Origin: Nakazawaea peltata
Taxonomy: Eukaryota; Ascomycota; Pichiomycetes; Alaninales; Pachysolenaceae
Assembly: GCA_001599355.1 (NCBI GenBank)
Contig: BCGQ01000001.1
Span: forward strand, 2,235,135 to 2,299,134
DNA length: 64,000 nucleotides
Direction of reading: 5' to 3'
A program made the translations under genes and the position numbers. How positions within the stretch are numbered: position 1 is the first letter of the stretch; every line of letters begins with the position of its first letter. Below the pieces are notes generated by a model. It had not been told where the DNA came from and made no database searches. It saw nothing but the letters and a program-made list of their open reading frames with translations. Shown here one piece after another: positions 1 through 64,000 of the stretch.

Positions 1-931
1 TTTGTGGGAGATTGTTGGTTCTATCAGACAAGTTGAGGACAGATTTAACAAGAAATTCCATTACGATTGGGTCTTTTTAAATGACGAGGAATTCAGTGAT
101 GAATTCAAGAAGGTTACTACTCTGTTGATTAGTGGTAAGACCAAGTATGGTGTTATTCCAAAGGAACACTGGTCTTTCCCCGATTGGATCGATACGGAGA
201 AGGCTGCTAAGGTCAGAGAAGAGATGAAACAAAAGAAGATTATCTACGGTGACTCTATTTCTTACAGACACATGTGTAGATTCGAGTCTGGTTTCTTCTG
301 GAGACATCCATTATTGGATGACTACGAATGGTACTGGCGTGTTGAACCAGGAATCAAGATTTATTGTGACATTGAATACGATTTGTTCAAGTTCATGAAG
401 GATAACAACAAGGTTTACTCTTTCACTGTTTCCTTACCAGAATATGGAGAAACTATTCCAACTTTGTGGGAAACTACCAGAGCTTTCATCAAGGAGAACC
501 CACAATACTTGCTGGAAAACAACATGATGGACTTTGTATCTGATGACGGTGGATTGACCTATAACCGTTGTCACTTCTGGTCTAACTTTGAGGTTGCTTC
601 GTTATCCTTCTGGAGATCTGAGCTGTATCAAAAGTACTTTGACTACCTTGACAAGGCTGGAGGATTCTTCTACGAAAGATGGGGAGATGCCCCAGTCCAC
701 TCCATTGCCGCTGCTTTGTTCTTGCCAAGAGACCAAATTCACTTCTTTGAGGACGTTGGCTACTTCCATGTTCCATTCAACAATTGTCCTGTTGATGATA
801 AAATCAGATTGGAGAAGAAGTGTGTATGTCAAAAGAACGAAGATTTCACATGGAGAGGTTACTCTTGTACTCCTAAATTCTTCAGTGTTAACAACATGAA
901 GAGACCAGCCGGATGGGAGAACTATACTTGA
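1..931 (+). CDS. KRE2/KTR-family alpha-1,2-mannosyltransferase, C-terminal part
   Basis: Glycosyltransferase family 15 enzyme that adds mannose from GDP-mannose to O- and N-linked glycans in the Golgi lumen. The gene runs off the left edge of the window, so the N-terminal anchor and part of the stem are missing and 309 residues remain. The family signature is clear: an acidic catalytic core with [11 protein letters not shown] near visible residues 187-197, where the last Glu is the proposed nucleophile in Kre2, followed by GDAPVHS. Cysteines near the end (VCQ, YSC) are typical of the family. KRE2/MNT1, KTR1 and KTR3 are hard to separate without the N-terminus, so no symbol is given. The stop is TGA at 929-931. 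Confidence 0.9.
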
Positions 932-1052
932 TTGAAACTATCTTATTATTTTTTGAAGACAATATATTGATTATTATATTTTAGTGTAGAGAAGAGATTG
1001 TAGGAGAAGTGTGTGATAAATTTATAGGAAATTCTAGGGGAAAATGTATGGA

Positions 1053-1100
1053 GAGATGTAGAGGGGAAATGTAGAGGGGAAATGTAGAGGGAGAATTTAT
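1053..1100. repeat. Short imperfect tandem repeat, unit about 13 nt
   Basis: The unit TGTAGAGGGGAAA and close variants recur about three times in a row, with degenerate copies on both sides (GGGGAAAATG, GGGGGAAATTC). It lies downstream of the mannosyltransferase stop and looks like a simple minisatellite. Confidence 0.6.
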
Positions 1101-1831
1101 AGGGGGAAATTCTAGGAAACCATAGGGAGAAATTGGTACTAAATTTTGTGTGGAAAATTTATAGGGCAACTGTAAGGATTTTGAATGAGATGTAGCATGG
1201 TGGAAAGACATGCCTTTGTGATACGGGATATATTCACTAAGTATTCATTGAGGTTTACTGTAGCCAATAGTTTGAGATACTATTCTCAGATATGGCTGTA
1301 GTACAGGTATTAATTTCTTCCCTTCAATAATTCATCTTCTTACCAATCTTACCTCAAGTTATCTTCCTATATAATTTATATAGTGTTTTTTCACCAAATA
1401 TGAGAAGGAAGCCAAAACTATGGAACTAAAATCACTGGATATGTATCTCAATTCAAGCTTGAAATGAGATCAACTCGAAACATTACTCATAGCTGCATCG
1501 TCACTAAACCTTCACTACTCCTCTCACTCACCCCATCTCATCTCATCTGTCTTAACCTTCGGCATTACTCACTGCTATTATGCGTTTCCCAAAAAGGAAA
1601 TTGTCTTCATCGCGCTTAAGTGTTGGGATAAAAAACACGACGAAATTATCAATATTTAGAAGGTGTGATAAATACTCAAAATACTTCAATTCTTCCCAAA
1701 AAAACTATCACATCATCTTAAGATCGTCCCTACAAACATATTGATATCATTATTTCCAAATAATCCCCCCTAAATACTCAAATATCTCCCCCTAAAATTC
1801 CCCCTTTTTTCATCTGGGGCCAGCTGCAAAA

Positions 1832-1838
1832 TGACTCA
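1832..1838 (+). promoter_or_regulatory. Gcn4 response element upstream of ARG1
   Basis: A perfect TGACTCA palindromic bZIP site lies 140 bp before the ARG1 start codon. Gcn4 activates amino-acid biosynthetic genes, including ARG1, through this sequence in S. cerevisiae. The sequence is seen directly; its use here is inferred. Confidence 0.75.
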
Positions 1839-1894
1839 AAAATCCTGTCGATAAGGCATGAAAATTTTTTCCATTTTTTTCATCGATATTCCCC

Positions 1895-1903
1895 TATATA
1901 TAA
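1895..1903 (+). promoter_or_regulatory. TATA box of ARG1
   Basis: TATATATAA sits about 75 bp upstream of the ARG1 ATG and downstream of the Gcn4 site, the usual arrangement in an inducible yeast promoter. Confidence 0.6.
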
Positions 1904-1977
1904 TTGGATCGGGATCCTGTTTTTCCTTTTATAAATCCATATCTTTGATTATCATATTAATTAATTGAAAACTAACA

Positions 1978-3225
1978 ATGTCTAAGGGAAAGGTTTGTTT
2001 GGCTTACTCTGGTGGTTTGGACACCTCTGTTATTTTGGCCTGGTTATTGGAACAAGGCTATGAAGTTGTTGCCTTCATGGCCAACATTGGTCAAGAAGAA
2101 GACTTTGAAGCTGCCAGAGAAAAGGCTTTGAAGATTGGTGCTACCAAGTTTGTTGTTGCTGATGTCAGAGCCGAATTTGTCACCGATGTCTTATTCCCAG
2201 CCATTCAAGTTAATGCTATCTACGAGAACGTCTACTTGTTGGGTACTTCTTTGGCTAGACCAGTCATTGCTAAGGCTCAAATTCAAGTTGCCGAGGAGGA
2301 AGGTTGTTTCGCCGTTTCTCACGGTTGTACCGGTAAGGGTAACGACCAAGTCAGATTCGAATTGTCTTTCTACGCTTTGAAACCAGATGTCAAGGTTATT
2401 GCTCCATGGAGAGACCCAGAATTCTTTGAAAGATTTGCTGGTAGAAAGGATTTGTTGGAGTACGCTGCTTCTAAGGACATTCCAGTTACTCAAACTAAGG
2501 CTAAGCCATGGTCTACCGATGAGAACATGGCCCACATCTCTTTCGAGGCTGGTATCTTGGAAGACCCAGACACCACTCCACCAAAGGACATGTGGAAATT
2601 GACCGTTGACCCACAAGATGCTCCAGACACCCCAGAAGACTTCCAAGTCATCTTTGAAAAGGGTATCCCAACCAAGTTGATCTTGGCTGACGGTAAGGAA
2701 ATCACCGACCCAACTGACATCTTCTTGACTGCCAATGCTATTGCCAGAAGAAACGGTGTTGGTAGAATCGATATTGTCGAGAACAGATTCATCGGTATCA
2801 AGTCCAGAGGTTGTTACGAGACTCCAGGTTTGACCATCTTGAGAAATGCTCACATTGACTTAGAAGGTTTGACCTTGGACCGTGAGGTTAGAAGCATCAG
2901 AGACACTTTTGTCACTCCATCTTACTCTAAATTACTTTACAACGGTATGTACTTCACTCCAGAGTGTGAGTATGTCAGAGCTATGATTCTGCCATCTCAA
3001 AAGACCGTCAACGGTGTTGTCAGAGCTAGATTATACAAGGGATCCATGTCTGTCTTGGGTAGATCTTCCTCCACCGAGAAATTATACGATGCCACCGAAT
3101 CTTCTATGGATGAGTTGACCGGTTTCCAACCACAAGAAGCCAGTGGATTCATCAGTGTGCAAGCCATCAGAATCAAGAAGTATGGTGAAAGTGCCAGAGA
3201 AAAAGGTCAACCATTGACCTTATAA
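1978..3225 (+). CDS. ARG1: Argininosuccinate synthase
   Basis: Cytosolic enzyme that joins citrulline and aspartate with ATP to give argininosuccinate, the penultimate step of arginine synthesis. The 415-residue length matches the family (about 420). The N-terminal ATP-binding P-loop-like motif AYSGGLDTSVI is at residues 9-19, and the aspartate/citrulline-binding core with HGCTGKGNDQVR follows near residue 115. Codon use is strongly biased (TTG for Leu, AGA for Arg, GGT for Gly), as in a highly expressed gene. Only one obvious CTG codon was found, residue 338 in M-I-x-P-S-Q, where human ASS1 has Ala. The start has an A-rich leader and is preceded by a TATA box and a Gcn4 site. Confidence 0.98.
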   Translation: MSKGKVCLAYSGGLDTSVILAWLLEQGYEVVAFMANIGQEEDFEAAREKALKIGATKFVVADVRAEFVTDVLFPAIQVNAIYENVYLLGTSLARPVIAKAQIQVAEEEGCFAVSHGCTGKGNDQVRFELSFYALKPDVKVIAPWRDPEFFERFAGRKDLLEYAASKDIPVTQTKAKPWSTDENMAHISFEAGILEDPDTTPPKDMWKLTVDPQDAPDTPEDFQVIFEKGIPTKLILADGKEITDPTDIFLTANAIARRNGVGRIDIVENRFIGIKSRGCYETPGLTILRNAHIDLEGLTLDREVRSIRDTFVTPSYSKLLYNGMYFTPECEYVRAMILPSQKTVNGVVRARLYKGSMSVLGRSSSTEKLYDATESSMDELTGFQPQEASGFISVQAIRIKKYGESAREKGQPLTL

Positions 3226-3361
3226 TTATATACATAGCTAGTTACGTTTCCAAAAATAAAATTATAATTCAAGATTTAGAAATCTACGGCAAGTAATCAT
3301 TAATGATATTCATTTAAGGTCATTCGAATTACATATTAAATAATCTCTGTCGGAGGCATCA

Positions 3362-4303
3362 TCATAAGAAATAGTCACTTCTTTGATTTTTGACTGGGTT
3401 CATCTTTTGGGTGTCATCTGGGACTGCAGAGAAGATCTTAAAATTCACATTCAAATTATCATCCACTTTCATAACACTGGCAACGTTACCACATCTATAA
3501 CAATAGTTAGGCAGAGACCAAACTGTTACCACATCTTTCTCTTTGAAGTGATATCTATAACCTTCCATGACTAACTGATGCAGTCTTGCAATTAATTGCA
3601 AGTTATTAATATGATTGAATTCTCTAGCAACTTTGGATCCAAAAAGCCAACCGGCTCCTCTTGGTGATACTGCCCAACTATCGACATTATCCGGGTCAGA
3701 CCATACCAAATCACAGAAACCACCTTCATGAGGAACTTCTTGTGCTCTAGATAACACTCTAATTTGATCCAATAAACGAATCTCAGGTGATAATCCACCA
3801 TGGATACATAAAATCTTACCATCAATAATAGCACTCAACGTAAGGAAATCAAATACTTGACAACAATATTTCCAAACAGTGGCTGATCCATACTTGTTGA
3901 GACATTCTTCATAAAACCCATAAACTTGGGTGATCTGTCTAGATTCATGATTACCTCTCACAAGTGTGATATGTTGAGGGAATTTCACCTTTAAAATCAT
4001 TAATAAGGTGAAAGTCTCAAGACTGAAATAACCTCTATCGACGTAATCTCCCAAAAAGATATAATTGGTGGAGATCCCATTAGTAGTTGGGAACCCTCCT
4101 GAAGTTTTAAATAACTCCAATAAATCATGGAATTGTCCATGAATATCACCACAAACGGTCACCGGACTTTGTACTGGTTGGATATTTGATTCCTCCATCA
4201 AGAGCTCTTTAATCATCTCACATAACTGTTTCATATCATTTTCTGTCAACAGTTTACACTGTTTGATCTCTTCAAACCACTGATCTGGACCCCTTTCTGT
4301 CAT
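3362..4303 (-). CDS. SIT4: Sit4/PP6-type protein phosphatase catalytic subunit
   Basis: Serine/threonine phosphatase of the PP2A superfamily. Sit4 acts with SAP proteins and Tap42 in G1 progression, TOR signalling and cell integrity. All metal-site motifs are present: GDIHGQ (residues 52-57), GDYVDRG and GNHES. The protein ends in DYFL, the carboxymethylation tail. N-terminal MTERGPDQW and [12 protein letters not shown] match Sit4 rather than Pph3 or Ppg1. Length is 313 (Sit4 311). A short insert, TTNGIST, precedes [12 protein letters not shown]. Three in-frame CTG codons were found, at residues 18, 241 and 264, and each falls on an alanine of S. cerevisiae Sit4. The last two are invariant in the family (ARAHQLV, WSAPNYCYRC). 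Confidence 0.96.
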
Positions 4304-5050
4304 CTTCTATACTTCTCTCTCCATCAATTCTTTGACTAACCGCCCTTTCTTCAAACTTTTGTATATTTTTTTTCTTCAGTTTTTGCGCCCAATTTTCTTT
4401 TAATCTGGCCGAAGTTCGTAAGGATTAGGTGAGGGATGAGGGGCGGGGTGGCGCGGGATCGAGTGGGCTAACAGTGAGAACTGAGATGATGAGCTGACTG
4501 GAAGAAGTGAAATCTTGAACAGAGGCCACGGATCTTGTCTGGGGGACCACATCCCTCATAATATCAGCCCCCACTCCCTCTCTCACCACCACCTTATTAG
4601 TTTTATTGATATTCCATACACTACCTTTTAGTCGTGTAAATTCATTTTCTCATATTATTGCTCTCTCATTTGAGGCTCATAATAATAAAGCGCTCGTGGG
4701 TAAATTTATATTGGTTTAGAGATCTTAACATTGAATAAGTGGCCATGCTTATTACCAATTGGACCAAATACAGATCCAAAATCTAGATTGTTCAATAGCC
4801 ACTGCACTCATTTCTCTGTTTTTATCTTTCCTTCCACAGCACTCCTCCCTATACTCCCCTCCCCATACTCCCCTCCCCATACTCCTCTCCCTCTCCTCCC
4901 CTCTCTATCCCCCTACATTCCTTCTCTTCCCTTTTCTTCCCTACGTTCCCCTCATCGCTTAGCAATTCTACCAGAGCAAGAAAAAATCTCAAACAAAAAT
5001 CAGTACATCAATCATTTAAACCCTTCAAAGTACGGAATAATTAATTGGAA
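4304..5050. promoter_or_regulatory. Divergent promoter region of SIT4 and DGA1
   Basis: No gene is seen. The SIT4 side has a T-rich stretch near 4360-4400. A C/T-rich repeat and CT-rich tract fill the last 250 bp before DGA1. The open frames at 4731-5093 and 4759-4962 are by-products of this CT repeat and overlap the DGA1 start, so they are not called as genes. Confidence 0.6.
4848..4888. repeat. CT-rich tandem repeat, unit 14 nt, about three copies
   Basis: The unit CCCATACTCCCCTC is repeated nearly exactly three times in the DGA1 promoter, and a degenerate CT tract follows. On one strand this is a polypyrimidine run. Confidence 0.75.
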
Positions 5051-6358
5051 ATGGCGCCTACAAATCAGATGTATGACGACCTGTACCAATTAGAGTCTTC
5101 TCAGACCAACAACACGACACCTGAGGGATCTCCTGGTCCAAAATTGTCTCCTACAAACACGCAATCATTCAAAGTTGAACCCGAAGAGGTGGAATCTGAA
5201 GCCAGCGGTAGGCTATACGCGCCGTTGTTTGTTCCCTTGCATAGACGATTGGAAACGTTGGCTGTTCTTTGGCATACATGCACAATTCCATTCTTCTGCT
5301 CTTTATTCCTTGCATCTTTGTCCATCCCACCACTCTGGCCATTACTCTTCATATACCTCACACGGTACTTCTTTTGGGATAAGACCCCTAATAATGGAGA
5401 CTCATATTATCGAGCAAGTTCTTATGTCAAGAATCTTTCCATATGGAAATATTATAATGATTACTTCCCTATAAAGATCATCAAGACACTGGATTTGGAA
5501 CCAACTTTCACAGAACAAGAGGTTGATGAGTTGTACTATCAATTCCCCTTCAATTACTTTCCAATTTTCCTCACAAATTTACTTATGCATCTGAATATCA
5601 TTAAGCCTCATACCAGGACAGTTAAGAAAATGGTAAAGACAGGACCACGGTATATATTTGGATCTCATCCACATGGTGTCATTTCATTAGGTGTCACAGG
5701 AGCTATTGCTACTAATGGAGCAGGTTTCAATGACTTATTCCCCGGTATCAACTGCTTTTTATTGACATTGATTAACCAATTTAAGATCCCCTTCTACAGA
5801 GATTATTTGCTTTCTTTAGGAATATCCTCTGTATCTAAAAGAAATGTTATGCGTCTTATCAGAGAACATGACGCAAGTGTATGTATTGTTGTGGGTGGAG
5901 CATCAGAATCACTTCTTTCTTACCCTCATAAAAATGACATTGTATTGGAAAAACGTAAAGGATTCATCAAAATTGCTTTGGAATTAGGAGATGTTCTGCT
6001 TGTCCCTGTCTTTGGTTTTGGTGAAACAAACTTATACGAAGTTTATTCTCCAAATCCTAAAGGTAGATTCAAAGTACTCTACAAAATGCAATGGTGGTTA
6101 AAGAATAACTTCGGGTTCACCATCCCATTATTTTATGCTCGTGGAATCTTTAACTATGATTTCGGGTTACTTCCTCATCGCAGAACTGTGAATATTGTAG
6201 TTGGAAAACCTATTCATGTTCCTTTCAGACCTTCTCCTTCTATGGATGAGATTAACCACTATCACAAACTTTATGTAAAAGAACTCAAAAGGATATTTGA
6301 ACAGCATAAGGACGATTTTCTTCTTCCTGGAGATGAGCCTCTTAATATAGTGGAGTAA
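5051..6358 (+). CDS. DGA1: Diacylglycerol O-acyltransferase (DGAT2 family)
   Basis: Integral ER and lipid-droplet enzyme that makes triacylglycerol from diacylglycerol and acyl-CoA. From the ATG at 5051 the protein has 435 residues (S. cerevisiae Dga1 418); an in-frame TTG at 5045 is not needed. A polar N-terminal tail is followed by a hydrophobic hairpin at about residues 72-108. The catalytic HPHG is at 206-209, and the conserved stretches YRDYLL, GISSVSKRN, VVGGASES, RKGFIK and NYDFGLLP follow in family order. Residue before LVPVFGFGE is a CTG codon. It lies head to head with SIT4 and is followed by SRS2 on the same strand. Confidence 0.95.
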   Translation: MAPTNQMYDDLYQLESSQTNNTTPEGSPGPKLSPTNTQSFKVEPEEVESEASGRLYAPLFVPLHRRLETLAVLWHTCTIPFFCSLFLASLSIPPLWPLLFIYLTRYFFWDKTPNNGDSYYRASSYVKNLSIWKYYNDYFPIKIIKTLDLEPTFTEQEVDELYYQFPFNYFPIFLTNLLMHLNIIKPHTRTVKKMVKTGPRYIFGSHPHGVISLGVTGAIATNGAGFNDLFPGINCFLLTLINQFKIPFYRDYLLSLGISSVSKRNVMRLIREHDASVCIVVGGASESLLSYPHKNDIVLEKRKGFIKIALELGDVLLVPVFGFGETNLYEVYSPNPKGRFKVLYKMQWWLKNNFGFTIPLFYARGIFNYDFGLLPHRRTVNIVVGKPIHVPFRPSPSMDEINHYHKLYVKELKRIFEQHKDDFLLPGDEPLNIVE

Positions 6359-6682
6359 TGAATTAATATTTGAACGATCTGGCATTGTTTTATTGATATG
6401 TAGTTATGTAGGTGTGGAGGAGTGTCTAGCTGCTTCTCTTTATTCTCTCAGCCTCCCACTTCCCACACTCCAACCATTGTCTCTCCATTCCTCATCTCTT
6501 CATCCCTCATCTCTTCATCCCCATCACCCTCTCTTTATTCGTAAACTGCTCCACATCGCGTCTCGAAAAAATATTCCATTTTCGGTAATCTATTTATGTT
6601 TTTCAGAATCTCCAAAGACAGGTCTTCGAGGGCATCTTCATAGTGAAGTAGACATTTAGGTCGGGTGGTTATACAGTTAAAG
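6359..6682. promoter_or_regulatory. SRS2 promoter region
   Basis: A 324-bp spacer between DGA1 and SRS2. It holds a duplicated CT-rich 16-mer (about 6491-6522, core CATCTCTTCATCCC) and, at 6556-6568, the cell-cycle-like motifs TCGCGT and CTCGAAA. No coding potential beyond the CT repeat frame. Confidence 0.5.
6556..6561 (-). promoter_or_regulatory. MCB-like element upstream of SRS2
   Basis: TCGCGT is the reverse complement of ACGCGA, a one-base variant of the MluI cell-cycle box (ACGCGT). It lies about 125 bp before the SRS2 ATG and is followed by CTCGAAA, which resembles an SBF site. SRS2 is expressed at G1/S in S. cerevisiae, so a role is plausible. Confidence 0.4.
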
Positions 6683-9334
6683 ATGGACTACGAGAATGTT
6701 TTAGATAAGCTCGTACAACGCCTCAATACCAATCAGCTCGAGGCTGTAACTGCTGATCCATACAAACCTCTCCAAATTATGGCGGGGCCTGGTACCGGAA
6801 AAACCTCGGTCTTGACCTCGAGAGTCCTGTATCTCTTGTTGAAATATCGGGAACAACCTCATCATATAATTGTTACCACATTCACAAAGAAGGCTGCTCG
6901 GGAGTTGGTTGAAAGACTATCACAAATGATACCTCCACAACTTGGCATTGATTTGTCGCGATTGCTCATCGGAACCTTCCACAGTATATGTGTGAGACTC
7001 TTAAGACAAAATGGACATCACATTGGGCTAGCAAAAGATTTCAAGATTGCAGATGACAGAGATTCAAAACAAGCTATGGAGACTATATTGGCACATCCAT
7101 CCAACGAGTTGAAGCAATTGCGAAATGTAGCACCTTCTCTGGATCAATCAAAATATTCAGCTCTTGATATATACCAAGATGATCCTAATAAGCACTCTGG
7201 TTATGATAAGAACAAGATAATGAGAAAGATCTCAAACCTTAAATCCATGGGAATTGACTATCAACTGTATGCTAGTACGGAACGACATTCTAAATCATTA
7301 CAATTAAGCCAAATATACACCGAATATCAACAGCTGTTACTGAGATCTAATTATCTTGATTTTGATGATATCTTATTATATACTAAACGTTTATTGGAGG
7401 AGAAGATATGTCTTTCATACATAAACCACGTTTTAGTTGATGAGTTTCAGGATACGGATACCATTCAATTGGAATTACTTTATTTAATGTCATCTCAATC
7501 ACTGGAACATCCCCATAGTGTAACTATAGTGGGTGATGCGGATCAGTCGATTTATGCCTTTAGAAATGCTGTCGCTTATAATTTCGAGTATATGAAACAG
7601 CATTACACTAAGATGAACATAGAAGTGAGAAGAGTAGTATTGGATCAAAATTATAGATCTGTCAGCTCCGTATTGAATATATCTGAAAAGTTAATGAGGC
7701 AAGAAACTAAGACGGGAAGACAAGAAAAAAATCTTAAATCACAATTCAGTCACAATTCCAAAACTATTTATAACAGGTTTGAGAACAATACTGATGAACT
7801 GGAGTTCATTTCGAATGAAATAGCAAGTCTTCTCAAACTCCCTGGTTTGTATAAAGCTGATAACATTGCAATCCTCTTAAGATCAAGGTTTCTTTCACGA
7901 GTCATTGAACAGTCTCTTCGAAAGAATCAAATATCTTATACAGTGATGCAGGGAAGAGCATTTTGGGATTTAAAAGAAATCCAGATCATCACAGATTATA
8001 TGAGGTGTATTTGCTCTGATCAAGATAAACTTGCGGTTTTGAGAGTGATTAATGTTCCATCCCGTGGACTCGGGCCAAAAGCTTTAGAAAATTTGGAGTC
8101 AGTGATCGACGATTACCTTAAATATGAGACAAATGATATTTGTATTATCGACTTCCTTGATCAATTACAACCACAGAAGAAACTTCTCACTCCACAGAAT
8201 ATCAAGGGAATACAACATTTTGTAGATATCGTAAAAAAGGCAAAATCTATTTTGTTGGATAATCCTTCTGATATTGGGGATAGTATAAATAGAATGTTCG
8301 ACTTCCTTACGGAGAACACAAATGTCATTGCAACAGTAAGACCTGATGATGTCACCACTACAGAGAATAATCTTAAAGAATTCAAGAGAGAAATATTAGA
8401 GTATGAGATTGTTGACAGATCGTTACCAGACTCAGAGACTGGTGAATGGCTCGATGAGGCTAATGAAAAAGATTCCACTGGGGTATCCTTGGTTTCTGAT
8501 TTTATTGACTCGATGAATCTCTATGAAACACAAGAAAACTCAGAGGATGGTAATAAAACTGCCAATGTGGTGATATCTACAATCCATGGAGCAAAGGGAT
8601 TAGAATGGCCTGTTGTTTTCATTCCGTGTTTGACAGAATCATTTTTCCCGGCGTCTTGGGCTTTAAAAACAGAGTATGACAATAAACCACTGACTACTGT
8701 AAAACTGGCTCTGAAGGCTGCAGAGATGGCACTGCAACTGTTGAATGAAGAGAGGCGTGCATTATATGTGGCAATGACAAGAGCTAAGAGCTGTTTGTAT
8801 TTAAGTGGATTCAAAAAGAAGATGTTCTCCGACCAGGTCTTGGAAGAGTCACGATTCTTGAAAGGATTAACTGATCATTTCAGTGACAGGAATTCCAGTT
8901 TGAACTCCGTCGAAGATGTCGAAAATCTTTATAAAATCCACTCACTGCCATTCCCACTGAAAGATCGCAATGGGATCCGTGCTTCATTACTAAGTTATAA
9001 TGACTTTCATGATTTATACAAAAAAGCCATTAACAAGACAAAGAGTAAAGAAAAGAAACCATTGAAAGGTTTTGTGAGTGCTAAATCGGCTAAGCCTTCT
9101 CTTTCCTCAAGGGCTCCATTTTCATCCAAAAATTCATTTAAGCCTCCAAAACGATTATACTCCCAATCATTCAGCCCTGGTATACAGAAAGTATTTAAAC
9201 GACCATCGCAAATAGCGGCAGAAAAAGCAGCAGCAGAGAAGGCAGCGGCAGAAAATACAGCTCCTAAACCTCCCAACACATCCCGTGCATCTGCTCCTGC
9301 ATACAAATATGATAAAAATGCGTTTAAAAGATAA
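6683..9334 (+). CDS. SRS2: Srs2-type superfamily 1 3'-5' DNA helicase / anti-recombinase
   Basis: UvrD-family helicase that strips Rad51 from single-stranded DNA and limits recombination during replication. The ATG at 6683 gives 883 residues; the GTG six codons upstream is not a plausible start. Walker A GPGTGKT is at residues 35-41, TTFTKKAARE is motif Ia, DEFQDT near 252 is Walker B, then DADQSIYAFR, and VAMTRAK near the C-terminal motor end. The N-terminus resembles Srs2 (LVQRLNTNQ), not mitochondrial Hmi1. The protein is about 290 residues shorter than S. cerevisiae Srs2, and the tail is a basic Ala/Lys/Pro linker with AAAEK repeats. CTG at residue 49 (SRVxYLLL) falls on the Ala of the RVAYLL motif. 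Confidence 0.93.
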   Translation: MDYENVLDKLVQRLNTNQLEAVTADPYKPLQIMAGPGTGKTSVLTSRVLYLLLKYREQPHHIIVTTFTKKAARELVERLSQMIPPQLGIDLSRLLIGTFHSICVRLLRQNGHHIGLAKDFKIADDRDSKQAMETILAHPSNELKQLRNVAPSLDQSKYSALDIYQDDPNKHSGYDKNKIMRKISNLKSMGIDYQLYASTERHSKSLQLSQIYTEYQQLLLRSNYLDFDDILLYTKRLLEEKICLSYINHVLVDEFQDTDTIQLELLYLMSSQSLEHPHSVTIVGDADQSIYAFRNAVAYNFEYMKQHYTKMNIEVRRVVLDQNYRSVSSVLNISEKLMRQETKTGRQEKNLKSQFSHNSKTIYNRFENNTDELEFISNEIASLLKLPGLYKADNIAILLRSRFLSRVIEQSLRKNQISYTVMQGRAFWDLKEIQIITDYMRCICSDQDKLAVLRVINVPSRGLGPKALENLESVIDDYLKYETNDICIIDFLDQLQPQKKLLTPQNIKGIQHFVDIVKKAKSILLDNPSDIGDSINRMFDFLTENTNVIATVRPDDVTTTENNLKEFKREILEYEIVDRSLPDSETGEWLDEANEKDSTGVSLVSDFIDSMNLYETQENSEDGNKTANVVISTIHGAKGLEWPVVFIPCLTESFFPASWALKTEYDNKPLTTVKLALKAAEMALQLLNEERRALYVAMTRAKSCLYLSGFKKKMFSDQVLEESRFLKGLTDHFSDRNSSLNSVEDVENLYKIHSLPFPLKDRNGIRASLLSYNDFHDLYKKAINKTKSKEKKPLKGFVSAKSAKPSLSSRAPFSSKNSFKPPKRLYSQSFSPGIQKVFKRPSQIAAEKAAAEKAAAENTAPKPPNTSRASAPAYKYDKNAFKR

Positions 9335-9485
9335 TCTGCCACCTCTCCCTCTTCCGCCTTTCCTTCTTCCCATTTCCTATCCTTCACACCCCCCAAATAA
9401 CTCTAATAAAATTACCCCCTTTTTTCCTACTAAAAAAAAAAAAACTAGAGCCGAAGCTAAAAATTGATTTTTCATGAGCGATGCG

Positions 9486-9491
9486 ACGCGA
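9486..9491 (+). promoter_or_regulatory. MCB-like element upstream of TOP3
   Basis: ACGCGA lies within GATGCGACGCGAG, 130 bp before the TOP3 ATG. It differs by one base from the MluI cell-cycle box. The 286-bp SRS2-TOP3 spacer otherwise holds C/T-rich and poly-A tracts. Confidence 0.4.
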
Positions 9492-9620
9492 GTCTTCAGA
9501 AAGGCGTTAAAGAGACGTGATCTGAGTAGGAATAATAGGAGCAGGGGGTTCAAGCAAAAGGTTAAAGAATCAACGTTTTAGTTTGGGAGATCACAGTGGG
9601 GTGTTGAGTGTCGATACAGC

Positions 9621-11489
9621 ATGAAAATATTGTGTGTAGCCGAGAAACCATCTATAGCCAAGGCAGTAGCTTATGCTTTAGGAGGTAAAGACACTAGTAG
9701 CAGGAAGTATAGGAACTTTGTGACAAACCATGATTTTGAGTTCAATTTCGGAGGCCAGCTAGGCAAATGCAGTGTTACAATGACTCATGTGCTTGGGCAT
9801 GTTTATAATATCGATTTTGCACCAGGGTTCGGGTGGAATGAGTGTACTCCTGACAGATTATTTGATGCTCCTACTATGGAGACAGTAGAGAAACAAGATG
9901 TGGTTCTGAACATTGCACAGGAAGCTAGGAGGGCCGATTTACTTATGATATGGACAGATTGCGATAGAGAGGGAGAATTTATAGGATTTGAGGTGCTAAC
10001 GGCAGCTAGAACTAATAATAGGAATTTCACATTGGAGAATACCCTTCGAGCTCAGTTCTCTCATACTGAGAAGAACCATATTATAAATGCAGCCAAGAGG
10101 CCGGTGCGACTTTCCAAATCTGCCATTGATGCTGTCGAGACAAGAAGGGAACTTGATTTACGTACAGGATATGCATTTACCAGGTTTCTTACCAATCTCT
10201 TCAAGTCCGAATTTTTGCAAGAAGTTGGGGGTGCAACAAAAGCCATAAGTTATGGGGGATGTCAGTTTCCTACTTTGGGATTTGTAGTCGATAGATATAA
10301 AAGAGTTACCAGTTTTGTTCCGCAGGAATTCTGGTACATAGATGTAGACCTGAAAGTCGTTGATCAGAAGGTCAGTTTCGCTTGGGATAGAGCTCATAGT
10401 TTTGACAGACTCTCAACAGTCCTTCTATTTGAGAACTCGTTCACGATTCTGAAGGATAAACTGAGAATAACAAGAGTTACAAGGAAAGATACACGTAAAT
10501 ATCGTCCATTTCCATTAACTACAGTTGAATTACAGAAATCGGGATCCCGATTTTTGAGGATGTCAGCTAAACAAGTATTGGACCTTGCTGAGAAGCTCTA
10601 TAACCTTGGTTATCTTTCATATCCAAGAACGGAAACTGATCGATTCCCAGCCGCAATGGATCTTAAAGATTTAGTTTCTAAACAAACAGGAAATCCAATA
10701 TGGGGAACGTATGCTTCCAGTCTTTTGGATAACCAGAGATTTAGGCAACCAAGAACAGGTTCTCATGATGATAAACTGCATCCTCCCATTCATCCTATAA
10801 GAGCAGCCGATCTCAATTCCTTGAAACTGGATGAAAAGAAAGTATATGAATTTGTAACTAGACACTTCTTGGCCTGTTGTTCAGAAGATGCATTAGGAAG
10901 TCAAACAGATGTAGGACTTCAATGGGGTAATGAGAATTTCCACACTTCTGGACTCACTGTTTTACAAAGAAATTATCTTGAAATTTATGTTTACCATGAT
11001 TGGAAATCATCTACTGTTCTTCCAGAATTCCAAGTGAACCAGGAAATAGTTTTAACAAAAGCAGAAGTCAAATCAGGAAAGACCGGACCGCCCTCTCATA
11101 TGACTGAGACAGAGTTGATCGCCTTGATGGATCTGAATGGAATAGGAACAGATGCTACTATGGCAGATCATATAGAAAAGATCATCGCAAGAGAGTATAT
11201 AACGACAAGGACTAAAGATTCTAAAAAGATATTTGTTCCGACATTACTCGGGATGAGTTTAGTGGAAGGGTTCAACAAACTTGGATTCGATAATATGTCT
11301 TTATCTAAACCATTCCTTAGAAGGAATTTGGAAGCCAAATTGGTGGACATTGTAAACAATAATATTACCAAGCAAGAGGTCAAAAATGAAATCTTGGAGA
11401 AATACAGAGAAGCTTACCTGTTGACTGGACGAAATAGTCAACAATTGATACAGGAATATCGTCAAACCAAACGTATGTATAGTAGTTAA
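9621..11489 (+). CDS. TOP3: DNA topoisomerase III (type IA)
   Basis: Type IA topoisomerase that works with the Sgs1/RecQ helicase and Rmi1 to dissolve double Holliday junctions. It has 622 residues (S. cerevisiae 656). The Toprim domain starts at residue 1 (MKILCVAEKPSIAKAV) and contains WTDCDREGE. The catalytic tyrosine is Tyr334 in SYPRTETDR, and the GIGTDAT loop and RHFLACC segment are present. There are no C-terminal zinc fingers, as in yeast Top3. CTG at residue 505 sits in D-x-NGIGTDAT, where S. cerevisiae has Ala. Co-directional with SRS2 only 286 bp upstream, so two recombination-control genes are neighbours. Confidence 0.96.
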   Translation: MKILCVAEKPSIAKAVAYALGGKDTSSRKYRNFVTNHDFEFNFGGQLGKCSVTMTHVLGHVYNIDFAPGFGWNECTPDRLFDAPTMETVEKQDVVLNIAQEARRADLLMIWTDCDREGEFIGFEVLTAARTNNRNFTLENTLRAQFSHTEKNHIINAAKRPVRLSKSAIDAVETRRELDLRTGYAFTRFLTNLFKSEFLQEVGGATKAISYGGCQFPTLGFVVDRYKRVTSFVPQEFWYIDVDLKVVDQKVSFAWDRAHSFDRLSTVLLFENSFTILKDKLRITRVTRKDTRKYRPFPLTTVELQKSGSRFLRMSAKQVLDLAEKLYNLGYLSYPRTETDRFPAAMDLKDLVSKQTGNPIWGTYASSLLDNQRFRQPRTGSHDDKLHPPIHPIRAADLNSLKLDEKKVYEFVTRHFLACCSEDALGSQTDVGLQWGNENFHTSGLTVLQRNYLEIYVYHDWKSSTVLPEFQVNQEIVLTKAEVKSGKTGPPSHMTETELIALMDLNGIGTDATMADHIEKIIAREYITTRTKDSKKIFVPTLLGMSLVEGFNKLGFDNMSLSKPFLRRNLEAKLVDIVNNNITKQEVKNEILEKYREAYLLTGRNSQQLIQEYRQTKRMYSS

Positions 11490-11518
11490 TATGATATATT
11501 TAAAATACAGATATGTAG

Positions 11519-14500
11519 TTATACACCTCTTCTCTTCTTAGCCTCCAAATTCAAGACATTCTCTTTGGATTTACCATTTGTCCTCAACATTTGGGCCAAT
11601 TTCGTACTTTCAAAGTCGAAACTAGTCGAGGTTTTCAAGAAGTCATGGCCAATTAATTCTTGAGCTGTAGGTCTTTTCTCTGGATCAATGGTGAAACATT
11701 TCTCGATGAAATCTTTACCTTGGTCACTTACATAAGGCTTAACATCATCTGGAATCGGAGGCAGCAACTTGGTTTTACCTAATTTATAAATAGCACCTAC
11801 AGCTTCTACATTGGACCATGGTCTTCTTCCGGCAAACATCTCCAAAACGACACAACCCAACGACCAAATATCCACCTTTGCGCTATAACCTTGTCTATGG
11901 TTATGAACGACATTATCGATGACTTCCGGAGCCATCCAAAATATAGATCCCTGCATAGACATCTCGGCATCATTAGCATAGATATTCAGACTTCTCTTGG
12001 AAATACCGAAATCAGATATTTTACAACTTCCGTCGATCTCCAACAACAAGTTATCGGCTTTCAAATCTCTGTGTAAAATTCCTCTGGAATGTAAATAGGC
12101 CAATCCACGAAGAACTTGAAGAGTTAAGAACTTGATCAAGTCTTCTTCGAATCTGCCGTACATTCTAAGACAAGAACCTACAGACCCACCGGCAACATAT
12201 TCTAAGAATAAACTATGGATATTTCCCAGTCTTTCGAATCCGAGATATTGTACGATGTTCATATGATCGAGATCTTTCATGGTATCCACCTCAGAAAGTA
12301 AAGCATCGATCACTTCATTTACTTGTTGACTTGCAATTCCAGATTTAGGTACTTTTACTTGCTTGACGGCCATCATTTCACCGGTAGTTACGTTTAAGGC
12401 TAAAAATACTTCACCAAACGTACCTTTACCAATAAGCTCACCCTTGACCCAGGCAAACTCTTTGTAGTCACCTTTACTATTTTTAAATTTACTTACAAAA
12501 CCGTCCTTTAATTGAGAAGAGGTCACTTCAATAACCTTCTGACCCCACATTTTAGTACTTGTACGTCTCAAAAGCTCCGATCTTTTATTCAGAGCATTCT
12601 CAGAAAGTCTTTTACGAGCTTCATTGGCTTCTCTGGCCACTACACGGATAGTCTTCATCCTTTGATGTCTACCAATAGTACCTTTTGGAACCTTGAGCTG
12701 ATGATCATCACCGGCATTCGATACTTTACGTGAAATAGACCTCTTTGGGGCATTGTCCTTATATGAGCTTAAGGCTGGTAATTTCTGTTGGATTGGAGAT
12801 GTCTCAGTCAATGGAGACATCAATGGTGATGTTGCCTCATCTACAATTGGTTTATCAAGGTCTGTGTTAGGGAAGAAACGTTCAAGGTTATCATAAACTA
12901 CCTCAGCAGGTGGTCTCATTGTTATCTCGGAAGAATTTTCATGTTGAAGCAGCCAAGTCTCATCTTTAGCAGAAGAATCATACTTGAGAGTTTCCGATGA
13001 CGATTTCTTTCCAGGAACCTTAGCCCAAAGATCATCATCTGAATCTCCACTACTATCATCCCCATCACTCAAGTCTGGAGCTCCTTCGAAAGAGATCTTA
13101 TTCTCACTAAAACGTTCGCTTTCAGTGAGAGTTCTGAATGATTTGAAAGAGTCATCTCTTCTCATCTGAGGAATACGTTCAATTACTTGACGAGGAGAAG
13201 GAGAGTCCCCAATTGTGGTTTCCTTTCCGTCGGGAGGAGAAATAGGAGTCCTTGCTATTGGGGATACACTACCACGATACGGTTGAGGAACAAGAGTAGT
13301 CGATAACCCTGGTGTGAATGGGGATAAATATTCATCTTTTTCAAGGTTAGAGACAGCAGATGGCGATCTAAGAGATGGTTTCTCCTGAGTGTTAATCTCA
13401 ATTGTGGGAGGAACCTTTTTACGGATCGACTGATTACGTTTAAGCGAGGAAGATGATCGGGAGATATCTGAAGAATTAGCAGGAGGTGGAGGAGGATTCC
13501 TCTTAGCCACAATATTCTGTCTTTGGAATGGTGATTCACGTCTCTTATCAAAATCAATCTCACCTGTACTCTCTTTACGAATAATCCTAAACGAGTTATT
13601 ACTGTTACTGTTCATTGAGCCCACTTGATTTAGAGATCTAGGAGGTGCTATCAACTTGAAATTGGATCCATTATCTCCACCAAGAGACGGTATTGAAGAT
13701 AATCCCTTCAGGTCCATTAATGACGACCTTCTCCTAGCTTTATCCTTGAAATTCAAGTAGTCTACCGGTTCTTTATTATTGTTGGTAACACCAAGAAGAT
13801 ATTGAGGTGTAGCAGGATATATAGAACCTTCTTCATTAGTATCAATGGAATGAGAAATTGAGGAACGAGTAGATGTCGCAGAGAGGGACAAGTCATTAAT
13901 AGTAGTGTTGGATCTATTTGCTTGGAATCCCCTGATCAACACCTTGAGTGATGGTTTATCTTTCAATGAGATTAATGTTTCTTCATCTAACAGCTCACCT
14001 TCATCGCACTCAAAGTCAGTAAGATGGAATGTGACAGAGTCTGACATAGGCACATTGAGTGTTTCACAAAGTAAAGCTTTGAGTGAAGTAACATCATCAC
14101 ATTTAGAAATATCACAGGAGTAGAAAAGCTTATTATTGGTAGTGATCAAAAGATGAACCCCATTGGAAGTATCGGATTTAGGTTTAGGTTGGAATTTTAC
14201 ATCGATAGAAGGGGGAGGTGATCTCGAAGTATCTTCACCTCCTGCTATAGTTGAGGAAGAGTCGAGAATATCGTTCTCATGTGGGGTAGTGATCTCTTGG
14301 ATTCTTCTAAGGGAACTTGTATCTGTAGGACTGGAGGTGGACGAGATCGACCTATGTGAAGTATGACCTCTTTGTTTGTATTCCGGAGCCTTATTAGATC
14401 TATCACTGACTTTATTTCTCAATTTACTGATTAATCCCTTCTTTGTAGAGTCTGTAGGAGAATCGAGTTTGATCGACTTCTTGGAGGAACTTTGAGTCTC

Positions 14501-16126
14501 TGGTTCGACACCGTTTGCTGGGAACAAAGAGCTGAACAATGACGACTCAGAAGAGTTGGATTTACTATGTCTTTTGAAGAAACCTTGAGAGAATGATGCA
14601 GGGGAAAGTGGTGAAGCATGTGATGATTCGATAGTCGAGAATGGTCTAGATATTGGGTGGTCTCGTTTACGAGGTCTCAGAATCAGAGTGTTCCCGAGAG
14701 AATCAGGTGATAATTTAGTTATAGGAGATCTTCTTTGCAGAGGTGTAGTATAATTTGGAGCAGAAGCCGTCAGGACAAGCTCTGAAAGATGAATTGAATC
14801 TTCTTTTGTTCCTTCTGGAGCAATCGGACTAGGTGTCATCGACAGAGATTCAGAGTAAGATAAGATACTTTGAGCATCTTCATCTAAATGATGCTCCTCA
14901 TATGGGAATGAAGTTGATTTATCGATTTCTCCAGTAGTTTGGATCTTAGAGGTTGCATCAGAGTTCGGTCTATCTAAAGTTTTTCTAAGTAAATGGATAA
15001 ATCTGGAGGGTGTAGAGTCCAAAGAGAAGTCCAATTGATCTGAGTACTTGCTTAATATACTGTAATTGGCTAAAGCTAAGAACTTGGCACCAGACAAGTC
15101 ATTTGCCTTGAAACAGTTTGCCCAGGAGGTATTAAATGAGTATAAATTAAGCCAGTAGATCACCCTGTCAATAGTCCATTCCTCCGGTATATTTACTGAC
15201 CAAGAAACAGAACTTTGACGTGAATGAGGTGAGCTAAAGTGTTTACCAATAGTTACTCTGTTAGAATTAGAAGAAGATTGGGAAGCAATTGACGAGTTAT
15301 GAGAATGTCCCATATCTTGTTTCAGCTGAGAAGGAGAAACAAACAGTTCAGGAACCGAAGCTCCGGAACTCGTCTTACGATGAGAGTTAAGATCAGGACC
15401 AATTACCTGGGAGTGTAGAGTAGCCAACACCAGATCGGTGCTCCCACTTGCTTTACGGGATTTAGTATCAGGATGAAAGTAAAATTGGTCCCTTTCAGGG
15501 GTCCCAGACTCATCCTGGATCAAAATATCATTGCGGGTCTTTTCAAATGAGAAATCGTCAGCTCTTGAGTCGTTTAGCAGAACAATACTGCTAGTAATAG
15601 TGGCCTTCTCACCTGTAGATTCCAATTGATGCCATGAATGAGGTTGCTGCGTATTACTGACATGTCTGTAGGGATACAATGGCAGCTTGCTAAGCGGTAC
15701 CAGATTGGACAGTTGACTTCTAACCGATCTATTAGAGTTCGGAGTAGATGTCTTAACAGAGGGAGGAGTATTCATCTGAGAGGTGCTCTGAGTGGGAGTA
15801 TCAGCTTTCTCAAGACTCTTACGACGAGTTAACTTGTGTTTCGTACCTTCAAATTTGGAATTGTCCTGGTCTGGCGATGTGTCTAACTTGAGGTTTGGTG
15901 ATTTAGTCTTTCTTTCTGGAGTCTTCAGTGATGACTTACGGAGTCCTTCCATTATTGGGTATGGGGAGCCTGAACCGCGGGTTTTCAGCGACAGATTCAA
16001 TGTGGATGACAAATCCTCTGATCTTAGACTCGCAGGGATACCATTATAGAGGAAACTGGGTACCTCATCTTGATCGTTGGGCACCGATTTTGATTTATAT
16101 TTCTGCCAGGGGGATTTATTTGACAT
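11519..16126 (-). CDS. BCK1: Bck1-type MAP kinase kinase kinase of the cell wall integrity pathway
   Basis: MAPKKK activated by Pkc1 that phosphorylates Mkk1/2 to drive the Slt2 cell-wall MAPK cascade. It has 1535 residues (S. cerevisiae 1478), mostly a long Ser/Pro-rich low-complexity regulatory region. A SAM-like segment (EEWTIDRVIYWLNLY) is near residue 318. The kinase domain lies at about 1240-1505: GKGTFGEV, VKQVKVPK, ILHRDLKADNLLL, SDFGISK and WMAPEV are all intact. CTG at residue 1455 precedes PPIPDD, where S. cerevisiae Bck1 has the Ala of SAPPIPED. The start is the first ATG (MSNKSPWQKYKSKS). The 3' end is 30 bp from the TOP3 stop, so the two genes converge. Confidence 0.94.
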   Translation of the reverse strand: MSNKSPWQKYKSKSVPNDQDEVPSFLYNGIPASLRSEDLSSTLNLSLKTRGSGSPYPIMEGLRKSSLKTPERKTKSPNLKLDTSPDQDNSKFEGTKHKLTRRKSLEKADTPTQSTSQMNTPPSVKTSTPNSNRSVRSQLSNLVPLSKLPLYPYRHVSNTQQPHSWHQLESTGEKATITSSIVLLNDSRADDFSFEKTRNDILIQDESGTPERDQFYFHPDTKSRKASGSTDLVLATLHSQVIGPDLNSHRKTSSGASVPELFVSPSQLKQDMGHSHNSSIASQSSSNSNRVTIGKHFSSPHSRQSSVSWSVNIPEEWTIDRVIYWLNLYSFNTSWANCFKANDLSGAKFLALANYSILSKYSDQLDFSLDSTPSRFIHLLRKTLDRPNSDATSKIQTTGEIDKSTSFPYEEHHLDEDAQSILSYSESLSMTPSPIAPEGTKEDSIHLSELVLTASAPNYTTPLQRRSPITKLSPDSLGNTLILRPRKRDHPISRPFSTIESSHASPLSPASFSQGFFKRHSKSNSSESSLFSSLFPANGVEPETQSSSKKSIKLDSPTDSTKKGLISKLRNKVSDRSNKAPEYKQRGHTSHRSISSTSSPTDTSSLRRIQEITTPHENDILDSSSTIAGGEDTSRSPPPSIDVKFQPKPKSDTSNGVHLLITTNNKLFYSCDISKCDDVTSLKALLCETLNVPMSDSVTFHLTDFECDEGELLDEETLISLKDKPSLKVLIRGFQANRSNTTINDLSLSATSTRSSISHSIDTNEEGSIYPATPQYLLGVTNNNKEPVDYLNFKDKARRRSSLMDLKGLSSIPSLGGDNGSNFKLIAPPRSLNQVGSMNSNSNNSFRIIRKESTGEIDFDKRRESPFQRQNIVAKRNPPPPPANSSDISRSSSSLKRNQSIRKKVPPTIEINTQEKPSLRSPSAVSNLEKDEYLSPFTPGLSTTLVPQPYRGSVSPIARTPISPPDGKETTIGDSPSPRQVIERIPQMRRDDSFKSFRTLTESERFSENKISFEGAPDLSDGDDSSGDSDDDLWAKVPGKKSSSETLKYDSSAKDETWLLQHENSSEITMRPPAEVVYDNLERFFPNTDLDKPIVDEATSPLMSPLTETSPIQQKLPALSSYKDNAPKRSISRKVSNAGDDHQLKVPKGTIGRHQRMKTIRVVAREANEARKRLSENALNKRSELLRRTSTKMWGQKVIEVTSSQLKDGFVSKFKNSKGDYKEFAWVKGELIGKGTFGEVFLALNVTTGEMMAVKQVKVPKSGIASQQVNEVIDALLSEVDTMKDLDHMNIVQYLGFERLGNIHSLFLEYVAGGSVGSCLRMYGRFEEDLIKFLTLQVLRGLAYLHSRGILHRDLKADNLLLEIDGSCKISDFGISKRSLNIYANDAEMSMQGSIFWMAPEVIDNVVHNHRQGYSAKVDIWSLGCVVLEMFAGRRPWSNVEAVGAIYKLGKTKLLPPIPDDVKPYVSDQGKDFIEKCFTIDPEKRPTAQELIGHDFLKTSTSFDFESTKLAQMLRTNGKSKENVLNLEAKKRRGV

Positions 16127-16550
16127 TTTGGGTGGAAATCTCGGGGATTAAACTTGGATTGGGGTAAATGAGCCTCTGGTAGACACTGTGACCAAAAAAT
16201 ACCACTAGAATATGAAGTTTGTAACCCTTTTGAGGTGACTGTCTGTCGTTGATGTCGCTATTTGATACTAATTATAGAGAGAAATAAGTTGTAAAGTGCT
16301 CATTAGGATTTACCGAAGGTGACGATAGTACTGAGGAAAGTGATAAAGTGCTCAATTAGGTTGTGGGAGAGGCTACGGTTGGGTTATGATGAGAAGGAAA
16401 GATGGACAGAAGACACTAAAGGAGGTGAATAGATATTCTTACTCGAGACACTCTATATCATCGACATATAACATCTTCCGTTACCTACATCTCCCGTTAC
16501 CTACACCTACTCTATATCAAATATATCTATTCTTATATACAAGTTCTTAT
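16127..16550. promoter_or_regulatory. BCK1 upstream region
   Basis: A 424-bp spacer between the BCK1 start and the MRPL49 stop, with no gene. A near-repeat TAAAGTGCTCATTAGG / TAAAGTGCTCAATTAGG occurs at 16292-16307 and 16344-16360. The core TGATAAAGTGCTCA recurs once more at 39766-39779. Confidence 0.5.
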
Positions 16551-17039
16551 TCATATCTTCAACTCAGAGATACGTAAGACAGTCTTTGGATGTTTGACTG
16601 GGATATGACGTACATGACGTTGTCTTCTCTTTGTGACCTCCTTCACATACATAGGGTTCTTGGTCTTCTCAATAACAGTGGCTTTAATGCTGTATAATGT
16701 CTTGTCTATTGGCTCTCCTGTAACAGTATAGTTTCTTGAACCTATCGTAGTTACATCATGGAAATTCAAGACATCACCGACCTCTGCCTCCTTCAATCTG
16801 AATGGAAGGATGACTTTATCTCCCTCAGTCACTAAATATGACTTGTTATGTATTCTAATAGTGGCATATAAATCTTGTTCAAACTTCAATGGAAGTAAAT
16901 CTTCTTTCAGTACAGCTTTACCAGCCAATTTGGTCTCTTGTTGAATGAATGATGATACCGAAAAACCACGACTTTGAATCATGCCTACAGTACTCAATCT
17001 TGGGGCAGTGATAGCCCTACTGATGATATTTCTGAACAT
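16551..17039 (-). CDS. MRPL49: Mitochondrial ribosomal protein bL21m
   Basis: Large-subunit protein of the mitochondrial ribosome, equivalent to bacterial L21. From the ATG at 17039 it has 162 residues (S. cerevisiae 161); the open frame extends seven codons further to a TTG, which is not used. The N-terminus is basic with no acidic residues for about 35 positions ([18 protein letters not shown]), a mitochondrial targeting sequence. The L21 core follows ([15 protein letters not shown], and near the end [21 protein letters not shown], a shortened-to-length basic signature with H-P-K-T). The C-terminus ends in ISELKI. Confidence 0.85.
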
Positions 17040-17203
17040 ATCGCACTGATCTCTTCTCAAATAACCGCCGTCGATGTTGATTTATTATGGAAAATTTTTT
17101 TTAGATATTTTTCTTCGAGATATTTGATACTAAAAAGAGATATTTAGGGGCTGTGAAATTAGAAAGGGGTCTAATTGATTATTTATGGGGATGGGGCTGA
17201 TGA

Positions 17204-17857
17204 TTACTCGGTCTTCAACTTCTTCATAACTTTTCTTCTTTGAGCAATCATATGAGTATATAAGAAGAACAAACCTGGGATATAGACGACTAATAAAACT
17301 TTTAAGAGAATAGCATACCATTCACCTACTACCTTGGATGCATCGTTTAATGACAAGTAGATCATTCCTGTCTCACTGGCAACACCAGTAGGGTACAAGA
17401 CAAAGAAGGTGTTGTAACGTAAAAGAGTCAAAATTTTTGGAACTTTATCACCTCTCAAAATATTTTCGGCATAATAAGTATAACGAATGATTTCAGTCGT
17501 GGACCAGGACAAAAGTAAAGTGATGTAAAGCCAGTGTGTGTTAGCTGGGGAATTTGGTAAGAGTTGTAAAATACCCCAAACTACCAATAATCTGGAAGCA
17601 ACTTGAATGGCGACAGTGCCTACAGCAGATCTCACATTACCAACGGCGGCATTGTATACCTCAATGATAGCACAGGTTTGGATCCAGGTGTTAATATAGT
17701 TGGTCTTGCTGAACAAAGCCGGTTGACCTTCGACAATGGCATAGTACACAGTAGTGATGAAGATGTAAGCCCACATAATGGCCGAGACATAGTTATAATA
17801 TGGGATCCAAGCAGGACCCTTATGAATCTTAGATTGAGATTTTGGTTTTTCCAGCAT
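17204..17857 (-). CDS. PHS1: Very-long-chain 3-hydroxyacyl-CoA dehydratase
   Basis: ER enzyme that removes water from 3-hydroxyacyl-CoA, the third step of the very-long-chain fatty acid elongation cycle. The 217 residues match yeast Phs1, with about six membrane segments. Catalytic residues are Tyr155 and Glu162 in the conserved LYPTGVASE segment. The C-terminus is lysine-rich (RRKVMKKLKTE), as in ER-retained proteins. It is divergently arranged with YET3, another ER membrane protein. IFA38, encoding the preceding reductase step of the same cycle, is 13 kb away in this window. Confidence 0.95.
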   Translation of the reverse strand: MLEKPKSQSKIHKGPAWIPYYNYVSAIMWAYIFITTVYYAIVEGQPALFSKTNYINTWIQTCAIIEVYNAAVGNVRSAVGTVAIQVASRLLVVWGILQLLPNSPANTHWLYITLLLSWSTTEIIRYTYYAENILRGDKVPKILTLLRYNTFFVLYPTGVASETGMIYLSLNDASKVVGEWYAILLKVLLVVYIPGLFFLYTHMIAQRRKVMKKLKTE

Positions 17858-18377
17858 TGTAATGGTTGAGAATCAATCAATGGAGCAATCAATGGAGACC
17901 AAGTAAATAACTTATTTACTAGTGTATTTACATATTTTTGTAGTGAAAAATATGCCCATAGTAATTGTTAGGTAGGAGAGTTAAGTAAGACAAAATAGTG
18001 TGTGGTTTTCCTAGTTTAAATAGAGAGTAATTTTCTTAGTATGAATCTAGACAATAAACTACACTACTGCTATAAGGAGTTAATATTGATGAATAGTGAA
18101 CACGTAGTGAGTAGTTCAGCATAGCCAATCCTCAATCTGACAATTCTGGTTCTGTCATTTCTCCACCGACCAATTCTACCCCCATCCTAATCTGTCTCCT
18201 ACCCCATCTCTTATATCCATTTTAGGTATTTCTCCTAATGTACACGACCACCCAATGGCAATGCAGAACTGAAATTTGCTTAGCTTTGCTTAGCTATTGA
18301 TGCCACCTATAACTCAACATTGAATCCCGTTACTAACGATCTAAACCAATTGATCTAAACACAGGTATCACTTCATC
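17858..18377. promoter_or_regulatory. Divergent promoter of PHS1 and YET3
   Basis: A 520-bp A/T-rich spacer with no coding potential. A duplicated GCTTAGCTTTGCTTAGCT lies near 18277-18294. No recognised factor site stands out. Confidence 0.5.
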
Positions 18378-18962
18378 ATGAGTATCCAAATGACATTTAT
18401 TTTCCTCTGTCTCGTTTTCGAGATGGTGCTTATGGCTCTCTTAGTATTGCCTTTGCCCTTCAAGATTCGTAAGGCAGTAGTAAATGTATCCAACTTGCTC
18501 TTGATGTCTACACATTTCAGAGTCATTGTTGGATTCACCGCCTTCATTGTTGGATTGATGTTCTTGGACTCCGCTAAGAGATCCACCATCGGTTATAATA
18601 GAGGTCGTCATAGTCAATATGGAACAGGTGGTCCAATGTTCTTGAACGCCTTCGAATTGGCTTCTAGAAATTATAACCAACGTAACATGTACATCACCGG
18701 ACTGGTACTTTATTTGGGATTATGTATTCCTACCGTTGTCTTCCTTTTGAAAAAGCTCATCAAGCATAAGGACAAGTATGATAATGCTAGTACTCATCCT
18801 GTCACTGATGAACAAGAAATTGCAGAATTGAAGAAGACTCTTGCTGCCAAAGAACGTGATATCGAGACTTTGAAAAAACAAGTCGCCAATATGGGTTCTG
18901 CATACAATAAGCTTGCCGATTCTGTTAATACATCCGAGGCTACCGATAAGAAGAAAGATTAA
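18378..18962 (+). CDS. YET3: BAP31-family ER membrane protein
   Basis: Homologue of mammalian BAP31 and yeast Yet1/Yet3, ER proteins linked to translocon cargo and inositol-gene control. The 194 residues contain three membrane segments at about 5-25, 48-66 and 106-126. A cytosolic coiled coil follows (about 140-180, KKTLAAKERDIETLKKQV). The end is KKKD, a dilysine ER retrieval signal (Lys at -3 and -4). The start is the first ATG and gives the expected short lumenal N-terminus. YET1 and YET3 cannot be told apart from sequence inspection; YET3 is used as the general name. Confidence 0.85.
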   Translation: MSIQMTFIFLCLVFEMVLMALLVLPLPFKIRKAVVNVSNLLLMSTHFRVIVGFTAFIVGLMFLDSAKRSTIGYNRGRHSQYGTGGPMFLNAFELASRNYNQRNMYITGLVLYLGLCIPTVVFLLKKLIKHKDKYDNASTHPVTDEQEIAELKKTLAAKERDIETLKKQVANMGSAYNKLADSVNTSEATDKKKD

Positions 18963-18985
18963 ATTACTCTAATATATATATTCTC

Positions 18986-19972
18986 TTAAAAATCATCTAT
19001 TTCAATACCTTGATTGGTTTTCTCACAAAGTTCAACAATTCTTCCACCGACGGAAGTGTCCATGATACTTAATCCGACTAATTTGTAGACAAATAAATCA
19101 CTCTTCAACAGTTCATGATCATCAGTCAATTTCACAATTGGTGTCAACTTATCAATTGGGATATTATTTTGGATGATTTCACCTGCCTCATGCATTACAT
19201 GTTCAGGTGAGTCTACAAAGATACATCCTGTCTTCTCAATGGCTTTATGAACTAAAGCACTATCAATCTCCATCATGTGTGGTTTATAACTTCCAATCAA
19301 CCCGAAAAATCTACGTTTTGGAGAGGTGAAATACTCCAATTTGATTAACGGATCAGTATTAGGAGTACATCCATAGATGACGTCACTGTCATTCAATTCT
19401 TTAGATATCACAGTCAGATCAGTCGTACCTATAACTGAGATATCAAGATCGAATTCCTTCACTAAACGTGCTTTCAACAGCTCCAGCTTCTCCAATGATC
19501 TATTACAAATGACCACCCTCTTAAAGCTTCCAGGAAACAACAATAAACTTAATCTGATATGCCAATATGCTTGTAAACCACTTCCAAATGCGATGATCTG
19601 AGCATCCTCAGGCAGTTTCTGGAAATATTTAACCAAACCTAAACTGGTAGCTAAAGCTGTCCTGAAAGCTGTCAAATTCTTAGCATTAAGAATACCAAGA
19701 GGTTTACCGGTACACTTATCAATTATGATAGTGACACCATTGAAACCTTCTGAGCTACCAGTGAGTGCCTTCAAACCAACAGTTTCTCCTAATCCTACCA
19801 TAAACAAATGAGTAGCATACGGCGTAGTACTAACAATTCTCTTAGGGATGAGAGATTCATCTTCACCATATGATACTAAAGCATCTGTCAAGACCTTTTG
19901 GTATTGAATAATCCCTTCTTTGTCTAAAGAGCTGAGATGGTTGACGATAATTGAGTCGCTGCAGATTCTCAT
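18986..19972 (-). CDS. Ornithine cyclodeaminase / mu-crystallin family NAD(P)-binding protein
   Basis: A 328-residue member of the OCD/mu-crystallin superfamily, whose members act on amino acids or imines (ornithine cyclodeaminase, alanine dehydrogenase, ketimine reductase). The N-terminal dimerisation part contains GLKALTGSSEGFNGV, where the substrate-contacting Lys is expected, and NAKNLTAFRTALATSLG. The Rossmann segment IIAFGSGLQAYWHIRL starts near residue 144 and has a G-S-G instead of the full GxGxxA/G pattern. No S. cerevisiae counterpart is known to me, though such genes occur in S. pombe and other fungi. The substrate is not predictable. It converges with YET3 (23-bp gap) and diverges from PRI2. 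Confidence 0.85.
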   Translation of the reverse strand: MRICSDSIIVNHLSSLDKEGIIQYQKVLTDALVSYGEDESLIPKRIVSTTPYATHLFMVGLGETVGLKALTGSSEGFNGVTIIIDKCTGKPLGILNAKNLTAFRTALATSLGLVKYFQKLPEDAQIIAFGSGLQAYWHIRLSLLLFPGSFKRVVICNRSLEKLELLKARLVKEFDLDISVIGTTDLTVISKELNDSDVIYGCTPNTDPLIKLEYFTSPKRRFFGLIGSYKPHMMEIDSALVHKAIEKTGCIFVDSPEHVMHEAGEIIQNNIPIDKLTPIVKLTDDHELLKSDLFVYKLVGLSIMDTSVGGRIVELCEKTNQGIEIDDF

Positions 19973-20285
19973 TGTTAGGTTGCGGTGCTCAAGTGCTGAG
20001 TGTTACTGACTCTCAACGGGTTATCCTATGTAATTACTAGGCCGATGAACAATAGCTGTGATCCCCGAAGTCTAGTCGGGTCTTGCCTATTGTGGAAGTG
20101 CTCTTCTTACCCGATTTGGCAGTGTAAATTAAAGGCTTAAATTTCCCATTTAAGTATTTCCCTTCTAAGAAGTTAAATCCACGTCTATTCATTTTTCGCT
20201 TTCGCGACGCGTTTGGCGTCTATTTACATTTTTATTTCAGTTTAACTTGAGATCAATCAACTAGAAAACATCGTAGTGGTCCAAG
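19973..20285. promoter_or_regulatory. Divergent promoter of the OCD-family gene and PRI2
   Basis: A 313-bp spacer without coding potential. It contains a perfect MCB at 20207-20212, within TTCGCGACGCGTTTGGCGTC, closer to PRI2. Confidence 0.6.
20207..20212. promoter_or_regulatory. MluI cell-cycle box (MCB) upstream of PRI2
   Basis: ACGCGT lies 74 bp before the PRI2 ATG, flanked by further CGCG-type sequence. MBF (Mbp1-Swi6) drives DNA replication genes at G1/S through this site, and primase genes are known targets. Confidence 0.7.
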
Positions 20286-21755
20286 ATGTTCCGTCAAACT
20301 AAGAGAAGAGTTGCTGGAAGAAAGAATTTCGATGATAGCGCCATTTTTGACTCGTCAAATGAGTCATTATATGAAACTATCTACTCTAGCAGATTGAATT
20401 TATACAGCGTTCCGCCATTAGAAGAGATCACGTTAGAAGAGTTTGAGACATGGGCTATTGATAGATTGAAGATTTTGATCGAGATCGAGTCATCTTCTTT
20501 AAGAGGAAAGGGATATAAAGAGATTGAACTGCATATTCAGCCATTATTAAGTAAGTTATTACCATTGACTAGTAACTCATCAAAGAATATCCTGAATTTG
20601 GTTAAAGAGAGAAAGAAGGATCATTATAGTCATTTTATTTTGAGATTAGCGTTTAGTAGATCGGAAGAATTACGTTCTAGGTTTGTTAAGGCAGAGACTA
20701 CTTTGTTCAAAATCAGATTCAACTCTTTAAGTATCCAGGAACAAAGACTGTTCCTTGCTTCGATTAATTTACCTTGGGAATTTGTCGATGAATCTGAGAA
20801 ACAAAAATTTGAATCGGAATTATACGATGCTTCTTACTCTGGTATAAGATCTGCCTTAAGTAGTTCGACTTCCGTCGTTAATGACGAACAAATTAAAAAG
20901 GCATTTGAAGCTGAATCTTTCTTGAAAGTTCCTTTCCAATATGTATTGGATTTGGTTAGTACAAGACAAGTATTCCTTCACAAAGGATATTGTTATGTAC
21001 CACAACTCTTACAATTGAACTTGATCAGCTCAGAGTTTTCGTCCAAATTAGAAAAGAATTTGATCATGACAATGAAAGCTTTGCCAAGATTAGACGAAGA
21101 CGATAGATTATTACCGGTCTTAAACAATCTTTCCAATGGATACGTAGTTGATGAACTTTCAAGTTATGAAAAGAACAGAGAAGCAACAGGTGAAATCACT
21201 GCAAACGATATTCCTAAACTTACAGAGCATATGCCTTTGTGTATGCAACATTTGATGGAAGGATTGAATCAAACCAACCATTTGAAATTCGCTGGTAGAC
21301 AACAATTAGGAAGATTTATCAAAGAAATGGGGGTCAGTTTACAAGAATCTTTGCAATTCTGGAGAAGTTCTTTCAGAGTAACCAATTTCGATAAAGACTA
21401 TGCATATAACATCAAGCACACTTATGGTGCTGTTGGTGGTAGGATAAAATATAGAGGTATGAATTGTGCGGCTATCATGAACCAACCAAAGGCTCGGAAA
21501 GGATCTGAATATCATGGATGTTTCTACAAGGACGCTAGTACAGATGATTTAGTAGCTTCATTAAAGAAAATGAACCTCGGGGATGATGTTATCAACAATG
21601 TTGTCGATGCCTCAAAGAATGGAAAATATCAAATCTCTTGTACTATGGTATTAGAAGCTAAATGTGGTGGTAATACTATTCCAACGGTGACACATCCTAA
21701 CTTCTTCTTCGAGGAATCATTGAAGAAGGTGAAAAAGGTTGCAGAGTCTTCATAA
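20286..21755 (+). CDS. PRI2: DNA primase large subunit
   Basis: Regulatory subunit of the DNA polymerase alpha-primase complex, which makes RNA-DNA primers at origins and on the lagging strand. The 489 residues compare with 528 in S. cerevisiae. The N-terminal domain has the conserved ERKKDHYSHFILRLAFSRS segment. The C-terminal iron-sulfur domain has four cysteines at 319, 394, 412 and 452 (LCMQHL, MNCAAI, HGCFYK, ISCTMV). Their spacing of 75, 18 and 40 is close to the human 80, 17 and 40, supporting an intact [4Fe-4S] site. An MCB lies just upstream. Confidence 0.95.
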   Translation: MFRQTKRRVAGRKNFDDSAIFDSSNESLYETIYSSRLNLYSVPPLEEITLEEFETWAIDRLKILIEIESSSLRGKGYKEIELHIQPLLSKLLPLTSNSSKNILNLVKERKKDHYSHFILRLAFSRSEELRSRFVKAETTLFKIRFNSLSIQEQRLFLASINLPWEFVDESEKQKFESELYDASYSGIRSALSSSTSVVNDEQIKKAFEAESFLKVPFQYVLDLVSTRQVFLHKGYCYVPQLLQLNLISSEFSSKLEKNLIMTMKALPRLDEDDRLLPVLNNLSNGYVVDELSSYEKNREATGEITANDIPKLTEHMPLCMQHLMEGLNQTNHLKFAGRQQLGRFIKEMGVSLQESLQFWRSSFRVTNFDKDYAYNIKHTYGAVGGRIKYRGMNCAAIMNQPKARKGSEYHGCFYKDASTDDLVASLKKMNLGDDVINNVVDASKNGKYQISCTMVLEAKCGGNTIPTVTHPNFFFEESLKKVKKVAESS

Positions 21756-21901
21756 TTTAAATTATTGTCTTTAGAGATATTGAGTTGTATAGTAATTATT
21801 AATTGAGATAACACATGTAGTAATCATGCTCATTGGTCTGTTAACTTGTCTACTCAACTTGTTATAACTTATATGCAAACAATTTATTTTTATTGATTGG
21901 T

Positions 21902-24900
21902 TTATTGATTGGCTTCAGCATACTCCATAGCTTTAGCCTTGACATATTCACATGCCTTTTGGTCACCAGATTCTTCCTCAAACTTCAACCATTTGTTGAA
22001 GAAGAACTTAGCCTGCTTTCTTGACAACTTCTTTACATTAAAGACTCTTTCGAACAAATCTTCAACCTTCTTCTTCTCAGAAATCTTAATCTCTTGGTCA
22101 ATGTAGACATTCCACAAGTCAATTCTCTTTGGAACATCGGCAATTAAACCTTCGAATAAAGATCTACCTTGTTCGGCTTCACCCTTAGCAAATTCTAATT
22201 GAGCAAATTTACGGACAATCTCAATATGGTTTGATTTTGGTAATTGAGATAAAGCTTTAGCCAACAATTCATGACAACGGTCAGCATCCTTCTGGTCCAA
22301 CAAGAAGGAACCATATGAAACCCAGAAAGATACTTGTTTACCGAACTTCTTCAAAGCCTTTTGGTACAATTCATCAGCCTTGTCAAACTTCTCAGATAAG
22401 ACATAAATACCGATCATCTTCTCGTGCATAAGGGCAGAGTCCATGTATTGACAAGACTTCTTGAAAGTCTCATCGAGTGACTCATCGGTACCGAAAGAGT
22501 TCTCCATGTTAAGTAAAGCGATCCAGATATTCAACTTCTCTTGCTCTTCACGGAAGTTAATAACATCCAAAGCACGTTGACCAATTTCTCTGGCCTTCTC
22601 GACTTCACTTAACTGTAATTGGAAAGACATGTAGTTCATCCAAAGAATAGATGAGTTAGGGTTACCAACTAATAATCTCTCGAAATCGGCAACAGATTGA
22701 GGAGCTCTGGTATTCAAATCAGAAGTCTTATCTTGAGAGATTTGCAGCAGCTTTCTCTTCTTCGATTTCTTTCTAATCTCGGTGAAATCTTCATCAGAGT
22801 CTGAGTCTTCAACTGGCTCAGATTGGTCTAAGATAGAAGCGGTCCAATCAAAACCGTTGGTAGAAAGACCAGCAGACATGACTGGTTTGTCATCTGCTTC
22901 AGAATCGGAGTCGGAACCAGAAGCATCAGACATTTCAACGTCACTTTCTTCCTCAGATTCCAGGAAATCTTCCATAACTTCATCTTCTGAATCGATCAGA
23001 TCAGCCTCTTCTTGGGCTTCTTCGACCTCAGCATCAGCTTCTTCTTCAGATTGCTCTTCTTCGAAATAAGATGCCTTCATTCCTAAGGATAATTGTTTCT
23101 TCTCAACGTTGACCTTCAAAACCTTAACCTTTACTCTGTCTCCCTCTCCGAATAATGACTTAACATCGGTTACAGCATTATCAGAAATCTCAGAGTGATG
23201 ACATAACCCACTGATGTTCATAGTTCCATCTAACTTAACAAATACACCGAAATCGGTGACATTCTTAACGGAACCTTCGAAAATATCACCAACCTTAAGA
23301 TCTCCAAAGTTCTTCAAGGTGTTCAATTTACCATTAACTTCACTATCTTTCAAAGTCAATAAAATTCTACCTTCTTCTTCAGCCTCGATGACCTTAGCAG
23401 TGACAAATTGATGAGGCTTGTAGAATTTCTTCCACTCCTTGATATAAGAGTCGGATAAATCAGAAATTCTAACAAGACCATGAACAGTTCTACCCAAAGA
23501 AACGTATACACCGGAATTACTCAAGTTCTTGACAAAACCACGGACAACATCATCCCTTTCAAGATCATCTACACTGCCAATAAGCTTGTCTACAGCGTTC
23601 TTAGTACGCAAGGCTACGGCGATCTTGTTAGTGTCCTTATCAACACTCAATACGGTTGCAGCACAAATATCGTTGGTAGAAAACACTTTTTCCAAACTTT
23701 GAGAGTAGTCGTTCAATGCGTCAGTAATAAATGAGCTTGCGACAACATCTTTTCCTAACTCTACAAGGGTGAAAGTAGGCTTCGTTTTCAATACGCGCGC
23801 AGGGACAACATCACCAATTTTCACATCATCGATAGATTTAATTGAATTGGATCTTGCTGATAAGGTGAGGGCATTGTGCTCGACATCTACATCTTGTACG
23901 TTTACGTTTAAGGCCGAACCTAATGGGTAATGGTTCTCCAAATCTTCAAAAGTAGAGGCATCGTCGGATAAATCCATCAAGGAAATACGTCCCCTGATTG
24001 ATGGCGAGATGTTTACCCATAAGTAACTTCTAGTGAAATTGTTAACAAATGCAGTCCATTTAGATCCCACTGTGATATCCTTCAAATTGATTTGCTTGAT
24101 TTCTTTAGATTTCAAGTCGGATTTTTTAGCGGACAGCTCGAGAATTAATAATTTGCTCTTCTTGTGAGAGATTGGAAGGAATCTATGGTTACGAGCATCA
24201 TGATAACCTATAATCTTAACATCGAGGATATCGCCTTTTTGGAATTGGGACAAAGGATGTTTGAGGTCTTTGATTTCGGAGATGGAATCGAAAACTTGAG
24301 AAATATCGACACGACCTTGTTGGTTGTCGGCGAAAACAAGGTTCAATTGAGTGACCTTGACAGATTTGACGACTGCTTTAGTGATTTTCCCTGGCACAAA
24401 TTCTTGGAGCATTTTAATAGAAGAATCTATTGGGTTGATGGCAGCTTCGGTGTCAGCAGCATCACCATCGATGTCCATAGTTAACAAAAATCTTTTCTTT
24501 TCGGTATCCAATTTCAATACTTTAACCTTAACAGATTGGTGGTTATGGAAAGATTTACTGTTGTTGTAGTATTTAGGAAGCACCAACCCGGTAAGACGGT
24601 TAGCAAAACTGACAAATACTCCATTTTCGGTAATAGATTTAATGTAACCATTCAAAACATTCTCATTCGAGGAGATGTCTTCAAATACCGTAGGTAAAGA
24701 ACCAGTCAGTTTGACTTGGTCGATTAAAGATTGTTTCAGAGTCAAATTGATAACTCTAGATTTGGAATCCTTCTCTAAAACTAATAATTCTTCCAATTTA
24801 GATCCAACCTTTAATTTCTTGAACAGGGCTCTACATTGCTCGATATTTTTATCGGATAAATGACCTACAAACACAACACCACGTAAATTATTCTCAGGCA

Positions 24901-27037
24901 ACTCGACAATAACAGAATCTTTGTCCTTTTGAACAATAGTAGCACTGATGATAGTCTTACCTGGTCTAATAGAAGCGAGAATTTCAGTCTGAGATTCAAC
25001 CAACGAATTGGCAACTCTACAACTAACCTTAGTTCTTCTCTTCTCCAGATCAATCGATACAATTCTGACCTTAATTGTTTGTCCAAGCTTCAAATGATCC
25101 TCTGGTTTCTTAACAAAAGTTTCACTGATTTCCGCTTTAGGTAAGAAGGCCTTGAAGTTACCAAAGAAAGTAACAACGCAACCTCCAGGCAAGAACTTCT
25201 CTACAGTAGCCGGGACGCGCATTCCTTCTTTTACTGAGTCCAATGAAGAGACGATCTCGTCATCTTCGGCACCAACTAACGATTTTTTGAAGGTCACCAT
25301 AACGTTGGTTTTACCATTCTTTGGGTGGGTGATTCTCAAGATACGACCAGTTACTGTAGATCCAATCTTGAACTTTCTCTCTGGATATACCAATCTAACG
25401 TCACTGATATGGTTCTTTGGCACATAGGCATCGAATTCATCAAAGATTTTAAGAGAAATACCTCCTTCTGGTACAACTTTGACGATCTGAGCAGATACTT
25501 TGATACCGATTGGGATGTCCTGGGTTCTTAAGTAAGGCTTCTTGATCTCATTCTTATCGAAGGTCAAGACATATAAATGATCAATTGGGGAGTATCCAAG
25601 GATTCTGGCCTTATGTTTAGTACCTACTTTGAAATCGACATCTACTGTTTGCTTCTCACTGATTTTGGAGATATGAGCTTGAGCCAAAACGGATCCGGCT
25701 CCGATTTTAGCGTAGATGTATCTAGAGTCATGACCTTTAATTTCAACTTCGTCAAAGATATGTCCAATAGGGAAGGCTTCCAATGGCTTAGAATCCTTCT
25801 CTTCATCATATGGAGTCTTATCCATGGCCAAAATATGAGGTAGTACCGATAAAGCAAGTCTCTTTTCACCTTGTCTAGTAATAATATTCAATACTCTTGC
25901 CTTGATGGTACTTCCAACGGTGAATCTATGCTTTAACAGAGAATATTCGTAGATTCCCAGATGAGTCAAATTGATACTTCCTTCAAGAACACCAAAGATC
26001 TTAACATTTAAACCCTGGTTTTGTACTTGGACGATCAAAGCTTCTACTAAGGTACCAGGTAATAAGGCATCGATGGAGGAAGATGTTGACATAACTGATT
26101 GTTTCTTGACTGATCCCAGAGGTAATTTGACATTGACAACTCTGGCAGAGACAGAATCTTTAGTAATTGTGGTCAATAATACAGAACCAGGCTTGATAGA
26201 TTCAAGGCTCAAACCACCATTTTCCAACTCCTTCTTTGAGATGAAACCTGACTTATCCTTACCTGTATTCAAGGTACAACCATGATCTTCAATAGTAGCA
26301 ACAGAGACTTGGATAGTAGCACCTTGGATCAAATCCTCATCCAGCAAATGGGAGTTGACAATTTTAGGTTCAATGGTCAACAGAATTCTCTTTTTAGATT
26401 TCTTATCTGAGGTGTGGTTTTCAACGACTTGAGCTCTGAGCCAGGTACCAATTTTGAAAAGAGAGCGAAGGTTAGGGAACTTAGAGCTTTGAGTGTCCTC
26501 TTCTTCATCTTCGTCATCACTTTCTTCATCGTCATCCTCTTGGAAATTCTCTAATTGAGCTGAAATTTCTTCACTGAGACTTGTTATTGGAATGTAACCA
26601 ACAATGTTATCTGTCAAAGCCAATGTGATATCCATTTTGCTGATTTCGATGATCTGACCTAAAACAGACGATCCAGGAAGTAAATTCTTGAATCCAAAAT
26701 GATCTATTAACAGTGGTGTTTTAGGATCGTCTTCCAGAGCATCAGTTGTAGTAGACTTAGCAGCCAGCTTCTTTGGCGAAACCTTCTTCTTCTTTGGTTG
26801 ATGAGCAGCAGTAGGTTTCAGAGTCAGAGATTCGAATAAAACATCTCTGGCGGCCTCATTGGCAATCTCTTTCACTTCCAAAGGAGCCAACACCGAGGCT
26901 CCTCCTCTTGGGAATGAGATATCATTACTTCTGATAGTTGATCTGGACAGTTGATAAGCAGCTCCGGAATTAGCTCCAGAGGCTCCTGATCCCCCTTCGT
27001 CCTCGTCAGTAGATCTCTTTCTTTTCTCAGCTACCAT
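21902..27037 (-). CDS. RRP5: Rrp5, S1-domain pre-rRNA processing factor
   Basis: Nucleolar factor needed for both 18S and 5.8S rRNA maturation, bound to the early SSU and LSU pre-ribosomes. From the ATG at 27037 it has 1711 residues (S. cerevisiae 1729); the frame opens at a TTG 17 codons upstream. A basic N-terminus is followed by about twelve tandem S1 RNA-binding repeats (roughly residues 115-1330, for example the last with VGDIFEGSVKNVTDFGVFV). An acidic linker follows at about 1340-1425 (ESEEESDVEMSDASGSDSDS). HAT/TPR helical repeats fill the C-terminal 280 residues. RRPE- and PAC-like motifs precede it. Confidence 0.96.
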   Translation of the reverse strand: MVAEKRKRSTDEDEGGSGASGANSGAAYQLSRSTIRSNDISFPRGGASVLAPLEVKEIANEAARDVLFESLTLKPTAAHQPKKKKVSPKKLAAKSTTTDALEDDPKTPLLIDHFGFKNLLPGSSVLGQIIEISKMDITLALTDNIVGYIPITSLSEEISAQLENFQEDDDEESDDEDEEEDTQSSKFPNLRSLFKIGTWLRAQVVENHTSDKKSKKRILLTIEPKIVNSHLLDEDLIQGATIQVSVATIEDHGCTLNTGKDKSGFISKKELENGGLSLESIKPGSVLLTTITKDSVSARVVNVKLPLGSVKKQSVMSTSSSIDALLPGTLVEALIVQVQNQGLNVKIFGVLEGSINLTHLGIYEYSLLKHRFTVGSTIKARVLNIITRQGEKRLALSVLPHILAMDKTPYDEEKDSKPLEAFPIGHIFDEVEIKGHDSRYIYAKIGAGSVLAQAHISKISEKQTVDVDFKVGTKHKARILGYSPIDHLYVLTFDKNEIKKPYLRTQDIPIGIKVSAQIVKVVPEGGISLKIFDEFDAYVPKNHISDVRLVYPERKFKIGSTVTGRILRITHPKNGKTNVMVTFKKSLVGAEDDEIVSSLDSVKEGMRVPATVEKFLPGGCVVTFFGNFKAFLPKAEISETFVKKPEDHLKLGQTIKVRIVSIDLEKRRTKVSCRVANSLVESQTEILASIRPGKTIISATIVQKDKDSVIVELPENNLRGVVFVGHLSDKNIEQCRALFKKLKVGSKLEELLVLEKDSKSRVINLTLKQSLIDQVKLTGSLPTVFEDISSNENVLNGYIKSITENGVFVSFANRLTGLVLPKYYNNSKSFHNHQSVKVKVLKLDTEKKRFLLTMDIDGDAADTEAAINPIDSSIKMLQEFVPGKITKAVVKSVKVTQLNLVFADNQQGRVDISQVFDSISEIKDLKHPLSQFQKGDILDVKIIGYHDARNHRFLPISHKKSKLLILELSAKKSDLKSKEIKQINLKDITVGSKWTAFVNNFTRSYLWVNISPSIRGRISLMDLSDDASTFEDLENHYPLGSALNVNVQDVDVEHNALTLSARSNSIKSIDDVKIGDVVPARVLKTKPTFTLVELGKDVVASSFITDALNDYSQSLEKVFSTNDICAATVLSVDKDTNKIAVALRTKNAVDKLIGSVDDLERDDVVRGFVKNLSNSGVYVSLGRTVHGLVRISDLSDSYIKEWKKFYKPHQFVTAKVIEAEEEGRILLTLKDSEVNGKLNTLKNFGDLKVGDIFEGSVKNVTDFGVFVKLDGTMNISGLCHHSEISDNAVTDVKSLFGEGDRVKVKVLKVNVEKKQLSLGMKASYFEEEQSEEEADAEVEEAQEEADLIDSEDEVMEDFLESEEESDVEMSDASGSDSDSEADDKPVMSAGLSTNGFDWTASILDQSEPVEDSDSDEDFTEIRKKSKKRKLLQISQDKTSDLNTRAPQSVADFERLLVGNPNSSILWMNYMSFQLQLSEVEKAREIGQRALDVINFREEQEKLNIWIALLNMENSFGTDESLDETFKKSCQYMDSALMHEKMIGIYVLSEKFDKADELYQKALKKFGKQVSFWVSYGSFLLDQKDADRCHELLAKALSQLPKSNHIEIVRKFAQLEFAKGEAEQGRSLFEGLIADVPKRIDLWNVYIDQEIKISEKKKVEDLFERVFNVKKLSRKQAKFFFNKWLKFEEESGDQKACEYVKAKAMEYAEANQ

Positions 27038-27068
27038 AATACCCACAAAAGAGTCTCTTCTTGATCTT

Positions 27069-27083
27069 CTATCTTCTTCCCAT
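27069..27083 (-). other. Minimal upstream ORF in the RRP5 leader
   Basis: A four-codon frame with its stop (M-G-R-R-stop) starts at 27083, 46 nt before the RRP5 ATG and in another frame. It would be translated only if transcription starts upstream of it, which the sequence does not show. Confidence 0.35.
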
Positions 27084-27117
27084 CTCAATCTGAAAAATAG
27101 CTAAAAAAAATTTTTTG

Positions 27118-27133
27118 TGAAAAAAAATTTTTC
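27118..27133 (-). promoter_or_regulatory. RRPE-like A/T motif upstream of RRP5
   Basis: TGAAAAAAAATTTTTCC resembles the ribosomal RNA processing element (TGAAAAATTTT) bound by Stb3. A second A8T6 tract lies directly beside it at 27103-27116. Together with the PAC-like site 36 bp away it forms the usual ribosome-biogenesis promoter pair. Confidence 0.55.
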
Positions 27134-27168
27134 CCTACTGGAAATTTTCGTTATTGTGAGCAGAGGGC

Positions 27169-27175
27169 CGATGAG
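27169..27175 (+). promoter_or_regulatory. PAC-like motif upstream of RRP5
   Basis: CGATGAG within GGCCGATGAGCC matches the core of the PAC element (GCGATGAG), the target of Dot6/Tod6 in ribosome-biogenesis promoters. It lies about 135 bp upstream of the RRP5 ATG. Confidence 0.55.
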
Positions 27176-27289
27176 CCAGTTGCCTAAAGGGGTAATTGGG
27201 GCTGCACTACCAGAACCACAAAGGGGATACTTGGTTTTGTGGAGGGGTTATTGGGTTATGTTTTAGATGGTGGTCATCTTTAGTAGGCA

Positions 27290-28279
27290 ATGTTTGGTCA
27301 CGACGTCAGTAAAGAATTGGTGAGTTCTTTGGGAGTGTATGATGGATCTTTGAGTGAGATGAGTGGGAAATATTGGGGGCAGCAGTATGATAGTGGGGGT
27401 GATATGGGATCTGTAGGGTATGTAAATCAGTGTTTAGAGGAATTGGTTCATGTTGGAAATCCGTTTGTTCTGGGTATTGAATTTGGTTTCTGTTTGCAGA
27501 GGAGAGGTGGTGGGTTGGTAGAACGAAGATCCTCGGGAGGTGTTTGGTGGAATCAGCTTCCTGTAGTAGGAAACCTGATTCAGTTATTAGGTGGAGGAAA
27601 TATGGGCGGTAATAATTTCAAAGCAACTGCCTGTGTTTTATTCTTGGTTTTATGTGGTGGTATGATTATTTTGATGACCAGCAGATTTGGTATTCGGTCT
27701 TTGACGAGTAAACGCTCTGAGTTTTGGGCTGGAAGATTCCCTTTCACTTTGAATATACCTTTACGAGTCCTTCCTTCAAAAGAGGATAAAAACTTCAACT
27801 CAGTCTCCACAGGTTCTCCCAATAGAGGAATTGCAACATCGTACCTGAATTTACGTCATAATATCCCCCAAAATCAATCATCTCATCAACCTAATTCACC
27901 CCTTCATTTCAGCTCAAGAAATAATACTCAAAATTCCCCCACAAAACGACCCGTCGTCGTGAAAATTGGAGATAGATTATTTAACCTAGATGATGAAGAA
28001 GGTAAACGTCATTGGAAGGAATTCGGTGTCACCTCTGTACTGAGTACATGTGGTGTCAAAGGATCCCACACCCCCACTAACGAGAACACCCCTACCTCTC
28101 CAATGACTTCAAAAAAGCAAAACTCCAAACCTTTCTTCACAACTTTCGACATCAAAACATTGGAGAATCTCAATCTAACCGACGAGAAAGGCAATCCGTA
28201 TCGAAGGGTGTTTGTTCCTGGTATTGGCTGGATAAGCTCAAAGAAGGTGTCAGAATTGACTAAGATGAAATCCCCCTGA
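27290..28279 (+). CDS. Unrecognised protein with one membrane segment
   Basis: A 329-residue frame I cannot assign. The N-terminal 100 residues are Gly-rich. One hydrophobic segment lies at about 111-130 (ATACVLFLVLCGGMIILM), followed by basic residues, so the longer Ser/Asn/Pro-rich C-terminal part is probably cytosolic. That part ends with two islands of more ordered composition: VVKIGDRLFNLDDEEGKRHW and, at the end, NLTDEKGNPYRRVFVPGIGW. It has a separate promoter space divergent from RRP5 and is followed 145 bp later by ETP1. Length, a good ATG and ordered C-terminal islands favour a real gene, perhaps lineage-specific. Confidence 0.65.
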   Translation: MFGHDVSKELVSSLGVYDGSLSEMSGKYWGQQYDSGGDMGSVGYVNQCLEELVHVGNPFVLGIEFGFCLQRRGGGLVERRSSGGVWWNQLPVVGNLIQLLGGGNMGGNNFKATACVLFLVLCGGMIILMTSRFGIRSLTSKRSEFWAGRFPFTLNIPLRVLPSKEDKNFNSVSTGSPNRGIATSYLNLRHNIPQNQSSHQPNSPLHFSSRNNTQNSPTKRPVVVKIGDRLFNLDDEEGKRHWKEFGVTSVLSTCGVKGSHTPTNENTPTSPMTSKKQNSKPFFTTFDIKTLENLNLTDEKGNPYRRVFVPGIGWISSKKVSELTKMKSP

Positions 28280-28424
28280 GCACATTATCATTTTCTCCCC
28301 ATCTCTTCGTCTAAATCGTGGCTTACATAATCACCGCATACAAAGCCGTTAAGCATAGGTAGCGAATAATAAAAGTTGTTAGTGATCTACATTGTATAGT
28401 GATTCGATGGTATAAGCTTGATAC

Positions 28425-30422
28425 ATGTCTCGAGTGCTGCGGAAAACTTACGTCATTCTGTTTGACTTGATATCACCAGCAGAATTAATAGGTACACAAT
28501 ATCAGCGTTATAAAAGAGCCTTGATCGAGCAAGGAATCGATATTCAATCATTGGAACTGGATTCTTATATATCCGATATCTGGAAGACAGGTGATTTATT
28601 TCTTGAAGAGTCGCTGATTACATCTAGGATATTGAGAACTGGGTCAGAGGACCACGATAGGAGGGTCATGGATGAGTTAAAGAGGTCGTTGGAGGACCTG
28701 CAACAGTTGTATAATGATGGCAAAACCGGTAGTGGCAATAATAATAATAGAATTGATGAGATGGAAGACGGAGTTGACTGGAGATTTTCTAAGATTGACT
28801 TCCTTATGTTTAGTGGGAACAACAAAAATGAATTGGTTTCGAAGAATTTAGGTTTTGGCGTGATAAGATTATTTGTGAAAGACGAGGAATCCCCGGGACT
28901 CGATGAAGATGAGGTCAATGTTGATGAAAGAGTGATGGCCATTTTGGCTGTTCCCAGTTATTTCTCTACTCCAGACTTGTTTGGATTCATTGGAGAAGAT
29001 GCAAGACTGAAAGTGGAGCATTTCCGGATCTTCCGGTCGGAATCTGCTAACAGATTTATGGTATTGATGAAGTTTAGGAATAAAGAAGATGCATTGGAAT
29101 TTCAAACTGCGAATAATGGTCGAGAATTCAGTTCATTGGAACCAGAAACTTGTCAAATCATTCAGGTGTCAAAAATTAGAGTCAGAACTCAAAATATTTC
29201 AATATCAGATAACAATTCAATGATAAGTCTAGGTATGGACTACCCTGATGTGTCGAAGAACGAATTATTTAGTCTCAGTGAGATTCAACAGCATATGTCA
29301 AAAGATCCGTCTGTGCCAAGAGAGATCCCCAGCTGTCCAATTTGTTTGGAAAGAATGGATTCCAGTTTAACAGGGTTGGTGACTAGATCTTGTCTGCATA
29401 CCTTCCATTGTACCTGTCTCTGGAAATGGAAAGGTGGAACATGTCCGGTTTGTAGGGCCACCAGCTCTGAAGAACAAAGAAAGAATAAAGGTAAGCAAAG
29501 GAGATGTGCTACTTGTGCGACGACTAATAATTTATGGCTGTGTTTGATTTGTGGTAATATTGCATGTGGAAGGTACGATTCTGCTCATGCTGTTCATCAT
29601 TTCAAAGCTACTAATCATTGTTATGCCATAGATATTGCATCTCAAAGTGTTTGGGATTACGCAGAAGATAAATATGTGCATCGTCTTATAATGAATGAGG
29701 CTGATGGTAAAGTAGTGGAACTTCCATCTAGAGATGACAAGATGAAGGCTACTCCACACGAGGGTACTCCCGACATCAAAAATGATAACGAACTGTTGAT
29801 TTCTCTGTTAATTAGTATCATTCAAAACAATTCCGAAGAGTATAGTGAAGTTAAACATAACGATGCGAAGAAAGAGGAACAATTGTTAGCTCTGGTTGAA
29901 GAAATCTCTCAAATGAAAGACCATCTTACTAAGTTACAGAATGATTTTGATACCAAGATAGAATCCTTGAGCAATGAGCAATCTGAGAAAGACAAGATGA
30001 TCGTTTCACTTCAGTCAAAGCTTGAAAGTTTACAATCAGACGAATTACCCCAACTTCGATCTGCTCTTTCTAAAGCCGAGTCGACTATAAAATCTCTTAA
30101 CGCAGAAAACGCACAGCTTCGTAATTCTTTAGATGAGGAAACTGAACTTTCAAGCGCATTGAGCACCAAAATGGAATCTCTTACCCTTGAAGAAAATAAA
30201 GATCTAATTGATCTTAAAGCACAAGTTACAAAATTACAAGCTTCAATACAAGAGAAAGAGGAGGAGAACCGTGATTTGATGTTCTACATAGAGACGTTAC
30301 AAAAATGTGCTGCGGATCCAGATCTTGCGGAAGCCGATATCCAGATCACTCAATCTGAGCAACTGTCTTCTTCAACTCCCAAAAAGAAAAAGATCCCAAA
30401 ATCCAAGAGACGTCTTCTTTGA
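28425..30422 (+). CDS. ETP1: BRAP2-type RING and UBP zinc-finger protein
   Basis: Homologue of yeast Etp1 (YHL010C, ethanol tolerance) and mammalian BRAP2/IMP, a probable RING E3 that binds ubiquitin. Order along the 665 residues: BRAP2/RRM-like domain at about 165-255; RING-H2 at about 305-345 (CPICLERMDSS through CPVCRA); UBP-type zinc finger at about 360-415 (CATC, CLICGNIACGRY, HAVHHFKATNH); a long coiled coil at about 475-640; and a basic end KKKKIPKSKRRLL. The arrangement is complete. A CTG codon occurs in LWxCLICGN, where homologues have Ile or other residues. Confidence 0.93.
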   Translation: MSRVLRKTYVILFDLISPAELIGTQYQRYKRALIEQGIDIQSLELDSYISDIWKTGDLFLEESLITSRILRTGSEDHDRRVMDELKRSLEDLQQLYNDGKTGSGNNNNRIDEMEDGVDWRFSKIDFLMFSGNNKNELVSKNLGFGVIRLFVKDEESPGLDEDEVNVDERVMAILAVPSYFSTPDLFGFIGEDARLKVEHFRIFRSESANRFMVLMKFRNKEDALEFQTANNGREFSSLEPETCQIIQVSKIRVRTQNISISDNNSMISLGMDYPDVSKNELFSLSEIQQHMSKDPSVPREIPSCPICLERMDSSLTGLVTRSCLHTFHCTCLWKWKGGTCPVCRATSSEEQRKNKGKQRRCATCATTNNLWLCLICGNIACGRYDSAHAVHHFKATNHCYAIDIASQSVWDYAEDKYVHRLIMNEADGKVVELPSRDDKMKATPHEGTPDIKNDNELLISLLISIIQNNSEEYSEVKHNDAKKEEQLLALVEEISQMKDHLTKLQNDFDTKIESLSNEQSEKDKMIVSLQSKLESLQSDELPQLRSALSKAESTIKSLNAENAQLRNSLDEETELSSALSTKMESLTLEENKDLIDLKAQVTKLQASIQEKEEENRDLMFYIETLQKCAADPDLAEADIQITQSEQLSSSTPKKKKIPKSKRRLL

Positions 30423-30572
30423 CCCCCCTTATTTAGCCCTTATTTAGCCCCTTTAAGTCGTGTATATTAATTTTCTATATGAAAAAATCTCCGCGCGTTT
30501 TGTACCTATAAATTTTAACTATATAAAAATTATTGGAGAATAAGAGATTTTATATCACTTTGAGTTACCGCT

Positions 30573-31654
30573 ATGATTCCATCTATTGATTTCAATGGCC
30601 TGCTGGTCTCTAAATATTTCCTCTTCTTTGCATTGTTTGTTGGAGGTGTCAGAATCACCAAGTTCTGTCTGGGTTTTTTGTCCTTGTTATTGAACCTGTA
30701 CATTTTACCGCCAGTTAACGTAAGTGGGCTTTAGTATACCAGAACATTAGAAGAAAGGTACTAACAAGTGTGTAGTTCGCCAAATATGGTGCTAAGAAGG
30801 GCGCATGGGCCGTTGTTACCGGTGCTTCCGATGGTATTGGTAAAGAATACGCCCGTCAATTGGCCAAGAAGGGTCTTAACATTATCTTGGTTTCAAGAAC
30901 GGAATCAAAATTGAAGGAGTTGGCTCTGGATATCGAATCTTCTTTCAAAGTTGAAACCAAGGTTTTGGCGTTTGATGCCTCTACTGATGATGAGGAGAAT
31001 TACCTGGCTTTGGCTTCTATTGTCAGCTCTTTGCCTGTTACTATTTTGATCAACAATGTTGGTCAATCTCATTCTATTCCAGTTCCTTTCTTGGAAACTG
31101 AGGAGAAGGAATTGAGAGATATTGTCACAATTAACAATTTCGCCACTTTACGTATTACTCAAGTTGTTGCCCCAACTATTGTCAAGACTGCTAAAGAAAT
31201 GAAGAAGAGAGGTTTGATTGTTACTATGGGATCCTTTGCTGGTTTATTACCTACTCCATTATTGGCCACTTACTCTGGTTCTAAAGCTTTCTTACAGAAT
31301 TGGTCCAGTGCATTAGCTGGTGAATTGAAATCTTCCAATGTAGATGTCGAATTGGCCATTAGTTACCTTGTTACTTCTGCTATGTCAAAGATCAGAAGAA
31401 CTTCCCTGACAATCCCTAACGCTAAGGCATTTGTTTCTTCTACATTGAGAAATGTTGGTAGATCCAGAGTCGGAGCTCAAGAAAGATATGCTACTATTAC
31501 TCCATACCCAACTCATGCTTTGATGCACTTCTTTATTGAGGAAACTGTTGGTGTTTTCTCTAGTCTCGCCAATAAGTTGAATCTTAATATGCACTTGAGT
31601 ATCAGAAAAAGAGCTTTAGCCAAAGCTCGTCGTCAAGCTGCTAAGAAGGACTAA
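30573..31654 (+). CDS. IFA38: Very-long-chain 3-oxoacyl-CoA reductase (spliced)
   Basis: ER beta-ketoacyl-CoA reductase, the second step of fatty acid elongation, acting just before Phs1. The gene has two exons: 30573-30719 (49 codons) and 30776-31654, giving 341 residues (S. cerevisiae 347). The junction restores LPPVNFAKYGAK, matching LPAVNFDKYGAK in S. cerevisiae Ifa38. Exon 1 encodes the membrane anchor (about 15-45). Exon 2 has the NADPH motif [19 protein letters not shown], and the catalytic TYSGSKAF (Tyr, Lys). The C-terminus RRQAAKKD is basic, consistent with ER retention. Without the exon join the protein would lack its anchor and part of the Rossmann fold. Confidence 0.95.
30720..30775 (+). 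other. IFA38 intron (56 nt)
   Basis: Donor GTAAGT, branch point TACTAAC at 30759-30765 and acceptor GTGTAG, with 10 nt between branch point and acceptor. It is in phase 0 between codons 49 and 50. Confidence 0.95.
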
Positions 31655-32793
31655 ACATTAAATATACAAAATTTATTTCAAATTCTATTACTGTATTGTA
31701 AATATATCGATAAATTGATTCTCTAAGAAAAAATCTATATATAATTTATATATGAAGTGAGAGAACAATTGAAAGAAAACTAGTTGAATAGAAAATTACT
31801 CAAATACAAATTGGCTCAGTAACTTAATGCAAGCTTTCAATAACAATTGACAAAAATTCCTTGACAATGCTAATAATAATAGACCTTGAATGCTTGTATT
31901 AACCAAGCTCCCCTTCCTTTGGGATCCGGTACTAGTCACCTTCCTAAATAGGAAATTAAGGTCGCACGAGTAATGGTAGGCGAGGTAATAGATTTCATCA
32001 TGGGCGTCTTGAGGCGTGTAAAAATTACATTCTGATGCAGCAGCCTCCTGGCTCAGCATCCCAAATAGTCGCCCTCTCTTCCTTATTCAGTACATTCAGC
32101 CCTCCTACTCCCATCCTCCCATCTCCATCGCTAGTCTTCTCTCCCTTTTTCGTGCATGAAAAAACACACACAAAAAAAAAAATTCAATGCACCTTCAAAT
32201 GGCTGGTTTTCCCATCGCTCAATAACTTTACCCTTTTCGGTCATCTGCGCAAGCAAATTGCATCAAGGGGGTAGCGTCAACTACATTCAAAGAGGGAGAC
32301 GTACAGCTAAGAGAAGGGCTTGTTTTGTGTTGTTAATTATTCAGGGGTCAAATTCTCAGCCATTTCGGGACAAAACAAGTAAAAAAAACATTGGTGAAAT
32401 GCCTGATAAAACCAGCTAATAAATTAGATTAAATGGCTGAAGAAATTCAGGGATTATATATATCATCCAAGCCTGGCTCTCGTACAGAATTTTAAATAAT
32501 TAGATTGTATACTTCTAAGCATCTTTGAAGTATTCTTCATATCACTGTCGTGTTATATTCTCACTCAGGTTCGACTAAGGAGATATACACTTCCATTCCC
32601 CACTTGAGTTCTTCTTACCATAGCAGGACTCTTTCACACCCTAGCACAATTTCCGGGTAAAGCTATAACATTTCATTTGTCACATCCTTGTTGACGTCCA
32701 TTCCTTTATATTTGATTTATTCATAGACTTTGTCTTTTGACGACCATTACGTTGTTTGTTGCTGTTTTTATCCAATCATAATCATAATTAATC
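31655..32793. promoter_or_regulatory. Long AMN1 upstream region
   Basis: 1.14 kb with no convincing gene. The minus-strand frame 31796-32059 and the plus-strand frames 32035-32274 and 32156-32419 have no recognisable content. It holds a Mcm1-type P-box at 31943-31952, an A-rich run near 32168-32184, and an A/T-rich zone before AMN1. AMN1 is cell-cycle regulated in S. cerevisiae, so a long control region fits. Confidence 0.55.
31943..31952. promoter_or_regulatory. Mcm1-like P-box (AMN1 upstream)
   Basis: CCTAAATAGG within TTCCTAAATAGGAAATT closely matches the Mcm1 consensus TTTCCTAATTAGGAAA. It lies about 840 bp upstream of AMN1 and 290 bp downstream of IFA38, so the target gene is uncertain. 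Confidence 0.5.
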
Positions 32794-34596
32794 ATGGCAG
32801 AATCATCGACTCATAATAACACCATAGCATATCCAACTACAAGAGTATTCACCGATGACGTGGCTCTCAGTGATGAAGAAAGACAAGATACTTCTTATTT
32901 CTCCAACTTGAAAAATAAGACTCGTGCCGGTAGTAAACGGTCTAATGAAAGTTCTACTGTCTTCGGGACATTGAGACCACTGAAAAGAATCACCAGTTGC
33001 ACTACATCAGATCAAATCACTGAGCCATTCTTCAAGAATATAAAATACTATACTTCTAAGAAGTTGAGGTCTATTTCTTCCAGTAGCCAGATACAAGGCT
33101 CAGATGACTTGACGAGAAAGAACAGCAAATTGAGACTGATCATTACCAAGAACAACAGCTCTAATTCGATCAACAGTTCTTCAAGTTCTTCCTCGCTGGG
33201 ATACTCTCCAGTTGACTATTCACCACCAACCACACCAGTGAGAAATCCAGGATTATCTTATGATAATGACGCCACTCCAAATTCGGACTTCTCCATTAGA
33301 TCTTCATCTCAATACATGGCCTTAGAGAGACCTTATGACAGTCCACTTGCTTCTCCTACCGCCAGAAAAGGTTCTCTGGCAGATGAATTGAAGTTGGAAA
33401 GATTGAGTTTGCAAAGTTCTCTGCACAAGATCTTTGGAATCCCTGAAATCGTTTATACAATTTTGGAGATTTACGATTCACACAATTCGTTGATCCCACA
33501 TGAAATGCCACCAGTTAGAAGAGTTCCGTTGTCTTATGAACATGCTTTGCTCATCCACAAGGATGAAAAGAGGCTGAGACAAGTATGGGAAGAGTCTCAA
33601 AAACTTGTGACCAAAGGGAGTAACAATGTAAAAGCTCAACACTCTTTATACAATTGCTTGTTTGTAAATAAATTGTGGAGCCAAGTAGCTAAAGAGCTCA
33701 TTGGTAAGAATTGTTATTTCGACGATGACTACCAATGGTTGAAGTATGGTTATAATTTGAATAAGCACTTGCAGAATGACACTCTTGTCAAGACCAAGCC
33801 AAAACTGTTTGTATTACACAAATTGACCCAAACTAAACAGAAACATGTCGATTTGGTTATGGGATGCATGGATTTCCTGGAATTAGAATGGTTAGAGTTC
33901 TATATCTGTTCCAAAATCTTACCATCCCCAAGAATTTTGTTCAGTTCTCATTTAAGTGCTGACAAGAGTATCAAATTAAAGAGATTGGTGATTACCGGGT
34001 CGAAAGTTCTCAACAATGAGTTCCTTATCAAATGGGCACCTCATTTGAAGAATTTGGAAATTCTTGACTTAAGAGCTTGTGAATCTATTACCGACTCTGG
34101 TATTTATCTGATTTCTATGAATTGTCCAAAGTTAAAGATGCTTAACGTCGGAAGACAAACAAGACCAGAACTTGTCTCGGATGCTAGTATTTGTTCTATC
34201 ATCAGAAATACCCAAATTCTGACTCTTGGTGTCGCTGGATGTGCTATCACCGACCGTACTATATGGGAACTCCTGATCAACAAGCTGGACTCGTTGGAGA
34301 GGTTATCTCTGAATAATTGTAGAAGATTGACAAATGAGTCTCTTCCAAGGACCATACACTATTTTAAGAAGTTGTCTGTTTTAGAAATCAGACATTGTTT
34401 CCAGATCACCAATGTCAAACCTCTTGTTGAGTACAAGAGATTTCAACTGCTGAAAAGAATAAGTGTTTTGATTGAAGGTTGTGAAACTATCGAAAAACTT
34501 ATTCAACTGGAAGAAGCACTGTTAGATTTGGAGATCAGTAAGAAGATTTTGGATGACATCACTGAGTGGTGCAATAGCACAAGCGACAGTGAGTAA
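32794..34596 (+). CDS. AMN1: Amn1-type leucine-rich repeat protein
   Basis: Antagonist of mitotic exit: Amn1 binds Tem1 and also acts as a ubiquitin-ligase adaptor for Ace2, controlling daughter-cell separation. It has 600 residues (S. cerevisiae 549). The first 210 residues are a disordered Ser-rich region. A conserved block follows (FGIPEIVYTILEIYDS near residue 214, then SYEHALLIHKDE). AMN1-type LRRs fill about 330-560 (LKNLEILDLRACESITDSG, GVAGCAITDRTIWELL). CTG at residues 261 and 494 both match Ala in S. cerevisiae (ERAKKAW, IWEFA). One CTG in ERLSxNNC lies where S. cerevisiae has Leu. Confidence 0.88.
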   Translation: MAESSTHNNTIAYPTTRVFTDDVALSDEERQDTSYFSNLKNKTRAGSKRSNESSTVFGTLRPLKRITSCTTSDQITEPFFKNIKYYTSKKLRSISSSSQIQGSDDLTRKNSKLRLIITKNNSSNSINSSSSSSSLGYSPVDYSPPTTPVRNPGLSYDNDATPNSDFSIRSSSQYMALERPYDSPLASPTARKGSLADELKLERLSLQSSLHKIFGIPEIVYTILEIYDSHNSLIPHEMPPVRRVPLSYEHALLIHKDEKRLRQVWEESQKLVTKGSNNVKAQHSLYNCLFVNKLWSQVAKELIGKNCYFDDDYQWLKYGYNLNKHLQNDTLVKTKPKLFVLHKLTQTKQKHVDLVMGCMDFLELEWLEFYICSKILPSPRILFSSHLSADKSIKLKRLVITGSKVLNNEFLIKWAPHLKNLEILDLRACESITDSGIYLISMNCPKLKMLNVGRQTRPELVSDASICSIIRNTQILTLGVAGCAITDRTIWELLINKLDSLERLSLNNCRRLTNESLPRTIHYFKKLSVLEIRHCFQITNVKPLVEYKRFQLLKRISVLIEGCETIEKLIQLEEALLDLEISKKILDDITEWCNSTSDSE

Positions 34597-34688
34597 AGAA
34601 GATGCATTTATAGAAAATATGTAAAAATCATATTAATTTATAATAATATTAACTAATAACAAAATTTAAGGTGTAAATACCCCACACA

Positions 34689-36182
34689 TCAACTGTACTC
34701 GGTTAAGAAAACGTCCCAGAAATATTGGACTGCCGTTACGATGATCATCACCGACTCGAAAATACAAATAAGGAAATTTGACGCCCCCTTTCTTTTGAAC
34801 CGCTCACCGATTGAGACCAAGAGAATATTGGTGAACAATGTGAGCAAGGGAATGAAACTCGGATAAAGCCCAGTCATTAAGGCTAAAGGAAGCTCACTTT
34901 GTTCCTGACTCTTCAGAATGTAAGCTATGAATCCATCCAGGATCATCAGCATATACTTGTTGTGCCAAGTACCGAATAAAACAGGGAAGGCAAAAGAGAT
35001 GATATTGATTGGGCAAACGAATCTCTTTCTTTCAGAATAGAATTGGGCAATTTTATGGCTCACAGCTTCAGTGTCTTCGAAGTCAGGAACCTCGCTGAGC
35101 AAGTCGACAACTGATACAACATCGGTCAAGCCAACGGTCATACCAGCTCCAACGGTTGGATGTCTCATATTATACAGATCTCCAATTAATAACAATCCTG
35201 GTACTTTGTTATTAAGCAGAGGCATACGTTGGAGAGGGGCGACTCTGTAGTTTTCAGTGTCCAAATTATCAAGCAGATACTCAAGTGATTTATGTAACCA
35301 GTTAGGAACATTTGTTAAAGACGTGCCTCTTAAGAATGAAATCACTTCATTTCTGGAAGGGGGCGTTGTGGAATTGTAGCAAGCATAGAACCGGAATTTA
35401 TCCGATGTGATGGGGGTAATGAGCATCGGAGGATGCTTATCGTTGAAGAAGTGCATTGGAAGACCATGAAGCTCATGTTTGACATTACGTAAAACAAGAG
35501 ACATAGTGTAACCAGTAATGACTGGGGTAGAATTCTTGAACTCTTTACGGACTCTCGAGTATATTCCGTCACTCAGAACTACCAACCTTGCTTGATAAGA
35601 TCCGTTATCACTTACAACTCCTTTCACTGCACCTGCCTCATCCTTGATCAATTTAGTAACGACTCCACTAACCCAAGAGACATTTTCTTCACTGCGAGCA
35701 ACTTTCCTCATATTGGATACGAATTTTCCATGTCTGAACAGCAGGGCGAGGTGAGTGGTGCTAGAATTCCATTTTTCAGCATCAAATGATTCATCTGGTT
35801 CCAATTTATAAGAACCTGATTCAGGCAATTGAAGACTTTTCAACCTCTCTGATCCTTGGAAGTCCGATTTCTGGGGAAACATGATCCTTATAGTTTGAGA
35901 GCGTCTGTACCAGACCCCAAAACCATCTACAATTTTCAGGTCAATACCATTCAAACAATTAGCCAATCCAAGTGCCTTCAACAGCAGGAAACCGCCTGGG
36001 AGAAATAACTCTCCCAGAAGTCTATCTGGGTCTTTCCAATCCCTTTCGATAAGAAGAACTTTACGACCTTGACGCAGAAACAGGGTTGCTGCAGCACAAC
36101 CTACAATTCCGGCACCGACAACAATTGCATCATAAATTTGAGATGGGTCTGCTCCTTCTGGTTTCATAGATTGAATTGTCAT
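34689..36182 (-). CDS. ERG1: Squalene monooxygenase (epoxidase), paralogue 2
   Basis: FAD-dependent ER enzyme that converts squalene to 2,3-oxidosqualene, the target of allylamines. I start it at the ATG at 36182 (MTIQSMKPEGADPSQIYDA), giving 497 residues and aligning with the other copy. The frame stays open to an ATG at 36365, but TATATAAAA lies within the first codons of that extension (about 36349-36357), so the transcript should begin downstream of it. FAD motif VGAGIVGCAA is near residues 25-34, DGIYSRVRKE and GDLYNMRHPTVGAGM are present, and the C-terminus has two hydrophobic segments. RHPTVGAG deviates from the usual RHPLTGGG. Confidence 0.9.
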   Translation of the reverse strand: MTIQSMKPEGADPSQIYDAIVVGAGIVGCAAATLFLRQGRKVLLIERDWKDPDRLLGELFLPGGFLLLKALGLANCLNGIDLKIVDGFGVWYRRSQTIRIMFPQKSDFQGSERLKSLQLPESGSYKLEPDESFDAEKWNSSTTHLALLFRHGKFVSNMRKVARSEENVSWVSGVVTKLIKDEAGAVKGVVSDNGSYQARLVVLSDGIYSRVRKEFKNSTPVITGYTMSLVLRNVKHELHGLPMHFFNDKHPPMLITPITSDKFRFYACYNSTTPPSRNEVISFLRGTSLTNVPNWLHKSLEYLLDNLDTENYRVAPLQRMPLLNNKVPGLLLIGDLYNMRHPTVGAGMTVGLTDVVSVVDLLSEVPDFEDTEAVSHKIAQFYSERKRFVCPINIISFAFPVLFGTWHNKYMLMILDGFIAYILKSQEQSELPLALMTGLYPSFIPLLTLFTNILLVSIGERFKRKGASNFLICIFESVMIIVTAVQYFWDVFLTEYS

Positions 36183-37113
36183 ATCACACTTTATAGATGT
36201 TGGAATAATTTTTAGTTTCAGTTTAGAAAGGTTTTTATGTCTATACTCTGCAATTCGATGTCTAGTAATACTCTTTCGAATTGATTTTCCAGTTCTACTA
36301 ATTAATTTATTATGAATGTATAAGATTGAAGGGGGTGTTTGGGGATTTTTATATACTAATTTCATACGAATAAAATTAGGTTTCCCACAGAGGACAAATT
36401 GAAGTCAGACAGTAGACAATCCGATTCTCTTCAACCGACTAACTCATACTCTAATCCACCCCCAAAATGGTTCAAGCGTTTGTATCACATCATTAAACTT
36501 GCGTTAAAATCTCTCGTAGGCGATCGCCTATCTTTTATTATCTTAAGATTTTGCAGATCATCGGAGATTGTCTAAGCATAAGAGGCATATTTTTTTTTTT
36601 TTTTGGGTAGAGATTGACGAGGTCTGATCACGGAGATATTTGAAAGTTGAGACAAAGTCCAATCTAATAAGACCGTACTTTGAACAATAGAACCGATAGG
36701 CTCCGACACCAAGATTGCGTGAAATTATATCCTCCACCTTTCATAACATCCCCTTTCTGCAGCGCGCATAATAAAGAGGGATAATACGGAGTGCTTCTCG
36801 CTTATTCACTTGAAAGAACTATAAGACAAAGAGGAGAGTAATAATTCCCAGTATTTTTTAAGCTGTTCCTATACATTACCGACATGAAAAAAGAGACTCA
36901 AGTCAGAATGCAATCTGACATGAAATTCTACACCCTCTCCACCATTCCGTCTTCGATTCCACCCCTTTCATCCCTATCTCCTTCCCCTTGGTACTTTAAA
37001 ATTCATAATTTGCTCCCATTAAAATCACCAAACTTTTCCATCCATTTTTTTGCTATGGCGAACAAAGACTTGTAAATAACTTGGATCCATCAGCTAATAG
37101 AGTCCATACCATA
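36183..37113. promoter_or_regulatory. Divergent promoter of the second ERG1-like gene and LGE1
   Basis: 931 bp without a supported gene. Contains the TATA box of the ERG1 paralogue (about 36349-36357), a 14-bp perfect palindrome at 36517-36530, and a T run of about 16 at 36589-36604. The 63-codon plus frame at 36884-37075 is Ser/Pro-rich and ends 38 bp before the LGE1 ATG. It may be an upstream frame rather than a gene. Confidence 0.5.
36517..36530. promoter_or_regulatory. 14-bp perfect palindrome
   Basis: TAGGCGATCGCCTA is self-complementary over all 14 bases and sits in intergenic DNA. It looks like a site for a homodimeric DNA-binding protein. No factor is assigned. Confidence 0.4.
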
Positions 37114-37812
37114 ATGAGTGGAAGAGGAAGAGGCGGATACTATAACGATCATCACGGTGGATCCGGATACCGTGGTGGATATCGTTCCAGATACAACTCA
37201 TACGACAGAAACGATAACGGCGCCGAGTCTTCGCATTCTGAAGGGCCTAGACGCTCTTCTTCAGGACCATCATATAGAAATGGCGAATATAGAGAGAACA
37301 GATATGAAGACTATCGTGGAGCAGGGTCTCATCCAAGAGGATATGGAGGTAACTCGGGTCGTAGATATGACGACCATCATCAACATGGAGCTAGAGAATA
37401 CCAAGGATATAACAATAATGCTACGGTCGCTCCTCATCATCGTGGAAGTGTTCCTAGGGATGATGAAAGACCTCCGGTTCATTCAAGACAACAGTCATAT
37501 GGAGAGACCCATATGAGGCCAGCTGTTACCAGACCTACTGCTCCACCTCAACCGGTAGTACCAACTGAATCTGATAATATCCATATCCGTCTTCTAGAAC
37601 TCGATAGCCTTGACTCTGTTTCTGCTAGTTTCAAGCAAAACTACTTGGTAAAGATCGAAACAGAAGAGAAATTAAATCTGGATTTGAGGAATTTGAAGGC
37701 TGATGTGAATAAGAAGAACCTGGAAATCGAGGAACTTCAAAGACAGCTCACTAAATCTCGTCTTCTGGTGGATTTGACAAAGGAATCGTTACAAGATATT
37801 TCTTTACTTTAA
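37114..37812 (+). CDS. LGE1: Lge1-like cofactor of the Bre1 H2B ubiquitin ligase
   Basis: Lge1 forms condensates with Bre1 and promotes histone H2B ubiquitination on gene bodies. From the ATG at 37114 the protein has 232 residues (S. cerevisiae 332); the frame opens at an upstream TTG that is not used. The N-terminal two thirds is a low-complexity Arg/Gly/Tyr/Ser-rich region (MSGRGRGGYYNDHHGGSGYR), the sticky part of Lge1. The last 60 residues form a coiled coil (KNLEIEELQRQLTKSRLL), the Bre1-binding part. The assignment rests on this architecture and the MSGRGRGG start, so it is moderate. Another RGG protein with a coiled coil is possible. Confidence 0.65.
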   Translation: MSGRGRGGYYNDHHGGSGYRGGYRSRYNSYDRNDNGAESSHSEGPRRSSSGPSYRNGEYRENRYEDYRGAGSHPRGYGGNSGRRYDDHHQHGAREYQGYNNNATVAPHHRGSVPRDDERPPVHSRQQSYGETHMRPAVTRPTAPPQPVVPTESDNIHIRLLELDSLDSVSASFKQNYLVKIETEEKLNLDLRNLKADVNKKNLEIEELQRQLTKSRLLVDLTKESLQDISLL

Positions 37813-37854
37813 TACGTGTATAAATATATTAATCTATTATAGCTTTTTTCCGGT

Positions 37855-39342
37855 TTAACCAAAGTATTCAGCAGCTAAGACAGGGACGAAAACAATAACT
37901 GCAGTGTATAAAGTCATGATCATTTCGAAAAATGCTACCGGAGCCAATAAGACACCTCTTTGTTGGAAGTTAATGAATATCCCGTAGAACAGAACCAGGA
38001 AGAAATGTTTGAAGAGGGTGTAAGGGCTTGGATTAACACCTGAAATGAGAGAAGTTGGACCATCAATACATGATCCACCCAATTTAAAGTACTCAAAGCA
38101 CCCACGTTGTAATATTTGCAAGTATCTATTCCCATTTGCATCAAATAATTTCCATAACAGAAGTGATAAAACATTAATGACAGTATCCAAGTTCTTTCTT
38201 TCATAATGGAATTCTAATAACTTCTCCAATACTGCGGCATCATCACTAAAATCATCGACGTCCTTGAGAAGATTGACCAGCAAAGCAACATCGTTTAAGC
38301 CTGCAGTCATTCCTCCACCTGTCAATGGATGTCTCATATTCAACAGATCACCAATGACAAGAAGTCCAGGAATTGTGTTTTGCTCCAGAGATAAGAATTG
38401 GTTTGGCATGATTCTATAGTTCTCCTTGTCCAAGTTATTTAACAGCTCTTCAAAAGAAGGAACAGTAGATTTAGGAAGGTTTGGAAGAACAGCAGTCTTT
38501 AAAAAATTTACAACTTGTTTGTTTTGTGGTAACTTAGGACCATAATGACAACAAAGTATTCTAGTCTCTTCTGGTGAAATTTGATAGATCAAAATAGGCG
38601 AATGTCCATCACCTAAAAGAACATGTCCATGATTAGGAGCTGGAAGTTTACAATTCTTCAAACTCAACGAAATGAAATGACTCTCCACCTTTGGAGACGT
38701 TGTGATAAGCTCTTTACGGAATTTGGAATAAATACCATCACACAGAACGATCAAACTGGCTTTGTAAGTTTTTCCATCACAAAGTACTCCACACAGTTTA
38801 TTCATATCATCCTTGACGATCTTGTTGACGGTCCCACAAAGCCATGAGACATTTTCCTCCGACCGCGCAGTGTCTCTCAAATTGGAAATAAACTTACCAT
38901 GGCGGAACAGGACACCAGTATAGTTCTCTGAAGCATTCCAGTCGTTGATATCGATTGTGGAGTCAGATTGTAACTTATGAGTATCGGATCCCTTTAAGTA
39001 ATGTTGTCTCGATTCCTTAGATTCTGGGTAGTCTTGCTTCTTTGGATACGTCAAAGTTATGGTAGTCAGACCTTGGTACGAAATATAGTAACCCTTTGTA
39101 GGAATCAGCTCGATACCGTTAACACAATCGAGCATTCCCAACTTTTCTAACAGTCTTAATCCTCCCGGTTGCATTAATTCACCGACAATTCTGTTCGGTT
39201 CCTTCCAATCTCTCTCAACAATCAATACTTTCTTACCTTGCCTCAGAAGCAGTGTAGCCACACAAGGACCTATAACACCGGCGCCAATAACGATGGAGTC
39301 ATAAACAATGGACTCATCTGCGCCTTCGGGTCTTATCGTCAT
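37855..39342 (-). CDS. ERG1: Squalene monooxygenase (epoxidase), paralogue 1
   Basis: Second full-length squalene epoxidase of the window, 495 residues (S. cerevisiae Erg1 496). It has the FAD motif IGAGVIGPCVA near residues 18-28, the ERDWKEPNRIVGELMQPGG segment, LCDGIYSKFRKEL, and the canonical NMRHPLTGGGMTAGL. The C-terminal membrane segments are present. It keeps the canonical motif and has an Upc2-type sterol element 274 bp upstream, so it is the more likely housekeeping copy. LGE1 lies between it and the second copy, and both are on the minus strand, which suggests an old local duplication. Confidence 0.95.
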   Translation of the reverse strand: MTIRPEGADESIVYDSIVIGAGVIGPCVATLLLRQGKKVLIVERDWKEPNRIVGELMQPGGLRLLEKLGMLDCVNGIELIPTKGYYISYQGLTTITLTYPKKQDYPESKESRQHYLKGSDTHKLQSDSTIDINDWNASENYTGVLFRHGKFISNLRDTARSEENVSWLCGTVNKIVKDDMNKLCGVLCDGKTYKASLIVLCDGIYSKFRKELITTSPKVESHFISLSLKNCKLPAPNHGHVLLGDGHSPILIYQISPEETRILCCHYGPKLPQNKQVVNFLKTAVLPNLPKSTVPSFEELLNNLDKENYRIMPNQFLSLEQNTIPGLLVIGDLLNMRHPLTGGGMTAGLNDVALLVNLLKDVDDFSDDAAVLEKLLEFHYERKNLDTVINVLSLLLWKLFDANGNRYLQILQRGCFEYFKLGGSCIDGPTSLISGVNPSPYTLFKHFFLVLFYGIFINFQQRGVLLAPVAFFEMIMTLYTAVIVFVPVLAAEYFG

Positions 39343-39615
39343 TTCTCAAGTGTTTTCAAATATTTATAGTGCTTAAGAGGTTTCAATACCAGCAGATCTT
39401 GCCCTCTTTATATCCTCGAACAACTCCTGATGCATCTCAGATTTTTCGCGTTGGCTCGAGGTCAGAAAAAAGAGATTTTTCACTAGTGGAAAAGGTTTGT
39501 ATACGGGGAGAAAAGAGGACGAGGGAAATGGGTTGATCCAAAGGAAGGTGTGGTGCGAGGCTATGAGAGATATACATAGAATCGGGGTATAATATGGAAT
39601 CAGTTGTTCAAATTA

Positions 39616-39622
39616 TATACGA
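39616..39622 (-). promoter_or_regulatory. Sterol regulatory element (Upc2/Ecm22-type) upstream of ERG1
   Basis: TATACGA is the reverse complement of TCGTATA, the core bound by Upc2/Ecm22 in ERG gene promoters. It lies 274 bp upstream of the ERG1 ATG. CATACGAC follows 14 bp later as a weaker half match. Confidence 0.6.
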
Positions 39623-39818
39623 TGAGGTTTATTCATACGACTAGGTGCCTCTAGATTATAGCCTGATCTGAAGCCTGAGAATGGTCTTATTTTTTTGTAG
39701 ATTCCTGATGGCTCTCGTTTATAAAATGGGAAAATCACATGCAATTAAGGGAATTACCTTATTATTGATAAAGTGCTCAGCATTATTAAGTATAGAAGAC
39801 AATAGCTATTGATAAGTA

Positions 39819-39880
39819 ACTGATAGTAAGTGACTGATGATAAGTGACTACTAATAAGTGACCACTAATAAGTGACTACT
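39819..39880. repeat. Imperfect tandem repeat, unit about 14 nt
   Basis: Four to five degenerate copies of ATAAGTGACTACTA lie in the TMA17 upstream region. The last two are nearly exact. Confidence 0.7.
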
Positions 39881-40021
39881 GCATCGCCTAATCGCCTAAT
39901 TACTATGTACTATGCACTCTGAACCATTCTCAACTACAACTATCGATTTCTCCAACCCACAGTCTCCACCACTCCACCTCTTCCTTGCGCTTCCTTCATA
40001 GCAAATTTGTGCTAACAAAAA

Positions 40022-40552
40022 ATGACCGAGGGAAATGCGGAGAAGATTTCATATGTTATTTTTACCTCTCTTCAGACAGGCTTTAACTATACATCTACAT
40101 CTAATATTCATACAATGTCGCATTTAACAAGACCAATCCAAATAGAAGAGTTCACCTTGGCTATTCGCGAGTTATCTACCCAAGAATTACAAGGAATCGA
40201 GACCCAAATCAATAACTCAATCTCCAAACTCGAGTCATCGAACTCTTTGATGAGTGGCTTGCTTAAAGATTTAAAAGAGAAAGAGAAACTGCTGGCAGAT
40301 CAAGATGTTTACGAAGAAAATGCTGATGAGATGAAACTGGATATCAAGCTTTACGAAGAGTCAATTGGTGAGAATGAGAAAGTATTGGAAAACCAATACT
40401 TGAGATTGTCACTGTTAAGTCTGGAATTTAAGAACCGTGGATCTGGTCCAACTCCTCAGTCTTCAATGGGTAAAGGAACAGAAGTGACAAAGTTAAGTGC
40501 TGTTTTGAGTCAAGATAATGATGAAAAATCTCAAGACGGAATCTATTTATGA
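40022..40552 (+). CDS. TMA17: Tma17-like proteasome base assembly chaperone
   Basis: Tma17 (Adc17) binds the N-terminal coiled coil of Rpt6 and helps assemble the Rpt6-Rpt3 pair of the 26S proteasome base under stress. The signature RPIQIEEF is shared with S. cerevisiae, followed by a helical coiled-coil region (about 45-135) containing EIENSI-like ETQINNSI and YEESIGENEKVL. The first ATG, with an A-rich leader, gives 176 residues. The in-frame ATG at 40115 (MSHLTRPIQIEEF) gives 145, closer to the 150 of S. cerevisiae, and could be the true start. Confidence 0.8.
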   Translation: MTEGNAEKISYVIFTSLQTGFNYTSTSNIHTMSHLTRPIQIEEFTLAIRELSTQELQGIETQINNSISKLESSNSLMSGLLKDLKEKEKLLADQDVYEENADEMKLDIKLYEESIGENEKVLENQYLRLSLLSLEFKNRGSGPTPQSSMGKGTEVTKLSAVLSQDNDEKSQDGIYL

Positions 40553-40598
40553 TCAATGAAAGTGATGCGTTTTATTCGTATTGGTTGTAGAGCGTGAA

Positions 40599-41579
40599 CT
40601 ATCGCCCTAATTTTTTACTTAAATGCCTATAAATTCTATACATGTAGACAGCGTTGAATATCACTATGGAACTCATGATGATCAATTGATATTTTAAAGT
40701 ATTACTGAATACTTGCTCATTATAATCTCTTTTGATCATCTCTTCAGCTTCCATCTGGCTTAATTCTTCAGACATAACAAGAACTAATTCATGCAATTTA
40801 CTCAAATCATTTTCTTTAGCTTTCAAGCTCTCGACACTTTCCTCTTCGAAATTGCTATATCTATCATGGAATGCTGCCAAACTAGGATATTGCATCACCT
40901 GTACTTCAATCTCCCTATCTATCCAAGGGTCTCCTTCATCTTTTTTATGTGATTTGAGTAATTTTGATTTATCGATCAAAATGTTCTCGAAACAAACGTC
41001 TATTTCGTGGGTCAGTTTCAGGGCGTCTTCAAAACTCATCTCCTCTTCGTCTCCTCTTTTTTTACGATGTGGTAAATCCGAAGTGGCATGCATTGGAAGC
41101 TTGAAACCAATTCTCATCGTCTCATCAACAATATCACGTTTGTTTCTGATAATATCTAATTCATGTGTATGTCCTGGTTGCCAATTTCTGTGGATAATAT
41201 TCATACTCAAGATCTGATTTTTGAGTCCTTTGGAGTTGAATGTGTTTTCTGCAATATTCAAGAACTTCAACTTGACAATGACAAATATTTCATTATCTTC
41301 ATCGGATGGTTGAACTGTCAATGGAGTCCTCAAACATGACGCTGAAAGGAAATAATCGTCAACGATCTGTTTATATTTGTGTTGATCATCACGGTATTCC
41401 GTAAGAAGATTCAGGAGCGACGAAGACAGTTCCTTCGCAGAATACTTGGTATGCAACTTCATTGGCGGCACGATCATTCCAATGGCATCGGCCATACTTG
41501 AAAGACACAAAGTCATAACCAAAATCAACCTCACAAATCGACCCCAGGTATTAGCGCCATTATATATTCTCACTATCAT
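40599..41579 (-). CDS. p24-like type I membrane protein of the early secretory pathway
   Basis: A 326-residue protein with the p24/emp24 layout: signal peptide at about 10-33, a lumenal GOLD-like domain with Cys in SASCLRT and in HEIDVCFENIL (the latter typical of p24 proteins), a membrane-proximal coiled coil (about 225-285), one membrane segment near 290-310, and a short basic tail YRIYRHLSKKLGR. p24 proteins act as COPII/COPI cargo adaptors. The GOLD region is longer than usual (about 200 residues) with an inserted basic and acidic stretch (HRKKRGDEEE). RRT6 of S. cerevisiae is a divergent p24-like protein of similar length and may be the orthologue. Confidence 0.6.
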   Translation of the reverse strand: MIVRIYNGANTWGRFVRLILVMTLCLSSMADAIGMIVPPMKLHTKYSAKELSSSLLNLLTEYRDDQHKYKQIVDDYFLSASCLRTPLTVQPSDEDNEIFVIVKLKFLNIAENTFNSKGLKNQILSMNIIHRNWQPGHTHELDIIRNKRDIVDETMRIGFKLPMHATSDLPHRKKRGDEEEMSFEDALKLTHEIDVCFENILIDKSKLLKSHKKDEGDPWIDREIEVQVMQYPSLAAFHDRYSNFEEESVESLKAKENDLSKLHELVLVMSEELSQMEAEEMIKRDYNEQVFSNTLKYQLIIMSSIVIFNAVYMYRIYRHLSKKLGR

Positions 41580-42486
41580 GATCAGTTATATTCTTGTTGA
41601 CTTCGAGACTTCTGTCATGAGGATTCTCAACACTATATACAGCTCCTTCACTACAGCTCTTTCTTAGATCCCAGCAGTTAACTACCTCTTCGGTGTTTCA
41701 AACTCTTGGTAAATTTGACGTCAAAATGTCTCGGAAAAAAAAAGAAGTAAAAAAACGACAGAGAACAAAAGAACAAGTTAGCGAATTTTACCTTGGAATT
41801 TTCTCCACGTAAAATGCGAGAAAGTAATTTTCTAGAAACGAAACGAGAGGTTGTGTAGGGAGTTGAAAAATGGGGTAGAGTGCAACTGACAGATGGATGA
41901 TGAGGGTATACGGATTAATTGGGGTTCACTGAGTGTATGACACGCTGTCTTATTGGAGTAGGCTTAGTTGAGGAAACTGAAATTTCAAATACATTTTTAT
42001 TTGCAGCAGATCACCCTTGTTATTTTATATGGGTATTCTGCTAAGCAAAAACCATAGAGCAAAATTCGCATAAAGTAATATTCTTTCATGCAGACTACAA
42101 TATGGACAGGGGTATGGGAGGACTGAAGGGAGAAGGATGGGATGGGATAGACTGCTTAATGAGTAAGTATATGTGTGTCCACATACACTTTACAGCAGTA
42201 CAAATCACAGTTACAACTACCCGAATACCAATCTATTCCAAAATCCACACCTCATCTCCGTACCTCCAATCCTCCTCCATGCCTCCCCCAAACCTCCACA
42301 CCCCTTAAATTCCTTCCCTCATCGCCCCAATTTGCGCAACGATCTCCTTCTACTTAATATGGCATTTCAGGGGCGGCCATTATATAAGACTTGGAAAATT
42401 TTTTTTCTATACTTTTTTAAAGGAGCTCTAAGAGGAGTACTTAAAGGAGACTGAAAACAAGACTAAGATCAACCGCCTATTGAAAT
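41580..42486. promoter_or_regulatory. Divergent promoter of the p24-like gene and RRP42
   Basis: 907 bp without a supported gene. The overlapping frames at 42102-42454 are Pro/Ser/His-rich translations of CT-rich DNA. An RRPE-like tract GAAAATTTTTTTTC at about 42393-42406 lies about 85 bp before RRP42, fitting an RNA-processing gene. A TATA-like TATATAAG lies at about 42381. Confidence 0.5.
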
Positions 42487-43335
42487 ATGATACTATCTCC
42501 TGCTGAAGTATCGTTTTTACACGATTCTTTGTCTCTCAATCCTATAATAAGGCCAGATTCGAGAACCTACCAACAATTTAGACCAATCGAGGCATCTTGC
42601 TCGTTCCTTCCCAACTCTAATGGTTCCAGCAGGTTACGTTTAGCAGATGGATCTGAAGTTATTGTTAGCGTCAAGGCTAAAGTCGTCAAAGAAGCATTAA
42701 GTGAGTCTTTAATCAAAGTGGATATGGACATTAATGGAGAAAGAGACGATTCAAACTTGGTTAACAACTTGATCTCGACCCTTTCAGCATCACTTTTACA
42801 GAATTTCCCACTTGACAAATTAAAACTCACAGAAAAATTCTCATATCAGTTATATATTGATACTGTTGTATTATCACACACGTCATATCCGCTCACATTG
42901 ATCTCTCTTGCGACTTATCTCCTGCTTCGTTGCACAAGGTTACCATTATTGACTTCGACTGTTAATGATAAGGAAATTGAAGAACAACCGACATTCCATG
43001 ATGATTGGGAGGCATCAAGACCTTTGTTTGACTCAGAATCTTCGGTGGAACCTCCACTTTTATTTGTAGTTGGTATTGTGGCAGATAATGTGTTCATTGA
43101 CCCATCAATGGAAGAACAATATGTCTCGGAAAGTGGTTTAGTTATTGGATATCAATCAGGTAAGATCATATCACCACTTCAAAGCATTAGTCTTTCTTCT
43201 CTGAAGACAGTCAAAGGGTTCCAAATCAAGCATTTAACAAAGGCAAAGAATGTAGTAAAGTTCTGTGGAGATGAGGTCACCAAAGCATTGGTTAGCATAC
43301 TTAAAGACGAAGATAGTTATAATAATACTTTCTAA
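42487..43335 (+). CDS. RRP42: RNase PH-like subunit of the RNA exosome core
   Basis: Structural subunit of the six-membered exosome ring that channels RNA to Rrp44. It has 282 residues (S. cerevisiae 265). The RNase PH fold is recognised by RPDSRTYQQFRPIE at residues 20-33, the SNGSSRLRLADGSEVIVSVKAKVV strand region, and ISPLQSISL-like features near the end. As in other eukaryotic ring subunits, no phosphorolytic catalytic set is expected. CTG at residue 146 (TYLxLRCTRLP) lies at the Ala of IYSALNSTYLP in S. cerevisiae. It converges with TRM3, with an 18-bp gap. Confidence 0.93.
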   Translation: MILSPAEVSFLHDSLSLNPIIRPDSRTYQQFRPIEASCSFLPNSNGSSRLRLADGSEVIVSVKAKVVKEALSESLIKVDMDINGERDDSNLVNNLISTLSASLLQNFPLDKLKLTEKFSYQLYIDTVVLSHTSYPLTLISLATYLLLRCTRLPLLTSTVNDKEIEEQPTFHDDWEASRPLFDSESSVEPPLLFVVGIVADNVFIDPSMEEQYVSESGLVIGYQSGKIISPLQSISLSSLKTVKGFQIKHLTKAKNVVKFCGDEVTKALVSILKDEDSYNNTF

Positions 43336-43353
43336 TGATGTTATATTTAATAA

Positions 43354-46300
43354 TTACATATGTTGAATAGAATACGAATGACAAATAACAGCAGTAGCAG
43401 TTTGGATATTCATCGATCTGATGACTCCACTTTGTTTAATCTCGATACAGAAGTCCAACTCCAGCAATAAATCACCTGGAATACCTTCCCTTTCTTTACC
43501 AAGTAATATCAAACTCTTCTCAGGGAATTGTAATTCATTATTCAATTCCACCGATTGATCTGTCTGTTCTAATCCAATAAGAGTGTAACCTTGAGTCTTT
43601 TGATATCTCATGAACTCGATTATGTCGTCAATTTTTACCTCTACCATTGGCATCCAGTGGTCTGCAGTCACAGCGACAGTCTTGAACTGAGATGACTTCA
43701 GGACCGAAATATCATCCATAGTCATTGTCCCAACTCCAAGACAATCACATAATCTACAAATGGCTCCTAAATTGACTTCCTTTTCAACGAGAGACAGAAC
43801 TACAATCAATGGAGATCTCTTGACCAGGGACTTGGCATCTTTTCCATCTTCCTCATCATCAATATTCATGACGGTAGCCCAAGCACCTGACTTGGTCTGT
43901 AAAACAGAGCTGGAGTTAACTTCATCAGGGTCCGGTAAGTTGACTAAAAATGAGTCCATTACAGGCTTTTGAATACGCAGTTCGTAAGACAAGAACAAAT
44001 TCTTCTCATCTGAACCGACATCTACTTCTAAGCAGTCGACCAGTCCAGATGAAAGCAGATTCTCGAACGCATATCTGTTGATGAAATCGATTTCACGGTC
44101 AGAAATTCTAAGAAGAACACCTCCACAGATGGCTACTAAATTGAAATCTTTACGAACGTCCCATAATAACAGATCCCCACTTCTATAAGACAGATAACTC
44201 TCTGCTCTTGTAGCATTTTGATAGATATGATCAAGCAGTGATACTACCAGACCATCAAGTGGAATCGACTCCTTCTTTATATGAGGATAAATAGACAAGA
44301 CGAGACTGACAGAGAAATGTCTCACTAATGATCTATTCGAAGTACAAGATGGAAGTAAAGTCTCGACTAAGAACTCTGTGAAAAGTTTAGCTTGTTCCTC
44401 TTTCTCCATCTGAACAATATATAAGTAATTGATACGTTCATAAGATGCAATGACCGTCTGTTGCTGGTTCATAAGACCCTCCTCAAATAATTTGAAGATC
44501 TTTTCACGGTAAGGCAGCAGATCCTTGTGTAATAAAGTGAACAGAGTGATCCATTCAACATAAGTTCTACATAATGGACTTGGCTCTCTAAAGATCAAGT
44601 TGATCAACTTGGTGGTCAACTTCTCATATAAGAAATCCAGGCTTAAAGTTCTCAGAGAAAGTAATAATAAACTCAAGAGTTGAATACGAGTCCATTCTTC
44701 AGTTCCATCGGATCTGCTTCTTGGCTTGAACAAATGAAGCTCAGATTCATGAGATAAAATGAACTCCCATAACAGTTCACTAATCTCCAGTCCTTTGAAA
44801 CTTCCTACAATAGCAGCACATCCCAGTCTCAGAGAGACCTCGGTCTTTCCATTCAGCTTCTCATAGATAGATTCTCCATAATAGAAACTTAAGGTCTTAT
44901 CATAGATTGTAGCTAACACCAGATCAATGGTAAACACATTAAGAGTGGTCTGTAAGACAGTGAACAGACGGACGATCACAGAACAGATCCATGTACTTTT
45001 CTCGAAACTGGAATTATGACTAACTTGATACGAAGATATACAGTCAACTAATGTAGGTAAAATCGACTTTCTTTGAGCAGCTTTACTGATAATTTCAGAA
45101 GCCATTTCTTCGATAAGCTCTTGGATATCTTCTCTATCAATAGAGTTACGAAGATTCCAAGAATGGAGAAGAAGCTTAATGAGACTCATATGTAATTCCT
45201 TCTGGCTCAAAATTAATCTATGTTGATCAATGTCGTACCAAATTACATTTAAGAATTTCAACACTTGAAGAGATTCGTCGGCTTCGATTGACTTCAGATC
45301 ATCGAATATTTGCAGAATCAACTTGATAACCGACAACTGACCCTTGTCACCACATTTATCCAAATCATTCTCAATAAGAACAAGTACTTCAGTCTTCAGC
45401 TCATCAATATTTACAATTCTACAGAGAGAAGCCAAAATCTCATAGAAGCTTTGGTAATACTGATCCTTGGCTTTGTAGAAATTCTTACTAGGTCTTCTAG
45501 GCAGGTTATAGAAGCTTACAGTTTGTAAATGAGAGACGTTTTCAAGAGTGAGAATCTTCTCAGTGTACTCATTGAAAGCAGTCTTCTCACACAAACAAGA
45601 AATAAACTTGAGTTTCGAGATACCAAGTCTTAAAATATCTTCATCCTCACTTTGCATGTCTTTCACCAGAGAATCCCAAATTGGTGATATGTTTATGTTA
45701 TCCCAGAAAGCTTCATCAAACACATACTTAACTGAAGCCAAAGATTCCAGATTATTATATATCCATTGAGGTCTCTCAGATTCCATTTCCACCAAGGATT
45801 CAACCAATCTGGTTGCTTTACTACTGATAAGAGAATCATTCAAAAGATCAGTGAAGGCTGATAACTTGGAATGGCCAATATTGATGATCAATTGCTCATT
45901 TTCAGGATAAGTCAAAACATATGGGACCAATTTAGCAATATTATCTTTGTTCAAAATGATTGACAAAAGTAAGGTCATAGATTCTACATCCAAAGAGGCA
46001 GAATTGGTCTTGACAAACTCTACCAACTCATTGTCTGTATAATTCTTGGTGAAATAATCGTAGAAGAATTCGATATTTGACTCATAAATCGTATATCCAT
46101 TTCCAAGACCTTTTCCCTGGTTGAAAAGTATGAACTTTCCAAGCAGTTTCAACAAATCGGTCAATGGAGTCACGTGACTGTTGGTGAACATGAATAAACG
46201 GAGAGCTAAAGTCTGGAACATGGTGTTGGCAACATCCCCATCACAATGAGACTCGAATAATCTATATGTCAATGCAAGATCTGAGCTTGATAATACTTCG

Positions 46301-47742
46301 AATTTACGAGATTTTAATCCATTCCAAAGTCCGAATAAAATATAGGTTTTGGAGGCATCAAACAGGTCAGAGTTCTCAGACAAGAATTTGAGTAATTGGG
46401 TGGTTAAGAGGGATACACCGTCTTGATCCAAATCTCTGTAACAATCAACAATGAACTTGGTCAATTTATCTCCAAATTCACAATGATACGGTTTCTTCTC
46501 ATCATTAAAATCTCTATAAACGGCATAATTGGCAGCTACCATGATATATTTCAAGAAATGTTGGGTTAAAAACTCATAACCATCTTCCTTCAACAAAACT
46601 AAGTTGGACACAGGAATTGCAAAGACTAAGTGCATGGCAAATTTACGAACAGTCTCCATAGAGGCCTTAAAACCAATAGACAATAATGCAAGAGTATACA
46701 GAACAGGGATTTTTGACTCTTTTGACAATAAACCGATCATCTCTCCAGAGGCATCTTGGGCCTGATTCAATGAAGTGTCAATACCAAGGATCTCAAAGAG
46801 AGTAATGAAACGTTTCCATGAAGTCAAATAATCCTCTTTCTCTGCCATATTCCATTTCATATATAAATGATCGAAATTGGTATTCAATGCTTTGATAGAC
46901 AACTGAAGAACAGAAAGAGCAAACTTTCTATGCTCATGAGCATCATCGATGAGACCAGCTTGAATATATTTCCAGTAATTCTCCGATTTCATAACATTTT
47001 GGAAGAGTGTGTCCTCCATTAACGTTTCAGTGCCACGAGAAGATAAATATCTTAACCATAATACAAAACTGTTATAAATTCTGGTACGGGTTCCAGACTC
47101 TTGAAGAGTGAAGATGATCTCCCAGGTGAAGTCTTGTAATTTCTCATCTTTAGCAATGTCACTCATAATCCATCTGATCAGACGACTAGCAGCGGTCGCA
47201 ATCTTTGCATCACTTATTCCCAAATAATAAATACATATGTAGTGTAATCTGAGGTGGATATCTAATTCTAACTCATTTTTTAAAAAGTAGTCTTCTAAAA
47301 ATTTGAACACCAGAATAATTTGTTCGGATTCCAACACATCCTCCTCTTGAAGTACATCTCCATAAACGTGATATTTCGAATCCAAAGCACGGAATGTACT
47401 GTCAAAATGCATGATACTCGATTTCAGGTACACAGATAACCATTGGACAATTTTTTTAATAAGACTCTGAGCAAGCGAGGCACCAATTCTGGATACTAAC
47501 ATCAATATCATATCATAGTTCTGTTGTTGGACCAAATTGTTCAAACAAAATTCATAGAGCCTCGGAACAGTGGCTTCCCTTTGCTCATCACTAACATGGT
47601 CTAAGACCTCACATAAAGAAATAAAAGAGTCCCGATTTTCGACTTCAGCAACCAAACGTTCGAGTAATTTCAGTTTCTGAGAGTCATCAAGGATACTAAC
47701 CATGACTCTGATCGAGCCATTTCCTTCTGTCGATAAAGACAT
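43354..47742 (-). CDS. TRM3: tRNA 2'-O-ribose methyltransferase (Gm18)
   Basis: SpoU/TrmH-family enzyme that methylates the ribose of G18 in the D-loop of several tRNAs, related to human TARBP1. It has 1462 residues (S. cerevisiae 1436). The first 1250 residues are alpha-helical repeat-like sequence without recognised motifs. The SPOUT (alpha/beta-knot) domain fills about 1310-1462: LGAICRLCD, the SAM-site LILLGKEREGIPG, and the C-terminal SMNIQTATAV typical of the knot. An RRPE-like motif lies 69 bp upstream. Confidence 0.94.
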   Translation of the reverse strand: MSLSTEGNGSIRVMVSILDDSQKLKLLERLVAEVENRDSFISLCEVLDHVSDEQREATVPRLYEFCLNNLVQQQNYDMILMLVSRIGASLAQSLIKKIVQWLSVYLKSSIMHFDSTFRALDSKYHVYGDVLQEEDVLESEQIILVFKFLEDYFLKNELELDIHLRLHYICIYYLGISDAKIATAASRLIRWIMSDIAKDEKLQDFTWEIIFTLQESGTRTRIYNSFVLWLRYLSSRGTETLMEDTLFQNVMKSENYWKYIQAGLIDDAHEHRKFALSVLQLSIKALNTNFDHLYMKWNMAEKEDYLTSWKRFITLFEILGIDTSLNQAQDASGEMIGLLSKESKIPVLYTLALLSIGFKASMETVRKFAMHLVFAIPVSNLVLLKEDGYEFLTQHFLKYIMVAANYAVYRDFNDEKKPYHCEFGDKLTKFIVDCYRDLDQDGVSLLTTQLLKFLSENSDLFDASKTYILFGLWNGLKSRKFEVLSSSDLALTYRLFESHCDGDVANTMFQTLALRLFMFTNSHVTPLTDLLKLLGKFILFNQGKGLGNGYTIYESNIEFFYDYFTKNYTDNELVEFVKTNSASLDVESMTLLLSIILNKDNIAKLVPYVLTYPENEQLIINIGHSKLSAFTDLLNDSLISSKATRLVESLVEMESERPQWIYNNLESLASVKYVFDEAFWDNINISPIWDSLVKDMQSEDEDILRLGISKLKFISCLCEKTAFNEYTEKILTLENVSHLQTVSFYNLPRRPSKNFYKAKDQYYQSFYEILASLCRIVNIDELKTEVLVLIENDLDKCGDKGQLSVIKLILQIFDDLKSIEADESLQVLKFLNVIWYDIDQHRLILSQKELHMSLIKLLLHSWNLRNSIDREDIQELIEEMASEIISKAAQRKSILPTLVDCISSYQVSHNSSFEKSTWICSVIVRLFTVLQTTLNVFTIDLVLATIYDKTLSFYYGESIYEKLNGKTEVSLRLGCAAIVGSFKGLEISELLWEFILSHESELHLFKPRSRSDGTEEWTRIQLLSLLLLSLRTLSLDFLYEKLTTKLINLIFREPSPLCRTYVEWITLFTLLHKDLLPYREKIFKLFEEGLMNQQQTVIASYERINYLYIVQMEKEEQAKLFTEFLVETLLPSCTSNRSLVRHFSVSLVLSIYPHIKKESIPLDGLVVSLLDHIYQNATRAESYLSYRSGDLLLWDVRKDFNLVAICGGVLLRISDREIDFINRYAFENLLSSGLVDCLEVDVGSDEKNLFLSYELRIQKPVMDSFLVNLPDPDEVNSSSVLQTKSGAWATVMNIDDEEDGKDAKSLVKRSPLIVVLSLVEKEVNLGAICRLCDCLGVGTMTMDDISVLKSSQFKTVAVTADHWMPMVEVKIDDIIEFMRYQKTQGYTLIGLEQTDQSVELNNELQFPEKSLILLGKEREGIPGDLLLELDFCIEIKQSGVIRSMNIQTATAVICHSYSIQHM

Positions 47743-47810
47743 CTTCTCCTATCTCTTAGTCTCTTCAAGTACCCTCTTTCTTAGCGCTTAAAATTTAAAG
47801 TTTGTGAAAT

Positions 47811-47822
47811 AAAAATTTTTCA
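47811..47822 (-). promoter_or_regulatory. RRPE-like motif upstream of TRM3
   Basis: On the minus strand this reads TGAAAAATTTTT, a near-exact RRPE (rRNA processing element). It is 69 bp before the TRM3 ATG, the typical distance in RNA-processing genes. Confidence 0.6.
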
Positions 47823-47835
47823 TAGTTAACGGTTG

Positions 47836-47845
47836 CCTAATTAGG
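47836..47845. promoter_or_regulatory. Mcm1-like P-box between TRM3 and ATG16
   Basis: CCTAATTAGG is a perfect 10-bp palindrome within TTGCCTAATTAGGAAGG, matching the Mcm1 consensus core. The same 17-mer occurs at 60186-60202. Confidence 0.5.
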
Positions 47846-47945
47846 AAGGAGAGATGGGGTTAGCAGACTACGAATACAAGTCACGTGATCGGAACATGGG
47901 ATATTGATTAGATAGATCAAATGGAGGGGGTCTGTGATGTAGATA

Positions 47946-48699
47946 TCAAGATGGCGATCTCTTCGATTCATTTCTAGTTATTACTTCGTTCATCATTTCG
48001 GCATCTTGTTTCACTTTTTGAAGCCAACGGGTTATAAGCTCATCGTTCTCTTTCCTAAGCTGTTGGTTCTTATCATTGAGGAGATTATTCTCGATTTGGA
48101 GTGATAGTATTTCGTCATTGATCGATTCAAAGTTTTTATTCTTATGTTGTGACTCTTCTCTAAGGATTTTGAATTTCTTATCCAAGGTCGTGTAACTGTC
48201 TTTCAATAATTGTAAACTGTAATCGTTAGTATGGGGAATCATGTCGAACATAGCAATGATAGATACTCACTTCTTCTCAAGTGTTTGGATATCTGACTTC
48301 AGTGCAGCAAGTTCAGATGTCTTTTCGGATAATTGTTTAGTATTAGACTCATTTGCCTCTTTCAATTCTTCAATCTCCAGGAGAGCTTGGCTAAGTTTCC
48401 TAAAACAAGTCAGTATACTGCTTCATTAAACAAACATGAATGAATCGATGATGTGACATGAACCCATCACTTCATATACTTACACATGAACATCTGTATT
48501 CTGTATTCCCACTAACTCTGAACTCTTTTCATGATACCTTTTTGAAACCAGTTCAACTATACCATATATTAGTATCACATCTATTCTGACTTTCCCCTAA
48601 CTAATACTTACAAGCAACGAAGAAGTCCAGATTAACATTCAGCTTCTGGTCTCTCTCCACCAACAACCCCAAAATATCCAGTTTCCAATCAGTAGCCAT
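47946..48699 (-). CDS. ATG16: Atg16, coiled-coil autophagy protein (four exons)
   Basis: Atg16 dimerises by its coiled coil and links Atg12-Atg5 into the complex that lipidates Atg8. The gene has exons 48699-48612, 48556-48484, 48399-48271 and 48216-47946, giving 186 residues (S. cerevisiae 150). Reading frame is kept across all three junctions. Exons 1-2 give the Atg5-binding region (WKLDILGLLVERDQKLN, then FELVSKRYHEKSSEL). Exons 3-4 give the heptad coiled coil, ending with LRKENDELITRWLQKVKQ, which matches the conserved Atg16 C-terminal signature. Each intron has a GT donor, an AG acceptor and a branch-like sequence. Only the last exon appears as a single frame, so the gene is easily missed. 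Confidence 0.85.
48217..48270 (-). other. ATG16 intron 3 (54 nt)
   Basis: Donor GTGAGT, branch point TACTAAC and acceptor GATTACAG. It interrupts a codon after its second base. Confidence 0.88.
48400..48483 (-). other. ATG16 intron 2 (84 nt)
   Basis: Donor GTAAGT, a weaker branch sequence TACTGAC and acceptor TTTTAG. It interrupts a codon after its second base. Confidence 0.82.
48557..48611 (-). other. ATG16 intron 1 (55 nt)
   Basis: Donor GTAAGT, branch-like TACTAAT and acceptor GGTATAG. It interrupts a codon after its first base. Confidence 0.88.
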
Positions 48700-48841
48700 T
48701 AAGTTCACTTTGGTCCTTTCTGTCAATTCCAAATTATCTTTGCATGACTACAATCTCAGCTATCACAGGGGTTTTACATTATTTGATTTTCGTAAATAAT
48801 GAGCATTTCATTAGTTTATTAAAAGGTTATGAGTCTATGGC

Positions 48842-50965
48842 TCAATAATTAATGCATATGACTTCTACACAATATTTGAGTTCTTTATGCTGTTTGGACT
48901 TCGGGTTCCACTCATTGCAAGCTGCAGTGAGTTCTTGTCTCAATTCTTCCAGTCCAATATGCTTTATAGTGCTTAAATCATCCAAGAAACCCCTTAAACA
49001 CCAAGGGAGATGGTACGGATTTTTGTTAATATTCTTAGCGTTAAATTCCTTATTGGCGACAATCAAAGGAGGTGGTGTCTTGATGATTAAATCTTCGAGT
49101 TCTAAAGAATTTCTGATTCCAATGAGATAAACATCATCTTCATAGTAAATTTTTGAGTGACCTCCATTAGTAATTGATCCACTTGAGTATTGAGATAATT
49201 CACAAAGCAAATCATTATCTGTATAGCCCATATTTTGGGAGATTATGCAAGTTTTAACGAGATTTACCAAAAACTCAGGAGATTCGTCAGGATTTGTTTT
49301 GTCAACAAATAATCCACGGTAGATGTTTGGATGATTCACATTACTGAATAATGAAGAATAAAGAGGTGATAACTGGTCATTCAAAGATCCAACAAACGTT
49401 ACTTTAACATTGTTAGAAACTAGAACTTTGAGACTTTGTAAGAGTTTAATCGATTGGTAACTATTGATATCCTGGAAATCAAATAACTCCATCAAAATTT
49501 CGTTTTCAAACTTTGAATACAGTTTGACGATTAATTTCGAATCAAGTCCAACTATCGGTCCACTACAAACTCCACACATTCCCAATAACCCAATTTTAGT
49601 TTTACTAGTGGAAATGAAACCTCTGCTTAATAATTCTGCCACAAGGTGAATCGATACCATGACACCTTGTGAATGCGATGCAATATAAATAAAATCCAGT
49701 TGTTGGAGTAGGTGCATCCAGTTCTCCAACAACACAATCAAATTTTCAACTCTTTCTATAATTTTACCTTCACCTTCTAAAGCTATCGATTGTATATCTA
49801 TGTCAATCCCATGATCAGTAGCATATTTTGATAGAACTTTAGTAGCATTTTCGGCAAATTTCATAGAAGTTCCTGTTGGATGGCCTATGAGTGTTCTTAC
49901 CATTTTGATGGGGAAAAAGCCATGGATTCCTATTACCACAGCTTTCTTTACTTGTGCAGGATCTCTTGAACGATATAAATGGGTCTGTTTTTTAATGCCA
50001 AAGGATTGCCTTAACAATTTTGAGGACGATAGTGTTATTCTCAGTTTGTTGGACAACTTAGATTCCCTAGCATATGACTCAAAATTAGGAACTACGAAAT
50101 TCTTTTCCAAAAAGCCAGATGCCAGTAAAGTGGAAGCTGACGGTTTCAATTGCTGCTCCTGTTTCTCATAGAAAGTCATTGGAGGTCTATTCATCTTAGC
50201 AGGATGGATTTCAGATCCAGTTCCTGAGACCGCTAATTCTCCTTTATCATTATTTGAGCTGGACCAGAAGGCCCATGATGAGTTCTTATCAATTGTAGTC
50301 TTTGATTCTATAGCCTTTCTAGCATCTAAAGCAAGTTCTTCTGAATCTTTAGAAGAATACATGGATTCGTCCAGATCATACGGATTGGAATTTGGAACAG
50401 AAGCTCCAAAATATGACCAGGGAGAGATCCATGATAAAATTCCGGACGTCTGTTGTGGTGCTGACTCAAAATTAGAGCTTCTAGATGTTCTTAAAGACAG
50501 ACTTGTAACTGGAGCCGCTTGAGAACTGTCTATTAAATTTGATAATTGATTAGGTTGGATATCATTTGTGATCTCAGGGGCCTGGATTTGGGGATTATAT
50601 ACATATGAGACCACTGACCCAACACGGGGAAGAGGGTTAACCCAATCGACCCAACTTTCCCTACGGTCATTCAGGGGTATCTGAGGGGAACTTTCTGCAG
50701 GAACAATACTGGTACTACTAACATGTGATATCAATTCATCTGCTGCAGGTTCAATCTGCTGAATGGCCGAGGACCGCCAAAACCACCATGAGGAACCGCT
50801 CAGTTGCAGCAGTACAGCTGCTTTTTGCTGTTCGATGAGCTGCTGTTTATCTGCCTGAACTCGATCATCTAGGTGAGACTCACGGAATTCGCTCAAAGTG
50901 ACCTCATTCTCACCACTTGGCACTTGTTCCCCGCCCTGTTTCACTTTTATCGATGACTCTTCCAT
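48842..50965 (-). CDS. YML020W-like alpha/beta-hydrolase, function unknown
   Basis: A 707-residue protein from the ATG at 50965 (the frame opens at a TTG nine codons earlier). The first 330 residues are polar and poorly structured, with repeated Trp-rich motifs (SSWWFWRSS, SWVDWVNPLP, SWISPWSYFG, SSWAFWSSS). The C-terminal half has a hydrolase-like core: AVVIGIHGFFP near 354, then the nucleophile elbow ASHSQG near 440. It resembles the uncharacterised S. cerevisiae protein YML020W. The Trp motifs may be amphipathic membrane- or partner-binding elements. Substrate unknown. Confidence 0.75.
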   Translation of the reverse strand: MEESSIKVKQGGEQVPSGENEVTLSEFRESHLDDRVQADKQQLIEQQKAAVLLQLSGSSWWFWRSSAIQQIEPAADELISHVSSTSIVPAESSPQIPLNDRRESWVDWVNPLPRVGSVVSYVYNPQIQAPEITNDIQPNQLSNLIDSSQAAPVTSLSLRTSRSSNFESAPQQTSGILSWISPWSYFGASVPNSNPYDLDESMYSSKDSEELALDARKAIESKTTIDKNSSWAFWSSSNNDKGELAVSGTGSEIHPAKMNRPPMTFYEKQEQQLKPSASTLLASGFLEKNFVVPNFESYARESKLSNKLRITLSSSKLLRQSFGIKKQTHLYRSRDPAQVKKAVVIGIHGFFPIKMVRTLIGHPTGTSMKFAENATKVLSKYATDHGIDIDIQSIALEGEGKIIERVENLIVLLENWMHLLQQLDFIYIASHSQGVMVSIHLVAELLSRGFISTSKTKIGLLGMCGVCSGPIVGLDSKLIVKLYSKFENEILMELFDFQDINSYQSIKLLQSLKVLVSNNVKVTFVGSLNDQLSPLYSSLFSNVNHPNIYRGLFVDKTNPDESPEFLVNLVKTCIISQNMGYTDNDLLCELSQYSSGSITNGGHSKIYYEDDVYLIGIRNSLELEDLIIKTPPPLIVANKEFNAKNINKNPYHLPWCLRGFLDDLSTIKHIGLEELRQELTAACNEWNPKSKQHKELKYCVEVICINY

Positions 50966-51124
50966 GTTTCCGGCCTCCACTCCTTTCTTCAAATAAGCGA
51001 TAATGTTTCGCTATATAATTTTCGTCTTAAAATGTTCTTTGCGCTTCTAAAAGGGGGGAAAAATATGCAGATGAGAATATTTGCTAATAAAGTTGTAAAG
51101 GGGCTGGAAAAGGGGCATTAAAGG

Positions 51125-51859
51125 ATGATTGGAGTGGGGCGAATAGTGATAGTGGGGTTGATTTTGAGTGTGGTATCGGCAATTGATCCACAGCTCATGC
51201 TAAAAGAGCTCATCGATCGCCGTTCTATCAAACATGATGACTGTGATATATCGGTCCGTATCTACAAAACGATCAAAGACAAAATATTCTCTTCATTGGA
51301 GATTATACGATATGAGAATATTTACGAAGGAGATAAGAAGATCCTGCAGACCGTGCATATAGTGACATACTTTTATGATCTTCTGGGAGTGGAGAATGAC
51401 GCTGCACTAGAATACGTGGATAAAGTAGATAATAAAGTTTACTCTTCTCTTCTCTCGAATGATGGAGAAGATAAAGGGAGGGGAGAAGTAAGCGGGGAAA
51501 TTAATAGGGAAAACAAACAACTGGTGGAGTCTGATATTATAAGAGCTGATCATGGCTTCCAATCAGGAGTCAATAATCGAATGGTTGATCCTCTCATAAA
51601 CACCGTTGCCTATGTCACACAAAATACATTGTATGTGAGAGGGGTGGTGATGGATTTTGTTCCGGGAATGGCCGAAGAAGAAGTATTTAAAAACAATTTC
51701 GATATCAGTATTGAGCTTCCAATTGAGTTATTTCCGTCCGATGACCCTTCTTACTTTTCCACTTCGCTCAAAACTCTTCTGATCGTTGGTATTCTTCTGC
51801 TCATTCTTCTAGTCTTTAATTCCGATCTGTATAAGAAACCTTCCGGCTATGAATCTTAA
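51125..51859 (+). CDS. Unrecognised type I secretory membrane protein
   Basis: A 244-residue protein not assigned to a family. A signal peptide is seen at 1-19 (IVIVGLILSVVSA, cleavage likely after Ala). A lumenal domain of about 190 residues contains a single Cys (DDCDIS). One membrane helix lies at about 213-233 (TLLIVGILLLILLVF), and the cytosolic tail is short, SDLYKKPSGYES. The tail is polar with a Lys-Lys pair, but not at the -3/-4 retrieval position. The layout suits an ER or Golgi resident or chaperone. The ATG is 159 bp from the divergent hydrolase gene and 102 bp precede the next gene. Confidence 0.7.
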   Translation: MIGVGRIVIVGLILSVVSAIDPQLMLKELIDRRSIKHDDCDISVRIYKTIKDKIFSSLEIIRYENIYEGDKKILQTVHIVTYFYDLLGVENDAALEYVDKVDNKVYSSLLSNDGEDKGRGEVSGEINRENKQLVESDIIRADHGFQSGVNNRMVDPLINTVAYVTQNTLYVRGVVMDFVPGMAEEEVFKNNFDISIELPIELFPSDDPSYFSTSLKTLLIVGILLLILLVFNSDLYKKPSGYES

Positions 51860-51961
51860 CAGTGGAGGCATCGCCGCGCATAATAAATTTTTCACTATTT
51901 TACTAAAGCTTAATTTTTAGTGTAGAAGCTTGGAGAGGATAAGAGTGGTAGGCTGGAGAAG

Positions 51962-53119
51962 ATGTTACAATTTACAAGGAAGTTTAGTAGTAGTTTGTAT
52001 TGTAGAGCCGATTTCACTCATGCTGTCATTGGAGGTGGTGTGGTTGGTATGGCAATTGCCGCAGAATTGAGTCAATCCCCCAATAACTCCGTCATCTTAT
52101 TAGAAAAGAATGCGGAGTTGGGACAAGAAACAACTTCAAGGAACAGTGAGGTGATTCATGCCGGATTATATTACCCAGAAGACTCATTAAAGATGAAATT
52201 GTGCCTTGAAGGTAAGGATTTCATTTATTCTGAACTGAGACTGAATGGTGTTGAGATGCAACAGTGTGGTAAATGGATTGTAGCTCAGACCGATGAAGAA
52301 CACGACTATTTACATCAAGTTCACGAAAGAGTTAGATCTTCGGGTGTTCCAATTGAGTTTTTGAGTTTAAATAAAGCAAAGACTTTAGAACCTCATATAA
52401 GAGCCGAGAAGGCCATCTTGAATTCACCTACTACCGGGATCATTTCAGCTCATTCTCTCGTGTCTTATTTTGAATCCAAGCTCCAAAAGAACGATGGAGA
52501 TTATGCATGTGGATCAGAAGTCACAGGGATAGAATACAACGCTTCTTCCCAAGAATATACACTCTCTGTAGACACTCCAGAAGACGGGTCTTCGGATCTC
52601 GTAGTTAATAATGTGATTAATAGTGCAGGATTACACGCTTGTCATGTCTCTAATCTCTTATTACCCGAAGATCGTCATCTCACTCCATATTATGCGAAAG
52701 GGAGATATTTCTCGATGACTAACTCCGCATTTAAGGTTAACAGACTCGTCTACCCGTGTCCTTCCAAAAATATACAGTCCTTAGGAACCCATTTAACTAT
52801 AGATCTTGGAGGGCAGATCAAGTTCGGACCAGATTTACAATGGGTTGACTCATGTGATGATTATTCAGTCAATGAAATCGTGGAGGAGGAGTTTTATAAT
52901 GATATAAATAGATATTTCCCGTCAGTGTCGAAGGCCGACCTAACTGCCGCTTACTCAGGGATCCGTCCTAAAGTCTCAGGCAAAGATGCCAAAGGATTCC
53001 AAGATTTCATAATAAGAGAAGAACAAGGTTACAAAGGATTCATTAATCTACTTGGTATTGAAAGTCCAGGGTTAACTGCAAGTCTGGGAATAGCTAAATA
53101 TGTTGCTAATTTATTCTAA
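51962..53119 (+). CDS. L-2-hydroxyglutarate dehydrogenase (FAD-dependent, mitochondrial)
   Basis: FAD oxidoreductase of the DAO/L2HGDH family, which oxidises L-2-hydroxyglutarate, a side product of TCA enzymes, to 2-oxoglutarate. It has 385 residues. A short basic N-terminus (MLQFTRKFSSSLYCRA) suggests mitochondrial import. The FAD motif VIGGGVVGMAIAAEL is at residues 22-36. ETTSRNSEVIHAGLYYP is the family signature, QQCGKWIVA and GIESPGL are also present. S. cerevisiae has no clear orthologue, though filamentous fungi and animals do. Its stop codon overlaps that of KIN28 on the other strand. Confidence 0.9.
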   Translation: MLQFTRKFSSSLYCRADFTHAVIGGGVVGMAIAAELSQSPNNSVILLEKNAELGQETTSRNSEVIHAGLYYPEDSLKMKLCLEGKDFIYSELRLNGVEMQQCGKWIVAQTDEEHDYLHQVHERVRSSGVPIEFLSLNKAKTLEPHIRAEKAILNSPTTGIISAHSLVSYFESKLQKNDGDYACGSEVTGIEYNASSQEYTLSVDTPEDGSSDLVVNNVINSAGLHACHVSNLLLPEDRHLTPYYAKGRYFSMTNSAFKVNRLVYPCPSKNIQSLGTHLTIDLGGQIKFGPDLQWVDSCDDYSVNEIVEEEFYNDINRYFPSVSKADLTAAYSGIRPKVSGKDAKGFQDFIIREEQGYKGFINLLGIESPGLTASLGIAKYVANLF

Positions 53120-54054
53120 TCTTTCTTCTTTCCAATTTTTGGTAAACTTTCAGGCTCTGTTGGTCTTGGAAGTTCAAGGAAATATTGTGAGGTCAACAGT
53201 TGCAGAGTGTCACATCTTTGCATCGGGTCCATCTTAAGCATCCACTCCATCAAATCCAAAGCACTCTCAGTGGCAGCTAAGAATCTATTTCGAAGTTCTT
53301 GTCTCGTCGGAGGTGGATAAACTTGTATATTATTATAACCTTTCAATTTAGTGACTTTCTCCCAATTTGCTTCTGTAGGTGTACCCAAGGCTTTGAAAGT
53401 GACGGTGATCTGGTCGAGATCATCCATTCCAGGTAAATAGGGAGTTCTTAACATCAACTCAGCAAATATTATGCCCACAGCCCATATATCAACTGCCCCA
53501 GTATAATGTCTAGATCCCAATAACAATTCCGGAGCCCTGTACCATCTCGTTACTACATTGGAAGTTAAGAGTTCAGTGGGACTAGCAAAGGAACGCGCCA
53601 AACCGAAATCGGCTATCTTTAAATGTCCTGTAGGTGAGATAAGCAAGTTATTAGGCTTCAAATCTCTATGTAAGATGAAATTACGGTGGCAATGATGCAA
53701 CCCTCTCAAGGTCATTAAGAGCCATGACTTGACATCTTGAGGAGTGAAAATGATTGACTTGTCTTTGATTAAAATTTCGAGATCGGAGGGTAAAAACTCC
53801 AACACCAAGTTCAAGCTATTGTTCTGAGAGTAAATATCAACAAGCTCGATCAAATTCTCATGATGCAACTCTTGTAAATATTTGATCTCTCGTACCGCCG
53901 ACATATCCAAACCATCTTTGAAGCCACTGGTTTTGATTTCTTTAACGGCGATTGGTCTGGAGGTTGTTATTTGCTTGCCTAAATAGACGACAGCGTAGGT
54001 ACCTTCACCTACTTTCTTATCTTTGGTGTAATTGGAAGCTGGGTCTTTGATCAT
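53116..54054 (-). CDS. KIN28: Kin28, CDK7-type kinase of TFIIH
   Basis: Cyclin-dependent kinase of the TFIIH TFIIK module that phosphorylates Ser5/Ser7 of the RNA polymerase II CTD. From the ATG at 54054 it has 312 residues (S. cerevisiae 306); the frame extends 40 codons upstream to a TTG, but those residues are not family-like. It has GEGTYAVV, the cyclin-binding helix MSAVREIKYLQEL (PSTAIRE position), LHRDLKPNNLL, ADFGLARSF, and the T-loop NVVTRWYRAPELL. Two CTG codons at residues 284 and 286 lie in RCDTxQxLTSQYF; the second matches Ala of TQAL in human CDK7. Confidence 0.95.
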   Translation of the reverse strand: MIKDPASNYTKDKKVGEGTYAVVYLGKQITTSRPIAVKEIKTSGFKDGLDMSAVREIKYLQELHHENLIELVDIYSQNNSLNLVLEFLPSDLEILIKDKSIIFTPQDVKSWLLMTLRGLHHCHRNFILHRDLKPNNLLISPTGHLKIADFGLARSFASPTELLTSNVVTRWYRAPELLLGSRHYTGAVDIWAVGIIFAELMLRTPYLPGMDDLDQITVTFKALGTPTEANWEKVTKLKGYNNIQVYPPPTRQELRNRFLAATESALDLMEWMLKMDPMQRCDTLQLLTSQYFLELPRPTEPESLPKIGKKKD

Positions 54055-54376
54055 GGGTGAATGGCGTAGTGTGATGAGTGGTGATGGTGAATACAGTGGA
54101 ATTAAATTTGACGATGGGCAGGATCTAGGGCAAAATATGAAAAAAGAAGGGCAAATACTGAAAAAGTTAAGCAAATCTTAGGAAAATCTTAGGAAAATCT
54201 TAGGAAAAGCTTCGCAATATCTAAGCAAACTCTTAGCAAATAATCACTTTGCCTCTTGTGCCCGCGCATCAGTACGCCTCTTTCAGCTCCTTGCCCCTCT
54301 CTGCCCGCCCTCTCCCTGTCATGTTTTCTTTCTCATCGACTCCAATCTTAAGCGCTACCCCATCACAAGCAACCTA
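54055..54376. promoter_or_regulatory. Divergent promoter of KIN28 and ROG1
   Basis: 322 bp without a gene. It holds an 11-nt tandem repeat (54173-54207) and a CT-rich leader just before ROG1. Confidence 0.5.
54173..54207. repeat. Tandem repeat of an 11-nt unit, three copies
   Basis: AAATCTTAGGA is repeated three times in a row, with degenerate copies after it (AAAGCTTCGC, ATCTAAGC, CTCTTAGC). Confidence 0.75.
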
Positions 54377-56479
54377 ATGCTAAGCTGTTGTTTTGACTAT
54401 TCACGAAACAAAAAGAAGACCAAACTGATCAAAATGAAGAAAATTCGTGATGGCGTGCTATATAAAGATCATTCTGCCGTGAAAGTAGGAGAATTAACTC
54501 GGTATATCATCGAGTACACCCCACAAGAAGACCCTCTTCTGACCCATCGCTCGACCAAATCATTATGGCTTAAAGTGAAGAATTTGGAGGCTGTCCCTTT
54601 GAGAGCTGCCTACTTGATGGGTCCTTACATAGTGTATGTGGATGTGCGCCCTGCTGAATATGATCATCATAAAGAATGTTTTGTGACCGCTGACCAGCCT
54701 CTCTATGAGCCCAACATTCAAGCAGGTCAGTCGTTTTATGCTGAGTTACTGATGCATACCATCAAGGATAAATACGTCTGGGTAGTTGATGTCGTGAGTC
54801 AGATCTTATTCTTAGACTCGACAGAAGTCAATTTTGAGGTCCTCGTTGGTACTGATAAATACACCTTGGAGAAAGTACATGGGTTTATAGATAATGGAAG
54901 TTTTGGAGGTTCGGAATTGACGGTTTCCCGTCAAGATACTATTGATTTATGGAATAATCCAGCTCCGAAAATGGATCAACCAATTCATTTAGTAGTGCTA
55001 ACTCATGGTATGTACTCAAATGTTGGTGCTGACATGCATTTTATGAAGGAAGCCATTGCCAAAATGGCTGAAAAGACCGGAGAAAATATCATCATCAAGG
55101 GATATCAAGGCAATGTATGTAAAACAGAGAAAGGTGTCAAATTCTTAGGTAAAGGTGTCGCAGAGTATATCATCAAGGAATTGTATGTGGATTTCCCCAC
55201 AATTAGCAAAATCTCGTTCATCGGACATTCATTAGGTGGTTTAGCTCAAACTTACGCAATTGCTTATATTCTGAAGAACTACCCTGACTTCTTTGATAAG
55301 GTTCAACCTGAAAATTTCATTACTATGGCTACGCCTTTATTAGGTGTTGCTAATGAGAACCCAGCCTATGTCAAGCTCACTTTAACAATGGGTTTTGTAG
55401 GTACTACTGGTAGAGACCTTGGTCTTGTTGGATCTGATCCATTACTACTTTCCCTTCCAAAGGGACCTACTCATAAGATTTTGAAAAGATTTAGAAATCG
55501 TACTATTTATGCTAATACTTTACACGATGGAATTGTCCCATTAAGAACATCTCTGTTGTTATATTTGGATTGGAGGGGGTTAGCAGAAGTGACAAATGCT
55601 CGGAGACAAGAAGAGAAGGCTGGTGTGGATAACGTGGGGGTATCTCAACAGGATAATGATGACGAATATAGTACTAATGATGCGAAGCCTGATGAGCTGG
55701 ATAAGGCCGATGCTGGTGTAGGACTGATCCCGGCAACACCAATTGAACAACAATCTCAGGATATTCTTCCCTATCTTTCGAGTAAAGTGATGTCTCCATT
55801 CCAAGCCGTGTTGTCTTTATGTGCACCAATGGTAAAGCAAGATGAGCATGAAGTTTCCAAGTATAAAAGATATCAGACAATCAGAGAAGATGAAGATGAA
55901 GACGGAACCACTGTCAAGTTCAAAGGTATTCCTAAATCTTCGATGATCCAAAGTGCTACCAAAGTACTTTTACCTCCTCTACCTCCTAAGAAATTCATTT
56001 GTAAACCAAGTTCTAGAGATCCCGTGATTTTACATGACCGTGTATACTCTGAGGATGACTTACCACCTGAAGATCTCAAGAAATCCAGCTCTGTCTTGAG
56101 TCTGCTCAATCCAGATGCCAGATTCCATAAATTAGAAGAACAAATCGCAAGACTGTGGCATAAAGATATGACCTGGAGAAAAGTATTGGTCAATTTGAAA
56201 CCAGATGCTCATAATAATATCATTGTTCGTAGAAGATTTGCAAATGCATTTGGTTGGGGAGTAATTGATCATGTGATTGAGAATCATTTCTCAGAGATTT
56301 CATCTGAAACTGAACAGGTAACAAAGACTAAAGATGACAATGATGATGAAAATGATGACTGGATTAAAGATGAAGATCCTGATGAACCTGCCTTCGATGA
56401 TGGAAAACCAGAGAAAACTTTGAATGAACCGTCATCGGATCTCACCAATGAAATGGTTATGAGTGGGTTTTACCATTAA
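54377..56479 (+). CDS. ROG1: Rog1-like DUF676 lipase
   Basis: Alpha/beta-hydrolase of the Rog1/YDL109C family. S. cerevisiae Rog1 is a monoacylglycerol lipase. It has 700 residues (S. cerevisiae 685). An N-terminal beta-rich region contains VGELTRYIIEYTPQED and PLRAAYLMGPYIVYVDV. The hydrolase core has VVLTHGMYSNVGADM, then the nucleophile elbow FIGHSLGGL (Ser near residue 288), ENFITMATPLLGV and GIVPLRTS with the likely acid/His region. The C-terminal KPDAHNNIIVRRRFANAFGW block is family-specific. An internal ATG at 54434 (MKKIRDGVLYK) could also be the start. Confidence 0.88.
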   Translation: MLSCCFDYSRNKKKTKLIKMKKIRDGVLYKDHSAVKVGELTRYIIEYTPQEDPLLTHRSTKSLWLKVKNLEAVPLRAAYLMGPYIVYVDVRPAEYDHHKECFVTADQPLYEPNIQAGQSFYAELLMHTIKDKYVWVVDVVSQILFLDSTEVNFEVLVGTDKYTLEKVHGFIDNGSFGGSELTVSRQDTIDLWNNPAPKMDQPIHLVVLTHGMYSNVGADMHFMKEAIAKMAEKTGENIIIKGYQGNVCKTEKGVKFLGKGVAEYIIKELYVDFPTISKISFIGHSLGGLAQTYAIAYILKNYPDFFDKVQPENFITMATPLLGVANENPAYVKLTLTMGFVGTTGRDLGLVGSDPLLLSLPKGPTHKILKRFRNRTIYANTLHDGIVPLRTSLLLYLDWRGLAEVTNARRQEEKAGVDNVGVSQQDNDDEYSTNDAKPDELDKADAGVGLIPATPIEQQSQDILPYLSSKVMSPFQAVLSLCAPMVKQDEHEVSKYKRYQTIREDEDEDGTTVKFKGIPKSSMIQSATKVLLPPLPPKKFICKPSSRDPVILHDRVYSEDDLPPEDLKKSSSVLSLLNPDARFHKLEEQIARLWHKDMTWRKVLVNLKPDAHNNIIVRRRFANAFGWGVIDHVIENHFSEISSETEQVTKTKDDNDDENDDWIKDEDPDEPAFDDGKPEKTLNEPSSDLTNEMVMSGFYH

Positions 56480-56529
56480 TGTATAATAGTTCCACTGTAT
56501 AAATATAGAAGACCTATATTCGAATCCGA

Positions 56530-57987
56530 CTAGTAGGAACTACTGATATCCATTTTACTTCCAAACTTTTGGGATAAAGTAAGCGGATTGGTATCATTTC
56601 GAGAAATACGGAAACTGGATGTTCTCTGACTACATTTGATGACCTCAGCACTGTCTTCGTCATAAGAATCCTTAAACCATGTATGATCCAAAGTTTGTTT
56701 GATGTCCATTCTTTGAATTGGATCAACAATAAGTAACCTTGAAATCATATCAAGGGAAGTATCAGACACATCATCCCAATACGGAGAATAAAAAGCATAT
56801 TTCCCAGTCAAGATCTGATCCCTCATCGAAGGAGGAGCCAACTCCTCTGAAAATGGAGGAAATCCACAAAGACACACATACAATAATACTCCAATAGACC
56901 ATAAATCAACCAGTTTATTGTATCTTCTGGATTTGGTCAATACTTCAGGAGCAACATATGCCGGAGTTCCACATAAAGTGTTGGCAAACAGGATTTCACC
57001 TATGAACTTCAGTAAACCGAAATCGGCGATCTTTACCTTGATATCAAGTTCATGAGGATCCCAAGGACCCGTTGGAACATCGTTACTAGACTTACGTGGA
57101 GTGATATCTAATAAGATATTCTCTGGTTTCAAATCTCTGTGAATGATGTTCTGAGAATGCAAATATTCCAACCCTGACAAAAGTTGTTTGAATAATCCTT
57201 TAGTCTCATCTTCTCTTAATTTCCCCTTCCTTACAATACGGTTGAAAAGCTCACCCCCATTGACCTTCTCAAGAACTAAACAAGTCCGAGAATTATGCAT
57301 ACCACTTGGCTCTGTATAAACCTGATGAAATTTAATAATATTAGGATGGCTGATTTTCATCATAACCTCTAATTCCAGTACTAATTCCTTATTCAAATCA
57401 CCAGCTTTATTAGGATGGAATACCTTGATAGCAACAATCGAGTTAGTATCTCTATTAATGGCCTCCTTAACCTCGGCAAAATGTCCAGATCCTAGAGTTT
57501 TCCCCATAATATACTTCGAAGTAAGTTCTTTCTTCGATTTAAAAAGGAATTGGATCTTATTGGTGAATCTTATATGATCTCCAGACTGTAAAATCTTCGA
57601 TTCTCCTTTCTTTAAACGTTGTTCATTAATCCATGTACCATTCGAACTGGTGTCGGTCAATATGAAACTGATTCTAGAACTTCCATCCCCTTCACAAACT
57701 TGGGACACAATGGTACAATGCCTCGATGAGATGAGCGTATCAGTGATCTTATAGTCACACAGACTACTTCTACCTATGACAAGCGGAGTGTTATTAGCTT
57801 TGAGTTGCAAATGGGGGAGTTCTCCGGTGAAATTGAACATCACACCTAAAACTTCATCACCGGCGGTTAATTGTCTTTTATTGAGATCATCATTGGAGAT
57901 GATGGCGCTTATTGGCTGGGGGTGTTAGTAAATACTTGGGACGACCGAAAGAGAGCAACTTACCCTTTTACGGATTAGCTCGACCAT
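56530..57987 (-). CDS. DUN1: Dun1 checkpoint kinase with N-terminal FHA domain (spliced)
   Basis: Effector kinase of the DNA-damage checkpoint downstream of Rad53; it raises dNTP supply by acting on Sml1, Crt1 and Dif1. Exons are 57987-57964 (8 codons) and 57915-56530, giving 469 residues (S. cerevisiae 513). The FHA domain (about 50-135) has VIGRSSLCDYKI, SSRHC and SSNGTWIN. The CaMK-type kinase domain (about 140-410) has [33 protein letters not shown] and GTPAYVAPEV. Without the first exon the frame begins inside the protein at a GTG. There is a single FHA domain, so it is Dun1 rather than Rad53. An MCB lies 152 bp upstream. Confidence 0.92.
57916..57963 (-). other. DUN1 intron (48 nt)
   Basis: Donor GTAAGT, branch point TACTAAC and acceptor CCCCCAG. 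It falls in phase 0 after the eighth codon (M-V-E-L-I-R-K-R). Confidence 0.9.
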
Positions 57988-58138
57988 GATAATTGACAAG
58001 TATCCTGTAACTTCAACTTCACCTTGCACTACTAATCTTCACTAGTGACTACCAACTGTCAACTCGACTTCTTAGCGAAGCGCCATCGAAAACGATCTCG
58101 ATCTGAGAGACACGTTAAATTTGTATTATGCTCAGCTC

Positions 58139-58144
58139 ACGCGT
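58139..58144. promoter_or_regulatory. MluI cell-cycle box (MCB) upstream of DUN1
   Basis: ACGCGT within CTCACGCGTAAAA lies 152 bp upstream of the DUN1 ATG. The 261-bp spacer also carries a duplicated GTATTATGCTCA (about 58123 and 58183). Confidence 0.6.
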
Positions 58145-58248
58145 AAAAATCTTCTAAGAAAAACCTGTAGAAATCATATTCGTATTATGCTCACGATGCC
58201 TTAGTTTAATAATCTGCTCATCTACATCAAATAAATATATACATTAAT

Positions 58249-60024
58249 TCATGGTTCATTACATTTAGAAAGATACTCTTTCATGTTCTTAGAATAATCA
58301 TAACATAATGAGTTCAATTCCAATTTCAAAAAATCTTGGAATTCTTTTAATTGGTTTATAATTTCATCGTCCATCTTTGGGTTATCAGCAGCAAGAATTT
58401 GGTGCTGTTTACGGCATTGGATCAATTTTAATTTGGTTTTAAGAATCATTTGCTTGCGAGTTTGCTCCGGATTCTGATCGGTCATCGTTTGGATCAGTTT
58501 ATTGACCTTCTTCAAGCCCGGAATTTTGTATCCAAAGAGTTTATTCGATGAAATCACTGGAGGAAGTTCAGGGATCTTAGCGAGCTCTTCTTTAAAGAAT
58601 TTTTCATCATCTGCTGACACTTCTGAGGAAAGAATATGATCATCATTATGGATCAGTACAGAATTTTTAAGAATCCTAGATTTTGAGAGTGCATCATCGA
58701 TCATTTTGCTTTGTTGAGTATGTTTTTCTAACTCATTGAGAATAGCAGTATTATGTTCAATCAACCTCGACAACTCTGCTTGTTGAGCCCATTTTTGCTT
58801 ACTTAATGTAATCATTTTTTGAGCTCCTTTGACATAATTTTTCAATTCGATTATATTTTCCAAAAAATTCAAATTTATCAACGATCTTAACAGATTCATT
58901 TCGAAGAAATTGGTTTCAAATGATTGAGATAATTTATCCATTGCTTTTGAAGATTCACTTTCTAACGATAAAGAATTATAGCAAGAGTTCAATTCGGTAA
59001 AATCTGAGCATAAATCGGACATACTTTTGATTATTGATCTGTTGGATTTGATGATATCTGATAAAATAGTTTCGAATTCTTTGAACTTATTCTCAAATGA
59101 TTGATACTCCGCTTCATGTCTCTTAGATTCTTTATCTGTAAATACGTAGTTATCATTATTTGACTGGAAGTCGGTCGGAGTCGGTAAATTGACATAGAGC
59201 TCGTTATCTAAAGACTCCAAAGGATGGTATGGGTCAATTTTGTAGATTGGAGTAGCATTCAACTGACCAGCTGTTCCTGAAGTTACAAATTCATAGAAAC
59301 TTGGATGAGGATCCAAGAAAACCAAAAAGACAAAACTCGTTCTGATTTTATCAGAGCTTATACATCTCTCGAGGAATTTCTTCAACAGACGTTTTCTGTA
59401 ATCAACGATTGCTCTTGAACTATCAGCCGAAGCCTTTGAAGAGTTGGTAGTCAGATTAGACAGTGCCGAAGTTGGGATTGCTCCACCTGCTGTCGCCGAC
59501 AGTGCATGAGGTGCGGAAGATGAAGTGTCCAGAGTTGTCGTTTGCAGCAGGCGCAGCAGCAGCAGCAGCAGTGAAGATATATTGGCAGTAATACTCTCCT
59601 TCTGCGGAATAGGAGGAATAATTGATAGAGGAAATAACTTGACAAGCACATTTCTCAAATGCTCAAAATCACTATATCTCCTTTTAACAAAGATCTCATC
59701 TGATACCTTGATTGTATAAACGATGAAAGATCTCCCCAGAGTCGGTTGGTCGATCTGATTAGACCTTGTCAGGTCGGTTATGGAGATAGATGTTTTAGAT
59801 GCATTGGGATCAGTAACAAGTATTTCCTCAATCAATTTCGAGTACATATTCACATCACCACTAATTCTCCCGTTTGTCTGCTCCAAAGCATTAGACCTCA
59901 ATTCCTCAGAATGTTCCTCTTGAGGCTGGGGCACCTCTGGCTCATCGTCTATCTGAAGGTCTGTAAATACTTCTTCACCAGACTTCAAATCCAGATTATC
60001 CTGTGCAACAGGTGAGTCCGTCAT
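58249..60024 (-). CDS. SNX41: Snx41/Atg20-type PX-BAR sorting nexin
   Basis: Sorting nexin that binds PI3P and pairs with Snx4/Atg24 for endosomal retrieval and selective autophagy. It has 591 residues (Snx41 625, Atg20 640 in S. cerevisiae). The PX domain spans about 78-255 (ITDLTRSNQ, VKRRYSDFEHL, IIPPIPQKES, then YRKRLLKKFLERC). The C-terminal half is a BAR-like coiled-coil region. An insert of about 65 residues splits the PX domain and contains a run of CTG codons (plus strand about 59546-59572). Under the standard code it would be poly-Leu, but under the alanine code suggested here it is a poly-Ala, Ser/Thr-rich linker. SNX41 and ATG20 are not separable by eye. Confidence 0.82.
   Translation of the reverse strand: MTDSPVAQDNLDLKSGEEVFTDLQIDDEPEVPQPQEEHSEELRSNALEQTNGRISGDVNMYSKLIEEILVTDPNASKTSISITDLTRSNQIDQPTLGRSFIVYTIKVSDEIFVKRRYSDFEHLRNVLVKLFPLSIIPPIPQKESITANISSLLLLLLRLLQTTTLDTSSSAPHALSATAGGAIPTSALSNLTTNSSKASADSSRAIVDYRKRLLKKFLERCISSDKIRTSFVFLVFLDPHPSFYEFVTSGTAGQLNATPIYKIDPYHPLESLDNELYVNLPTPTDFQSNNDNYVFTDKESKRHEAEYQSFENKFKEFETILSDIIKSNRSIIKSMSDLCSDFTELNSCYNSLSLESESSKAMDKLSQSFETNFFEMNLLRSLINLNFLENIIELKNYVKGAQKMITLSKQKWAQQAELSRLIEHNTAILNELEKHTQQSKMIDDALSKSRILKNSVLIHNDDHILSSEVSADDEKFFKEELAKIPELPPVISSNKLFGYKIPGLKKVNKLIQTMTDQNPEQTRKQMILKTKLKLIQCRKQHQILAADNPKMDDEIINQLKEFQDFLKLELNSLCYDYSKNMKEYLSKCNEP
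59546..59572 (-). repeat. CTG trinucleotide run inside SNX41
   Basis: On the coding strand six CTG codons are followed by CGC and two more CTG codons. It lies in the disordered insert of the PX domain. Confidence 0.8.
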
Positions 60025-60188
60025 CTTATTTGTTATTGTCGGTGTTCAATGCGAAATGGATTAAAAAGTGTATCGAATTGCCACACGGAAACCTATCAGC
60101 TATATAATTATCTAAGCGCTATCTTTTGTGTGTGGTTTGCCTTGTATGAGAATAGTTTCGGAAGGGAGTGTACGAGATATCAAGTTTG

Positions 60189-60198
60189 CCTAATTAGG
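60189..60198. promoter_or_regulatory. Mcm1-like P-box between SNX41 and tRNA-Thr
   Basis: CCTAATTAGG palindrome within TTGCCTAATTAGGAAGG, the same 17-mer as at 47833-47849. It is 165 bp upstream of the SNX41 ATG. Confidence 0.5.
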
Positions 60199-60302
60199 AA
60201 GGGAGATGAGCAATTGCCTATAGAGTATGGGTAGAATTGAAGGGGGGTATCAAGGGGTAGTTCGATAGTAGTTAAAGAGCTCCAGAATATGTTCAGAGAT
60301 TT

Positions 60303-60310
60303 AAAAAAAA
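60303..60310 (-). terminator. Pol III terminator of tRNA-Thr
   Basis: Eight consecutive T residues on the transcribed-strand reading, directly after the discriminator base. Confidence 0.85.
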
Positions 60311-60382
60311 TGCCCCCAATCAGAATTGAACTGATGATCGCCGCATTACAAGTGCGGTGCCTTACCACTTGGCCATAAGGGC
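60311..60382 (-). tRNA. tRNA-Thr(UGU)
   Basis: A complete 72-nt cloverleaf without an intron. The acceptor stem GCCCTTA pairs with TGGGGGC (two G-U pairs), the D stem is GCC/GGC, and the anticodon stem CCGCA/TGCGG closes loop CTTGTAA with anticodon TGT. The T stem ATCAG/CTGAT closes loop TTCAATT. The discriminator base is A. The A box TGGCCAAGTGG is canonical. A run of eight T residues starts just downstream (plus-strand A8 at 60303-60310), the RNA polymerase III terminator. Confidence 0.95.
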
Positions 60383-61803
60383 GGGCTCTTAGTATACCTT
60401 GAGAAAATACGAATGCATATAGTGCAAAGATGTGAGAAAAATTGAAACCTGGAATCTGACCGTTTGGAAAGAGGTAATCATCCAATAAGATGATAGATCG
60501 TTATAGAGATGTCGAAATTATCCATTATTCATGTTTTAGAATGATCAATATGATTCTTTGTACTAATTTATTTAATTCAAAAATCTACTTTCACCATCCT
60601 AGTAAAAAAGAATTATATATCAGTTTTTTACCTGTTACAGAAGATGAGCTAAATTTGTATGTAAATTTTGAAAAAGATTCTGGGATGTTGAGGTGGAACT
60701 TAATTTTGTACGAAACGAGATTTCAGTGACAGAAGGAGAATCTAAACGGCAGAGTATTAAATACTAGTTTTATTTTTCAAATGTGGCCAGTGTATCTCTT
60801 GTATCACGGTGAGCGGCCTTCAAGACCCAATTTACTCCCGACTTTCCCACCGACTTTCCCACCGGTATTCACGTCAAATCTCTCCAGGATATAATTTCCA
60901 TTTTAGGTATGACCGCTTATTCCTACTGAAAATTGTACTTTCCATTTTGCATTCGGTTATTTTTTTGGAGTCCCGGAAATTATGTACCGTTTTCGATATT
61001 TGCAGTGCTGTTAACAAAAAACTGCTAGTAAACAAATAAATTTTAAGCGGTTTTCCACGTTATTTTTGTGCCCACGCCTTGACCCGGCCGCCTAATTTGC
61101 CAAAAGAAAAAAAAAAAAACATATGCCAGAGGGAAAATCCCTCCCTGTAAGATTCCCAATCCAGGCATCGAAATCGCTATAAACAATTTCTGTTGCCCTA
61201 CGTCATAACTAAGGGGCGGCGGAGAGTGACCGATAGCATGGCCACAAATTTTAAAACGTATTACTCTACTACACCAGAAAGTTCTTTTACGCCACCAAAA
61301 CACGTTACTTCCAGATTCTTATTCTACTTCCAATCTCTCTATACAATGTCTCTATACTACTGCTTCTACTTTCCGCCTTCCAGTCTCTTCTTTATCGTAC
61401 CTCCCCCCTTGACCTCGCACATTGTTTCTCTTTACGCCCCTACAAAAATCAAAAAATAACTCAAAAAGTAACCAAACAAAAGGCAAATTTTAACACAAAC
61501 AATATTAACGTTCCCAGGTTGGTACAGCTGCTCTCAGCTAAGAGAGGAAAATTTTTTTTCTTTCTTTTTGGCCTTAGGTGTTTAGGTACATTGCCCAGCT
61601 GCTATATAAAATAAATTTGAAATTCTGATTTCCAATATTCATCATCTTATTCGATACACTGAATTAATAGAAACAAATCAGGATTAGATCTTTTGAGTGG
61701 TTAGATCGACTGTGGCTCTTTTTTTAGAGAAACAGTTCCGGGTGATTTTTAAGGAACCGTCACCTGCGTGTGTATTACTAGATATTTTTTTGACAGTGCC
61801 AAA

Positions 61804-63555
61804 ATGGGGGATATTCAAACTTCATCAAATAATAGACCAAGGAAATCGACAATGTCGAAGATTGGGCGAGTCTTTGGTCTTTCGTCGACTAACTTAGTTC
61901 ATGAAGAGCAAATGCTGCTTCAACTGGCTTCAGCTAATGTGTCTACCTCCACCTTTTCCATCAATGGTAATGAAAAGAGTGGTAGGGGAAGCTCTGCATC
62001 TTCTATTAATGAACCACAACCTATCAAAAATAGCACTAAGGGATCTCCGCTTTTGAAGTCACGTCCACAATCTCCAAACGGTGTACCGTCCCCTGTATTG
62101 ACTGGTCTGCAAGGCCTGCCACCTTCTAGACAGTCATCTTTGAGAAAGCCAAAGACCGATGTGAAGAAACTGCATCCTGAGAGGGCCATTTCCCCGGCTG
62201 GTTTGGATTCGAGTGGGCAACAACAACAACAACAACATTCCACTGTATCATCTGTTGGGTTATCCAGAACTCCTTCCTCGGTCTCTAAAAGTGGACTGGC
62301 TTCTTCTCATTCTGTCCAACAGAGCAGATTCATCATGCTCGAGGATGGTTTACATGAACATCACTTGAAGAATGCAAAGAGACAAGAGAAATTAGGACAT
62401 ATGATTAAAGATTTACTCGGAGCTAAGAAATTGAGAAATGAGCTGGTGAGTGCTGTTCCAAATATCCTCAGCTCCGTGATACCACCTATCAGTGAGGAAC
62501 CTACTATTCATGAGACCCCTCAACTGCAAAAACCTCAAGCCAATGCTCCTCCAAGTCTTTTGACAGGGTTGGTGAACCAAGTGAAACGTGGAGAAATCAC
62601 CCAATATACACCACCTACCCCTCTGCAACAGCTTGCTCAACAACAACAGATCTCACTGACATCAACAATCAAAGTGGATTCTCGTTCATTTGTCGAGAAA
62701 TATGGTACTTGTCAAGAAGTGATTGGTCGTGGAGCTTTCGGTGTGGTCAGAATCTCTCATAAGAAGGATAAAACCAGCGAGGTCTTCTACGCAGTCAAGG
62801 AATTCAAAAGACGTCCTCAAGAAAGTGATAAGAAATACTCTAGACGGTTGACCTCGGAGTTCTGTATCTCTTCATCATTACAACATCCGAATATTATCCA
62901 CACTTTGGATCTTCTTCAAGATCTGAAGGGAGATTATTGTGAGGTTATGGAATTCTGTACAGGTGGTGATTTGTACTCTCTTATTATTACACTGGGTAAA
63001 TTGGAGTACGTTGAGGCTGATTGTTTCTTCAAACAGTTGATGCGTGGTGTCAATTATATGCATGAGATGGGTGTAGCTCATCGTGACTTGAAGCCAGAGA
63101 ACTTATTACTCACTCTGAATGGTACATTGAAGATCACCGATTTCGGTAATAGTGAGTTATTCCGTACACTGTGGGAGACTGACATTCATTTAAGTGGTGG
63201 CGTATGTGGATCTTCGCCATACATTGCCCCAGAAGAGTACACTCTGGAAGAATTTGACCCTCGTAAAGTGGATATTTGGTCATGTGGAGTGATCTACATG
63301 GCAATGAGAACCGGACGTCAATTATGGAAGTTGGCAACCCCAGAAGATGAGTTTTACTCGACTTATCTTGAGAAGAGAAAAGATGCTGAGGGTTACGAGC
63401 CGATCGAAAGTCTTAAGCGCGCAAGATGTAGAAACGTGATATATTCGATCTTAGATCCTGTTCCTTCTAGGAGAATTACATCTAAACAAATTTTAAATAG
63501 TGAGTGGTGTCGTGAGATTAAATTATGTCACGCTGGTGAAGGGAAGGTGAATTAA
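61804..63555 (+). CDS. SAT4: Sat4/Hal4 protein kinase
   Basis: NPR1-subfamily kinase that stabilises the Trk1/Trk2 potassium transporters and gives salt tolerance. From the ATG at 61804 it has 583 residues (S. cerevisiae 603); the GTG 12 codons upstream is not used. The N-terminal 290 residues are Ser/Gln-rich with a CAA repeat near 62218-62237. A conserved pre-kinase motif [14 protein letters not shown] follows. The kinase domain starts at about 300: [40 protein letters not shown], and [18 protein letters not shown], all close to Sat4. CTG at residues 397 (TxGKLEY) and 456 (FRTxWE) match Ala in S. cerevisiae Sat4 (AAGKLEY, FKMAWE). Confidence 0.93.
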
Positions 63556-63949
63556 GGATATTAAGGATATTTAATTTATGGATAGCAGGTGTGTAGCAGG
63601 TGTGGTTTTCAGGGTATTAATTTATTTATAGTATGTGTACTATGTCATCCCCTCACTTCCACCGATCTCACCCTTTCCACCACCCCTTGCCCCGACCCCT
63701 TCACTACCCCTTTATTACCCCTTTACTAATTTATGAGTTATGACGAATATTGATTTGTAATATCCCTGTAGCAATGTACATTTCTAGTAATACAGGGGCG
63801 GTGCCAAGCCCCCCAAAACTGAGCATCATCATTTTCTGTAAAAACAGCGCTCACCCAGCGCTCAGCCTATTAGTAAAAGGAAAAACAATTTGTAAAGAGA
63901 TTGTTTTTATAAATTCAAACAGCGGTAATACCATTAGATCTATCTAAAC
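63556..63949. promoter_or_regulatory. Spacer between SAT4 and RVS161
   Basis: 394 bp with no gene. It has C/T-rich repeats near 63650-63722 (CCCCTTTATTACCCCTTTACT) and A/T-rich DNA before RVS161. The minor frame at 63750-63947 is not supported. Confidence 0.5.
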
Positions 63950-64000
63950 ATGTCTTGGGAAGGGTTCAAGAAGGCTGTCAACAGAACTGCGGGATCGGTA
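63950..64000 (+). CDS. RVS161: Rvs161-like BAR-domain protein, first 17 codons
   Basis: The window ends inside this gene. The visible start MSWEGFKKAVNRTAGSV is nearly identical to the N-terminus of S. cerevisiae Rvs161 (MSWEGFKKAINRAGHSV), the amphiphysin-like subunit that pairs with Rvs167 in endocytic scission. Rvs167 starts differently (MSFKGFTKAV). Only the N-terminal amphipathic helix is seen. Confidence 0.85.
   Translation, partial: MSWEGFKKAVNRTAGSV

Follow-up and report, generated by a model that had tools for sequence, protein, structure and literature searches.

CTG codons in a 64-kb window of a budding yeast genome are most probably read as alanine

The window, a stretch of 64 kb, would come from the nuclear genome of a budding yeast that uses CUG as a sense codon for alanine. 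From comparison of its encoded proteins with homologues and domain profiles, we put the probability that CUG is read as alanine in this genome at about 95%. The code is already known rather than new, and the genome is most likely a member of the CUG-Ala clade, a membership that we infer because this clade is the sole lineage with that code in the cited literature passages. The window contains 35 ORFs of at least 100 amino acids, 32 of which were used. Ten of the 32 were compared with homologues of solved structure (PDB) and 20 were scanned with Pfam (those ten, KIN28 and nine more), with 12, including AMN1, in neither set. Gene names are those of an earlier note on this DNA, together with what we take to be the identities of further ORFs, and Pfam families come from the scans.

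Each codon was assigned a meaning by leave-one-codon-out calibration, in which residue profiles were taken from all other codons and the best of 20 amino acids was sought. The standard meaning was recovered for 56 of the 61 sense codons. The five remaining codons were ATG and TGG, which are sole codons and leave no profile, CGC (7 sites), CGG (6 sites) and CTG (78 sites). ATG and TGG lie outside the reach of this design; of the other sense codons with more than seven aligned sites, CTG alone disagrees with the standard code, and this sets its pattern beyond chance. Where testable, sense codons other than CTG keep their standard meaning, bar CGC and CGG. For CTG, alanine scored +7.7 bits, serine −19.0, threonine −23.5 and leucine −88.9, and in bootstraps over sites alanine came top 1974 times out of 2000. 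The earlier note had interpreted CTG as an alanine codon, and its interpretation is supported here, alanine being the best of the 20 meanings with serine second, 27 bits lower, and leucine far below. The modest absolute score of alanine is likely due to the placement of CTG at less conserved positions.

Ten ORFs, with the BCK1-like and SAT4-like proteins represented by their kinase domains only, were aligned to their PDB homologues, and the residues opposite each codon were tabulated from 15 pairwise alignments with 33–59% identity outside CTG. In these alignments CTG was entered as leucine, which biases the table towards leucine and against any other answer. The earlier note had proposed such a tabulation as a check, and on the 15 alignments from this window alanine is the commonest residue opposite CTG (29 of 109 cells, at 78 sites), followed by Val 13, Lys 10, Ser 7, Arg 7, Leu 7, Glu 6, Gln 5 and Gly 5; the remaining cells hold Asp 5, His 4, Pro 4, Ile 2, Asn 2, Phe 1, Trp 1 and Thr 1. 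In neighbourhoods of 40% identity or more, alanine occupies 17 of 49 CTG cells, and binning by local identity agrees with the pooled table. If CUG were standard leucine and the pattern noise or misalignment, a reading whose chance we regard as negligible, the seven leucine cells would count in its favour; leucine is nevertheless rare opposite CTG despite the bias towards it, and in these alignments the other five leucine codons do behave as leucine (326 of 660 cells). Serine likewise lies opposite CTG in only seven cells, whereas the six serine codons lie opposite serine in 153 of 500.

The 15 alignments were drawn from 37 obtained. Twenty were dropped as extra chains of PP2A-C, TOP3A, TOP3B, PcrA, ASK1, Chk1, Chk2 and Rrp42, and two as weak matches of bacterial FAD monooxygenases to squalene epoxidase A (at most 14.5 bits per domain); by eye, the latter would give, among others, Leu opposite residue 95 and Ala opposite residue 397. 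The table also leaves aside SQLE against squalene epoxidase A at 510–519 and parts of two helicases, UvrD1 past residue 469 and domain three of the Deinococcus protein. In the helicase stretches, CTG was seen by eye opposite Thr, Glu and Gly, with other CTGs opposite gaps. The Rrp5 alignments were tabulated up to residue 852 (S. cerevisiae) and residue 962 (Chaetomium).

Among the observations against the alanine reading are two from the alignments. Alanine is matched less often at CTG than at GCN codons, which lie opposite alanine in 124 of 327 cells, and a mixture fit gave CTG an alanine share of just 0.56 (0.30–0.81), the remainder being mostly background (0.34), with Val 0.10, Leu 0 (0–0.03) and Ser 0 (0–0.17). 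As controls, GCA gave an alanine share of 0.78 (0.42–1.00) and pooled GCN codons 1.00. Such a pattern could arise if CUG were ambiguous, translated mostly as alanine but to a small extent as another amino acid, although this is very unlikely: the share of leucine-conserved sites is bounded near 0.03, and the tendency of CUG in code-changing clades to fall outside well-conserved sites, as remarked in the Discussion of PMC5951914, would give the same pattern. Low-level misreading of CUG is invisible to sequence comparison. Under the alanine reading, the weaker match of CTG sites than of native alanine codons agrees with that passage and resembles the Alaninales code.

The 20 ORFs scanned with Pfam were translated under NCBI tables 26 (Ala), 12 (Ser) and 1 (Leu). 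Scores were summed over 27 hand-picked domains, with CTG-free domains and overlapping or weaker families of the same stretch, including S1_RRP5, left out. The sums were 4381.0 bits for alanine, 4342.1 for serine and 4256.6 for leucine, and the best reading per domain was alanine in 15, serine in nine and leucine in three. Once the two FAD domains overlapping with squalene epoxidase are set aside (25 domains remain), alanine leads serine by 21.1 bits and leucine by 100.7 bits. Individual cases include the RNase_PH domain of the RRP42-like ORF (Ala 39.4, Ser 36.2, Leu 31.5) and the PX domain of ORF 58249–60024 (Ala 55.3, Ser 54.0, Leu 50.7).

The main exceptions to the preference for alanine are three kinase domains and the S1 domains of RRP5. 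The kinase domains slightly prefer serine over alanine (SAT4-like 182.0 against 179.0, CHK2-like 241.0 against 240.4, BCK1-like 219.5 against 218.0), and serine also gives the best score in six of the 24 remaining domains. These domains, and the second place of serine in the open-ended test, speak for a serine code like that of the Ser1 (Candida) and Ser2 clades, in which the alanine-like sites would arise from the similarity of serine and alanine. The chance of such a code seems slighter still than that of ambiguity, since serine falls below alanine by 27 bits in the alignments and by 21–39 bits in the Pfam sums and has a mixture share of zero. Leucine scores above alanine in the RRP5 S1 domains by 1.7 bits, in SpoU by 0.5 and in zf-UBP by 0.6, as well as in S1_RRP5, which overlaps S1 and stands outside the sums, by 2.5 bits; the earlier note had also pointed to a match with leucine in the ERLSxNNC motif of AMN1, an ORF outside both scorings. 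Set against these slight preferences are the deficits of leucine relative to alanine of 101 bits in Pfam and its −88.9 bits in the open-ended test, and on these comparisons leucine is excluded as the main meaning of CTG. The hydropathy context of ±5 residues, computed for the 262 CTG codons with enough neighbours, did not separate alanine, serine and leucine codons.

Each of the 12 residues listed as CTG-encoded in the earlier note does correspond to an in-frame CTG, and for the seven that it had placed by coordinate the codon lies at exactly those positions. Its further claim, that homologues carry alanine there, holds in part. Nine of the sites were compared residue by residue (all but KIN28 286, AMN1 261 and AMN1 494), and four lie opposite alanine: SIT4 264 in WS-x-PNYCYRC (3512–3514, minus strand), SIT4 241 in R-x-HQLVMEG (3581–3583, minus strand), SRS2 49 (6827–6829, plus strand; alanine in all three bacterial helicases tabulated) and RRP42 146 (42922–42924, plus strand; alanine in S. 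cerevisiae Rrp42). The two SIT4 sites had been called invariant alanines of the PP2A superfamily, of which alanine in human PP2A-C, the sole sequence checked, stands. Four other sites lend alanine no support, namely SIT4 18 (4250–4252, minus strand; Gln in human PP2A-C), TOP3 505 (11133–11135, plus strand; Lys in both human homologues), BCK1 1455 (11762–11764, minus strand; Asn in MAP3K2, His in ASK1) and SAT4 397 (opposite Asp of Chk1), and SAT4 456 lies opposite a gap. Because the homologues are mostly distant, these residues do not contradict alanine in closer fungal relatives.

Strong alanine sites also occur beyond that list. Both squalene-epoxidase-like proteins have CTG within the GD-x-NMRHP motif, at residue 397 of protein A (GD-x-YNMRHP; 35175–35177, minus strand) and residue 333 of protein B (GD-x-LNMRHP; 38344–38346, minus strand), where human SQLE has alanine; the paralogue of A thus also carries CTG here (38346). 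Residue 281 of the TOP3-like protein (10461–10463, plus strand) is alanine in human TOP3A and TOP3B. Residue 386 of the same protein, before HPPIHP (10776–10778, plus strand), is opposite Ala in TOP3A and Asp in TOP3B, and SRS2 373 (7799–7801, plus strand) is opposite Ala, Ala and Gly in three bacterial helicases.

The two squalene-epoxidase-like genes (34689–36365 and 37855–39342, both minus strand) lie about 1.5 kb apart, with an ORF (37114–37812, plus strand) in between. The paralogues are 41% identical over 492 gapless residues, and the gene at 34689–36365 is divergent (SE 186.7 against 369.2 bits), with an N-terminal extension. Nine CTG positions are common to both. The 12 positions with CTG in one paralogue only are opposite Val (4), Gln (2), and Ala, Ser, Leu, Arg, Lys and Asn (1 each), which indicates no single residue.

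The 32 ORFs contain 270 in-frame CTG codons, or 1.61% of 16,773 residues, beside 373 GCT, 191 GCA, 184 GCC and 37 GCG. The CTG share of CTG plus GCN codons is 26% overall; individual ORFs reach as much as 50%, against 3% in the one for argininosuccinate synthase. That ORF (1978–3225, plus strand) has one CTG in 415 codons against a mean of 16 per 1000, and from it highly expressed genes may avoid CTG. An in-frame run of six CTG codons (59554–59571, minus strand), followed after a single different codon by a further two CTG, lies in the PX-domain ORF, and would be a polyalanine stretch under the alanine code; a run of three CAG occurs at 9228–9236. The heavy use of CTG departs from a remark in the cited passage of PMC5951914 that CUG is relatively rare in code-changing clades, a difference that one window cannot decide. 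Five CUG-Ala genomes were taken out of the codon analysis in PMC6701816, according to the passage cited, and no per-species figure for CTG usage in CUG-Ala yeasts was found in the cited literature passages.

The CUG-Ala clade comprises Pachysolen, Nakazawaea and Peterozyma in the passages cited from PMC5951914, which agree with the earlier note that CUG-Ala decoding is established for Pachysolen and relatives. It corresponds taxonomically to the order Alaninales and to NCBI table 26 (passages also in PMC11540330 and PMC6692504); an earlier grouping had placed Pachysolen with CUG-Ser species (PMC4986446, passage cited). Like the Alaninales code, that of the window would have CTG as alanine and its other testable codons standard, bar two with at most seven sites. 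The same codon has moved from leucine in the CUG-Ser codes of Serinales (Ser1) and Ascoideales (Ser2), from which the window differs in that serine fits worse than alanine. For Ascoidea rubescens, the passages cited give CUG as alanine in a 2017 review (PMC5499181) and as serine by mass spectrometry (PMC5951914). GC content in 4-kb windows is 37–41%, beside 42.3% in Nakazawaea ambrosiae (PMC10106607, Table 2, passage cited), the single clade value for comparison and too little to indicate a genus. There is only a small chance that the window represents a CUG-Ala lineage that lies outside the known Alaninales or arose independently of them, with CTG now a heavily used alanine codon.

No tRNA with a CAG anticodon was found in the 64-kb window by ARAGORN, also with its intron option, or by Rfam; the only tRNA gene found there is a tRNA-Thr(TGT) (60311–60382, minus strand; ARAGORN, Rfam). 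In the Alaninales the CAG tRNA is known; here the codon meaning is shown by protein comparison, from aligned homologues and profile scores. According to the cited passages of PMC5951914, the CAG tRNA of the clade arose by mutation of a tRNA-Ala gene, tRNA-Leu(CAG) was lost, and only the alanyl- and seryl-tRNA synthetases can do without particular anticodon bases. By analogy with this clade, a tRNA-Ala with its anticodon mutated to CAG would insert alanine at CUG; it would still be charged by alanyl-tRNA synthetase, which ignores the anticodon bases, and the old tRNA-Leu(CAG) would be gone.

The result adds no new code but confirms one already described. Translated under the standard code, this genome would be given leucine wrongly at about 1.6% of codons where alanine belongs, and the errors would hit conserved positions in phosphatase, topoisomerase and sterol enzymes. 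The heavy use of CTG as an alanine codon in the window may hold some interest for the study of how codons become established after reassignment.
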